Shown: positions 1 through 64,000 of the stretch, in pieces | Layout of the letters: every line of letters begins with the position of its first letter | Numbering within the stretch: position 1 is the stretch's first letter | From: Sinohyriopsis cumingii | Lineage: Eukaryota; Mollusca; Bivalvia; Unionida; Unionidae | Reading direction: 5' to 3' | Assembly (NCBI GenBank): GCA_028554795.2 | Contig: CM068842.1 | Span: forward strand, 54,897,360-54,961,359 | DNA length: 64,000 bases | Position numbers and translations under genes: made by a program | Notes under the pieces: generated by a model | What the model was told of the DNA's origin: nothing | The model's input: only the letters and a program-made list of their open reading frames with translations | The model's database searches: none

Positions 1-24
1 TACTTGAAATGCTGAGCAAAGTCT

Positions 25-355
25 TATGAATGAGGCCTTGTGAAAGAGGTGATTGTGGGTATAAGACATATTAATAGCCCATTGGTAAAATCTTATGACT
101 GAGGCCTTATGACCGAGGTGATTGTGGGTATAGGGTTCATTAGTAACCCAGTGGTAAAGCCTTATAAATGAGGCCTTGTGGCCGAGGTGATTGTAGGTAA
201 AAGACATATTAGTAACCCATTAGTAAAGCCTTATAAATGAGGCCTTGTGGCCGAGGTGATTGTGGATACAATGTAGCTTATCATTGAAAAGACTTGTGGC
301 CGATGAGGTGATTGCGGATATAAGGAACATTAGTAACCTATTGGTAAAGCATTAT
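25..355. repeat. ~69-bp tandem repeat, about 5 copies
   Basis: Units contain GAGGCCTTGTGGCCGAGGTG followed by ATTGTGGGTATAAGACATATTAGTAACC. The array starts at or before the window edge. It decays towards 355. Confidence 0.8.
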
Positions 356-691
356 CACTAATCCTAGCTTTGTTATCAATAATGATTTTATAAATCGGAT
401 CGGAATGGAAAATTCATATACCATTATAAGTCCGTCTCATAAATACTAAAGAAGCATATATGAATTTAGGTAGTTGATAATGGCAGTCGCAACCGGAAAG
501 AAACGAAGCTGTAATTATTTTAATTCACGAAAATGCTGAAAGAAACTAAACCATTGAGGACTGAAGAATTAATAAATAATTTTAAATATTGGATAATTAT
601 ACTAATATAGGAATTCTGTGAGCAATACATTCTATATTTGTAGACATTTTTCTTCTTCTTTTTCTTCTTCTTCTTCTTCTTCTTATTATTA

Positions 692-742
<51 letters not shown>

Positions 743-1312
743 CATTAACAATAAATAGGTGAAACATTGTTATTAAATGATTAACACTGAGAATATAAAG
801 TTATCCTGACTAATGAAATATTTACTGACTACGTATATTTTTCAACTATTCGCTGGCTCCGCTTAATAATTAAAGCTAGAAATTAAGAGTACGGTAAGTG
901 CATTGCTTCAAACATTCAGTAACTAATCTGAAAACTGTATAGAATATTATCCAAGGCAATATCTAAATTCAAGAGAAATTATTAAATACATCAGAACAAA
1001 GTCATATTATATTTTACAATAGGAAAGTATCTTGGCTTTCACATTTGTTAGAGTCAATCCTGCCCCTTTTCCTATCTAAATAATTAATTACTTTCGATTC
1101 ATGCGTAATTTAGAAGATATCATCAAACTGGTTGCAGAGAAGGTAGGTAAAATGCTCTTATCCGACAATTTCTTTTGCTCTGAAGAAAATAAAGAAATGA
1201 TAAAACAACATTAAAGTTGGATGCACGTCTATCCTTTGACGACGTTTACTGATTTCAGAAACGTGTCATTTAAAATGTACAGTAACGATTATAACTCTTG
1301 TAAAGTATGTGC

Positions 1313-1359
<47 letters not shown>

Positions 1360-3477
1360 CATAATATTCAAGTAAACTCAGCTGGACGCAGACTGTATTG
1401 AATTCTGACAATTATTTGTTTAGCAACATAATTTAATATTTTCTGGTATCTACTTTAATTGAAAATGCTTCTCCTTTAAATCGAATTTGAAAAAAATCGA
1501 TATTGTAGAACGTACGTTTTTACTTGCTGATTTGCATGTTTTAAGCTTAACACTTAGACTATATTTCGTGGGGGGGGGGGAAGCGATTTTGAGAACTATT
1601 GATGCACTTTTTCAGATGAGAAGTTAAATGCCATCAAGTTACTATCATCAGGAAAGGTTTACTGCTTTCATTGGTCGGCGGCATTTCAGATGTTTTCAAT
1701 TATTACTTTTCATTTAAAGTGCTCCACGCACATTGCACTGATTTCAATACGCACGTGCAATTAATCTATGAAAAAAAAAATATTCAATAGTATATTCAAA
1801 TCCAGAAGAAAAACTATATGGGTGTGGAATCTTACTATGCGGTATTTTTCATCGGATTTGAATCTTTTCTTCGATGGAAATTGCCGATAATGGCAACCAA
1901 ATTCAATAACCATAAACTGCGTTCACGTTTCATTTTGGGTGTGTATTCTTTTACCACCGGTGTGACTTTGAATTTTGTCAGCGGATAAAGAATCCTCATC
2001 GTGTAAATTAAGTTGCATCGTGACCGGAAGAAGTGCGAACATGCAGGCTTACCGGTCAAATATATTGCTGAGCGATGAAATCTTTGCAATGTAAATTAGA
2101 CAGTTCAAATCAGGTGAGTAATTTATCTCGTGTTAAATCTGCTGGAATCGTGTTTGTACATCCATATGGTGCCGACTGTAGATATTTGTTACAGAGCTTG
2201 GAAATTTCTCTCAACGCCATATCGTCAGGTGGGCAACACAATTGCCGTTACAGGAACTCACTCCCGGGCTTTTCGGGCCGGTCTGTGGTATGTCAGATTA
2301 TGCCAACATGTACGCTCCGCGCAACACAGGCAAGCTGTACAAACTTCCGGGGACAACCGAGCTTCTCCAGACGTGTTCAAAGGCTTCTTTAAAAAGATTG
2401 AGAAGTCGAGAAGTCGAGCAGAATAATTCAGGTTCTGAAACAGATACTCTGATTCGACCTCCGGCAAAATCCGCTTCTGGAACAAAAACGGGAAATTCGT
2501 CATTGTTTATTTTCTGTTTATTTCACTTTTTGATCTGGTTTTCGTATAAGTGGTATTTATTTCTCGCGCTCTCTATCTCATTTTCTATCACACTGTGTTT
2601 CTGTTTCTCTGTAACCAGTGGGCGGAATCAGGAATATCGCATAGCAAACAAGTAAGCAAAAAGGTTCTCTTTGGTGGAACATTTGATGGGGCCAGAAGAC
2701 GAAGCACCCAAAAGCTCCAATATTTAAAACGTTTCCAAAGGATGATTTCAACCATCAAACTAGATTGAAAACTTAACTCGACTAAACATTCTGGCTGTGT
2801 CGCGCTGATTTTCAAGAATGGGTGGGGAGGGCTGATGGAGGATGAGGGGGAATTCAGTGTGGGAGTGGGTTAGGCGTGGGGTGGGGTGACAATGGGGCGC
2901 GTCAGATCCACTCCTGGTAACGGTCTGTCTTAATTGTACACCGTGTTACAGCGTCCTATTTGATTTTCTTAGACAGTCACTAGCGTCATTATAGGATTGT
3001 CTCACCCCATTTATTGACAAATCTGGAATCAGAAACAAGCCCTAAAAACCTACTAGATGAAAACGACGACGACGGTGATGAAAACCATCACGATTAAGGG
3101 CAGCGGGAAGAGAAATTTGATGATGGGAGGAACCAGATATACGATAATAGCATGATAGTTGATCAAATACTAAATTAATAGATAATCTATTTTTATGGCA
3201 AATCATTTACACAGGAAAGAAGTAGCCGTACTTTATATAAATAAAAATATTGACACCCTAAATGATAGACCATCAGGACTTTATTATTTTTTTTATAACG
3301 TGCAGTTATTTATTTCAAAGCATTATTACCTTTAGTTGCATATAGTCGTGAAATGAACGAGATTGCTTTATAGTATTTAATTTCTGACTAGAGTTGTAAC
3401 TTTGCAGTAATGCAAATGAAAAGCCAAGCGATCCCAAATAACTATTAGTGTATTATCTATGCCATCAAAAGTATTAA
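356..3477. other. Host intergenic DNA with short microsatellites, no clear gene
   Basis: There are TTC/TTA runs at about 651-741 and an AT run at 1314-1356. Two short frames near 2130-2655 have mixed composition and could include an exon, but I see no family, and splice signals cannot be judged. A G-rich stretch at 2820-2890 has several GGG/GGGG runs. Confidence 0.4.
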
Positions 3478-5013
3478 ATGTGTATTATAACCGTGCCATC
3501 TCTCTTACAACTTACCATATTGGTAAATGTGTATTATACCGTGTCATCTCTCGTACAACTTACCAAATTGGTAAATGTGTATTATACCGTGTCATCTCTC
3601 GTACAACTCACCATATTGGTAAATGTGTATTATACCGTGTCATCTCTCTTACAACTTATCATATTGGTAAATGTGTATTATACCGTGTCATCTCTCGTAC
3701 AACTTACCATATTGATAAATGTGTATTATACCGTGTCATCTCTCTTACAACTTACCATATTGGTAAATGTGTATTATACCGTGTCGTCTCTCGTACAACT
3801 TACCATATTGGTAAATGTGTATTATACCGTGTCATCTCTCGTACAACTTACCATATTGGTAAATGTGTATTATGCCGTGTCGTCTCTCTTACAACTTACC
3901 ATATTGGTAAATGTGTATTATACCGTGTCGTCTCTCTTACAACTTACCATATTGGTAAATGTGTATTATACTGTGTCATCTCTCTTATAAATTATGATAT
4001 TGGTAAATGTGTATTATACCGTGTCATCTCTCGTACAACTTACCATATTGGTAAATGTGTATTATGCCGTGTCGTCTCTCTTACAACTTACCATATTGGT
4101 AAATGTGTATTATACTGTGTCATCTCTTTTATAAATTATGATATTGGTAAATGAGTATTATACCGTGTCATCTCTCGTAACAACTTACCATATTGGTAAA
4201 TGTGTATTATACCGTGTCGTCTCTCTTACAACTTACCATATTGGTAAATGTGTATTATGCCGTGTCGTCTCTCTTACAACTTACCATATTGGTAAATGTG
4301 TATTATACTGTGTCATCTCTCTTATAAATTATGATATTGGTAAATGTGTATTATACCGTGTCATCTCTCGTACAACTTACCATATTGGTAAATGTGTATT
4401 ATGCCGTGTCGTCTCTCTTACAACTTACCATATTGGTAAATGTGTATTATACTGTGTCATCTCTCTTATAAATTATGATATTGGTAAATGAGTATTATAC
4501 CGTGTCATCTCTCGTAACAACTTACCATATTGGTAAATGTGTATTATACCGTGTCGTCTCTCTTACAACTTACCATATTGGTAAATGTGTATTATGCCGT
4601 GTCGTCTCTCTTACAACTTACCATATTGGTAAATGTGTATTATACTGTGTCATCTCTCTTATAAATTATGATATTGGTAAATGTGTATTATACCGTGTCA
4701 TCTCTCGTACAACTTACCATATTGGTAAATGTGTATTATACCGTGTCATCTCTCGTACAACTTACCATATTGGTAAATGTGTATTATACCGTGTCATCTC
4801 TCGTACAACTTACCATATTGGTAAATGTGTATTATACCGTGTCGTCTCTCGTACAACTTACCATATTGGTAAATGTGTAGTATGCCGTGTCGTCTCTCTT
4901 ACAACTTATCATATTGGTAAATGTGTAGTATGCCGTGTCGTCTCTCTTACAACTTACCATATTGGTAAATGTGTATTATGCCGTGTCGTCTCTCTTACAA
5001 CTTATCATATTGG
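3478..5013 (+). repeat. 48-bp satellite array, ~32 copies, with higher-order structure
   Basis: Units contain TTACCATATTGGTAAATGTG and ATTATACCGTGTC. The unit length is a multiple of three, so frames stay open and encode a 16-residue repeat such as CVLYRVISRTTYHIGK; these frames are not genes. A variant with GAGTATTAT and an extra A recurs 337 bp apart (about 4138 and 4475), showing a seven-unit higher-order repeat. Confidence 0.93.
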
Positions 5014-5162
5014 TACGATATATGAACGAAAAGGTCCTAATATAAAATATTTCCAGCCACTTTAAGATCTGATTATAATAGACTCTTAGGCGTGTAGGTA
5101 ATTATATGAATACAGCAAGCGAAGTCATGGAAGATACCTAATAGTGACGGCAAATGAGTTAT

Positions 5163-5265
5163 AATGTATGTATGTATGTATGTATGTATGTATGTATGTG
5201 TGTGTGTGGGTGTGTGGGTGTGGGGTGTGTATGTATGTATGTATGTATGTATGTATGTATGTAGC
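5163..5265. repeat. TATG/GTGT microsatellite
   Basis: Two TATG runs surround a GTGTGTGGG-rich segment. Confidence 0.9.
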
Positions 5266-5269
5266 GTAT

Positions 5270-8200
5270 ATAGAACACGGTGTAATATGAAATTCTAACA
5301 GAATCGAATCAACTGGATATGGAACATGGAATTGATATGTAATAGATAGAGAAAAAATTTCAGTTTAAAAATGTCATCTTTACTTTCAAATACAAAGGTT
5401 ATTTTTCCAATGTTCAATCACGCTGCGTATTGAGCAGGCGTTTAATTAAAGTATCAGCAAATTAGATTTAAAGCAGTTTAACATAATCTGTAATACCTTC
5501 AACCTACCTCCAAATCGTGGCTGATGATATATACTGGGACACATCAGACCAAAATTGCACGACGATAGGACCTTCTGGGTTCCGAGAATGTCGGAATTAG
5601 CTGGTGATGAGAAACAAGAAACTGGGGGTCATAAACTGAGTGGAGTGACTTAGGAATTTGAGATGAGAAATTTAAATGACGTTTTCAACATAATACGTCC
5701 TGCAGCTGTATACATAGGTTGAATGTACATCTTTTTACAACACAGAAGAAGGAATGGCAAGATTAAATCAGAGTGGCAGGTGAGTTGTATTTCAGGTGTT
5801 CAAGCTCAAAGCAGAACATCTATTACACACTCTCTTTTAACTGTTAATATTTACACACCATTTATTGAATCAATTGAAAACATCACAATATGATATCAGT
5901 AATGTAATATATTTTGCGAATCAAAAGCTGGACCTAATTATGCTGTTGGTAGTGATGGTGTATATATGCATTGTTCATTGATGTGGTGATTAAAACGGGT
6001 TGTATTGCTGGCAAACATAACAACCTGAAAAAGTAATCTGGTAACAGTAGACTGGGACTGAATAGGACCATTAAATACCTACATGATAACAATGTGATAT
6101 CAGCAATATGATAACCCGTCTGTAACAATTATTTAAAAGAGACATAACTTTATAGAAGAGAATGCAGGTATATAAAAAAAAACTGTGCAGAGAAAGAGTA
6201 CACAAAATGTGCCATGGTGAATGAATAAGGGAGGTCGTTATAGAAAGAAAAAACATCCTGACACTTTATGTTATGGTTACAATAAATTAATCTGATTTAA
6301 TCATATGGAAAGTTTATATTGCAAATTAAGCAAGCAGAGACACATAAAATGCACTATTTATATAATTCATGATTAATTGATCTTTGCTAATTTTCTATGC
6401 TTTTAATTAATGGACTTCAGTTAATGCAACTACAAATAAGGAGCCATGGTCCTATTCAATGTTTTGCAATTCAGTTTAACGCTTCAGCTCATGAAATTAT
6501 TTAAAGATATGCAAATATATTACGCTCAAAACAATTATATTTTGTGGTATTCACTCCAGTGTTTTTTGCTTTTGTTTTTTTAAATTCTATCTGCTCGAAT
6601 TTTTTAAGTAGTTATTATTTTGTTCTCTAAAACTTGATACTCAAACAACACTTCTCTTGTTCACATTTCTAACATGTGTTAGCATCCATCATTTATATTT
6701 TTCTAGCTTCCCTACTCCAACTGTTATTTTCCAGATAATTTTTCAATCATTTTTAGTTGAAATATGGTTGTGAATAAATGCTAGTAAACCTTATGCGTAC
6801 ATTCGCCTTATAACTGGCTTTTAAAAATGAAAGAAGATAGAACCAAAAATGAAGAAATGTAGAAACTGTAAAAATAGAGAAGGTAATTTCACAAAAGAAG
6901 AAAGATGCATGTAGATGTCAACTTATGAGACAACTTGAAAAACAATCGAAACAGTTAAAAAGGATTAAAAACAGAGAGGTTAAAACAGGAACAAGAAAGA
7001 AAAAAACTGAAGGATCACGGGTTTAAGTAAATGATACAAATTTAAGTAACTCAAGCAAAAGATATTACTGTATGGATAGCGATTTTACTGTCTTAAGGCT
7101 TGTGTTTACATATAAAAAGGTATTGATAGTAACATTTTCAAACCTGTTATACACGAAAAACAACAAGTTCAATAAGTTACAAAATGACAGGCACATGTAA
7201 TGCCTTACATTTTATGAAACACCACGCTAAGAAACGGCAAGTAATGACGAGAACATAATTGACAGTCAATCATGCAACATTTAACTTACAGTCGGTTATT
7301 CACGCTTTTGATGAAGACGCTGAAAGTTGCATTTGGTCCACCATCTGAATTCGATGCTGAAGAAAAAGCAGCATGATTTATCATACCTCTGCCTTTCAGT
7401 GCTTTGGGTGAAACTTTACTGAGGTTTATAACTAAAGCTTTCAAGCCACGTTTTAAAAACAAGACGAGATAGTGATACCTGCCATTAGTAAACTAAATAG
7501 TATCGACGATAGGGTGCACGGGGCAATGACCAATAAGGAAACCAATCATGAGAAGTTTCATTTGATAGCTACTGAGTCTTGTACGTGCAAATAAAGACCA
7601 TAAGTAGAAGACAAATATCATTGCTAAGAGGGAATATATTGAAGAATCAAACAAGAATATATTGCAGAAGATGAAAAGGCGATTTTTGAGAAGCTTACAG
7701 CAAACAGGAACTATATAATTATTACATCAAAGATACATTGTACAGGAAAACCTTAACTTTCGGTTATCTCAATTTCTCCTATTGAAATGGAAAGCTGTAA
7801 TACCACTAAGGCATTCCCTGATAAAAAGATCTATTTTAACAATGCCATTGAGAACATAAGCGGTAAACTATCCATGCCATTGCACAAAATACATTTCGTT
7901 ATAGGTTATTACAGCATTTCCAATGAACTGAAAAACAACGTAATTCATTACGACAAGAACGAAATAAGGACTGTTTTAAATTATGATGGTTTTTGAAGTG
8001 CACATCAACAAAATCACTCTCAGAAAACATTACACAACAAACATGTCCACTTACAACGTAGATTTGTTAGGATTCAATATTATGAGGTCCTAATAGACAT
8101 GTACTTAATCAAATACAGTTTATGGAGTTTTTCAAATAAAACAATATTTACATTTTCCTCGATGAATCCAAAACTTACTCTTAAGGCTGTTATTAGTGCT

Positions 8201-9589
8201 TTCTATAGTATACATGTGTTAAAAAGTCTGTTTCTTGGTGGCTTTGTATCATATAATAAGTAATAACAGTTATTACAAGCAATTAGAAGTATGTATTATA
8301 AAGAGAGTAAATGTCAGCATGAAAGATGAAGAATAATAATCGATTCACACGGTATACGTGCAACGTGCTTTTTTTAATAAGTATAAGGGAATATATTGAA
8401 TAGGTCCTTGTGAACATGGTTTTAGATTCTAGATATATGTAGAGCAAAGGATGTAAAAATTAATAAACATGGCGTAAACTTAAAGAACAACCGCATAACA
8501 AAATTAATTGATACAGTAAAATCACCTGATGCAACTCTTAAACAGTTTTCACAATGACGTGATGATATTCGAACACATAAGACTGTGTAGGATACTAATT
8601 TAAACATAAAAAGCATAGCAAGAACAGGTAGACAGCAAACATATATTATATTAAACATATTTTGTACAGAGAGAGCTAATACAATTCAAGCTTTTCAAAT
8701 ATAGATTCACGACAAAAGGAAAATATTTTATATGCATATGATAAGTTTTAACCGACTTAATTTCTTGTCTAATACAGAAGAAAACATTGCAATCTTTAAG
8801 TGGATCCGAAGAAATACATAGCATACATAACAGTACTTGCAACCTATTGAACACAGCTACAGACATCATAGAGTGACAGGGAAGAAATGCAGAAAATCTC
8901 AAGAGGACAATGTCATATTACAATCCAAATCTGGGCAAATACACGCATACTTTGTGGTGCGGATTAAAGCAGTTTTCTGCGCTAATTACACAGGAGCGGA
9001 TACAGGCATTGCATTTCATATGAAGACTCTACATGGACCAACGAATGAGAAAGAACCGTTATCAACGACAATGTCTCCCATTTTCAAGACGGACAATGCA
9101 CCTTGGTAAGATAGCAGGTTAGCAAGTTTTAATCAATGTAGAAGGCCGCGTTAAAGAATAGTTTCCATTATCGTTGAGGTCAAAATCTATAACATTTAAA
9201 GAAATCGGAGATCACATAGACGTATTTGTTTTTTAAAATTAATTTAATTCAGTTTGAATTTTTTTAATTCAAAGAATTTTCAGTCGCACAGTGCAGATAT
9301 TTTCGACTTCCATTTTAACTTCAATAAAGGATCAATGAATAAACAAACGTATCAGTTTAATATTTTGAAAGATATTAACTGGATTACCGAAGTACTGTAG
9401 AGAAATTATAAACATTTTGAAGAGAAAAAATGTTTCTGCTGTCGTCAATAGGGAGAAAATCGGGGGCCGACTTCAATTCTATATGTTCAAAAATTCAGAT
9501 TTATTGGCAAAGCTCAATATCTTAAAGCGCGTGTTTTAGATTGTAAACGAAGCTTTACCGATGTATTGATCATATCGCTACGATGTCTG
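5270..9589. other. AT-rich host DNA, no gene seen
   Basis: Only short frames with no recognisable product. The small frame at 7787-7996 has no supporting feature. Confidence 0.4.
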
Positions 9590-9825
9590 CAGTGTGACCG
9601 TTTATAGTGATGTCTAGCACTGGGGCATCATGCCGCATATATGTACCATGATGTCCCACCCAGTCACATTATCCTGACACCAGGCCGACCAGTCCTATCA
9701 CTGACCTTTTAATGCTGAGCGCCAAGTCTTTGGTATAACTCGGCCGGGGTTAGAACCCGCGGCCTCCCCCATCCAATGCGGACGCACTAAACACTAGGCC
9801 ATGAAGAGGTCAATACCATACAGTC
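9590..9825 (-). mobile_element. tRNA-derived SINE, family 2
   Basis: Read on the minus strand, the head near 9820 has a tRNA-like A box (TGGCCTAGTGTTTAGTGCG) and B box (GGTTCTAACCCC). The body matches 18661-18905, with shared CCCAGTCACATTATCCTGAC and GGCCGACC. It is a diverged copy. Confidence 0.75.
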
Positions 9826-12800
9826 AAAACACATTTTTCGTAGATGGAAAGAAGAGATAGTCTATGGCTCCATAAAGTCGGATATTATAATTGGCTGAAA
9901 GTGACAGTTAAATAAAGCCGAAAGATCTCAAAGATGATTTTTGATTGTTTTAAGAACTCTGTATTTGTCAGAATAGAGAATGCACAGGAATCTGAGCCGT
10001 CATCGCTTTCTCAAAAGAATGGTCTTCACGAACGATCAAAGCTGTGGTTAACTAGAATAAATATAAAACTGCAAAGAAGACAACAGATAAGGAGCCTATA
10101 ATTGACGCAATAGATGTAGACGAAGTCGTCTTCAATAATCCTAAAGCCCAAGAAAGTGAGAAACTATTGATGAAACCGTAAACGAAATTATACCAGCCAA
10201 AAAGCAGATAAAGCAAAACATTTCATATTCGATTTTCGTGCAGCCTGCATCAAAGCTCTCAACTGCAAATGATGATGCCATTTCCAATGGTCAAGTTGTA
10301 CTAATTAATCTTCTAGTTAACATAAAATGTTGTCAGCCGTACCTTACGAAGAAGGTGGTACAATGATGTTTATACATGCAAACCATGCCACAATGGAGGT
10401 AACATAGAATACTATGAATAACAGTTATGTTTTCGTTAATCTTAGGGTGCAGAAGCTTTGAATGACATTCATTTTGAATAACATTCATCAGAGGGAACGA
10501 GTTCGTGTGAATCCTGATCTACTGCTGTTGCACTTAATTTATTTCAATCGTTTATTGGTTGTGATACCCATTCTGCTTTCAGCACCAACATAATGAAGTC
10601 AGAGTCACATACCTAGATTTTCATAGATGCGACATACAACGATGTAAAACTTAACTGCATGCTTCATGAGTAGAAGATGCAGGCGTGGCTGTTCTGGAAC
10701 AATTTACTTTAATCATGTATGGCTTAGAGATATCGCACGCACAAATACATACAGTAACTAGACAATACATGATTTGTTAACGATTAAAAAATTACTTTCA
10801 TCATGTATGGCCGAGCCGATATCACACACACACACATAAGCATACACAATGATAAGACAAAACATGATTTGGTTGCTCGAAATAATGATCGTACCATGTA
10901 ATATGACAAACCAAGACCATTCCACAAAACCCAAGAGGACGGGCTTACCCAGAATGCTCTCACTAAAAGTATTACTACCTTGAATCACAAGCTATTTGCT
11001 ATTACTTATACACTGTCAAAGCTGCGAAAGAGAATGAACGAGTTCATCGGGATAACCTAAATGACAGTGAACAATAAAACAGCCACTGTGAATGACAGTA
11101 TTATGATTAGAGTTACATGACGATCTATAATTTATATATCGCAGATGTAAACGGGAATATTGGAATGGAATGATTAAAGATGTTACCTTTCAGTATTTAT
11201 TTTATAGTTATTTTCATACCGATATAAAACAATAAACAACAACTGATGGAAAGACAGATGTTAATTGGGAAGTAGTGAATAATATTTGTGTTTTAAAGGT
11301 TGGCGATTTAGACAAAATAAATTAAACGTACCATAAAAAAAATAAGTAAATGACATGCAGATAAACTGAAATGGATATTAATAGCATTGGTATACCTAAA
11401 ACCCAAGATATATAAGAATGTAGATGTATCTGACAGTGAATGGAAATGGGCATATATAATATTACACTGAGTGTAAGAATGCATACATTAAAATAAGAAA
11501 TATAATACAAAACGGAGTGTGAAGAGGATTCACACTAATGCCATAGGCCTATCTTAAATGAAATTACCAGTCTGGAACGTACGGGTCATATATTTATATC
11601 TGCGTGTACACACGCACATTGTTTCTCAGAGCGGCTGGCACTTTACTTAAACAAGGGTTGTTGAGTATAATCAAGTCTGAACTCATGCCTCAGTAATTAC
11701 TTGAAACTTATGGGTTTCTTCTTGCTTCAACATTTGCTGAATAATTATTTTATCCTCTTTGTCATCGGCGGTACATCAAAAATCTTAGTATATATTTAGA
11801 TCCCTTCTTAAAGGTACTAGTACTTTTGCTGGTTACAAGTTTCCTTAAAAAATTGGTAGTTTTTGTAGCCACTAAATAGCAAAGAGGTTTGGTAAATAAA
11901 TACCTAGCTCTTCATACAATAGCACGGGATGTTAAACATGTTCTACCAACGTTTTGATAAACAGATGGAAATCAAGCCAGACAAATCATAGGGTAAAGAG
12001 TGGTGTATAGACTGGGTCTCAGTAATGCACATCACATTAGTGAAAGTAAAGACCTCTATACTACCATGCTATATGATAGCGATATATTACTTTATCGGTT
12101 TTGATTTCAGTTTTACAAATATGACATTAAACGATTCTTATCTATTTTATCTGAACATCATTTAAGCATCGTTTTGTTGTTTAAACTCTTTGCAAACTTG
12201 CTGTGATCTGATCTGCAAATGTTCGTCGGACTTTTCAATACAATTCGTTCCTACGCATGTCGTAAGGTTCCTCGTAGTGGTAGTAGAAGTGTTCGAGTTT
12301 GATGTGCAGACATATGCTGACGCCATATATTAAACGTTTTATACTGTCCGTGCTTCAAATTCACAAATGACTAGCTTAATATCTATGAGAACAATATTGA
12401 TACCTGTTAAGGTTACACTTTGGGTGTTTGTGTAGCACAGAAGAAACGCGTACTATCATTGTATTGAACGTTAAGACAGGCATTTTTCTTTACCCGTTTC
12501 GGTAAGTCTGCATATGATTTTCTTCCCATTCTCTGATATATATGTTCATATAACGCCAACTAATAAATTTCACCGAACGAGCAACTGGTATCTTCACTTA
12601 TTTCCTGACCAAATGGTGTGCATAGCATAGTTTGTCTTCTGTTTTCGTTTCGAGTGTAATGTCTACATCTAGCGAAACATTTACAGAAACAACACCTCTT
12701 AGGTTTTGTATTTGTTATCTGCTTAATGGATGGTTCAGCATCTTTGAAAAATAAACATAAATCTTTATATTTTGTCCCGTTCAAATCGTGTAGTTTTCTT

Positions 12801-13029
12801 GGCAAGACTTTGTTCAAATTTAGCTTGTTCATTCTTTTACTTTAAAATCTGACTGGAAGACAAATTAATGAGAGTTTTAATATTTTGTCTTGACTCTTCT
12901 TGAGAATCTGTTGGGTTTTTTTGTCTGCTTTTATCGAAGTACTAATTGTTTTATACAAGTTAAATAAAACTTACTTTTCTAATCGATCCACTTGTTATGG
13001 TTTTTTCCTCGTTTGAATGTAATTCTTTC
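9826..13029. other. Host DNA with a ~90-bp local duplication, no gene seen
   Basis: At about 10700-10876 a segment with ATCATGTATGGC and AAACATGATTTG-like phrases occurs twice. Nothing else is identifiable. Confidence 0.4.
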
Positions 13030-13590
13030 ACGATTGTTTTCCCTCAACTTTATACGCCTTATGTTATGATACCAGTTTGTTTTCCTTTATATTTACATCC
13101 CATATATTACGTGACCAGCTTGTTTTCCATCAGCTTTACATCTCATACATTACGATACCAGCTTGTTTTCCCTCATCTTTACATCCCATACATTACGATA
13201 CCAGCTTGGTTTCCCTCATCTTTACATCCCATACATTACGATACCAGCTTGTTTTCCTTCATCTTTACATCCCATACATTACGTTACCAGCTTGGTTTCC
13301 CTCATCTTTACATCCCATACATTACGATACCAGCTTGTTGTTACTCATATTTACATCCCAGACTTTACGATACCAGCTTGGTTTCCCTCATCTTTACATC
13401 CCATACATTACGTTACCAGCTTGGTTTCCCTCATCTTTACATCCCATACATTACGATACCAGCTTGTTGTTACTCATATTTACATCCCAGACTTTACGAT
13501 ACCAGCTTGTTGTTACTCATATTTACATCCCAGACTTTACGATACCAGCTTGCTTTTTATCACCTTTATATCCCATACATTACGATAATT
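13030..13590 (+). repeat. 43-bp minisatellite, ~12 copies
   Basis: Units contain CATCTTTACATCCCATACAT and TACGATACCAGCTTG. Open frames across it are repeat artefacts. Confidence 0.9.
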
Positions 13591-13615
13591 GTTAAAGCTA
13601 CTTTAAAAATCCAAA

Positions 13616-13618
<3 letters not shown>

Positions 13619-13667
<49 letters not shown>
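13619..13667. repeat. CA microsatellite
   Basis: Uninterrupted CA dinucleotides, followed by ATTACGATACCAG, so it lies inside the decaying 43-bp array. Confidence 0.95.
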
Positions 13668-14331
13668 TACGATACCAGTTACCAGCATGTCAAGAATTTC
13701 CATATTCTTACAGCGGAATAATATCTTTACGAATAGTATCGCAATATCTCCTCCAGCATGACTGGGCAGATTTTATTTTGTGACGGTTCTTTGAATTTTT
13801 GAGTGACCATTTTTATGCCTTTAATTATTTTTATGTCCATAATATTTTCAGGGGTTTACTAACTGTTAAATTCAAATGCATGCTATTTTCATTGTACATC
13901 CGGTACTATATCTTTAATCAGTGTGTGCAACAAAACATTATCCTGTTAACAACATAAATCGTAATAAATTTACAGTAACCTAAATTTTAAGTGACGGTTT
14001 TATTTGTCAGACTTGGATAATTGGTAGTAAAATGAATATCGAGTCTCAAATCACACTTCTATTTTTTTTAAATACATACTGTTTCTGATCGCATAGCATT
14101 AAAATATATAGTATTCTTGTAGCGAAGGGGTTTGCTAAAACCATTTTTTTTTTGGTTTAACTACTACCTCCGTGATGAGAGAAACAGGTCTTGGTTTCAT
14201 AAACATGCTTTGTCACCTACCAATCTCTATGAATACAATTTTAAGCTGGGCGAAATCTGACCAATCCAAATATTGATTAAACTTTGAGTAACTTTAGGAA
14301 AACAGATGTGAGTGAAATCAGATGTATAAAA

Positions 14332-14458
14332 TCACGACATTCACTAAAAATGCTATTCACGACATTCACTATAAATGCTATTCACGACATTCACTATAAA
14401 TGCTATTTACGACATTCACTATAAATGCTACTCACGACATTCACTATAAATGATATTT
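14332..14458 (+). repeat. 25-bp tandem repeat, 5 copies
   Basis: Unit CACGACATTCACTATAAATG plus CTATT, with small changes. Confidence 0.88.
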
Positions 14459-14589
14459 ACTTATACTCAATAACAAGATATACTTGACAGCTAATATGTT
14501 CAGGCTTCTCTAACTTTGCCTTTCTTTCCTTTTTACAGATTTTAATATCAGATTGTAATCTTTTAAATATGTTGCACAGTTGATTGCCG

Positions 14590-14840
14590 GGGGCCCCGAG
14601 TGGCCGAGTGGTCTAAAGCGCTCTTCGTTACGGATCACTGCCATCTCACCTCTGTCTGCGGCGGTTCGAGTCTAAGATTCAGCCAATGTGGGCATGTGAG
14701 AAAGCTTGCCAGTAGCTTCTCGTGGGTCGGTGGTTCTTTCCGGGGTTTTCCGGGTTCTTCCTCCACCATTAATACTGGCCGCCATGTATAGCCTATCGTG
14801 CTGAAAAATGGCGTTAAACCCCACAACAACAACAACAACA
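14590..14840 (+). mobile_element. tRNA-derived SINE family 1 with AAC tail and target duplication
   Basis: The head has TGGCCGAGTGGTCTAAAGCG (A box, tRNA-Leu/Ser-like) and GGTTCGAGTCT (B box). The body ends GGCGTTAAACCCC and an AAC repeat. ACAGTTGATTGCCG occurs on both sides (14576-14589 and 14841-14854) as a 14-bp duplication. It is almost identical to the inverted copy at 40804-41053, so the family was active recently. Confidence 0.93.
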
Positions 14841-14854
14841 ACAGTTGATTGCCG

Positions 14855-15893
14855 ACTCACCACCCCGAGAAAAATGTCATTAAAAGAATTACACTTGTTG
14901 TTTTCCTCAGACAGTGTTGTTGAATGGTTTGCTCTATGTTCTAACATTTTTTTATTAATGTTTCAAAATGATCTTGGCCAATATAAAAAATGTAACTACA
15001 TAGGGGAGGACCCTTTCTCGGGATGGTTTAGAGGGTTCGTTCTGGAATCGGATTATTTATTCAGACTTTATCGAATAAATGCCATCAAAATGTTTTAATA
15101 CGTACTTACGTTTCCAAGTTCATGTATCGGCATCGTTTCATTCCGTCAATTAGAAATGACTTTGAGAGGACTGGACTGGTGCAAGACGTCATGGTTTCCC
15201 CACCCCACATCTAGTCAGGTGCGCGTGGGTTAATTTTTCACCAGAACAAGCAACATGTTCTGACATACAAAAATATGTTATCTCTGAAAGTGTTAGCCTC
15301 GATGTTTTGTATTAGACAATAATAACATAATCATTTTCCAGGCTGGTACTGGTAATTGCGATACCGGTGAATTACTTTACCTATTAAAAAAGTGTTTATT
15401 CGATAAACCAATTCCAGAATTAATTACCCCACCCCACATATGGGAAAATGGCCTCCTTAGTGATATTTGTTTTATATAGGATATTAAGACAGTTACCCCC
15501 GATCCCTGTGGGTTCTACTCGCTCCAGACGAATAAAAGCTCCGGTGCCGAATTTTATGAAGACATAAATCATCTGTCATTAGCAGTTAAAACAAAGAAAA
15601 AACATTAAGTTGTTTGGTAATTAAATTGGCCGCTATGTCTACTCTTGTCCACATGAATTACACGTGACATGGTATTATGTTCGCACCTGTGATGCCCGTG
15701 TTTCAACTCATCTAAAATCCTAAACATTGATACGGAAGCAAGAATTTACTGGCAGGTAACCATGCACATATAATCTCAACGTTTGATAATATTTTGACAG
15801 GTGTGATTGAAATTTTCAGCAACTCGTACACAAACAATCTTCTCTCACATTCCAATTCGTATCTTTGCACATTACAACAACAACAACAACAAC

Positions 15894-15924
<31 letters not shown>

Positions 15925-16118
15925 GCAAGAATAAGAAGAAAAAAGATTTACTCTGCCAGCAAAACTTTCTGATCCAAAATTCGTTATTTCTTAAATGTAA
16001 TTATTTGCAGTCAAATGCTTCACCCCAAGCCTGCAGATTTGGTACAACCAAACATCCTTCAGCCGATCTCCCGTTTATCCAAACATTGATCATTCCTCCG
16101 CCGAGGTAAGATAAATGA

Positions 16119-16149
<31 letters not shown>

Positions 16150-18655
16150 GTAGTAGTAGTAGTAGTAGTTTTTTTAGTTCATTCTTCCGTCTGTTTCTCA
16201 TAGCATATGAACCTTTAAATATATGTTTCTGTCACTCGGCAAAGAAGTGCCATGCAAAAGTGGCATCAATGATGCATGTAAAACGAGCAATTATTACGTA
16301 CAATCACATTTGGCTGACAGCTTATGGCATCCACGTTTAAAGATTCGACGACATTTGTTTATAACTGACACTATTAATATTGGTAAGTTGTCTTTTATTG
16401 AGTGGTTTGAAACTGATAATTAAAGTCAGAAGGTATATGAAATATTGTCCTTTGTTAGCCGGCGTATTTTACATAGAGATGCCCACTATTTGAGAAAATA
16501 TACCTTAAATTTAAGATTTTTATCAAAATGTTCGATGGCGAATCTCCAAGGTTTCTATTACTTGTTATCCACACCCACCCACCTACCCCGCAAACCATCC
16601 GGACCGTGACCCAGGGGTCGTAACTCAAACTCCGTTGATATATGTTGTTTCATCTTGCAACAAATCGAAGTACAAATTTAGTGAAAGCAATTTTCAAGAA
16701 TGTGACGGTATTTATAAATTTAAAGTCTGACCCAATTCCAGGTTCAAAAAGAATCATGCCCAATTCGCTCATCTTTATCACATGGGCAACGTATGTACAT
16801 GATGGATTTACTAACAAAGACTGACGGACAGACATACAGAGGTTATCACATTATCTCCACCAGCCCATCGCTAATGGGATACAAAATGAAAAAAAAAATA
16901 TAAAGGAAAACAAAACTAAACAAAGTATGGACAACAAATCACAGAGTCGATTGTACAAGGCTGATGGGGGCGTTTTAAAAATTGATGGTCTAAACGAACG
17001 TACATCCATGCATTGATGGTCTAAACGAACGTACATTCCTCATTATTTACGATTTCAGAAGAAAATCTGCACATACTGTCCGTGTATATTTGATGATGCT
17101 TAGCAACTTGCTGACGCTTTAGAAAATGTGGAATTAGAAAAACATTTTGTAATCTGTAAATAAACATGACAAAATATATAGACAAACGATTTACCATGCA
17201 AGGAATAAAATACACATAGCGTGCAAGCCGCAAGTGATGCATTGATGATTATTATAAACAGTGAAACCATTTTTTTATTTGCCAATTACAGGAAGGTTTT
17301 TTACCGTTCTTTTCGTATTGATTATAAGTTTGTGGATACAAATCCTTTAATGGGATAAGCGCCACAAAATAATCAAAACCCAACCAATGATCTCACTGAG
17401 AAATACATTATTAACAACCTCTGTTAAAATCAATCATTATTTCACATATTCTACCTTTCAACAATTAAAGGCATTCTCTTCTTATAGCGGGTCTGTTGAT
17501 GTGGTTATATGATACAATTTCTAACGTTGTTCTGACAGTCTTTGCTACTCATGCGGGTCGCCTTAGATTGTTAGTCGAATTCTTTAACGGTGACTGATTT
17601 CCTAACCAAGCTTTAAGCAAGTGTCATCGCCAAACTTGAATGATTTCACATTCTATTACACAAAACTCTGAACAGGTTGATACAGAGTGTCAGAATGCAA
17701 ACGAATTGGTCGTAAGTGGATGAGACATTGATTAATGAGATGGAGTTTGAGGTCTTAGCGTTCCTCTCGGATTATCAATTGAAGTCGAAGTCCTCCGAAT
17801 GTTGCTGTCAACATGCAGTGGAGAAAGTATCACTGCACTTCTACTCTTGTGTTTCATAACAGTTTCGTTGATTGGACTGAAAACATTGTATTTGTATTCA
17901 ACCGCAACGCATCTCATTAAATAGAATTACTGCAATGAAAATTAAGTTAGTTTTAATATGCACAACAAGCAGCATGACCGGATGACCGGTGCAAAATGGG
18001 AAGAAAAAAAAAAACAAAAAAAAAAAAACGGAAATCTTCCAAATGATTTAAAGGCGTGTATAATGTAATACAAAACCATAACGTCCTGCAATCGAAGGGA
18101 CTTTGTGGTACGGTATTTACTAGTGTATATCCAACTGCAACTGCGTCGACACTGATCTGCCGTCACATAATGCACTGGCAGATCTGGGTCTATGCAGTTT
18201 GATAAGAGTATTCAGCAGAACAAATAACATAAACCCTGATCTGCCGGCGCCTAAATCAACGATAGCTCAGGGTCTGTATTGCTTGGTATTGGACTAGTTC
18301 TATAAGCAAACATGTAGGGTTTTAGGAAGACATGCTGTCATTAGTATCTTTCAAAATTAAGTTAAATCCCTTGATCCCGTCAAAAGTACTATCAGCACCT
18401 ATATTAACCAGAAAACGAAGAACGAAGAACTACTCGCTTATAAGAAGGGTCAAATTGCAAACAACAACCATCCTTATCTTCCGTAGCCCAGTATGCCCGT
18501 ACATCAGTGTTTGTTCTACTGATTACTCCTAACAAACTGTACAGACCGATATCTGCCAGCACATTATGGACTCATCTTATAAACGAGTACATACGGTAAT
18601 AGTATCAATGGAAAAAAACCGCGTGTGTGATTTAAATTTTTAACACGATGTATGC
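14855..18655. other. Host DNA, microsatellites and a 30-bp duplication, no gene seen
   Basis: CAA/TAA runs at 15868-15925, TTA/TAG runs at 16118-16170, and a direct repeat GATGGTCTAAACGAACGTAC at about 16983 and 17015. No supportable gene. Confidence 0.4.
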
Positions 18656-18660
18656 AATGT

Positions 18661-18905
18661 AGCAGTTTATAGTGATGTCTAGCAATGGGGGCATCATGTC
18701 GCAGACAAGTATAGCATCATGTCACACCCAGTCACATTATCCTGACACCAGGCCGACCTTTCCTAACATTAACCTCTTAATGCTGAGCACCAAGCGATGC
18801 AGCTGTTTTTACCATTTTTATAAGTCTTTGGTATGATCGAACCGGGGTTCGAATCCGCGACCTCCAGCATCCGAAGCTGACGCTCTACACATACAGGCAA
18901 TCGGA
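18661..18905 (-). mobile_element. tRNA-derived SINE, family 2, second copy
   Basis: It shares with 9590-9825 the phrases GTTTATAGTGATGTCTAGCA and CAGTCACATTATCCTGACAC. The minus-strand B box GATTCGAACCCC is intact. Confidence 0.78.
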
Positions 18906-20449
18906 GCAGTCAGACATTAATACAAATTTTGTCTAATGTACACTTCCAGAACATGTCAGATTTGCCTGTCTAATTTTTGTTTGTGAGAATGCTTTTTTAT
19001 TGGTCGTTTGATAAAGAGCAACCTGGATTCATTAAAATTTTCATAAAACAGAGAGACGAACAACTTTAATTATTAGTCGGAAGGAGTTTTGTTTATTTTT
19101 GGCTTTAGAGTGAATTAGGATATTAAAATCAAAGAAACTTGTTTGTATGAAATATATGAAGACGTTTCATATGCAGCAGATTATTGTAGCGATTGTATTC
19201 CAAAAGGAGTGTTGCGGAGATTACGCCTTTACGATTGCATTCCCAGGGGTACATAATACAAAAAAGGAACTCCTTCCAACACTGACTCTTTCACCGTTTT
19301 TGTATTAAGATGCAGCGGTTATTTTATACCTTTTGCAAACAGTGTTCAGTATAGTCAAATAATTTTGTAAGGCAGATAATAATTCAGAGAGTTAATGGTT
19401 CGTTATATGCACTAGGATTATTTCATACGAAACACAGCGTAAGGTTGTCTTGTTTTACAATTATTGCTTGTGTTCTTCAGAAACTTAATTAGATCTCTCG
19501 AATCTTTTCCAATGAGGATAGAAATATGAGACATTTTCAATTAATTTCTCTTTTGAAGATCAGCGAACGTCCTTTTTGTGTACATATATGAGCGCTTTTG
19601 TTATACCAAATTCCAGCTAAGAAGATTCATTCGTGAGCTCATATTACAAGCTCATAACACTTTACCTATTCCCTTAAGTATTATTTTCTTAGCCGTAAAG
19701 TTAAAGACAGGGTACTTCTGATATTACCTTGAATTTCAGGTCTTCCGTTTGGTTTTTATTAAAGGAAAACAAAACATAAAAGCGTAATTGCAAATTACTT
19801 TGAGTCCATGTTAATTTTCAATGTCATTGGGTAAAAATCAGTGACAAACAATATGTTGTAAATATTAGCATTGCTTGCAACTTACTGTAGTTTTGTAGAA
19901 TACTCGCTCAATTCACTATGCAGTTACTATTGTTACTTAAGTTTACTATGAAGCCTTTGTATTTCCCCTAAAAGACCAGTAATAAATGTAAGGGAACTTA
20001 TTTGAGTATATTATTATTTGAAACAAGATGCACACATTCCAACAACTTCAGTGTTGCCATTTCAACGTGCCATTAAATCTGCTCCCTCCACAACTAAAAA
20101 CATTGGTATACAAATTAGGCGTATTTGTGACGTAATGTGCATTGTCACGTGATAGACGTGATATTAACACTTTCTAAATCGATCAGAGTAAAACGTATCC
20201 GGTCGATGTAAACAAACGGCAACGGGAAAAATAGCGCAGGTTTTGCCTTTTTCCTACCAAATGAACGCCTGACTGGATTGAGCAATGAAGAGTAAATTCT
20301 ACCCTTGTTTACAACATTTTATTTGTAAACTAAGTTAGTTCATGCTCTATTTTAAGGCGTATACAATCTTGAAGAAAATTATCCGTGTTTTCAAAGTTAT
20401 ATTAATACGGATCTTATGTTAAGTGTTTAGGCTCGTAAAAACAGTAACA
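18906..20449. other. Host intergenic DNA, no gene seen
   Basis: No long frame, repeat array or recognisable motif. Confidence 0.35.
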
Positions 20450-21312
20450 AAAGAAAGAGTGAAAACAGCAAGCTTTGAAAAATATAACAAATAATTTATT
20501 TCCCTGGAAAAACGCTGTGAAAATGAAGAAGAAAAAAAAACAAGAGAAAGAACTTACGGTTTAAGAATCAAATCCAAAAATAATCCAAGAATTAAATTTT
20601 AGAAGTCCTAATAATGAAATCTTCTAATGAATCCACGTTCAATTCCCGACAAAGAATCTAAGATGGAAGGCGATGACGTATACTGTATCCTTTATGGTAT
20701 TGTAAGGTCTATAGTTCTGTGTTACTCACAAACAATAATCCGGTGTTTGAATTAATGAAATGTCTTTGTCCAAGAACTCTGTATGTACACTCAAATTTGT
20801 CCAGGAAAAAGAATTATCCTTTAGAATCCAAATAATCTGAATGAAAATTAAAATGTAATTCCCAAAATAACACAACAAAAGAACACCTTTTCGTCCCAGT
20901 GTTTTTAAGCCCGACCGAGAAAAATCTCTATAAACACTCATTATACAGTAACTCGAAACGCAAAACAAATTCCCGGATGAGGGTCAACTTTCCAGAACCT
21001 TCGAGAAGTATTTACGTATAAAAGCACGTAGTCCCAGTATGACCTTGACAAAAACCAATCATTTTACTCTCAGAATAGAGCAAAAATAAAAAGTTCTTTA
21101 CTTCTCTATGATTTCTAAATAAAGATCTGGAACTAGGTCAGCTTTAGGTGTTTACAACTAAGAGTCAGGGACAAACTATTTTCTCAAAAAATATCGAGTT
21201 CCTAGTAAACAAAACTAAGTTATTTTGACAGGCAATGAAATAAAAATAAAACATTTATAATGTACAGACAATTAAATTAAATCAAATATAAATTAAATCC
21301 AATATACGTAAC
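20450..21312. repeat. ~860-bp dispersed repeat, copy 1
   Basis: It aligns along its length with 35085-35915 in the same orientation, with shared phrases AATCCAAAAATAATCCAAGA, AATATCGAGTTCCTAGTAAA and CCTTGACAAAAACCAATCAT. Both ends of both copies carry GTAACA. I cannot assign it to a class; an LTR-like or non-autonomous element is possible. It contains a heat-shock-type promoter. Confidence 0.85.
20989..21024 (+). promoter_or_regulatory. Four-unit heat-shock element followed by TATA box
   Basis: TTTCC AGAAC CTTCG AGAAG is four perfect alternating nTTCn/nGAAn units. TATAAAAG begins 9 nt later. This is the layout of hsp promoters. In the other copy (about 35587-35625) one unit and the TATA are degenerate. 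Confidence 0.65.
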
Positions 21313-23744
21313 ACGGATCATAAGCCATATTTATCCCAACTCTAATTCCTACTGAGAAAGGAGAGAAAATAATCCATCAATGGCGTTTGCGTGGGATAAA
21401 TAAATATTTCATGATGTTCAGAATTTGTGTGCAAAACTCGGCAATGCATCGATGCTGTTCCCAAATTCTGACAACCCGATCGGATGAACACAAATGTTCG
21501 TTTTAGAACTTATATGCACCATTTAATGGTCTGTTATGCCTGTCTTTGAGTTTCTTACGTTTAGTCTACAGCAGGTTCCATACGTTGACTAGCATGTGGA
21601 GTGAAAAAGAAAGGTGGTAGGAATTATTTGGATAAATATGTAGACGGGAGAAAGAACACAACAACAATATTGGCATAGACTACATAGACACATGCCTATA
21701 TAACGAAACAACATGACCAAACATCACCTGAGAAAAGAAGAGGCATGATTAAGAAAAACATTAAACATGGAGAAGCTTGCAATAAATGAACAAATGTCAC
21801 CAAAAGAAGAATCAAACGGCAGGGTCTATTTACACTGTCTAATACACATCCTGTGGAGTGAAGAGGATTTTGCCTACCTGTAGTTTTTATTTATAGTTAT
21901 AATGTCTTCATTGTCATTGTTCCTATGTGCCCCTGAAACCCCGTATTCCTTCAAAAAGATACATTACTGCCATTGTTCCTACAGGTCCCTGTAGCCATGT
22001 AGCCCTTTAAAAGGAAACATTACTGCCATTGTTCCTACGGATCCTTAAAGCCATGCATCCCTTCAAAAGGAAACATTACTGTCATTGTTCTTACCGGTCC
22101 CTGAAGCCCTGTATCCCTTCGAATGGAAATAATACTGAAGAATAAAATACCATATTTGTGATACTGAAGAATCAAACACCATGTTTGTGATACTAAAAAA
22201 TCAAACACCATGTTTGGGTTATTAATACCCTTAGTGTTATTCAGAACTATTTGCTCAACAAATAAAAACAAAATCAAGTAAGACAGCAAAATAACTATAG
22301 TATTTGGCTCAAGTTTATATTTCACAAATAAAACATTTTACTTACTTTAGATAATGATGCATGATGTAAGGGGTATGTGTACTTTCTATATGAACACATA
22401 TGGTTTACAATTTTCTAAAGCGTTAAGGATGATACCAGCGATGGAAAATTGATAATGTTTTTTGAATCAGTAAGGAACCTGGACTAATTTTAAAATTTAG
22501 AAACATGCTAATAAATTGGTTCGCGTTCTCATCTCACAAACAGTACAAAGCCGTAAAATATTTTCTTTCTTTGTAAAATAGGGAATGAATAATTCTCATG
22601 CGAGGAAATAGGAATAATTGTCACGTAATTTATAGCATTTTGCTATATATTCCAATTTTCCTTTAAATTTTACCTTATATGTTCAGCAAAATATTCATCC
22701 AAACCTATATTTTTTTTTTACTTTTCTTCGTAATTGTGAAACAAAAAATGGTTTATTTGCAACTTCAAAAAGTAGAACATAACGAAATAAAACAAACCAA
22801 AATAAAACTATATATGTAAACGAAAAATCCCCTACGATCCCCACATGTCCTTACCAATACCATGTTTGCCCGTTTCAGCTAGGCCGTGTGTCGTACTTAA
22901 GATGTCTCTAGATTCACGTTTTATGAAGTTGTAGGACAATCGATGAATGCCAGTATCAATACATCACTTCACCAACCGGGCGGCGAACAAAATAAATGCG
23001 GACATCCATTCTGAGAAAGAACGGCAGCCGGAGACCTGTGACGCTGTGCTTTTCATTCTAGATTATTCATGCTGAGACACTTGTTCGTGTTTTAATGGCG
23101 TATTGAACAGCCACGTTATGCCTGTCCTTTTTTTGCGCATCCAATTTTCATTTTATTCACCGCCCAATTCTTAATAACAATGCCTCTCCTCCCATCCTTT
23201 CTTGATAATATGGGCGCACAGAGCGATCCCTATGCTGCTCCATCTTGTGAGTGTGAAGCAAAACGGACACAAACGGCGACGAGGAACTATGATAGAAATC
23301 GGACTATTGTGCGTGACTGTTCCTTTCTTCCGTTTTCAATACCAGCATTTCCACCTTACATGCTGGAGACGCATTGTATGCGGCGGTGTCTTTACATGTA
23401 AAGATACAAATCAATACCGGTAACACTGCTGATGATACGTGTCAAAAAGAGATAAAAAGGAAGCATCTGAAGTTTTCAGTGTGAAATTGAAAGTATTATG
23501 TATTTTTATTGCAATAACATTTTCATCTGCATATAGCGCTATTGATATAAAAAGAATGTTCCTAATGAAAGCCATTATTTTGTACGTTTCATTCAGTTTG
23601 CGTAGGACTACCTCTTCATCCTCTGTGCGAATCTTGTAACGACACCATAAAAATGCAAATGTATTTTTAAGTTTGTCACATGATGTAAAGGTGAACATCA
23701 TTTTCGTTAAACAACCGAATCTATATAACAATACTGCCAATACA
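21313..23744. other. Host DNA with short tandem repeats at 21905-22220
   Basis: A ~56-bp unit (CATTACTGCCATTGTTCCTA..) occurs about four times at 21905-22128, followed by a ~30-bp unit (ATCAAACACCATGTTTG) three times. No gene seen. Confidence 0.55.
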
Positions 23745-23836
23745 CACAGACCATTCAATGCAATAGTCCGATATCGATCAATTTTGCGATACACACAGAC
23801 CATTCAATGCAATAGTCCGATATTGATCAATTTTGC
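23745..23836 (+). repeat. 46-bp direct duplication
   Basis: ACACACAGACCATTCAATGC and the sequence following it occur twice in tandem. Confidence 0.85.
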
Positions 23837-23904
23837 AAGGAACCAAAAGTGGAAAGGTCTTCTTTATTTGAAGTTTTAAAGAACAATAAGAATTGTCTTT
23901 TCAG

Positions 23905-24352
23905 TGCAAGTTTCATATGCATGGTGCAAATTTCATATGATTGTCATTGTTCAAGTTTAATATATATTGTCATTGTGCAAGTTTCGTATGCATTGCCATT
24001 GTGCAAGTTTCATATACATTACTATTGTGAAAGTTTCATATGCATTGTCATTGTGCAAGTTTCATGTGTATTGCCATTGTGCAAGTTTAATATGCATAGC
24101 CATTGTTCAAGTTTCACATGCAATGTCATTGTGCAAGTATCATATGCATTGCCATTGTGCAAGTTTCGTATGCATTGCCATTATGCAAATTACATATGCA
24201 ATGCCACTGTGCCAGTTTCATATACACTGTCACTGTGCAAGTCTCATATACACTGTCATTGTACATGTCTCATATACACTGTCACTGTGCAAGTCTCATA
24301 TATATTGTCATTGTGCAATTCTCATATACGATATCATTGTACAAGTTTCATA
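23905..24352 (+). repeat. 26-bp tandem repeat, ~17 copies
   Basis: Unit CATTGTGCAAGTTTCATATG plus CATTGC, with variants. Three overlapping open frames across it are artefacts. Confidence 0.9.
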
Positions 24353-24611
24353 ACTGCATTTTATTTAATCTAAATAAATTGTATCCCTTTTCACGTGAAC
24401 TTTCAATTAACTTTTATAACGTACCTTTTGTCTGATAATATGTCCTTAAAGACTACCAATTCCAATGTGAGTTTGATTTCAATGGAGAAGAGTACGTTCT
24501 TAACACTATTTAGTATTTCATAATAATTAATATAAAGACGGTAGGCTATGATGGCCGTATGACTCGACAATTAGTTGTTGGTAGAACTTTTACTAACGAT
24601 TGTAGACTGTA

Positions 24612-24779
24612 TATGTGCATGTACGTATGTACGTACGTACGTACGTATGTATGTATGTATGTATGTATGTATGTATGTATGTATGTATGTATGTTGGTAT
24701 GTATGTATGTATGTATGCATGTATGTTTGTATGTATGTATGTATGTATGTATGTATGTATGTATGTATGTATGTATGTA

Positions 24780-24817
<38 letters not shown>

Positions 24818-24839
24818 TGTGTGTGTGTGTGTGTGTGTT
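24612..24839. repeat. TATG, GA and GT compound microsatellite
   Basis: Long TATG run, then GA, then GT. Frames encoding MYVC-type peptides are artefacts. Confidence 0.95.
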
Positions 24840-25494
24840 AATCGTGAGTCGAATCATACCATAATAAACATTATTCTATTTTTCCAGACATTGATAAACA
24901 TCAACTTTTTCATGTGGAATTTGCTTGTAAGAGAATATAATGTGAAAATTATATTGTTAGGTGACTTTATGAGGTCTATCAAAAATGAATCTGAATAATT
25001 GTATTTTGCATTGCGGCTACAATTACAAAAGCTTTATCAAGCCTTTCAAACCTTCGATTGCATTTCCGCAAACAATCACAGTTACTTAGTGTTTCAGATA
25101 TATTCCAACCTACATTTCTCACAAAGAGAATAATATACTGATATAATACCTTATTTCTTTGTTGTTTATGTCTACCCGTTATGACAGTCTTATCTCTGAT
25201 GTCTACCTTCAATTGTTGAATATTTACAGCATTTTCTTCCGCACATTTCGCATGAATGGATTACGCGTAATAATATCAAAGGAAATAATTATAAAAGCCT
25301 ATCTCTTGCCAAAAATATATAGTGATGGTTTTTTCACCAGTAGCGTATACTTATTTTAGAAGTTGTCGTTTCAATAATATGCGTCATTGTACTTCTAATC
25401 CTCGTTCCACAAGAATGAGTTAGAAAAAGAACAGTTATGCCTTAATGTTGAGCGCCTCCAATTACTTGCAAAACATGTTCATCTCTCTCTTCTG

Positions 25495-25688
25495 TTAAAT
25501 GTATAATCTGTACGATGGTCTCCCTTGATACAGTCAACTGTGTAATCTGTACAATGGTCTAACTTGCTACAGTCAAATGTGTAATCTATACGATTGTCTA
25601 CCTTGCTACAGTCAAATGTGTAATATGTGCAATGGTCTAGCTTGCTACAGGCAAATGTGTAATCTGTATGCAGTCTACCTTGCTATTA
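25495..25688 (+). repeat. 39-bp tandem repeat, ~5 copies
   Basis: Units contain GTCAAATGTGTAATCTGTAC and CTTGCTACA. Confidence 0.85.
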
Positions 25689-25689
25689 G

Positions 25690-28600
25690 AAGAACATATT
25701 CATTATCATTTTTTATAATGTTATAAGTTCGTAGGGATCGAGTGGAATTCTTTGTCAAAACTGACTGTTTGGAATATTGAGTCGAACATTTGTTTTGTAC
25801 AATTTCGAGAATATAGTTAATAGTAAGGTCGTCTTGAAGAAACTTCTGCCATTAAGTGAGGTCGCCATTGTCAGTCTGCATTCTGATTTAACGGTCTCTT
25901 GCAAATATTACATCTAAATAATTTTCCCCCTAGAAAAAAAAACAAGGCTAACTCATAGTCACAAGGAGACTACCACGCTGTTCAAATTTACTTCTTCGCA
26001 GAAACCGATATTTGTGAAATCCTCAACCTTTAATACAACGTTGCACTATGTAGACTTGAATAGTGCATTCTTTCTTGCATCCGCCAGTCTATCAATACCA
26101 AGACTGCTTTTCGAGTATAAAAGAGACACGCGATGGTTAAAAGATCATCGATGCTTTTGTGAGTGACTTTTATCCCGATTACTTCACTAGAGTTGAATGA
26201 AAAGTCAAAAGAATAGTTCACACAATTCTTTGACACTACGTTCTAATGATAGGTTTGCTATAGTGCTGGCCGATCAAGTCGTGATTGTCAACATTTCTCT
26301 CTCCAAAAATGCGGTATAGCTTTTATGCGCCATGTTTGCTGAGACGTAGGGCTAGGGGGGTATCTTGGTACAAAGGCGTACTAGCACGCCCCCCTTTTCT
26401 TCTTTAATACAAAAGAGCGAGTATGTCCGACAGACGGGAGTCCGTTTGTTTACCAGCAATTGTCACATTTGAATGGAAGACATACCTTTATATTTCAGAA
26501 TATGAAACCGTTTGATCGCACCTTGGTGCAACGAGGAAGTAGATACACCCATAGAGGTGTCTCACAACTCAACTCTCTCTCTCAAGTGTCTCTACTGTTT
26601 TGAACTGTGGTTTCTTGAATGCTGATGATATACCTATTCTGATGGACCGAGTTTCAAGGATCTTAACTCAAAGATTAAAATGTTACGTTTGGAATTGTTA
26701 ACAGAAAACTCTACTTTGACTAAAGCTTACATAATCTTGAAAGAAGAGAGAGACCATTGGGGTCATCAGTAGAAGGAAAAGTACTACAAGCTTTCAAACA
26801 TGTATGTATGTAGGTAGGTAGGTAGGTAGGTAGGTAGGTAGGTTGCTGTGATAGGTAAATGTATTGACTGTGAAATATTAAAATATAAGGAATGCTATAT
26901 CGCTATTGGTTTGAATGTTTGATCCCTGGAACTCTATTTCAAAATCAGCGTGGCATGAGGTCTGCAGGATATCTACTTTTTAAAGTGGACATAAGAAAAT
27001 ATTTAACTGGGAAAGGGGACATTTGTATTTTCACTAGTAGCTATTTCGCCGCTCTTGACATTAAAAATATTTTTGCTTCGCAAGTAAAATATTTCTTTAT
27101 TTCCACTCCCCAAAAAACTACATTTTCTTATTATCAAGTATTCTGTCAAGCAAAATCAGTCGATTTGAATGGATTATTGTCTCCATTTCTGTGCCATTGC
27201 AACTGATGCATGTATTACTACATCAATAAAAGGAAAATCCAAAATTTTGCAAAGAAAATTATAACCTTTTACAAATTTATCTTGTACAAGTAACGTGCTT
27301 TGGCAAATTAATGACTGCTTTCAAACGAAAATGAAGAGATTTTTATTTTTCTTAACACGTTAGATTAAATTTTTTAATTTAACTGGTATGGATTTTGGTT
27401 CTTTACTGTGGTCCTTTCTGAGTTCAAACGGGAAATGTGTGGCCTTGGCAATTAGTGACAGACGATGTACCCAAATTTCGACTGTCGCATAATTTCAGTT
27501 TGCAATCAACACTCGTTAAGGTCCAAATTCTCCACTGTTTTCAAAACATGATGTTGATAATGTTGAGAGTTTGAATCGCTGCTTACACAATTCAATTACT
27601 ATTAAACAGTCGTTTTTTCCCCTCCTAAAACGAATCCGTTTGTCGTAGAGTGTAAATGACGTATGATACTCATTGGGTGGCCGAATGTTGTATATGTTGT
27701 TCATGCAGATTCAGTCATTAATAATTTGTACGATTCGTGCGAAAAACGACTTAATAAATTTACAACTTGAAGCTACCTTTTTCTGTTTGGACTTCGTTGA
27801 TATGCATTTTTTGTCGCCTCCTTACTGATTAAATAAGTATATACTGTGCGGGTCTACAGTCTATCTTAAAATATGTAGACTTAAATATGGAAAAATAGAT
27901 TTTAATCTCATAGATAAAGACTGGTATTTTTCCAAAATAGGAAACGAAAGTGCTTCCAAAATTCATTCCCATTGTGGCGATAAAAGTAGTATATCGTTTT
28001 TCTTCCTCTGAAATATTTTACTGTCTTATCATGAAATATATAATAAATATCCATTATAAAAACAAGCATGCCGCGCTTTACATGCATGCATTGACCACGG
28101 GTACAATAAAATGCACGCTTACACATCAAAATACATATTTCCTTTACGCAAGCTAAACAGGAAGTTTTTCATCAAATCAAGAGACGCTGAGCATTGGGGG
28201 AAAAAATCTCGGACATTTCCAGTCAGTTAGACTGTTTCGATGGCTGCTCTTTCACAAAGCAATATTGTGCAACTTGTTTCAATCCATAGTTTAACTTTAA
28301 TAATAAACAAAAGTTAGTTTAATTAACATAATAAAAATATAGATAAATATTTAATACAAATGTAGATAAATATATAAATTCGCAGTCTACCCTCGACTAA
28401 TGGGCCAGTTCTTAAGATACAGAAACACGGGATTTTGCTATAGATTACAGTTATAAAATAAACAGCAACAAATAATAAAAAAATAAATACATTCGTCTTT
28501 TTTTAGAAACAAAATGATGTTTGATAAAGCGTCTGGGACACTTGATGAAATCTCTCTTCCACTGAATAGTTATGTGCAAATGTTATTAAATCTAACAGTT

Positions 28601-30892
28601 AAATAAATCATATACAAATGTAATCATAACCCAGAATGTTTATTCAAAGGAAAAGAAATTGTTAAAATTGGAAAACTGAATAGTTTAAATTTTAAATCAC
28701 ATGACCAGTTTTATGTAAATGCTTTATTTTTTAATTATACGACTGGTCATGCTTTTTGTAATCGTTTAATAATATTACTGTAAACTGTTTTTACATATTT
28801 TAATGTGATTTTGACGAATATATCAAAGAGATGTTTTTAAAGTATTTAAAATTTCGTGTGACTGCAAATAAAACATATAGCACGAAGACTATGGCACTGT
28901 ACCCAAGTTCATATGTACATCCATCATATCAAGGATTCAAGAAATATGTTAAATAGTATTATGAAATTTATTTTATTTTATTGTGGAAATTTTTATTTTG
29001 TTTCATATTTTTCAATATTTTTTTGAACCTGGTATTTTAGTTCATTTTTCCTATCTCTTTTTCTGTAGTGACCAAAATAAATATATATACTTAAACCCTT
29101 TTTCATTGATAAATAATAAATTATATTTAAATATATGTTGATTATTTTCTAATTAGCCAGTCTTCTTACCTTAAAACTTACTATCGTCCTAAAACTAAAC
29201 AGAAGCATGATTAAAAAGTGTAGAAATACTTTTTGTACTTTGACATAGTATTTTTAATATTGCTTCAATCTAATATAAACTTTGGAACATCAAGCAGCTA
29301 GTGCAGACAAACACTAATTTTTTGAAGGTTGTATTACATCTGGGCATGACGTGTTACCTGTCCCCTTATAAAGTATGCAGATATCCATTGACATAGAACA
29401 CGTTGGTCGTACCGTGTATGACTGTTAATCTAACATACTTCAGTGTTTGAATATTAATCTAACATGCTTCACTTCCAATTGATTAAAATATAATGCTTCA
29501 TTTATTATGTTGATAGAGCATAATGTTTTTGTCCATATAAAATGGTGTGCGTATACATATATTATACGCAGTAATTCTGAGGCGTACCTGGCTGCTTCTT
29601 CGTGTTAAAATCGTCACACGGTTAAAGTCCTACAAGCTATTACGATAGGTTATTTTTTATTTAAGAGCACGACTTTTAGATCAGGCTTACGATGTCCTTC
29701 CGAAAAATAATTTCGCACCTAACAAATTTCAAAAAATATGAAGTGAAACAGCATGGGTGATTTTAGATTTTCTTTACTGATTATGTAAACTGAAATAAAG
29801 ATTGCAATGACTTTCCATAACGGCAACCACTAACTTACGCGCCAGTATTCAAATCAATGATTAGTACAATTCTTAGCTAAAAATAAATAAATTATGCTAT
29901 TAAATGATCACATTAATCACTGATTGGTGAAATGGAGACCATATGAATCGATTACAATTTTCTCCCCTCTTATTTTATGTGGTTTGAAGGTCAAAGGATA
30001 AAGAAAGCAGTTATTGGTTTTGAAATGCTAAGTTCGAATTAAAATTACATGTTATCTCTAAGTATTAAAGACACTATGAGTTTCATTTGATGCCAAAAGC
30101 CTTTTGGAATGTTGAAGGGGATTATTAATGAATTTATATTTTAACAGAAATTTACCTAAGCTAATAAACTGAAAAGTATGTCCGATTCTCATATTTTTTT
30201 TCCCCTACAGATATTTTCGTTTTATTCTCCATGCAAATCACTAAAAGCAAAGACTCAATACGCTGAAAACTAAGCAATAAATCTTCACGTTTCTTCTGGT
30301 CTGATTTTCTGGGTTACGCTGCCTTCGACTTCGTGGATATCGGCTCCATAAAGGTAATTGCACTGGTAAACAAACATGTTTTCTTTTCATTAAAAGGCAT
30401 ATTGGAATGCACGTGACCCCGCATAAAGTATCAGCTATCGGTGTTATCTATCGAGATTGGCAGTCCTATCTAAACTTAGTCGACATTTCTTGTTAGGGAT
30501 GGATGAAACGTTATTCGTGCATAAACTTTGAATATTCTTTCAGCGGTTTTTCCACGCTATTTTGCTGGAAGGTTTCTCGCTATCAAATTGACTGTCAAGT
30601 TTACGTTCTCTTAAGAAGAATAACCATAAAGCTGCTAAGTATAGTAACTACAAGGGTATTTATCATTAGAATCACACCTCTAAGTCAATTAACGGCACAA
30701 GCATATTCGTTGATAAGGGTACACAAATATATACTTTTAAATAGATAAACCTGTAGCTGCAATGCCATGTTCTGAGATTTGTTGGTTAGAGCAATTGAAT
30801 GGTTTGATTTAGTGGTAACTTAGTTCTGTACTTAAAGTTCTGAAAATATTAAACTGAAATAATTAAATATTTCCACTGCTTTGTTCTAAAAT
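25690..30892. other. AT-rich host DNA, no gene seen
   Basis: Contains a TAGG run at about 26808-26842. Otherwise no array or frame I can support. Confidence 0.4.
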
Positions 30893-31266
<374 letters not shown>

Positions 31267-31675
31267 ATTCCCGGTTCAAGTTTTGTAGTAGTCCCCGTCC
31301 AGATTTTAAGAGCTGATTATTAATTGGCTTATAATATTACCATATTATTACTGGAAAAATCTGGAAATAAAATTGAAAAAGTTTACCAGTACCACTAATA
31401 TTTTATAATAACTGGTGACTTAAACGGTGACATGCTTATTGTACCAGTTTCCAATCATTAAATCCTATCCTATTCAAACTTCGCTATAGTATCCTTGTTA
31501 TTAATTGTATCATAGTAACCTTATTTTAAATTGTATCAAAGTAACCTTATTTTAAATTGTATCATGCTAGCCCTATATTAGGTGACACGTATTTATTTAA
31601 TTATAACTGGGAACTAAAACCTTGATAACACTTACTCATTTCAAATCACCTTTTCATCGAGACATTGTTGAATAC

Positions 31676-31750
31676 TGGTTGAGCTAGTTGTTAGGACCTA
31701 CACAGCTAGTTGTTAGGACCTACACAGCTAGTTATTAGGACCTACACAGT
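31676..31750 (+). repeat. 24-bp tandem repeat, 3 copies
   Basis: GCTAGTTGTTAGGACCTACA plus CA, three times. Confidence 0.85.
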
Positions 31751-31964
31751 TTATATAGGAAACCAACAGGAACTTCAGAGTATGATAAGATCTCGAAACG
31801 TGTTATTGTTGCAAAAGAAAATGGATCTGATACCTCAGTAAGATAAATGTCCTACTAGTTTAGAGGTACACTGGAAAATATGGAAGAAACGAAAATTTAA
31901 ATTAATCTTATCAGTGAAGCAAGCTTTAATTGTCTCAAGTAGCTTCAGTTTAACCTATGTGATA

Positions 31965-32735
31965 TATCAGTTTTCAATGTGATACATCAATACCCTATAT
32001 GATACATCAATACCCTATGTGATACATCAATACACTATGTGATACATCAATACCCTATGTGATAATCAATGCCCTAAGTGATATATCAGTTTTCAATGTG
32101 ATACATCAATACCCTATGTGATACATCAATACCCTATGTGATACATCAATACACTATGTGATACATCAATACACTATTTTGATGTACCCTATGTGATACA
32201 TCAATGCACTATGTGATACATCAATACACTATGTGATACATCAGTACACTATGTGATACATCAATACACTATGTGATACATCAATACCCTATGTGATACA
32301 TCAATACCCTATTTGATACATCAGTACCCTATGTGATACATCAATATCCTCTGTGATAATCAATGCCCTAAGTGATATAAAATACTTTATGAGATACATC
32401 GATATATTATTCGATACTTCAATATCCTATGTGATACAGCAATACCCTATGTGATACATCAATACCATATGTGATACATCAATACCCTCTGTGATAATCA
32501 ATACCCTAAGTGATATAAAATACTTTATGAGATACAGCGATATATTATTTGATACTTCAATATCCTATGTGATACAGCAATACCCTATGTGATACATCAA
32601 TACCCTATGTGATACATCAATACCCTCTGTGATAATCAATGCCCTAAGTGATATAAGATACCTTATGAGATACATCGATATATTATTTGATACTTCAATA
32701 TCCTATGTGATACATCAATACCATACTGGATAATC
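31965..32735 (+). repeat. 20-bp satellite with ~135-bp higher-order repeat
   Basis: Basic unit GATACATCAATACCCTATGT. From about 32345 a longer block beginning CTCTGTGATAATCAAT recurs at about 32490 and 32625. Confidence 0.92.
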
Positions 32736-34254
32736 AATACCTTAAGTTAAACATCAAACCTGCAAGAGTGAGGTTATCAAACTTACCTGTTCTGCCCTAG
32801 ACAGTTAGGTTTAATCAGTCGGTCCAATGTGGACTATTCCGCAGTATTGTTTCAGTGAGTGGGCCAAAATCTCAGTATTTTCACAAAATCAAATGTGTTC
32901 GTCATTCACTCGTACTAAGCAATTTTAACGCTTATACGTATGGGCTAGACATATATATATAACATATTGATGTAGCCATTTCTTACGCTGTCCGGTGATT
33001 ATGTCAGCTGCTATCTTGTTGTTTTTTCCTGTATAGTCACACATAAAATATTAATGGCAACACAATTCTCCTTCCTAATTCAAGGTAAACAGAAGCAAAG
33101 AAACAAATAAATTGAAGGAAAACAAAAATTTTAAGAACATTGGCATTTGAACCTGACTCTCCTGAATAGCAGGTGGTCATAGTTTCCACTAGACCAAACA
33201 AATGCTGAAATGGCAGATTAAATTTCCTGGTCGTAACGTTATCGATGTCAATAGACGACTGTGCAATACAACTTTGGGGTAATTCACACCAGTGTGTTAT
33301 TAAATGCATTTCTCTTGGAAGATCCAATATTTCACGACCTGGCATGAAATAAAGAAATATAACGCCAGCCTATAAAAGCAACGATCATAATCCGGATAGC
33401 TATTGTCTATTCCCGTTAATTAGTTCCTTAGGAAAAAGCTAGCAAAAATTGTTTTTAAATACTGATACGTCTACATACAGAATTTTAATTTTTAATTAAG
33501 AACCAATTAGGATTTAGGCCCAATGACTCCATAGTTAGCCAACATCTTGAAATGTACTATACTACAGTTGGTACGCGAAGCTACTGACAAACTTTCTCGC
33601 GTATTCACTGGCCGAGCCTGAGACTCTAACCCACGAATAACAGAGATGAGATGTATGTAAAAGCAAGCGCCCCAGACCGTTCGGATATTCGGGGCCCAGC
33701 TTTGGTCTCTTTTAAATGAATCTTCTTGAAGAAAATTAAAAAAATTCAAACGACTTTTTTGTGGTTCTGTATTTTTAGCTAAGATACTGACATTAAACTT
33801 CCCGTCGCAGTAGATTTTTCCTATATCATCCGATCTATATAAATTTAAAAATTTCATCAATACTGTATTTTCCAAAGACAAAATTCCGTTTTAATGAGAT
33901 CCTTGATGTGTCTATGCAACAACAGATCAATGACTATGTGGTTTGCAGTTGGACCCAACTTCTATATGAACATAGACAGCATAATCTTATTACGTCACCA
34001 CCACCACCCCACCCACCAAAACCCAAATAAAAGCACACAAAAAATAAGAAGAATTTTTTTTAACAAAAAACAAATAATAATGAGGAGTACTAATGAGGAA
34101 TAATAATGACGAATTATATTTTATATTTGAAGTGAGCAGTCTTGGATAGTTTTATAACGTGTGAAAACTCCCCAAAAGCAGACATCTTTATACTTAGATT
34201 TTTGTATTTACAAGGTAAATTATATCTTTTTGCTTTTACACTTTTGATTGCATC
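32736..34254. other. Host intergenic DNA, no gene seen
   Basis: The frame at 33507-33881 has no recognisable domain. I do not call a gene. Confidence 0.35.
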
Positions 34255-34395
34255 ATGCCGATGAAACGGTTGGTAAGTGTCTTTAACATGGACATACTGA
34301 GGCAGTCGACAAGAGCTGGCTCAAGCTGGTATTGAACTCGCGACCCTTAGATTAAGAGTTCGACGCTCTCCTACCAATAGAACCAAAGAGGTTCC
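34255..34395 (-). mobile_element. tRNA-Lys-derived SINE fragment
   Basis: The minus strand resembles tRNA-Lys: GGTAGGAGAGCGTCGAACTC (A box and anticodon stem), ACTCTTAATCT anticodon loop region, and GCGAGTTCAATACC (B box). It lacks a proper acceptor stem, so it is a SINE rather than a tRNA gene. Confidence 0.7.
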
Positions 34396-34399
34396 AGAT

Positions 34400-35020
34400 A
34401 GATTGTAGTCACACTATATCATGAATTGCATGTGTACAACTATGGAATCAACTATGTAATTAATTACATGCGTACGACAATGGAATCAGCTAAATAACGT
34501 ATTATGTGCGTACGACCATGGAATAAACAATGTAGTAAATTACATGCCTACGACCATGGAATCAACTACATTTTAAATTACATGCGTACGACCATGCACT
34601 CAGCTTTATAAGAAATTACAGGCATGCTACCATGGAATCAACTATCTAATAAATTACACGCGTACGACTGTGGAATCCACATTGTAATACATTACATGCG
34701 TACGACCATGGAATCAACAATGTAATTAAAATTACATGTGTACGACCATGGAATCAACAGCTAATAAATGACATGTGTACGACCATGGAATCAACGATGT
34801 AATAAAAATTACATGCGTACGACCAATGAATCAACAACGTAATAAATTACATGCGTAGGATCATGAAATTAACTAAGTAATAAATTACATACATACGACC
34901 ATGGAATCAACTATATAATAAATTGCATGCGTACGACCATGGAATCAACTATGTAATAAATTTCATGCCTACAACCATGGAATCAACTATATACTGAATT
35001 ATTACATTCATGCGATCATG
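34400..35020 (+). repeat. 38-bp satellite, ~16 copies
   Basis: Units contain CATGCGTACGACCATGGAAT and CAACTATGTAATAAATTA, with length variants. Confidence 0.9.
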
Positions 35021-35084
35021 GAAACAGGACATTTGTATTATTTTATGTTACGTGATTAGGTTCGAATCAATAGTAACAATAAAT

Positions 35085-35915
35085 GAACGAATGAAAGCAA
35101 CATGCTTTGAAAAGTTTAACAAACAATTTATTTCCCTGGAAAAACTCTGTAAATTTTTTTAAAAAAAGAACATACAGTTTTAAGAATTAAATCCAAAAAT
35201 AATCCAAGAATAATCCACGAATTAAATTTTAGAAAACATAATAATGAAATGTTCTAATGAATTCAAATTCTAGTCCCGACGAAGAATCCAAGATGGAAGG
35301 CAATGACATATAATGTAGGTATTATTGTGATGGTGTTTCTACAGTTCTGTGTTTTTCACAAACAATAATCCGGTGTTTGAATTTCCCAATAAAATTTAAT
35401 GAAATGTCTTCCTCCAAGAATTCTGTATGAGCACTCATATATTTCCAGGAAAAAGAATTAATCCTTTTGAATCCAAGTAATTCGAATAAACATTAAAATA
35501 ACTCCAATCTGACTGAGAAATATCTCAATAAACAAAGATTATAAAGTAACTTGGAACGCAAAACAGATTACTGGATGACGGTCAACTTTCTAGAATCTTT
35601 GAGAAGTATTTACGTCTAAAAGCACGTAGCCTCAGTATGACCTTGACAAAAACCAATCATTTTACTCTAAGAATAAGATAGAAATAAAAACTTGTTTACT
35701 TGTCTCAGTGATTTCTGAATTAAGGTCGACACTAGGTCAGCTTTAGGTGTTTACATCTGAAGAGTCAAGATCAAACTATTTTATGAAAAAAATATCGAGT
35801 TCCTAGTAAACAAAACTACATTACTTTGACATGTAATGAAATTAAAATGAAATGATTTTAAAACTTACAAACAATTAAATAAAGTAAAATATAAATTAAA
35901 TCAAATATGCGTAAC
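35085..35915. repeat. ~830-bp dispersed repeat, copy 2
   Basis: Diverged copy of 20450-21312 in the same orientation. It is shorter by internal deletions, for example after position 35490. Confidence 0.85.
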
Positions 35916-38900
35916 AATTAATACAGTTCCTCAGCATTCTAGTAATAGATCGTATGTCTAAACAAACAGCCAAATGAAACAACAACATACACCTATCATG
36001 TTGGACGATACTTTTTCATGATTTTACTATTCATATTTTGTTAATATGTTATGTTTGTAAATTAGAACTTCGTTTTCGACGGTTTAACTCTGTGATATTT
36101 AACGGCTTTCTATTTTGTCTTGTCCCTCTTCAGTTGTGTACCAAAGTCTAACTTACAGTCACCTTATGGTGTTTAGTTAGCAAACAATTATACCAACAAA
36201 AAAAACCAGAAGGAAACGAATACTTAGTCACTTAACATTGGAGCACATAACGGCGCCAGGGGTCATAACCTGGATTCACAAGGACTAAATTTATTCTGTA
36301 ATGTGGTGCTACTTCGATCTATCGGAATGTGATCGGTTATGATAAATGAAGAACCTATAATTGTTGGAACCATGTTGACTTATCTTAGGACTCCATTCTA
36401 AATTACAAGGTTTTTGCTATAATGCTTACTGATTGTTCAAGGGATCAGTGTTTCATTTTTCAGTCTCAGTAGTTAATAATAATTATATTATCATTTTTTC
36501 CACAAATATTGATTTTTATTTATATTCATTGTGTTCATTGTTATATTCATTTTCTTGCATCTCTTGTTGATAAATCAATGGCATTGTAACTAATCTTCCA
36601 GATGTAATTGAGTAGTGATCTTCCATTGATGGTATTTCATCTTGGACATTAACCAAGATAAAATTTGCTTATCACGTGGACAAGGTTTCATTATCATATA
36701 TATAAGCTTTCGCCCATTACAATACTACGCAAAGGATGAAAGTGCTAATATTAATTTATTATTTAGCACATATTAACAAGTAACAATAAATATACAGTCT
36801 CTGCTTAATATGATATCGTTTATAGTATTGTGTTGCATGATTTTTGTGCAGTCGTGCTGCGTATATAGTATATTTGCAATCTCTCTCTCTCCCTCTCTCT
36901 CCACACGGTTTACTGCGGTAAATTTTTTATCCGGTAGCACGTGACTAGTTTCCGTCAGAAATGAATGTAATACTATTCCCGGAAAATTTTGTTGAGACTC
37001 TAATGATATTAATAACGTTCTTTTCTTTGTACATATGAATATAAAGTGTCAAAAAAGAACATTCAAAAAAGTTATTATAATGTTCGGGTGGGGTTTTAAT
37101 GACCTGACATTACATGTCATCAAGTTAAACAGAGCAAAGCAACCAGCTCTTCGGTTCCATTTCGCAGGTGTAAAAATGGAACCAGGTTGTGTCCGCGCGG
37201 AGCTATCGGACGGTGGCACAGGGGAGGGACTAAAATGCAGCTTCAGGAAACAGGTGATCAGTTAATGACCTACGAAGCAACAACATAATTTGTGTGGTTT
37301 GCAAGCTGGTTGTATGGACTGCCTGTTCAGCAGGGCAATAACTAACGATCAACCTTTTTCTGACGTTGTGAAAATTTGGAAACGGATGGCTGTCAAAGTA
37401 AACAGGATACGAGAAAATAAAGGCACTGAAATACTGTGCATCTGAAAGTAAAATGACATGATTAATTACGTTTTTCACCCTTCTGCAAGTGCGCAATACT
37501 CATCTTCCAATTTCGACGTTGATCCTTCTGTAATTAACTCTTTCAAAACGCTTTTCACCATAGTCTCAGCTATGCAGCACATATCAGACCAGGGTTGCTT
37601 TGTTGAACAAAACCTCGTATTAAAACTAGCATTATGGAAGATATAGACGACTGGGTATTGATGGTAATGTTCAGCATCCCAATCGTAATCCTTGGCGGAG
37701 GAAACAATGCTAGCGTGTGCAGTAATGTTTCGATTAATCCACTATTCCAAAGCTGATTACTACAAGCACTGCTTCGAGGAAATTTCACCTTTAAGTGCAG
37801 CAGTTCCCGCATGAGCGCGGTGAGTGTTATTTCTGTAACCACATGTGATATTTTGACCGTTAAATTTTAAAGACAAACGTATCGAGTTCATTGCATAATG
37901 TCTGGGTCTTGCTCGATGCTTGTTGAAAATAAGCTGTAAAATCACCCACCATAAATACATGCATTGTGTAGGCTTTGAATGCTGATGATGGGGGGAGGGG
38001 GTTGACTCCTAGGGGGATTTCATTGGTATATAGGCGGTACTGAAAAAAAATCACTAGACTTTAGCTCTTTTCTTTAACGAGACGTTACTGGGAAGAAATC
38101 ATCAATGTCGTTACTAACAAAGACACCGAAAGATAATTTACTTTATTATATGTTCATTTTTTCTCCATTCACTTTACATTGTCAGAATCATTCAGTAGTT
38201 TACGATATTGCACACCTTCATATTCCATTCATGTGCATAAAGGAACTACTTTCTGTTGTAAACAAACAATGGACGCAGACGCCTGCACTTTTGATTTGTA
38301 AACAAATAATGTACACTCGATTAGTAGGCGTTTTACGTTGTGATTGTTTAAATTTGTTTCTGTATGAAGTAAAGCAATTGTTTCGTGGACTGTCACATAC
38401 CAGTTGCTTTGGCACATTCTGCGTTAACTTTTTGATACAATGTTTCGGATTTAGGCTAGCTATACAATAGACGCAAGAAAGGGTCCTTACAAATAACATA
38501 CAAGTGTCAAGACATAAGCTGTCTTCTTTAGCTGGTGATAAGAATGGCAAAAATGCACTTACAGTTTTACATCCTGAATTTCCTCAAAATGGGCTTTCTT
38601 AGTTCTGCAAATCCGAATTACATTAGCCATCTCATAGGTTCTCAATCTTGATTACACATTTAGAAATTGTACTATAATTTCGAATATAAGTGCAATTACA
38701 TCCTACTTACCGCACTCAAAGTGAAATAAGCATTAAATTCCATAGCGTCTTTTTGATAATTTCAATTGAAAGACTTCATATGTTTACCACATTATGATTT
38801 CAAACATTCAATGACAGAAACAGAAACACTTTTGCAGATGTCAACACGCTTCTTCCTCGCTTCTTCAATCCGTTGTATTTCATGTGGAATTGTCATATAA

Positions 38901-39240
38901 ATCCAGTCCATAATCACGGATTTTCGTAGAATCGACAAAAAATACCAAAATCTATTCATTTCAGATCAAATGGAAAAGTTGTTGCAATGTGCATTCATTC
39001 AAAATATGACTCCAAATTTCAATTTTAACAAGACGCGCCATTTTCTTTCGAAAATTATGTCGAGCGCGCGACTAAGTTCAGATTTAATTTAATAATGTTG
39101 TTATTGTGTAATGATGGATCTGCGCTTGTGTATTTAGTTTGGAATACGGCATACATTCAGTTATTTTGTTTCTTGTTGTGTATTTTGTTAATATAATTAA
39201 ACATTAGGTAGAATTTTTAAAAAATGAGCATATGATAAAA
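35916..39240. other. Host intergenic DNA, no gene seen
   Basis: Short CT run at 36882-36902. The frames at 37035-38550 overlap on both strands and show no domain. Confidence 0.35.
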
Positions 39241-39349
39241 AGGTTACTGCATTTGTATGGGAAAATATGATCTCGTTTTGTCCCAAGGTCGTGCAGTATT
39301 TACATCCGAAAAAACTCGTTCATATTTTCCCATACAAATGCAGTAACCT
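39241..39349. repeat. 109-bp palindrome-type element with perfect 30-bp arms
   Basis: AGGTTACTGCATTTGTATGG at 39241 begins a 30-bp arm that is exactly reverse-complemented at 39320-39349, with a 49-bp loop. MITE-like, though I see no clear target duplication. Confidence 0.85.
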
Positions 39350-40791
39350 ATAGATATTTTACTGAAAAATGTTTTAAAATACTGTCTTCAGATTCAAAAA
39401 AGTTAACAAATCTTCTGGGGGGAGGGGGACATAGACACCTGGAAACGGATTTTTAAAAAAATTCGAGTCCTTCATGTGATGGGGTACTTGTGGGTTATGA
39501 ATTTTACTATCGGATACATGTGTTTAAAATTGTATACTTTTCTGATTGTAAGGAATAATTATTATCATGATTATTTATTATTCAGTGAGAAGGCCTAAGT
39601 ATTAGTTTATAAACCAACGTGTGTCCCACCATTGGTACGTCATCGGGCATCATCATACCATCATACAAAAACCTCTTAAAATACTAATTTATTACCAAAT
39701 TAAAATTAAAAAAGTTTTGCTCTATATCTTTGGGCTTGCAAGGTCAAAAGTTCACTTCTTGAATAGCTCATGGCAGGGAGGGTGACTGTTGGTTAACTTC
39801 CACAATGCACTGTTAAAAGTGACAAGCAGTCATTATATATTAATTAGAAAGCGAATCTTTGCTGACTAATGAGTCATAAACTGTCCTCATCAAATTTGAT
39901 TTAAACAAAAACCCATATAATACATAGTCGAGTTTCATAAAATAGTAAATAAGGCATATTTCTGTGACGTTTTATTTTTATTTAGGACCACTGGCTTAAG
40001 ACCACTGAACAAAATTTATGGATCTTCTGCTTAATACGAATGAAAAACTACATTTTCACAAGTTCGTGTCAAATCGGTTTTACATTTGATTACATTATTT
40101 TTACTTTAATTTTTTTCATCACACATTTTTGTTCAACTCTAATCTTACTTATTTAAATTTGTTCAAATTTTAAACTTAATGTTGCCAATAACTATTCATT
40201 GACGTGTTATTTTTTAAATAACAAAATTATAAAAACGGCGCAAAGGAATCTATACTTTTTTTTTACAGTTTGTTGTATATGAATAAAAAGTAGAAAATGC
40301 ATGTTCTAAGTATGACTTCTAGATGTAGTAATGACGTCAATGTTGGACGACCTGAGAACATTTTCAAATTGCCACAGCCTCTTTCTGTAACCTCATTATC
40401 TGCCCTTTCCTTCGAGCTCTTTAGCTTATGGAGATTACGCTAGAAGCATTTCCGGTAGGTATTGCCGTTGGTCGACGTTCACTCATTGCAAAACAGAACG
40501 AAGTGAATAAAATTATATTTGGCGCTATGGGCAAACTTTCCAATTAAATACCCTAAATAAATGCGGGATAAAATAATTAACAAATAACTGTTAGGCACAA
40601 TGAATAAAATCATATATCAATGGTATGTGGATAACCTGTGCAGATACTTGCGATTGAAAATTTTAAAAAGTGTAGAAGAAGATAATTTAGGAATAATAAA
40701 ATAGTGAACACACAATTCCTTGGCAAATCAACAGCAATAACAACACAAACATACAAAAAACAAACAACAAACAACTAATTACAATTAAACT
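39350..40791. other. AT-rich host DNA, no gene seen
   Basis: No supportable feature. Confidence 0.35.
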
Positions 40792-40803
40792 GAATGTTGA
40801 AAG

Positions 40804-41053
40804 TTGTTGTTGTTGTTGTTGTGGGGTTTAACGCCATTTTTCAGCACGATAGGCTATACATGGCGGCCAGTATTAATGGGGAGGAAGAACCCGGAAAACC
40901 CCGGAAAGAACCACCGACCCACGAGAAGCTACTGGCAAGCTTTCTCACATGCCCACATTGGCTGAATCTTAGACTCGAACCGCCGCAGACAGAGGTGAGA
41001 TGGCAGTGATCCGTAACGAAGAGCGCTTTAGACCACTCGGCCACTCGGGGCCC
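40804..41053 (-). mobile_element. tRNA-derived SINE family 1, inverted copy with target duplication
   Basis: Reverse complement of the 14590-14840 element with very few differences. GAATGTTGAAAG flanks both sides (40792-40803 and 41054-41065). Confidence 0.93.
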
Positions 41054-41065
41054 GAATGTTGAAAG

Positions 41066-43788
<2,723 letters not shown>

Positions 43789-43794
43789 GTCATA
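43789..43794. repeat. Left target-site duplication GTCATA
   Basis: The hexamer GTCATA sits directly outside the left TIR. The same hexamer in the same orientation follows the right TIR. Six bases is the duplication length known for Polinton integrases. Confidence 0.93.
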
Positions 43795-44293
43795 AGTAGT
43801 GAATGGGGTCACTTTAGCGACAATGGGAATTAGCATTAAAAACCACCCTGGGTCACTTTGGCGACAATGGAAATTTAACATTAACCACCCTGGGTCACTT
43901 TGGCGACAATGGAAATTTAACATGGGCAAAAAACCCTGGGTAAGATTAGCGACAATGGGAATTTAACATGGGGAATAGAGTTTGGGTCTGTCTAGGGACA
44001 AGGGGAATTGAACATGGGGAATAGAGTTTGGGTCTGTCTAGGGACAAGGGGAATTGAAGATGGGAATAGAGTTTGGGCTTGTCTAGGGACAATGGGAATT
44101 GAACATGGGAATAGAGTTTGGGTTTGTCTAGGGACAAGGGGAATTGAACATGTTAGAAAAAAAAACTACTTTAGGGACATTGGGAATTGAACATGGGATT
44201 TTTTTAAAAAAAAATTTTTTTAAAAAAAAGGGTAGGCAATGGAAAGTCAGTCTCTGTTCGAGAAATGTGGGTGGCTCTGAAAAGGGCCTTTGG
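43795..44293 (+). repeat. Left terminal inverted repeat, built of ~46-bp subterminal repeats
   Basis: This TIR is nearly the reverse complement of 61466-61937. Its outer part has tandem units around GGGTCACTTTGGCGACAATGG, and its middle part has four units around GAGTTTGGGTCTGTCTAGGG. An A/T tract (runs of T and A, 44209-44229) follows, then a conserved inner block that carries a histone-type stem-loop on the minus strand. It is about 27 bp longer than the right TIR because of small repeat-number and tract-length differences. Short open frames across it (for example 43946-44137) are repeat artefacts, not genes. Confidence 0.93.
44273..44288 (-). terminator. Histone-type mRNA 3' stem-loop, copy A (left TIR)
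   Basis: The minus strand reads ACCCAAA, then GGCCCT TTTC AGAGCC, then ACCCACA. The six-base stem has one C/A mismatch at the position where histone genes vary (Y/R pair). CGAACAGAGACTG, a histone-downstream-element-like purine block, follows at 44246-44260. This matches the metazoan replication-dependent histone 3' end (stem-loop with TTTC loop, A/C-rich 5' flank, ACCCA 3' flank). Confidence 0.85.
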
Positions 44294-44309
44294 GTTTCTT
44301 CTTCTTCTT

Positions 44310-44894
44310 CTAACTCCTTAATTTCTTTATCCATTCTCTTATTTTTTCCATCATTCCTTTCTTCTTCTTCTTCTTTTCTGTTTCTGGTATCCAGTCCGGG
44401 TGACCCATGGCTCGGAACTTCTGTTGGATTTTTATCCAGTTAGCGTTCAGTTTCTCTAGTTCTTCCATTTTCTTTCTATTTTCTTCTTCTTTTCTATCTT
44501 TTGCCCACCTGTCCTTTATTTTCTCCACTTCTTCATCTATCACCTTTCTCATCTTTTCTTCCCCTTTTTTCAATCTTTCAACACTCCTTTTGACAAAGGG
44601 CCACTCTGACCTTTTTTCTATCTCTTCCAAAAACCTTCTTACTTCTTCTACCTTCTCCAGGGCCTCTTTTAATGTTCCCACTCTGACATAAGGGGGATTT
44701 ATTAGCCCTCTCAGTCTCTTCACTTCTTCTTCAATTAATCCTTCTATCATCTCCCTGGCTAATTTTAATTCGTTCACATAGTGCACACTGGTTCTTAACC
44801 TCCAATCTCTTTCAATCCTTTCAACTCCATATTCACCATCCACCATCCAAAAATAAACATGCCTTAAATCATTGAACAGTTGGGACACTTCCAT
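44310..44894 (-). CDS. Charged coiled-coil protein, leftmost cassette gene (194 aa), unknown function
   Basis: Intact ATG-to-TAG frame of 194 residues. It is very rich in Glu, Lys and Arg with long predicted helices (residues about 35-180), and has a lysine run before a basic C terminus. I do not recognise the family. The segment around residues 46-60 (AREMIEGLIEEEVKRLR) resembles TEDLIEELFREEVKREK in the gene at 46151-46519, so the two look like diverged paralogues. A TATA-like TATAAGAACC and a shared promoter motif lie about 50 and 60-90 nt upstream. A histone-type stem-loop starts 21 nt after the stop, inside the TIR. It is the terminal gene of the left end and is transcribed outward. Possible role: virion core or host-interaction protein (inference only). 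Confidence 0.75.
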   Translation of the reverse strand: MEVSQLFNDLRHVYFWMVDGEYGVERIERDWRLRTSVHYVNELKLAREMIEGLIEEEVKRLRGLINPPYVRVGTLKEALEKVEEVRRFLEEIEKRSEWPFVKRSVERLKKGEEKMRKVIDEEVEKIKDRWAKDRKEEENRKKMEELEKLNANWIKIQQKFRAMGHPDWIPETEKKKKKKGMMEKIREWIKKLRS

Positions 44895-44940
44895 CTTCTT
44901 TTTTATTCTTTGTAGAATGGTTTGAACATTAAACCTTGTG

Positions 44941-44983
44941 GGTTCTTATACGAAAAGCGCGGACGTGATGGAAAACATCCCCC
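44941..44983 (-). promoter_or_regulatory. Cassette promoter 1: shared GC-rich motif plus TATA-like box
   Basis: The minus strand has TTTTCCATCACGTCCGCGCT followed closely by TATAAGAACC, about 50 nt before the ATG at 44894. The same motif precedes the genes starting at 45652 and 46519, at a similar distance, which supports a promoter role. Confidence 0.65.
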
Positions 44984-45301
44984 TACTTTCTCATTTCATA
45001 TAATATACTATCCACATAAGTGAAGCAACATTTAACAAACCCATAATCTACTATCCACACAATCGTACGTGAGCGGTTACAAAACCCAAACTATACTTTC
45101 CACATACGCTAAGAAACAATAAACAAACCCATAATCTACTATTCACACAAACTTACGTGAGCGCTTACAAACACAAACACACAAACACAAACACAAACAC
45201 ATACACTCACACTATGAAAAAAGAGTCAGTGTTTATATTCACACTACTCTACCTACACACATTGGCAAATCGATTGTTATTTCTTTTCCAGAGTATTGGG
45301 T

Positions 45302-45317
45302 AGCCCTGAAAAGGGCT
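45302..45317 (-). terminator. Histone-type mRNA 3' stem-loop, copy B
   Basis: The minus strand reads AACCAAC, then AGCCCT TTTC AGGGCT (perfect six-base stem), then ACCCAATA. A purine-rich GGAAAAGAAATAAC follows at about 45277-45290. The ~110 bp around and downstream of it is nearly identical to copy C, showing a cassette duplication. Confidence 0.85.
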
Positions 45318-45325
45318 GTTGGTTT

Positions 45326-45652
45326 TTAACTCCAGATGCACCAATCTAATGCTGGCACCTTCGTGGCCTGGCGCCACACACACATCTTCTTCCCCAGTCT
45401 CTTTTCACTCTTTTTTGGGGGAGAGCAGAGGCGGGATATGTGGCTTCAGAATCCCAATTTTCTGTCTCTGGGATTCTGAAATTTCTTCTCTCCTTTTCCT
45501 CCTCCTCTTTTATTTCTTCTTTCCTCCTCCTCTCTCATCCTTCCCTCTTCGACAATGGCCTCCGCGGCCAATTCATTCAACAGGCGCCTGGCATATTCCA
45601 GGTGCATCTGGAGTTCTAGAAGCTTTACAATTCTGATATTCATTCTCTTCAT
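45326..45652 (-). pseudogene. Second cassette gene, charged helical protein, apparently interrupted
   Basis: The frame opens at ATG 45652 and stops at TGA 45446-45448 after 68 residues. The same frame then continues open to TAA at 45326-45328, 9 nt before a histone-type stem-loop, so the TGA may be a nonsense mutation in a gene of about 108 codons. In a different frame there is an Arg/Cys-rich stretch ending at 45346, so a one-base shift is an alternative. The N-terminal part (LQMHLEYARRLLNELAAEA) has the same helical pattern as the neighbouring cassette genes. A proper TATA box (GTATAAATT, 45690-45698) and the shared promoter motif (45701-45730) lie upstream. Function unknown. Confidence 0.55.
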
Positions 45653-45689
45653 CAATCAACAAGGGTAGCTAGACTGCCCAGCGAGTTTT

Positions 45690-45730
45690 AATTTATACTG
45701 AAAGCGCGGACGTGAAGGAAAACTTCCCCC
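45690..45730 (-). promoter_or_regulatory. Cassette promoter 2: shared GC-rich motif plus TATA box
   Basis: The minus strand has GTTTTCCTTCACGTCCGCGC (45701-45730 region) followed by GTATAAATT. The motif is the same as at 44951-44983 and 46583-46612. Confidence 0.68.
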
Positions 45731-46103
45731 TAAAACATAAAATTGATCTTACCTAGATCATGACCAAAACAACGCGCAGACCTAAAAGAAACACTCACTC
45801 ACTTTTTTTATACTACCCATTACTATTCTAAAAAATTTTCATTAATCACTTCAATATACTATCCACATACGCAAAGCAATCCAATCAAACCCCCAAATCT
45901 ACTCTCCCCACACCCCAAATAGCCAAAAACATGATCTTAATCTACTATCCACACCAACGTACGTGAGCACTTACAAACACACAATCCTACACACAAACAC
46001 ATACCCTCACACTAGAAAAAAAAGAGTCAGTGTTTATATTCACACTACTCTACCTACACACATTGGCAAATCGATTGTTATTTCTTTTCTAGAGTATTGG
46101 GGT

Positions 46104-46119
46104 AGCCCTGAAAAGGGCT
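46104..46119 (-). terminator. Histone-type mRNA 3' stem-loop, copy C
   Basis: The minus strand reads AAAAGCC, then AGCCCT TTTC AGGGCT, then ACCCCAATA. AGAAAAGAAATAAC follows at about 46078-46090. The six-base stem is perfect. It terminates the gene at 46151-46519. Confidence 0.83.
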
Positions 46120-46150
46120 GGCTTTTTTTTTTGTTTGCTATGGCAATCTT

Positions 46151-46519
46151 TTAGTTTCTAAGAATGCGACATCCTTTGAGGATAGACTTTCTGACGATAG
46201 GTCTGCTTCTTCGGAAAGAGAAAAAGAACTCTTTGGTGTCGATACGACAATCGACAAAGCCTCTGTCAGGTTCAGGTTCCTGCTGCTGCTGCTGATGTTG
46301 TTGTTGTTGTTGCTGTTGCTGCTGTCTCTGAAGTCTGTACTTCTCTGTCCATTCTTCTTTCTCCCTCTTCACTTCTTCTCTGAAGAGCTCTTCTATCAGG
46401 TCTTCAGTGACTTTTAGCATTCTCACATTCTCTATCTCTTCTGGCTTCGGTATCAGACTGTGTCTGACCCTATGCAAATTCACGTAGGCTTCGTTTAGCT
46501 TAGCTAGTTTGGAGCACAT
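46151..46519 (-). CDS. Third cassette gene, polyQ helical protein (122 aa)
   Basis: The frame is open from 46648, but the TATA-like CTTTAAGAAC (46571-46580) and shared promoter motif (46583-46612) lie inside that upstream part. I therefore place the start at the ATG at 46519 (MCSKLAKLNEAY). The protein has a charged helical N-terminal half with TEDLIEELFREEVKREK, similar to the 44310-44894 gene, then a glutamine tract with one His, an acidic EPEPD, and a basic C terminus. A histone-type stem-loop starts 31 nt after the stop. I do not recognise the family; it looks like a paralogue of the other cassette genes. Confidence 0.68.
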   Translation of the reverse strand: MCSKLAKLNEAYVNLHRVRHSLIPKPEEIENVRMLKVTEDLIEELFREEVKREKEEWTEKYRLQRQQQQQQQQQHQQQQQEPEPDRGFVDCRIDTKEFFFSFRRSRPIVRKSILKGCRILRN

Positions 46520-46570
46520 CTTCGTAGGAGGATGAGTCGACAATGGATGGTTAGACTGGAAACTCCCCGG

Positions 46571-46612
46571 GTTCTTAAAGTCAAAGCGCGGACGTGAAGG
46601 AAAACATGCCTC
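46571..46612 (-). promoter_or_regulatory. Cassette promoter 3: shared GC-rich motif plus TATA-like box
   Basis: The minus strand has GTTTTCCTTCACGTCCGCGC followed by CTTTAAGAACC. It is the third instance of the cassette motif, about 55-90 nt upstream of ATG 46519. Confidence 0.62.
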
Positions 46613-46619
46613 CACGGTT

Positions 46620-46857
46620 TTCGAGCCGGAAAGTTCAATGAGTGTCATGAGAGGGATAGCAAGAAGTCAAAGAGCATGAATCAACATTCTTATAGCCAAA
46701 CAAAAGGCAAAGGCATTTTTTTCAAAACACAACATTTTTGTATTCAAAATCGCTTAACACTAACCAACAACTATAACATTTTTTTAACAATAATCCAACA
46801 ATATAACATCAAACATTTTTTTTTTCAAATCACAAACATTTTTTTTCAATTCACACT
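46620..46857. other. Intergenic, A-rich spacer downstream of protease
   Basis: No gene is seen. The sequence is low-complexity, with T runs on the minus strand. I see neither a histone-type stem-loop nor an AATAAA after the protease gene. Confidence 0.5.
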
Positions 46858-47418
46858 CTACTTTAAACAGGGCTGACAACGTTGTGAATGAAATTGTGAT
46901 TTCCACTGTTGGAAGTCATTAGGCCATTGATGGACACTACGTTTCCTAGCTTGAGACAAAAGATAAGCATACTGGTCACAAAACCATCGATCTACTTTCA
47001 CATCGATTCTTGAAGAAGAACGAGGATCAAAATGAGTCACTAAATGTTCTCAGGAATAGCCCAGGCTGCGATGATGCAGAAAATACACACAGTACTGTCC
47101 ACACACCAAGGAATCTGTGCCTTGTAATTTCACATTATTGAATCGGGTAGTCTGAGCATTTCTTCTCATAAAGTCAATGATATCGTCTTCCAAAGGGGGC
47201 AATCCGTACGAATCGAAATATTCCACACATCCTTCTTGAGGAAAGTAAACGGCTACCCAGTGGGTTCCTGGGAGATGACTGTCGTTCGTGTTGATGACAT
47301 AAGCTAGATGGTCTTGAGGTTTGCGATGAGGGAGTTCATCTTTAGCACAGACGACAGGATTCCAAGAAGACGTATACGAACTGTGGTTCAAAAGGTAATA
47401 AAGTTCCCAGGTATCCAT
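46858..47418 (-). pseudogene. PRO: Adenain-type cysteine protease, one in-frame stop
   Basis: This is the maturation protease of Polintons and adenoviruses (Ulp1/adenain fold), which cleaves virion precursors. The catalytic residues are visible: His53 in GTHW, Asp69 in EYFDSYG, and Cys110 in CGQYC, with Gln99 as oxyanion-hole candidate. The frame is open from ATG 47418 to TGA 47050-47052 (codon 123), then continues in the same frame to 46858 (ending QRCQPCLK). Related proteases extend past that point with a helical tail, so the TGA most likely truncates a ~186-residue enzyme. The catalytic core lies wholly before the stop, so some activity might survive. It is the last gene of the capsid cluster. 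Confidence 0.85.
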
Positions 47419-47437
47419 GTTTTGTTTTCTTTCTTCT

Positions 47438-47824
47438 TCACAGGTAATAATAAGTCATCAATTCGATCCTGACTTTTTGCTTGAAAATGTCTGACAAATA
47501 ACCGTTTCTTCGTTTCGTCTCCTCACTCTGATTCAGGAGAGCTTCGATACGATCGATCTCTTGAGTGGTTAATGGTGGACAAGAATGTTCACGCAAGTCT
47601 TTATACCACTGATGCAACACGACTTCGTCCGAGATGAGACTCCAAGCTTCGTCCAGATACTCGTCCAATTTTTCTTCTTGACTCAGCATCAGGCATTTAT
47701 CGTGTTGAATTTGATTGGGATGATCGTTTTGACATCCATAGCAATCTTTCTTGATCACTTGCGTCATTTTTTCGATCAAGTGTTTGGCAAAACAGGAGAC
47801 TAAATGGGCTTCTTGTTCGGCCAT
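47438..47824 (-). CDS. Conserved Polinton CYGC-type protein (128 aa)
   Basis: Intact ATG-to-stop frame. The core CYGCQNDHPNQIQHDKCLM (residues about 28-46), with Cys and His spaced like a zinc site, followed by helices with Trp/Tyr, is a pattern I recognise from invertebrate Polintons, where it sits near the protease and capsid genes. Its function is not established. It lies 20 bp upstream of the protease in the same orientation. A short frame at 47800-47940 opens directly after the capsid gene and could be a shifted N-terminal extension. Confidence 0.72.
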   Translation of the reverse strand: MAEQEAHLVSCFAKHLIEKMTQVIKKDCYGCQNDHPNQIQHDKCLMLSQEEKLDEYLDEAWSLISDEVVLHQWYKDLREHSCPPLTTQEIDRIEALLNQSEETKRRNGYLSDIFKQKVRIELMTYYYL

Positions 47825-47940
47825 CTCGACTTCATCATGACAACTTCTTCGTCTTTGTCTTGGGATTCTCCTTCCACGGTCTCCTCACATTCCATGTCCA
47901 AAGTTTCTCCACTAGGTAAAGAGGGATAACAGTCTTCCAT
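47800..47940 (-). CDS. Short acidic open frame between capsid and CYGC genes (46 codons)
   Basis: It begins with an ATG 5 nt after the capsid stop and overlaps the start of the 47438-47824 gene in another frame. It is acidic, with LDMECEETVEGE. The MECEE core loosely resembles an LxCxE Rb-binding motif, but Met replaces Leu. It may be an independent small protein or the broken N terminus of the next gene. Weak call. Confidence 0.3.
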   Translation of the reverse strand: MEDCYPSLPSGETLDMECEETVEGESQDKDEEVVMMKSRWPNKKPI

Positions 47941-47945
47941 AGCTT

Positions 47946-49264
47946 CTAATAGTCTAGAATGACTTCTCTCAAACTGTTGATTTCTATCGTATTATCGAAT
48001 TCTGCATACAGGATGACGTTCACTGTCTCTTTCACTTCTTCTGCAAACTGAAGTTCCACACGAATCTGGCCTGATTTTATAGGGTGGAAATGTCCCTCGT
48101 CGCTGCCTTGGTCTGGAGTGAGATCGAAAGCCCACAAAGCATAGCCTCCTGCGTAATCTTCGTACGTAATGCCGTGACTGGTGTTGGTCCCTAACTGTCC
48201 GGTGGCTTCGTACAGGGACAAGTACGATCTCAAGTAATTCATCTTCGTGTCACAAAAGTCAGTTTTGAAAGGTCGGGTACACAAGGTCTTGCCATCGCGA
48301 CTGACTTCGATTTTCTTCACCTTAAATTGTTTAACTTAAAAGGATTTTTAGTGAAGTCTCCGTTGAAGGCTGAAGTCTTGACCATACCAAGGATTAAACG
48401 TTTGGGTAATTGTCCTAGAAACAGATGATCTTTGATCATGGATTGTTGGTTAGCGGGAATGGTGAACGTTTTCACTTCCACGCGTCGTATGGGATACTTG
48501 GCGGTCGTTCTGCTCAACGTCTGACTGATGTCATTTCCCACTTTAGGTAACACTTCCACGCGTCGTACGTAGAGTTTGGCCTCCTCGATTTTGCTTTTAG
48601 GATTGCTAGTCTTAGTAGCATCAGCATCAGCCAACAAAAGGAAAGCGGCACTGCTGAGATTCAGTCTCAAGCGAACATTGACCCCGTTCAGCAAATATTT
48701 CTCTTGCAACCACATGTCCAAATGCAAACGATCCATCAGTTCTAAATTCTTTCCATCTTTGATTTTGTTTCGTCTTTCCGCAAAGCCGTCATTGTCTTTA
48801 TTAATTATGTCAAACTTGTCCGCTTCGTCAGGTTCCCATAGCACACAAGCATTGAGATGAGTATTCTTGGCATCTATTCCGTACGTCAAGAGATTTTCCA
48901 GGTAGGCACGGTAAGGGTAAGTATCCATGCTGCTGCTGACCAGTTTGTTATTCAAGTACAAGTCCACTGAGCTGAACAAGGAATGCATGAAATTGTTGAC
49001 GGGAGCTATATTCTCAGCAGTGACATCTATTCCACCATTATCCTTATCTAGAACTTTGACTTTCAAGTACAAGTAACTGCTATTCAGATCGATGTAATCT
49101 TCGGGCTGTCCTTTGATTTCAAACTCGATGGGAGCGGAATTAGTCAGTGAGGAGACGCCATTAAATTCCACCCATTGGGATTCTTGCATGGTCATCATTG
49201 TGGGGGCCATGGCAAACAGATCCAGTTCCGACTTGGAACAGGCGCAAGACTCTCGGTGCATCAT
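47946..49264 (-). pseudogene. MCP: Major capsid protein, double jelly-roll, with one frame break
   Basis: F54H12.2-like Polinton major capsid protein. Residues 1-315 are in one frame from ATG 49264 (SELDLFAMAPTMMTMQESQW near the start), ending at TGA 48317-48319. The C-terminal ~124 residues, ending VILYAEFDNTIEINSLREVI, continue in the -1 frame to the stop at 47946. Both halves are well conserved, including the NPF segment just before the break and the EFDN..EI C terminus typical of the family. The break overlaps the heptamer GTTAAAC (48335-48329), whose zero-frame codons are TTA AAC, just before the zero-frame stop. The simplest reading is a one-base deletion; programmed frameshifting is a testable alternative. 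Confidence 0.92.
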
Positions 49265-49280
49265 TTTTTTTTGTTCTTTC

Positions 49281-49706
49281 TCAATAATCGAAAACGTCTA
49301 AGTCTCGAACGGTTCTTCTTTTCTTTGCCTTTCTATCTTTAGACGTGTGAAGTCTGGTGAAAGGGTGTTTTCTTCGTCGTCTCTTTCTGCCTTGTCCTTG
49401 CTGAATGCCTGACTCGGTAGCGTGCAGGGCATTTATAGGTGTGTCTCGTCGGCCCAAAAGGTCTTTACCCGTTTGTAGCAAGACATTTTTGCCTGCCCTC
49501 ATGAAGGCTTCTTTGGGGTTTTGCTTGTCAATGATGACATTTCGGAGAAATTCGTTGCCTTGTTTCAGTGCCGCATCTTTCAAGGCGTGCAATCCGCGTG
49601 TCACCATCGGTTTCAACACCGGGGCCACCGAACGAAAGGCCGATTTTAACATATCTCCTAAACCGTGTCCTCGCTGTCGAGCAACCCCTCGGTACACTGG
49701 ATACAT
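49281..49706 (-). CDS. Basic small virion protein, pVI/core-like (141 aa)
   Basis: Intact frame. It has a Gly/Arg-rich N terminus (RQRGHGLGDMLKSAFRSV), amphipathic helices, then a strongly basic C-terminal region with GRKRRRRKHP and RKAKKRRTVRD. Its position between the penton-like and major capsid genes is the usual site of a small Gly/Arg-rich virion protein in Polintons. It may correspond to an adenovirus pVI- or core-like protein. That assignment rests on position and composition, not on a clear motif. Confidence 0.7.
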   Translation of the reverse strand: MYPVYRGVARQRGHGLGDMLKSAFRSVAPVLKPMVTRGLHALKDAALKQGNEFLRNVIIDKQNPKEAFMRAGKNVLLQTGKDLLGRRDTPINALHATESGIQQGQGRKRRRRKHPFTRLHTSKDRKAKKRRTVRDLDVFDY

Positions 49707-49709
49707 GAC

Positions 49710-50669
49710 TTACGAATCGTGAGAGAACCGTTTTCGAAAATGGAGTTTCACCGTGACTTTTCCTTTGGTGAATGGAATATTTTGTCCCAAATCTCCTTTT
49801 ATAGCAATGTTGACCGTGTCCAAATACGACTTGCTGACAGGCAAATAATGAGGATGTACAAATTCGCGGTGGACGTGATAAGTGTTTCCACCTTCTTGGT
49901 CATTGGTTGTGCCACTATCCACTTTGAAAGGAATGACACGCAGTAACGGCACATAGGTGTGTCCCACCACGTTGTACTCCACCACATCGGAGTACACAAA
50001 CATCAAATTCAGTCCCTGGTTCAGTTCTACCGGGAAACGAAAATACTTCGCAAAATACACGTTGTTGTCAATGTTTGCGATGTGAATCGTTTTGGTCTGC
50101 TTATCCGTGACCAAATTGAGGTCTCCACCCAAAATGTCATACAATTCAGGGCAAAATTTAATACGTATACTTTTTTCCTCACTTTCAAATTTGATGAGTA
50201 GACGGTGAGACACTTGATGGTACTCAATAGTGACGCGTTTTTTTACTCCGGTCAGAACTTTGTCAAATGCTGCATGGAATTTGTCAGCGATGGCCTCCAC
50301 CAGATGTTGACCACTAAAATAATGGCCTGGGTTAATTTTAAAGTGATAAACGTAAAAAGGAGGAGAAGTGTCACTGCTGCTGCGGGGTTTTGGGGTCTTG
50401 GGAAGTGATTTATGTTGAGAAGTGGTCGTCATGGTTTGCTGCACTATTGGGTCCAGAATTTCGACGTCAAAATTGTTTTGAGTTTCAGTGATGTTTTTGA
50501 TTTGTGTTGGAAAAATCATTTCCACTAAAGCCACTTCCCAATGGGCTTCGTGATCTAACGGGATGGCCTGAGGTAATTTGGCCGTGTAACAGCACAACGT
50601 GTTCTTGGGAAACACCTCCATGGAACTGTCGCTGGGTAAGGTTAAGTAAAATTGGTTTTGGTGACTCAT
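49710..50669 (-). CDS. Minor capsid (penton-like, single jelly-roll) protein, 319 aa
   Basis: I choose the ATG at 50669, because the protein from there (MSHQNQFYLTLPSDSSMEVF) matches the start typical of Polinton penton-like proteins. Beta-strand-rich sequence follows, including FYVYHFKINPGHYFSGQHLV and a C terminus ending in VKLHFRKRF. The frame is intact to 49710. It stays open upstream to about 51170 and includes the membrane-protein segment at 50669-51070 without a stop, so an N-terminally fused product is possible. The next gene's ATG overlaps its stop region, which fits a tightly packed capsid cluster. Confidence 0.88.
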   Translation of the reverse strand: MSHQNQFYLTLPSDSSMEVFPKNTLCCYTAKLPQAIPLDHEAHWEVALVEMIFPTQIKNITETQNNFDVEILDPIVQQTMTTTSQHKSLPKTPKPRSSSDTSPPFYVYHFKINPGHYFSGQHLVEAIADKFHAAFDKVLTGVKKRVTIEYHQVSHRLLIKFESEEKSIRIKFCPELYDILGGDLNLVTDKQTKTIHIANIDNNVYFAKYFRFPVELNQGLNLMFVYSDVVEYNVVGHTYVPLLRVIPFKVDSGTTNDQEGGNTYHVHREFVHPHYLPVSKSYLDTVNIAIKGDLGQNIPFTKGKVTVKLHFRKRFSHDS

Positions 50670-51070
50670 AGTTCTGTGGCTGTCCGAGGGGTTACTGGAC
50701 GTCAGAGGCGTGTCTCCGCTCAAAATGGGGTTGTTGTTGTTGTTATTGGAGTGGTGACTGGCACTGGCACTGGACACAAGGTTCCCGTGGTTCCCGTGCG
50801 AGGAGAATTTCAGGAAGGGATTGGGAAGCAGGTAACCGATGCAACTACTCAATAAAATGGTCCACAATTGTTTGTCTCTTTGTTGCAAACTCAAATTGGC
50901 GATGGCTGCCCCGATGACACAATACACCACGAAGATTTGGCAGAAAAAGACGATTTGCGTTTTAGGCACACGTTCTCCGCACCACACCCACAAGGGTTGT
51001 TTTTGCAAATCTGCACAGAAGAACTGGGTGAAGGAGTGGTCATCGTAGCTGCGTCTGTGTGAAAGGGCAT
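50670..51070 (-). pseudogene. Small membrane protein of the Polinton capsid cluster, frame-shifted
   Basis: The conserved part encodes a transmembrane helix (IVFFCQIFVVYCVIGAAIA) followed by the recognisable LWTILLSSCIGYLLPNP, seen in small Polinton membrane proteins. That part is in the penton frame, which has no ATG here. The likely start, ATG 51070, 6 nt after the chromodomain stop, is in another frame. Moving from it to the conserved part needs a -1 shift, possible at CAAAAAC (51005-50999). No stop separates this segment from the penton protein. Likely role: virion or assembly membrane protein (inference). Confidence 0.6.
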
Positions 51071-51075
51071 GATGG

Positions 51076-52184
51076 TCACTTCTTTTTATAGTCGATGACT
51101 TGCGAAGCGTCGATCCAAGAATCAAAACTGGGTGGATATCCTTTCCAACGTACTTTGACTTCTTTGACACGTCGTTTACCCACTTTACGGGTTCTGCGTT
51201 CGAGAATGCTTTCGATGTCGTACACGTCGTCTTCTTTTTTGGTCACACGTTGTAACTCGGGCAAATAAAACGTTCCTTTGAGCACTTCTCCGTTCATGTC
51301 TTCAATTTATAGACGGCAGGATGACGGCCATACACTCGTCCAGTGACACGAAACAATTCGGTCGTCCAGTTAGGTAAGTAACCTTTGTCGAAAGTGCGTT
51401 TGGTTTTGCCAATGCGCACCCAATCTCCTACGGTCAACTCTCCACTTTTCTTGGGGACAGCCCTCGTCGGGGACGTACCAAACAGGCGCTCAAACACCAA
51501 CACTTCGTTGTCGGGAGTCACTTCTTGCGGGGCACGTCCGATGCTTCGATGGTAAGATTGGTTGTACGCTTGCACCAGGTGCGGTAAGATGTCGATGTAC
51601 TTCAGAGTGTGGTGATGCGTAAAATATTTCCACATGCGTTCTTTCAAAGTGCGTTGAAAACGTTCCACGATGCTGGCTTTGGTTTCGGGATTCTCGGTGG
51701 TAAAAAAATGAATGTCACGTTTCTTTAATTCTTTTTGGAAAGCTTGGTTCAGAAATTCGGTGCCTTTGTCCGTTTGCCATCGAAGAGGGTGACGACCGTT
51801 TTGTTTCAACATTCGTTGCAGGGCTCGCACTAACTCGCTGCTCGATTTGGAAGTCAAGGGCACGACCCAGGCAAATTTGGAAAAGACGTCGATGACACAA
51901 AGCAAATATTTGTAGCCACGATTGTAGCTAGCCAAATGAGAGACATCGGCTAAATCGGCTTGCCATTGATGATCGATGCCTTCCACTCGGGTGCGACTTC
52001 TGGAAAACTTGCGTCAAATGGGTTTGTGTAAAGTGTAGGTAGCTTGTTCTTGTAACCATCGTTGCACTTGAGGTAAACGGAGACTTTTCACTCGCATTTT
52101 GGCAGCACGATACAATTTTTGAACTCCTGCGTAACCTGCAGGATGCGAGGGATCGTAGTAAATGCTGGCTAAGACTTTTTCCAT
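51076..52184 (-). pseudogene. INT: Retrovirus-type integrase with chromodomain, one stop and one frame break
   Basis: F54H12.3-like Polinton integrase. Start ATG 52184 (MEKVLASIYYDPSHPAGYAG). An in-frame TGA at 52014-52016 (codon 57) interrupts it just before the catalytic core. The core has all three acidic residues: Asp77 in QADLADV, Asp139 in QTDKGTEF, Glu174 in SIVERFQRTLKERMW. After an SH3-like C-terminal region the frame ends at TGA 51294. A chromodomain (VYDIESILERR...VRWKGYPPSFDSW, with aromatic cage residues Tyr, Trp, Trp) lies in the -1 frame from 51297 to 51076. The stop follows ATT and is immediately followed by CGC; CGA to TGA is a plausible origin. The enzyme would insert the element and make the 6-bp duplication. 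Confidence 0.93.
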
Positions 52185-52201
52185 TTTTTTGTGTTTGTGT
52201 G

Positions 52202-52405
52202 TTAATAAGACACCCATTCTTGGAGGATGCTACTCTTTTTCTCTTGGGGTATTTTCTTGGATTGCAATGCTTTGCGTGTGCGACCGGCAATAGGTGTCGA
52301 GGAGGAGGATGTGTGAACAGGGGATATCGGTTCTTGTTTCACTTCTGTCTTCACTTCTGTCTTCACTTTCTTTTTCTCTTGTGATGAAGAAGGGGTGGCC
52401 ATCAT
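52202..52405 (-). CDS. Small Lys/Ser-rich protein (67 aa), unknown
   Basis: Intact frame between the 52410-52826 gene and the integrase, 5 bp after the former. It has a repeated VKTEVKTEVKQEP, whose VKxE pattern fits possible SUMO-attachment sites (VKTE, VKQE), a basic GRTRKALQSKK, and the C terminus ILQEWVSY. The end resembles the C terminus of the preceding gene (YLQNWMD). Function not known; a nuclear protein is plausible. Confidence 0.5.
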   Translation of the reverse strand: MMATPSSSQEKKKVKTEVKTEVKQEPISPVHTSSSSTPIAGRTRKALQSKKIPQEKKSSILQEWVSY

Positions 52406-52409
52406 CTTT

Positions 52410-52826
52410 TTAATCCATCCAATTCTGGAGGTAGGTGGTGTTGTTAACTTTTTCTGGTGGAGTTTGAAACCCTTCTTCTTCTTCTTCTCCTTTTTCTGTC
52501 TTGGTCACTGGTAATGGTGGTACTGGTACTGGTGATGGTGCTGGACTTTTCATCAAGGTCTTAAAATCTTTCAGAGTGGGTAGAGCTGTTTCGTCTAAAG
52601 CTTTCTGGTGAAAGAGTTGCAGTCGTTGCAAGAGTTGACCGTACTTTTGCGATTTTTCTGTTTCGGACAAATCTTGGCGATCCATCAAGGACTGCAATTC
52701 GTGTTGTAACTGGGACATCTCCCTCAAATTGGGATTGGGAGGTAAATGCGGGGTGCGTTGTTCTTGCCAACGATGGTATTCCATCCATCGTTTGTAAGGC
52801 ACTAAAGCTAGTTTTCGTCCTTCCAT
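52410..52826 (-). CDS. Conserved small Polinton protein (138 aa), SETEK..YGQLLQR type
   Basis: Intact frame. It starts MEGRKLALVPYKRW and has a central helical stretch LSETEKSQKYGQLLQRLQLF, which I recognise as a recurring pattern in Polinton proteins found near the integrase and core-protein genes. A Pro-rich linker and an acidic EEEEE segment follow. It lies in the minus-strand cluster between the mu-like gene and the 52202-52405 gene. The function is unknown; a virion or regulatory role is a guess. Confidence 0.65.
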   Translation of the reverse strand: MEGRKLALVPYKRWMEYHRWQEQRTPHLPPNPNLREMSQLQHELQSLMDRQDLSETEKSQKYGQLLQRLQLFHQKALDETALPTLKDFKTLMKSPAPSPVPVPPLPVTKTEKGEEEEEGFQTPPEKVNNTTYLQNWMD

Positions 52827-52875
52827 GGGGTTGTCAGTGGTCGATTCTGAGATCTTGGGACTTCAGAGGGCCTTT

Positions 52876-53276
52876 TCATCTTGCTCCCACCAGTCCTCCC
52901 AACATGGTTCCCAAGACTCCTTTCAGTAAGGGACCTAACAAGAGGGGTAAAATGCCTCCACGTTGGACCAACATCTTCTTTTGACCAATGGGAATTTTCT
53001 TTTGAACCATTTGGCGAAGAACGTGACGATGTTTGCCTAAACAATGTTTCTGGTGTTTGGACAAAGGGATCGTGCCTTTCAAGACGTTCAAACAGCATTC
53101 GCACACGGTATCGATGACCTCTTTGGAGGCTGATTGAATCAGTTTTTTCGTAGGGGTGGAGAAGCTCTGGACAGGACAGATAACATGTCCCCATGTTTGA
53201 CTAAACGTGGAGGCAGTCCTTTTCTTTTCTTTCCTTGGGGCTGTTTAGAAGAGGGATGTTTTCTGGAGGGTGACAT
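52876..53276 (-). pseudogene. mu/pX-like core protein with Gly/Leu-rich tail, frame-shifted
   Basis: Start ATG 53276 (MSPSRKHPSSKQPQGKKRKG), preceded by a TATA box (53327-53335). The first frame ends at TGA 53139-53141. The conserved part, with CECCLNVLKGTIPLSKHQK and the hydrophobic RGGILPLLLGPLLKGVLG tail, is in the -1 frame to 52876. This tail is characteristic of Polinton/adenovirus-type DNA-binding core peptides. The join is exactly A AAA AAC TGA (slippery-type heptamer 53148-53142), with the stop directly after it. One lost A in an A7 run would explain it equally well. Confidence 0.72.
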
Positions 53277-53330
53277 CTTTGAGTCTCGGCACCAAAAACA
53301 CTGATACCCCGACTTGGTCACAGGCCTTTT

Positions 53331-54251
53331 TTATACAGGAACACGTCGCCACTGATTGTCTTTACGTCGTATCAGTTTGAGGACAGGCATGACACGTCGT
53401 GCAGGGGTACGCAACGGACTAAATCGAGCCAGTTCTTGCTTGGACAAATCCAGTAAACTTTGTAACATGCCCGATCTTTCTTGGACTTTGATTTTGGGAG
53501 AAGGTACTTTGTGAGCAGCAGCCACTGCCACTAAATTGGAGGGTCCTGCCACTGGGGAAGCTCTTCTTGGGGTCATCAACGGAGAAGTTCTTGGTGTGAT
53601 CAACGTCTCCAAGTACTCTTCAGTTCTTGGTGTCATCAACGGAGAAGTGGATGAACTTGAGGCTGCCGGAGACACGGTCACCGCCGTGGCAGGTCGTGAT
53701 TTGCGAGTGTAAGGTTGCGTCCTGGCCGAAGTGCCGCTCTTGCGACTAGTTTTCTTCTGTGGACTTTTCTTTTTCTGGGGGCTTCTTTTCTTTATCCGGG
53801 GTGGTGTCTGGTCAGAGGAGGGTCCCGCCACTGGAAAAGTTCTCCTTGGGGACCTGGTCTTTTTCTTCTTCTTGGAGCTTCGTTTGACTTTTTTCTTGGG
53901 GAGAAGTTTGGGGGCATTAGGATCCCATCTTAAGAGAGAGCGAATGATGACCCCTCCTAGAGTACCGCTCCCTCCAGGTTTCAAAATGATTTGTTTTTTG
54001 GTTTGAGTGTCGATGCGGGGATCGGCCAGTTGGGTCAAAGCGACTTTGTTTCGATCAAAAAAGCGTTTGGTTTGATGAGGAATCTGAATGATTCCTTGGA
54101 GTAATTGACGTGCCGTCACCGTGAACCATCGTAAGACTTCTTTGAGACTAGCTTCTAAGACACGAGCTCGTGTTTGTGAATTTTTTTCTCGACTGATGCC
54201 ATACAAGGCACGAATCAATTTGACGGGAAGATGCGACTGAAGGGACGTCAT
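53331..54251 (-). CDS. Lys/Ser/Pro-rich core protein with LQG..PGG domain (306 aa)
   Basis: The frame is intact; the first ATG is at 54251 and the TATA box at 54291-54298. The N-terminal ~110 residues contain a helical domain with LLQGIIQIPHQTKRF, LADPRIDTQTKKQIILKPGG and GTLGGVIIRSLL, parallel to the mu-like gene next to it, so the two may be related core proteins. The rest is disordered and basic: runs of Lys, repeats of SPLMTPR, ITPRTSPLMTPR and PVAGPS, with many SP/TP sites suitable for phosphorylation. Likely a DNA-associated virion protein (inference). Confidence 0.68.
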   Translation of the reverse strand: MTSLQSHLPVKLIRALYGISREKNSQTRARVLEASLKEVLRWFTVTARQLLQGIIQIPHQTKRFFDRNKVALTQLADPRIDTQTKKQIILKPGGSGTLGGVIIRSLLRWDPNAPKLLPKKKVKRSSKKKKKTRSPRRTFPVAGPSSDQTPPRIKKRSPQKKKSPQKKTSRKSGTSARTQPYTRKSRPATAVTVSPAASSSSTSPLMTPRTEEYLETLITPRTSPLMTPRRASPVAGPSNLVAVAAAHKVPSPKIKVQERSGMLQSLLDLSKQELARFSPLRTPARRVMPVLKLIRRKDNQWRRVPV

Positions 54252-54318
54252 GTTCAAAATGTGTGTGAGACAGACGATAAGGGTCTGAGGTTTTTATAGA
54301 TTTTTTTGTGGAGTGAAA

Positions 54319-55047
54319 TTAAGTCGAGGACGGAGACGTGTACAGGAAAGGCCCTCCGTCTTGACCCCAGTGGTGAAACAAGTGGGTACGAAATCGCAAA
54401 TCCTCGGGGGTCGTAGGTTTCAAATCGACGAGTAAATAGGCGTGTGGCGTTTGAGTGGCATCGTCGTACGCCTGAGTCAGCCAAGGTGTCCCTAACTGTT
54501 TGGCTAAGACTTGCACTTGCGATTTATCTCGAGGGCTTTTAAACAAGACCACGTAATGCGCATTGAGACTGATGGTGCGATGGGCTTTACTTTGTTGAAA
54601 CAAATTTTGGGTGATGTAAACGACACTGGCATTATGGTGATGCCCTTTGCGCGTGAACCACAGTTTAATTTCTTCTTCGTCTTCTCCTAACATGTCGTCG
54701 AAAATGACCAAATGGGTTTGACGGGAGTCAGAGACGATGCCGTCGTCTTCTTTAGGAATGCCTTCCACAAACACGATGGAATCGCCTTGACTTTCTCGCA
54801 AGAAGCTGTACGCCGATTGCCACTCTTTGTAACACCACACGATCCGCTGAGGTGGCCGATCGATCAAATGATGTTTATGTTCGATCAAACGTTTGACGAA
54901 TTCGGTTTTGCCTGAACCGCTAGGTCCTGCAATGAGCATGTTAAAGGGATGGCGAAGATACAAAGTCTCCCAACTGGCACGATCTAAGTGTTCGTCGATG
55001 ACTTTGACAGTAGAGGAAGAGGGAGCAGAGACAGCAGAGGTAGCCAT
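54319..55047 (-). CDS. ATP: FtsK/HerA-type genome packaging ATPase (242 aa)
   Basis: Intact frame. Walker A GPSGSGKT at residues 41-48 (in NMLIAGPSGSGKTEF), Walker B LVIFDDML at 113-120, and a sensor-like VVYITQNLF further on. This is the A32-like packaging ATPase of Polintons, adintoviruses and large DNA viruses, which pumps DNA into capsids. Its own TATA box (TATATAAA, 55094-55101) lies about 47 nt before the ATG. The gene is undamaged, unlike its neighbours. Confidence 0.93.
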   Translation of the reverse strand: MATSAVSAPSSSTVKVIDEHLDRASWETLYLRHPFNMLIAGPSGSGKTEFVKRLIEHKHHLIDRPPQRIVWCYKEWQSAYSFLRESQGDSIVFVEGIPKEDDGIVSDSRQTHLVIFDDMLGEDEEEIKLWFTRKGHHHNASVVYITQNLFQQSKAHRTISLNAHYVVLFKSPRDKSQVQVLAKQLGTPWLTQAYDDATQTPHAYLLVDLKPTTPEDLRFRTHLFHHWGQDGGPFLYTSPSST

Positions 55048-55093
55048 AGTGTGAGGAATGTCACTTGTGACACAAAAACAAACAAGACGAGAG

Positions 55094-55124
55094 TTTATAT
55101 ACTTTTTTTCAGAACACGTTTATT
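55094..55124 (-). promoter_or_regulatory. Poly(A) signal of upstream gene abutting ATPase TATA box
   Basis: On the minus strand AATAAA (55119-55124) is followed within 20 nt by TATATAAA (55094-55101). The first would end the small Cys-rich transcript and the second would start the ATPase transcript. This compact arrangement shows that at least one gene uses ordinary polyadenylation. Confidence 0.6.
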
Positions 55125-55268
55125 GAATATTTTAAACATGAATACGAAAGACAAAAATACATAAAAGCCAAAGGCTTAAGTACAAGGATAAAAGGCACAT
55201 GATAACCATTAACGTGGAATAAAAACGAGTGTCTGTACAACATGTTTTGGGTAAAGTTCTGACCAGTT

Positions 55269-55477
55269 CTATAGGGGTAAGGTCACACAAGTGTCCTCCC
55301 GAAAGGGTCTTTCAGGCCTGTCCACGACAGTCCTGTCCTGGGTGACGGGTTCTTCTGGTACTGTCACTAACACAGGTTGAAAAAGTCGCAAGGCTCACAA
55401 TCGCATTCCACTTCAGAAGCCCCACACTTGAATTGTGCCTATCTAAACTTGTTTTGTGTTTCTCTGAAAGTATTCAT
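55269..55477 (-). pseudogene. Small Cys-rich/acidic gene between polymerase and ATPase, broken
   Basis: It is not visible as one long frame. The ATG at 55477 follows a strong TATA box (TATATAAAAAGG, 55525-55537). The frame has a TAG after 12 codons, then continues in frame with FKCGASEVECDCEPCDFF. It then meets TAG unless read in the -1 frame, where PVLVTVPEEPVTQDRTVV and a further ~15 residues follow to a stop at 55269. AATAAA lies at 55119-55124. The position, small size and CxCxxC cluster recall the small 'oncoid' genes reported in adintoviruses, but no exact LxCxE is present. Weak but structured call. Confidence 0.45.
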
Positions 55478-55524
55478 CTTGTTCACTTGGTAGTCACAAT
55501 GAACTATCGATCTTGCCTAGGGTT

Positions 55525-55537
55525 CCTTTTTATATAC
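55525..55537 (-). promoter_or_regulatory. TATA box of small Cys-rich gene
   Basis: The minus strand reads GTATATAAAAAGGAACC, 17 nt beyond the polymerase stop and about 50 nt before ATG 55477. It has the same form as the other TATA boxes in the element. Confidence 0.6.
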
Positions 55538-55554
55538 AGACCAATACCGACGTG

Positions 55555-58500
55555 TCAATACGGTAAGGTGAAATGATTGGAAAGTCGCACTCGCTTCTGG
55601 TACACGATTTGATAGACTTTTTCCAAGGGTCGACTGACGATGTGGTGAGTGGGTAAACGTACAATCTTGTTCGGTTGATAGGTGGTCACTTTAAAGTGTT
55701 CATCCTCTCCCGATTGCAAGGCTTCTTTCAATACCCCAAAGTTGACCACACGACTGGTACGGTAATTCAGAGTCAATCCTTTCACTTTGCAAGTCGTGTG
55801 CACTTCTTGTGGGTCCCGGTATTCGTAGCCGTATTTTTGGGGACCGCCACTGACGAAACTTAGAATCTTGTCGTCGGGATGTTCGTCTGTCCAGGCTCCT
55901 AAACGGTCTCCTTCGATGTCAGGGTGATGTTGAATCGGGTGATGGATGTAAATGCAACTGTCCGTGTCAAAGTACAGGACACGTTCCCCTAACAGTTCTA
56001 AAGCTTCGTACAATTTTAAGCGAGCATGAGCTGTCACGTAAGCCGCAATGATGACATTTCCAAAAGGGTCGTCTTGTACAAAGTCCAGATCTTCTTCGTA
56101 ATTGACCAAGATCAAATCCTCGCGAACGACGTCCACGTGTTTCATGTATTTGGTTTTGTCGTGAATCATCTTGAAGTAGCGGGAAGGTTCTGTCAAATAT
56201 TCCGTCTTGGGTAATCACGGTCGTTGTGCCATTTTACCCCAAAAGCAATTTAACATCACTTTGGCAAACGATCGCCTGCCTTCGTTTTTCTCGATGTGGT
56301 CTAAGGAGATGCCTTCTTGTTCATAGTATTTCTCTTTGAATTGTATTTGGTCTTCGGGAGTGTGACACCAGGACGGATAGCCGCTGGCTTCTTACTTCAG
56401 TTTCAAAAAGGCATCCACGTAGTCGGCGAAAATGCCTTTCTGACTGGGGTCACCCTTGTGGTATTGTTGTGTCTTGGGAAAGTGGCAAATTTCGTACACT
56501 TCTAACAGTTGGTATCCCATGTCCAGAGCTTTGAACAATTCTACGCTGACCCAGGTTCCCGTCAAGGCCCGTTCTTCCTGGGTGTGCTGACAAGGTTGGT
56601 CTTGGTTGCACGTTTCGGCACAAGTACGGCACAAAGGAAACATCAGTTTGCCTTGACAATGGTGAGGTAACACGGGATGGTATAGGTTCGTGGGAGGCAA
56701 AACTTTACACTTGATCAAGCCTTCGTATTGTCGAATGTTTTTCAGGTCGATGTGTTCCGTGAACAATTGTGGGTGCCCTGCAGGAAAGCGACAATATTTG
56801 CACATGTAAGGATACAGCGAACACACGTCCAAGTATTTGATTTCTTCTCCTTTCTCTTCGTCGGCTTGGTACAGCAAACAGGTGGCATTGGTCCTTCCTC
56901 CGTACAAACTATCCCTCGGGTTCAGGGGGTCCATCAGCTTGTAACTTTCCACGACACGTTTAAACTCGGGATCGGTTTTCATACGGTGATCGTACTCGTG
57001 TTCCCACATTTCCACCACTTGTTATCCTTCCTGTTCTAACTTTAGGCGTCGCTGACAAGTGTCCTGGTACAAGTCTTCCATGGTTCGTTGTAAAAACTGA
57101 TTTTTAGTGCCACGGTCAGGATAACAGACGGGACATCCGTGAAATAAGCAACCGTTAAACTCGTACACGATCTTCGGGTTTTCTAAGTCCCAACCATCGA
57201 CCGAATACGTTCCGATGGTCTTTTCACCCCCTGCGTTGCGGGCATGCTGAATCCATTTGTCTTCCTTGTCGCACAAGTAATGTAACCAACGTAGGGCTTT
57301 GACCGAGTACTGACGTTTGACATAGTGGGTCGGTTGAGGGCTGATGACAGCCACGGTGTTTTCAGGCAGGAATCGTTGTCGATACACTAAGGAACACGCT
57401 TTGGCAATGGTGCAAGCTTCTTTCAAAGGATCGACCCCTCCGTGTTCCATGAACAGTTCTCGAAATTTTCCACAGCAACGTCGTAAAATGTCCACGTCGG
57501 AACGACAATACTTTAACATTTCTTCCTGAAAGTCGAAAGGGTCGGAGGCGTGAGCCTGGTACCAAGTGTAGAAAGCTTCTCGTTGTTCGGTACGCATGTT
57601 GTCGGGGTCGTAATAGTGAGCCTCAGGCAAATGAGGTAGAACGGTGTGTTGGTTGGCTTCCGTATTGAAAAAGTGTGGAAAGTACCCTTTAGCCATTTCT
57701 GTCATTCCAAACGTTTTAGGCATTCGACTCAAAGGCATGGCCAAGCAGCTCATCGAATCTTTAAACTGTACTTGTCCCACTTGCATGAAAATGATTTTGG
57801 CTCCGTTCAAAGTGACTTTAGGACGTTCGATGCCTTGTTCCGTATAATACCTCAAAAGAAACTGTCCATCGTATCCGGAGAAATTGTGAGCCATCACTGT
57901 GGCATGACGATGACAATCTCCGTAACGTTCGATGTCCTTTTGGCTCCACGTCTTGTCGATGGGGTCTAAGACCCATTGGGCAAAATCGGCTAACGTGTTC
58001 GGTCCTCGAAAGATTTTTTCACGCTATCCGGGAATCTTGCTGCAGTGAGGGCAATGACTTAAGATAGGTTCTTGAATGCACTTCTCGCACGCTCGATCAG
58101 CCACGCAGAAATTAGGAACGTGAATGCCAGACTCTTGCATGCATTCGAAATCGAAAAAGATGAAATTGCCTTTCTTCTTTTGACCGTCCTCTTTCTCTGG
58201 TGGGGGTTGGTATTTTTGCACGTAGCACTCGTGTTCCAAGTCCACGATGTGATGACAAATGTGACATTTTTTCTTTCCTGAACATACGTGTGTCATGGTA
58301 CTGTTGGTACGTAGGCCGTGTCCATACGTAGGGCACAATCTCAGGAGTTGACAAGCACATTTCTGCTGTGAACCTTGCGTCTTCAGATGTTGTTGGTAAC
58401 AGGCAGGGCTGACAAACGTACGCAGACAAGCAGGACAATGTACTCTTTCTTGTCCTTCGCTCAGACAGGGTGGAGAGGCCAAACATCCTGAGCATTTCCA

Positions 58501-59565
58501 TCCACAATGTTTGTGTTGTTCTCGATTTTTATAGCCACAGTCACATTTCTCTCAATAATAAACATATCCCAGGAATCCAGTGATAGTGGTAATGGTATCG
58601 AAATGGTCATCGTGATAATAGACATGAATGTATTTTCCATCCTTAAAGTCTTTCCCTCGAAACAACAGAGGCCCACGCACTTCTTGAGGGTGCACTTTCA
58701 AGGTGTAGCTTGGAGTTAGGACATCTTGCAATTTTTGCATTTCAGGAATGCCACAGGGTGTGTCTTTGGACAGGCCAGCTTGTTGCAACAGGAGTTCTGC
58801 TTCGTTTCGTTGTTTGGCTCGGTCGGATCGTTGAATAGTTTTCCAGGCTCTTTTCCATTCTGTCGTGTCGTTCTTGTTGGCGTAGGTTCGTCCCACCACG
58901 ATGGCTCGGGCTAAACACATCTGGTCTTGAGGGTTGCTAATTTGTACGAGACTCTTTTTGGTGCTGCGAAGGTCGTTCACCAATAAGACCTTTTTGTGTC
59001 CTGTCCCTTGAGGAAGAGAGACGTGGGCCATTTTCAGTGTGGCTTTACCATCGGTGATGTCAAACTGGTCATTAGATTGTTGTACGTGTTGAATCTTGTC
59101 CATGACTTTGGAAGGGGTTAGTTCTGCGGGTCTGCTAAACTCGATCCAAACAGGGGATTTCAAACCGTCGTGATCTATGGATAGTGTCAAGCGATCGTCT
59201 TTGGGTTGACATTGTCGCTTGAGTGCGGTGAGCAAAGAATCCCACATCTCGGTGATAAACCCTTCTGCTTTCTCCAGTGGTACGTCGGCCTTGAAATCTT
59301 TAAACTTCACTGTGTAGGTGTAAGCCGTGGTTCTAAATTTTCTAGAGGAGCGCTTTTCCGTCTCTCGAATGGAATAGTACTTTTCAGGGTTGACTAAGGG
59401 TGGTAAACTTTGTTTAGAGGGTTCAGATTCTGGTTCACTCATGTCCTCTTCAAAATCACTGGCATGAATTTGTGCCAAGACTTCAGCTCTGGTACGAGGC
59501 GATAGATCACGTTTCTGCCTCTTACTTTCTTCTTCTTTCTTCTCGAATGAATAGGATCGTTTCAT
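55555..59565 (-). pseudogene. POLB: Protein-primed family B DNA polymerase, five in-frame stops
   Basis: One reading frame of 1336 codons from ATG 59565 to TGA 55555, with internal stops at codons 338 (TGA 58552-58554), 514 (TAG 58024), 848 (TAA 57022), 1058 (TAA 56392) and 1117 (TGA 56215), and no frameshift. All catalytic motifs are present: ExoI FFDFE (Asp472), ExoII HNFSGYD (~561-565), ExoIII YCRSDVD (Asp690), motif A DVCSLYP (Asp913), motif B KVMLNCFWG (~1102-1110), motif C YFDTDS (~1199-1203). The N-terminal ~340 residues carry a nuclear-signal-like SKRQKR and the Polinton N-terminal domain, followed by Cys/His-rich zinc-like segments. It would replicate the element from a terminal protein primer. 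As it stands it cannot be made full length without readthrough. Confidence 0.95.
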
Positions 59566-59610
59566 CTTGAGTGCAAAACGTCAAATGACTCAAGTTTAAA
59601 CACCATAGAC

Positions 59611-59648
59611 TAATTTATAGTCATGGCAAACCAGCGTATATAAAAGGG
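59611..59648. promoter_or_regulatory. Divergent TATA boxes for polymerase and zinc-knuckle genes
   Basis: Minus-strand CTATAAATTAG (59611-59620), 46 nt before the polymerase ATG. Plus-strand TATATAAAAGGG (59637-59648), 52 nt before ATG 59700. The two boxes are 17 bp apart, so this is a compact bidirectional promoter. Confidence 0.7.
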
Positions 59649-59699
59649 TGTGTGTCTTGTCCTTTCACTATTCATTTCACTCTCAAACCGAGCACAACG

Positions 59700-60175
59700 A
59701 TGGAAGAGACTAACCAAATTGAACGTTTCATCAGAGCTTTGCGAGGGGTCATTAGAAAATTCTCTTCAGACCAGCCGACGGACTACTCTCCTTCCTTTCG
59801 AGATAAAAGTCAAGATACTTGCTATATCTGTCAGAAGAAAGGGCATTGGTCTTCAGAGTGTCCAGACCGTCAAAAAAGAAAAAAAAAACAGGGACTAGAA
59901 AAGACAAAAGTCAAGAATCCTGTTATTATTGTCAAGAAAAAGGACATTGGTCTCCAGATTGCCCAAAAAAGAAACAAGAGGAGTCAGAAGAAAAGAGGGA
60001 TTCTTCAGAAGAAGAGAGAGATTCTTCAGAGGAAGAAAGCAGCCAGGTGAAGAAAAAGAAACAGGAGAAGAAAAGAAGAAGGGAAGAAAGTGAGGAGGAA
60101 GAGGAAGAAAAGACTGTGACGGTGAAGAAATTGAAAAACAGAGAGAGTAAAAAGAGAAACAGAAGAAGTGTATGA
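59700..60175 (+). pseudogene. Two-zinc-knuckle (CCHC) protein with basic/acidic tail, break in A10
   Basis: ATG 59700 follows a strong TATA box. The first frame has CYICQKKGHWSSEC (CX2CX4HX4C). A second knuckle, CYYCQEKGHWSPDC, lies in the -1 frame, followed by a Ser/Glu/Lys-rich tail to TGA-region 60175. The frames meet at an A10 run (59879-59888). The knuckles are nearly the same, so they are a duplicated unit and were once in one frame. CCHC knuckles bind single-stranded nucleic acid in retroviral nucleocapsids and cellular CNBP-like proteins. It is one of only two plus-strand genes. The run could cause slippage, or the assembly may lack an A. Confidence 0.72.
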
Positions 60176-60400
60176 ACTTTATAAAGTGTTCTGTTGTAAA
60201 TTGTGAATTGGATTGTAACTATGGAGAAAAGATTACATTAATTATATAAGGTAAGTGTCTTTGAGTTTTGATTTTAAATAAGAAGCTACACTCACGCACT
60301 CATACACAGACACGTACTATAAGGGTAAAATGCTGTGGGTTTTTTTGTTGATTTTTGAGTTATTGGCAAATTGAAAGGCTATCTCTTTTCGAGAAAAGTG
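60176..60400. other. Spacer between zinc-knuckle and Q-rich genes (convergent)
   Basis: The two genes point at each other. On the plus strand I see no stem-loop or AATAAA after 60175. Near 60362 the block TTGGCAAATTGA resembles TTGGCAAATCGA found beside copies B and C of the stem-loop. Confidence 0.45.
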
Positions 60401-60403
60401 GGT

Positions 60404-60419
60404 GGCCCTGAAAAGGGCC
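60404..60419 (-). terminator. Histone-type mRNA 3' stem-loop, copy D
   Basis: The minus strand reads CACCAAAAAAA, then GGCCCT TTTC AGGGCC (perfect), then ACCCACTTTTCT, then the purine-rich CGAAAAGAGATAGCC (60377-60391). It closely matches the consensus of metazoan histone genes, including the HDE spacing. It lies outside the TIRs, so it is an independent copy. Confidence 0.9.
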
Positions 60420-60441
60420 TTTTTTTGGTGTAGGGGTGAGT

Positions 60442-60999
60442 TTAAGCAATCAACTTTAACTGCCTTAAGCCTTTGCCACGGCCGAGGCCTACTTCTGATG
60501 ATGATGATTGGGTTGAAATCACTAAGGGTGGTACGGTAGGCTTAGTCACAGGGTTGGCGTGTTTAGCTCGGGAAGGTCGTATTCTCTTCGGTCGTGATAA
60601 AGAAGTCTGATACATTTGTTTCAGACTTCTTAACTCCGCTAAAATGTCCAACAGTACCGTGACCGTTTGATTTTCACCCTCTTGTTTCTTTGCTGCTACT
60701 TCTTCTTGTTGTTGTTTTTTTCTTACCTCTTCTTGTTGCTGTTGCTGTTGCTGTAGGAGAAAAGCTTGTTCCGCTTCCTTTTGTCGTTGCATAAATTTCT
60801 CCAATTCTTCTTTCTGTCTCTGTCTAAAATTCCCCACTTGCGGTAACGAAGAATGAGACGAAGGTTCCGGAACAAATTCTTGCGAGGTAAGAAAATCCAC
60901 AAAATCCCAATGTACCTCTTCTGAAAGTAAGTCCGGGTTCCCTTGGGCGGTCTCCACTGCTGGTGCACCCCAGTGAATCGTTTTCTGAGTTTCCGTCAT
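60442..60999 (-). CDS. Q/E-rich coiled-coil protein (185 aa), unknown
   Basis: Intact ATG-to-stop frame. It has an acidic N-terminal third with aromatic residues (HWDFVDFLTSQEFVPEP), a long Gln/Glu/Lys coiled-coil with polyQ (about residues 57-105), then VTVLLDILAELRSLKQMY, and a basic tail with RPKRIRPSRAK. I do not recognise it. The promoter contains TCTATATAGA, CACGTG and TGACGTCA upstream. A perfect histone-type stem-loop begins 22 nt after the stop. With the other four stem-loop genes it forms a non-core class restricted to the element ends. Confidence 0.75.
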   Translation of the reverse strand: MTETQKTIHWGAPAVETAQGNPDLLSEEVHWDFVDFLTSQEFVPEPSSHSSLPQVGNFRQRQKEELEKFMQRQKEAEQAFLLQQQQQQQEEVRKKQQQEEVAAKKQEGENQTVTVLLDILAELRSLKQMYQTSLSRPKRIRPSRAKHANPVTKPTVPPLVISTQSSSSEVGLGRGKGLRQLKLIA

Positions 61000-61218
61000 G
61001 TTGAATCACGGTCGCATAGATTGACTGCACACAGGCGCTAGCGAATCTATATAGACCACGTGACGTCACAGACTGCTCTCTTCGGATTGGATGCGGGCTG
61101 ACTGAATTTTGTCACGCGTGTTTGGATTGGTCAATGAACTCAATCCGTTTCAATCCTTCCTCTCCCTATAAATAAGCACAGTTCAGCGCAATCACTCACC
61201 TGTTTTCGGAGCCTCAAG
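61000..61218. promoter_or_regulatory. Bidirectional promoter: CRE, E-box, CCAAT boxes, two TATA boxes
   Basis: Between the divergent genes 60442-60999 (-) and 61219-61452 (+). Minus side: TCTATATAGA (61046-61055). Centre: CACGTG (61057-61062) overlapping a perfect CRE TGACGTCA (61061-61068). Plus side: inverted CCAAT boxes ATTGG (61086-61090, 61126-61130), ACGCGT, and TATAAATA (61167-61174), 45 nt before ATG 61219. CCAAT plus TATA arrays are also typical of histone promoters; that parallel is an inference. Confidence 0.7.
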
Positions 61219-61452
61219 ATGTGGACCGACGTTCAATCTTCCACCCTTGTGTCAACAATGATGTTCAGGACGGACATACCCATGTATGTCCGGTCCAAGT
61301 GGACTGTTGTCGATAGGACAGATACTAGTCTATGGATGAGAAGAGTTTACATAGAAAGACAAGGATGCCTCAAGAGGGTACTTGTGTATGGACCTGCAGT
61401 TAGAAGGAGTTTAAGAAGAAGAAGAAGATGTGACAGATGCCGTCTATGTTAA
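61219..61452 (+). CDS. Arg/Cys-rich small basic protein, rightmost cassette gene (77 aa)
   Basis: Intact frame, ATG 61219 to TAA 61450. It has a Thr/Val/Met-rich N-terminal half, several Arg-Arg pairs, and a strongly basic Cys-containing C terminus (RRSLRRRRRCDRCRLC). Its size and charge suggest a DNA-condensing, protamine- or mu-like protein, but I do not recognise the family. It has its own TATA box and CCAAT boxes. A perfect histone-type stem-loop lies 18 nt after the stop at the inner edge of the TIR. It is transcribed outward, mirroring the leftmost gene. Confidence 0.7.
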   Translation: MWTDVQSSTLVSTMMFRTDIPMYVRSKWTVVDRTDTSLWMRRVYIERQGCLKRVLVYGPAVRRSLRRRRRCDRCRLC

Positions 61453-61465
61453 TATTAACATAAAA

Positions 61466-61937
61466 CCAAAGGCCCTTTTCAGGGCCACCCACATTTCTCG
61501 AAAAGAGACTGACTTTCCATTGCCTACCCTTTTTTTAAAAATTTTTTTTAAAAAAAAATCCCATGTTCAATTCCCCTTGTCCCTAAAGTAGTTTTTTTCT
61601 AACATGTTCAATTCCCCTTGTCCCTAGACAAACCCAAACTCTATTCCCATGTTCAATTCCCATTGTCCCTAGACAAGCCCAAACTCTATTCCCATCTTCA
61701 ATTCCCCTTGTCCCTAGACAGACCCAAACTCTATTCCCCATGTTCAATTCCCTTTGTCCCTAGACAGACCCAAACTCTATTCCCCATGTTAAATTCCCAT
61801 TGTCGCTAATCTTACCCAGGGTTTTTTGCCCATGTTACCCAAGGTGGTTAATGTTAAATTTCCATTGTCGCCAAAGTGACCCAGGGTGGTTTTTAATGCT
61901 AATTCCCATTGTCGCTAAAGTGACCCCATTCACTACT
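61466..61937 (-). repeat. Right terminal inverted repeat
   Basis: Reverse complement of the left TIR, with the same subterminal minisatellite, A/T tract and inner stem-loop block. The terminal bases read CACTACT next to the target duplication. The inner boundary falls just after the stop codon of the plus-strand Arg-rich gene, so the TIR provides that gene's 3' end. Confidence 0.93.
61471..61486 (+). terminator. Histone-type mRNA 3' stem-loop, copy E (right TIR)
   Basis: The plus strand reads AAAACCAAA, then GGCCCT TTTC AGGGCC, then ACCCACATTTCTCG, then AAAAGAGACTG (61501-61511). All histone 3'-end parts are present with normal spacing: A/C-rich 5' flank, perfect six-base stem with TTTC loop, ACCCA, and an HDE-like block. 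It follows the Arg-rich gene. Confidence 0.92.
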
Positions 61938-61943
61938 GTCATA
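61938..61943. repeat. Right target-site duplication GTCATA
   Basis: Identical to 43789-43794. Both copies are perfect, which argues that the element was inserted as a unit and has not been rearranged at its ends. Confidence 0.93.
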
Positions 61944-63122
<1,179 letters not shown>

Positions 63123-63124
63123 TA

Positions 63125-63645
63125 CAAATCATACGTCGAATAACAATCCTTTCATGTGCACTGGATACCGTCGCTCCCAGTCGCCTTCCCACAAGCGAGG
63201 CAATCGATGGCTTTTCCGAGCTCTTCCAGGGTGGGCGGTGTGTCTAGTTCCTCCATGACTGGCAGGTCTAGGATGGCGTCAGGGCGGTGTCGGTGACGAT
63301 ATTTTGGGTTGCATACAGCTCGAGATATTGCTCAACCCATCGACGCAGCTGTTTCTCCTAGTCTGTGATGACTTTGCCCGTCTTGGACTTGAGAGATTGC
63401 AGTCTTGGAGGGGGAGGGGGCTGTGGCCTTCTTGATACCGGCAGCTGTCTGGATACTGGTGCAGAGGTTCAGATAGTACGTGTTGGCTCAGCAGCGGCGG
63501 TATGCTGGGCGTTGCTCCTGACAGTCCTATGGGCGTGTAGTGTACTAGGTCTAGGTGCGTCCTTGTATGCCAAGAGGCTTTCCTCTTCGCCTCAGTCACA
63601 GGCTCCATATCCTCCCAGTGCAGCTAGAATATCATAAGCAATGTG
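63125..63645 (-). mobile_element. LINE reverse-transcriptase (ORF2) fragment
   Basis: The minus strand encodes, with frame breaks and a stop, RRWVEQYLELYATQNIVTD, then [16 protein letters not shown], then [16 protein letters not shown]. This is the region between endonuclease and RT palm found in non-LTR retrotransposon ORF2 proteins. It is cut off at the TA array, so it is a dead fragment. Confidence 0.75.
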
Positions 63646-63675
63646 AATATACACGGCAAATAACTAGATTTTCAA

Positions 63676-63679
63676 TGAT

Positions 63680-63739
<60 letters not shown>

Positions 63740-63775
63740 TGTACTAATAATAATAATAACAATAATATAATAATA

Positions 63776-63812
<37 letters not shown>
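63676..63812. repeat. Inverted TAA/TTA microsatellites
   Basis: TAA repeats up to about 63772, then TTA repeats, which could form a long hairpin. Confidence 0.93.
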
Positions 63813-63815
<3 letters not shown>

Positions 63816-64000
63816 GTCTCTACAATTTCCTCAATCACATTTATCTGCAGGAAGAGGAACCACAACTAATATTCCGCTCTGAATGCCTGTAAAGATAAGG
63901 TAATCTTTTACGGATCACAAGTGATATCAGTGCTGACCACAGGTGCTCGACGCGAGCTTGACGCTGAGAAGAAAAAAACAAAACACACACAATAATCTGA

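Follow-up and report, generated by a model that had tools for sequence, protein, structure and literature searches.

Does a virus-like mobile element in the genome of the bivalve Sinohyriopsis cumingii express the genes near its ends in the manner of host histone genes? The question is raised by a Polinton in a 64,000-nucleotide stretch of contig CM068842.1 (the window), in which a preliminary description, made from the letters alone, had noted five stem-loops of the histone type behind the end genes (here L1, L2, L3, R2 and R1). Animal histone mRNAs are described, in a passage of PMC12775136, as a unique class that has no poly(A) and ends in a stem-loop.

Histone-type 3' end signals in a Polinton

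Identification of the element as a Polinton was borne out by its long terminal inverted repeats (TIRs), a 6-bp target duplication, a type B DNA polymerase and an A32-type packaging ATPase (Table 1). Pfam matches over the cut-off were obtained for the polymerase, which we take to be protein-primed, in two ORF pieces (PF03175, E 7.6e-16 and 4.7e-20) and for the ATPase (PF04665, E 5.5e-8); those for an rve integrase in one ORF piece (PF00665, E 0.006) and an adenovirus-like protease (PF00770, E 0.0063) were under it. Searching the putative capsid ORF for a double jelly-roll capsid gave no Pfam or PHROG match and no convincing PDB sequence match. TIRs, the 6-bp duplication, a viral type B DNA polymerase and the A32 ATPase are likewise features of Polintons/Mavericks and adintoviruses.

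Table 1. Positions of the Polinton, its ends, end genes and candidate expression signals in the window
Feature	Positions	Strand	Remarks
Target site duplication, left copy	43789..43794	.	GTCATA; abuts Polinton end
Polinton, TIR to TIR	43795..61937	.	Inverted repeats, target duplication, PolB and A32-type ATPase
Left terminal inverted repeat	43795..44297	.	About 46-bp subrepeats; L1 stem-loop at inner edge
L1 stem-loop and downstream element	44248..44293	-	RF00032 29.9 bits, under gathering; one mispair; GAACAG
Gene L1, 194 aa	44310..44894	-	Predicted helical bundle, AlphaFold pLDDT 81
L1 histone promoter box	44956..44979	-	24/24 nt identical to host H2B promoter
L2 stem-loop and downstream element	45277..45322	-	RF00032 31.0 bits, under gathering
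Gene L2, 68-aa ORF in window copy	45446..45652	-	Reading frames
L2 promoter, copy of L1's histone box	45703..45726	-	Promoter comparison
Second L2 box	45771..45791	-	20/21 nt identical to host H4 promoter
L3 stem-loop and downstream element	46080..46124	-	RF00032 21.7 bits, under gathering; 84-nt repeat common with L2
Gene L3, 123 aa	46151..46522	-	Start assumed to be second ATG of 165-aa frame
L3, copy of L1's histone box	46585..46608	-	Within longer 165-aa frame
R2 stem-loop and downstream element	60379..60424	-	RF00032 40.6 bits, over gathering
Gene R2, 185 aa	60442..60999	-	ORF
Divergent R2/R1 promoter	61000..61218	.	Two CCAAT boxes, CRE/E-box, TATAAATA at 61167-61174
Gene R1, 77 aa	61219..61452	+	Arg-rich C-terminus with C-x2-C
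Right terminal inverted repeat	61462..61937	.	R1 stem-loop at inner edge
R1 stem-loop and downstream element	61466..61511	+	RF00032 40.4 bits, over gathering
Target site duplication, right copy	61938..61943	.	GTCATA; abuts Polinton end

A strict stem-loop pattern recovered the five sites, each with a purine element 3' of it, and found none in 500 dinucleotide shuffles; a looser pattern gave six sites against 0.69 expected. The sixth is a match with three mismatches within a core gene. All five stem-loops lie on the coding strand, 3' of genes. When the Rfam model RF00032 (gathering score 34) was run on the Polinton, as the preliminary description had proposed, two of the five sites scored over the gathering score and three under it. 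The five host histone sites of one tandem unit (L106) scored 35.0–39.4 bits, and the two best Polinton sites (40.6 and 40.4 bits) outscored them all. The distance from the stem to GAAAAG or GAACAG was 13 nt in four sites and 14 nt at 46104, and GAAAAG likewise stands 13–14 nt past the stem in the five host histone genes. GAACAG replaces GAAAAG at site 44273 only. With an RF00032 stem-loop and a host-type downstream element at host spacing, the identity of these sites as histone-type 3' end signals was upheld.

Two details of the preliminary description held in part. Stems are fully paired at four of the five sites, and a C.A mismatch interrupts the one at 44273. The stem follows a stop codon closely in L1 (21 nt), L3 (31 nt), R2 (22 nt) and R1 (18 nt) but not in L2: the stops 28 and 8 nt upstream of site 45302 close only an ATG-less frame and a 19-codon frame, and the plausible 68-aa ORF, counted from the reading frames, ends 128 nt upstream of the stem. 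L2 is probably decayed in the window copy. Sites 44273 and 61471 lie in the two arms of the TIR, and sites 45302 and 46104 have an 84-nt repeat in common (99% identity); the five stem-loops therefore amount to about three independent sites, themselves alike.

Host replication-dependent histone genes (L106) likewise have a 6-bp stem, a TTTN loop, a short 3' UTR and an uninterrupted reading frame. They stand in tandem arrays, whereas the Polinton end genes belong to a virus-like mobile element whose sites are dispersed. Their products also differ: no Pfam histone match, to a histone-fold or linker-histone protein, was found for L1, L3, R2 or R1, the four of five end proteins that were scanned. 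A host U7 snRNA was sought with RF00066. The best hit (29.3 bits, cut-off 34) gave by eye no clear pairing with the downstream element and was rejected as too weak. That the host has SLBP is suggested by the intact signals of its histone genes.

As to the claim that such signals had no earlier description, among the best-ranked text matches listed none described histone-type expression signals in animal Polintons, Mavericks or adintoviruses. The claim needs qualifying for Polinton-like viruses (PLVs), in which an uncommented count is in print. Among 8300 PLV genomes, Rfam cmscan is reported in a passage of PMC12220804 to have found six stem-loops of the histone 3'UTR type, none of them in cryptophyte PLVs. 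Those hits belong to the same RNA structure family as the sites described here; the ncRNA passage of that paper gives a bare count and does not discuss genes, downstream elements, promoters or what the structures might do. The stem-loop pattern was absent from IMG/VR, in which records very near the window's genome may have been excluded.

Conservation of the signals and of the end genes

The preliminary description had made its reading depend on the structure occurring in related elements, and it proved to be conserved across copies in the host genome. All 75 genome RF00032 hits that were scored, a sample of 589,472 candidates that includes neither the window's own sites nor the host histone sites, lie in relatives of this Polinton. 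A further stem-loop with 0–2 mismatches, beyond the one by which the locus was selected, was present in all 20 longer loci (L001–L020). In an alignment of 26 such non-selecting sites to the window, which misses sites whose stem-loop is lost beyond alignment, identity was 97.1% for the stem-loop, 96.2% for ACCCA and 97.9% for the downstream element, against 76.0% for the spacer, 86.0% upstream and 87.3% downstream. The contrast was smaller at the 75 selected sites (downstream element 91.7%, spacer 84.2%, upstream 86.6%), where the downstream element was missing from its place once. Among 20 R1 copies chosen by protein, hand-picked from 150 listed and all close relatives (at least 94% identical to the window R1 protein), 19 had kept the stem-loop and all 20 the downstream element. 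Of 24 secondary sites, 12 had A-T and 8 had G-C as the closing pair of the stem; non-standard pairs numbered 6 of 144, three of them at the closing pair, in a count that dropped sites whose flank does not start with AC (host H2B and 8 of the 20 R1 copies).

At least 150 open copies of R1 were found in the host genome. Selection was estimated from matches covering more than 60% of the protein, in pairs that had 40 codons in common and a dS greater than 0.05; these pairs are not independent of one another. With a median dN/dS of about 0.11 at a median dS of 0.90, R1 is under purifying selection; the median dN/dS was 0.46 for R2 and 0.25 for L1, the latter with a stop inside the match in 8 of 12 copies. 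Matches with internal stops were kept for all three genes and numbered 4 of 52 for R1 and 14 of 46 for R2; no copy of L3 was found in this search. By eye, L3 resembles L1 and L2. L1 had no Pfam match at E 0.01, and its helical bundle, a confident AlphaFold model, matched no fold in PDB at E 0.001. The structure model of R1 (pLDDT 55) was discarded as too weak for use. The only protein relatives were short metagenome sequences, four for L1 and two for R1; IMG/VR, possibly without records very near the window's genome, held no relative of the capsid, L1, R1 or PolB.

Promoter boxes common to the left-end genes and host histone genes

Promoters of the left-end genes contain boxes found in host histone promoters, a finding beyond the preliminary description. 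Comparisons of L1–L3 with H2B and H1, and of L2 with H4, beat all 200 mononucleotide shuffles (z 8.1–12.9). The boxes were absent from six core-gene promoters (z 2.2 at most), and likeness of the R1 and R2 promoters to host histone (H2A/H4) promoters was weak (z 2.6 and 2.9, 5 of 200 shuffles each). At the nine sites that could be aligned, the box core was 97.2% conserved against 76–90% nearby, and 52 boxes with at most two mismatches were found in 23 of the 75 loci. The idea in the preliminary description that these genes are tied to S phase gains support, because the boxes of the left-end genes are common to host H2B, H1 and H4. HINFP may be the factor that acts at the ACGTCCGC box, but it is a lead only, since the letters of its motif appeared in none of the literature matches listed.

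Proposed expression of the end genes and its alternatives

Very probably, then, this Polinton family carries its end genes as histone-like expression units whose products are not histones. Host histone-gene activators would start the end-gene transcripts at G1/S, SLBP would bind the stem-loop, U7 snRNP would pair with the GAAAAGAGA element, and the message would be cut after ACCCA without polyadenylation; the accessory proteins would thus be present during host DNA replication. We infer from sequence that the messages are processed in this way, lack poly(A) and are timed to S phase. Capture from the histone genes of the host, or convergence on the factors that those genes use, is the probable origin of the signals. 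We consider the chances evenly balanced for the fuller claim that a virus-like family has turned its accessory genes into counterfeit histone genes over their whole length, promoter and 3' end included, co-expressed with host histones as poly(A)-less messages.

It is unlikely that the stem-loops bind SLBP without setting the 3' end; the messages would then be polyadenylated or arise by read-through, and the structure would serve translation or stability or act as an SLBP decoy. The many copies, at least 150 for R1, would suit a decoy, but the U7-type element, which SLBP binding alone does not need, is conserved like the stem-loop (97.9% and 97.1% at the non-selecting sites). Neither AATAAA nor ATTAAA occurs within 400 nt downstream of L1, L3, R2 and R1, which speaks against polyadenylated messages; as a discriminator, this absence was set aside as uninformative, since the core genes also lack both. 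TATAAA occurs downstream of L3 and R2.

A role of the hairpins at the DNA level, such as in replication or in packaging close to the termini, would fit the two that lie at the inner edges of the terminal repeats. Three of the five lie outside those repeats, however, and all are on the coding strand 3' of genes; conservation extends beyond the palindrome to the loop, to the ACCCA flank and to the downstream element, which is strand-specific, and host histone genes have the same features. We regard such a role as very improbable. We give equally little credence to passive capture, in which histone promoter and 3' end sequences, acquired once, persist unused: it fits the relation of the stem-loop sites by duplication and the 24 nt of promoter identical to H2B, but the signals are more conserved across copies than the intervening spacer, and R1 is under purifying selection at a median dS of 0.90.

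Because all 75 scored hits lay in Polinton relatives, genome scans for histone stem-loops should allow for mobile elements dominating the results. If the end genes are indeed histone-like expression units, they would provide natural non-histone animal messages made via the histone pathway, and natural material for finding out what set of signals is enough for transcription of the histone type and for processing by U7. Many genomic copies could tax the host supply of SLBP and U7 in replication. The histone mRNA pathway would then be open to hijack by the non-histone genes of a mobile element, and a virus-like element would be tied to host S phase.

Histone-type 3' signals at the ends of a Polinton

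The element is a Polinton: a 6-bp duplication (GTCATA) directly adjoins both of its ends, and its ORFs gave Pfam matches above cut-offs for an A32 ATPase and, split over several ORFs, for a type B DNA polymerase, with integrase and adenovirus-type protease matches below cut-off. Other ORFs, from their position, are putatively those of the capsid. The core genes are fragmented in this copy, which looks inactive because its DNA polymerase is split into pieces, though R1 (plus strand) and R2 (minus strand) at the right end are open. A zinc-knuckle gene faces the minus-strand core genes, and no stem-loop was found within 400 nt past its stop codon.

Coordinates of the element and of features in and beside it
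Feature	Position in window	Strand	Remarks
Polinton element	43795-61937		inverted repeats at both ends
Tandem subrepeats, left arm	43879-44154		several of about 45-46 bp
DNA polymerase	55555-57894		at least three separate ORF pieces; two match PF03175
Zinc-knuckle gene	59700-60050	plus	CCHC (PF00098)
Tandem subrepeats, right arm	61560-61830		several of about 45-46 bp
Long AC and TA dinucleotide repeats	62380-62440 and 62865-63120		right of the element

At five sites in the window, all within the element, a stem with a TTTC loop is followed by a purine element, and not one such site arose in 500 dinucleotide shuffles. The five histone-type structures of the preliminary description were thus borne out, but only about three are independent, because the L1 and R1 sites occupy opposite arms of the terminal repeat and the L2 and L3 sites lie in a common 84-nt repeat. 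The three site types also resemble one another. Tested against the Rfam histone 3' stem-loop model (RF00032, threshold 34 bits), R2 (40.6 bits) and R1 (40.4 bits) scored above threshold, whereas L2 (31.0), L1 (29.9) and L3 (21.7), which follow the minus-strand genes of the left end, fell below it. The L1 stem-loop departs from the pairing originally described, with one C.A mispair, and its downstream element reads GAACAG. A spacing of 9-31 nt between stop codon and stem had been proposed; this holds for R1 (18 nt), L1 (21 nt), R2 (22 nt) and L3 (31 nt) but not for L2, whose ORF ends 128 nt upstream of the stem in the window copy, counted from the printed frames.

Host histone genes and conservation among copies

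Of 662 candidate host histone matches, the 150 that were scored lie in tandem arrays whose repeating unit spans about 8.3 kb; many of these units are on small contigs. The unit read, L106, has all five histone genes on one strand. The sites of H3, H4, H2B, H2A and H1 each match RF00032 at 35.0-39.4 bits, and the element's R2 and R1 sites score higher than all five. The GGCCCT/AGGGCC stem is common to the element and host H3, H4, H2B and H2A, while host H1 carries a paired change (GGTCCT/AGGACC). GAAAAG lies 13-14 nt past the stem at 5/5 of these histone sites, as in the element.

In the 2.9 Gb genome (1138 contigs), 75/75 scored RF00032 hits fall in relatives of the element; these hits are a sample of 589,472 candidates and are biased by having been picked on stem-loop score. 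In addition to the stem-loop that selected it, each of the 20 longer loci (20/20) carries one or more others with 0-2 mismatches. Across 26 further sites, in an alignment that would miss any stem-loop decayed beyond alignment, identity to the window was 97.1% for the stem-loop, 96.2% for ACCCA and 97.9% for the downstream element, compared with 76.0% for the spacer, 86.0% upstream and 87.3% downstream. The contrast was weaker at the 75 selected sites (downstream element 91.7%, spacer 84.2%). The closing pair at 24 secondary sites was A-T in 12, G-C in 8, G-T in one and non-standard in 3, and 6/144 of all stem pairs were non-standard. Independently of the stem-loop, 20 of at least 150 R1 copies, all close copies, were taken through a protein search: the stem-loop was intact in 19/20, the remaining copy having one altered stem base, and GAAAAGAGA followed 13 nt on in 20/20 (by eye in the altered copy).

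R1 encodes 77 Arg-rich amino acids, with a median dN/dS of 0.11 and a median dS of 0.90 (52 copies). R1 is therefore under strong constraint, its 3' signals meanwhile being nearly fixed. The corresponding values for R2 were 0.46 and 0.128 (46 copies), and dN/dS for L1 was 0.25 (12 copies, 8/12 with a stop inside the match). Among the 75 loci, median synonymous divergence was about 0.9 for R1 and 0.13 for R2, though the two genes are neighbours; recombination or different copy sampling could explain this gap. At least 150 open R1 copies are scattered over the host genome; many of those listed share 100% protein identity, a sign of recent spread. No Pfam family was matched by L1, L3, R2 or R1, the four proteins scanned, at E 0.01. 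L1 is predicted to form a helical bundle, a fold for which structural searches gave no significant match. The database relatives of L1 number four and those of R1 two, all of them metagenome proteins from short contigs.

Histone promoter boxes on the left-end genes

The preliminary description missed the promoters, and the histone promoter boxes on L1-L3 are new. There are three exact copies of the core TCACGTCCGCGC in the window, one ahead of each left-end gene (L1, L2, L3), and two in the host histone unit, ahead of H2B and H1. The L1 promoter is identical to that of H2B at 24/24 nt and to that of H1 at 25/26 nt; an upstream L2 box matches the H4 promoter at 20/21 nt, and its counterpart in L001 and L006, two related copies, is the H4 sequence at 21/21 (alignment-tested for L001). 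None of 200 mononucleotide shuffles scored as high as the local alignments of L1-L3 with H2B and H1, or of L2 with H4 (z 8.1-12.9), with start codons that we chose for L2 and L3. Six core-gene promoters gave z of at most 2.2 in the same test. R1 and R2 reached only 2.6 and 2.9, and we make no claim of a histone-type promoter for them. Related copies hold 52 boxes with at most two mismatches in 23/75 loci, often paired about 67 nt apart, and at nine alignable promoter sites core identity was 97.2% compared with 76-90% around it.

Probable histone-like expression of accessory genes

Among the top matches listed in our literature search, no paper described Polintons with histone-type 3' processing or with histone promoter boxes. 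The original statement of novelty needs qualifying: the ncRNA section of PMC12220804 gives, without comment, a count of six histone 3'UTR stem-loops from scanning 8300 PLV genomes with Rfam. For adomaviruses, PMC11071296 notes histone-like proteins, and "stem-loop" is absent from it.

The preliminary observation is confirmed, and its interpretation of histone-like expression is supported at the level of sequence and extends to the promoter boxes of the left genes. The sequence shows conserved histone-type 3' signals matching those of the host on non-histone genes, the left genes having histone promoter boxes as well. In histone mRNAs the stem-loop is bound by SLBP and the downstream element base-pairs with U7 snRNP; cleavage between these two signals yields a message that lacks poly(A). 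The best host U7 candidate was weak (29.3 bits against 34) and had no obvious pairing with the downstream element. The end-gene messages of the element would undergo the same SLBP binding, U7 pairing and poly(A)-free cleavage, and its accessory proteins would thereby be tied to S phase.
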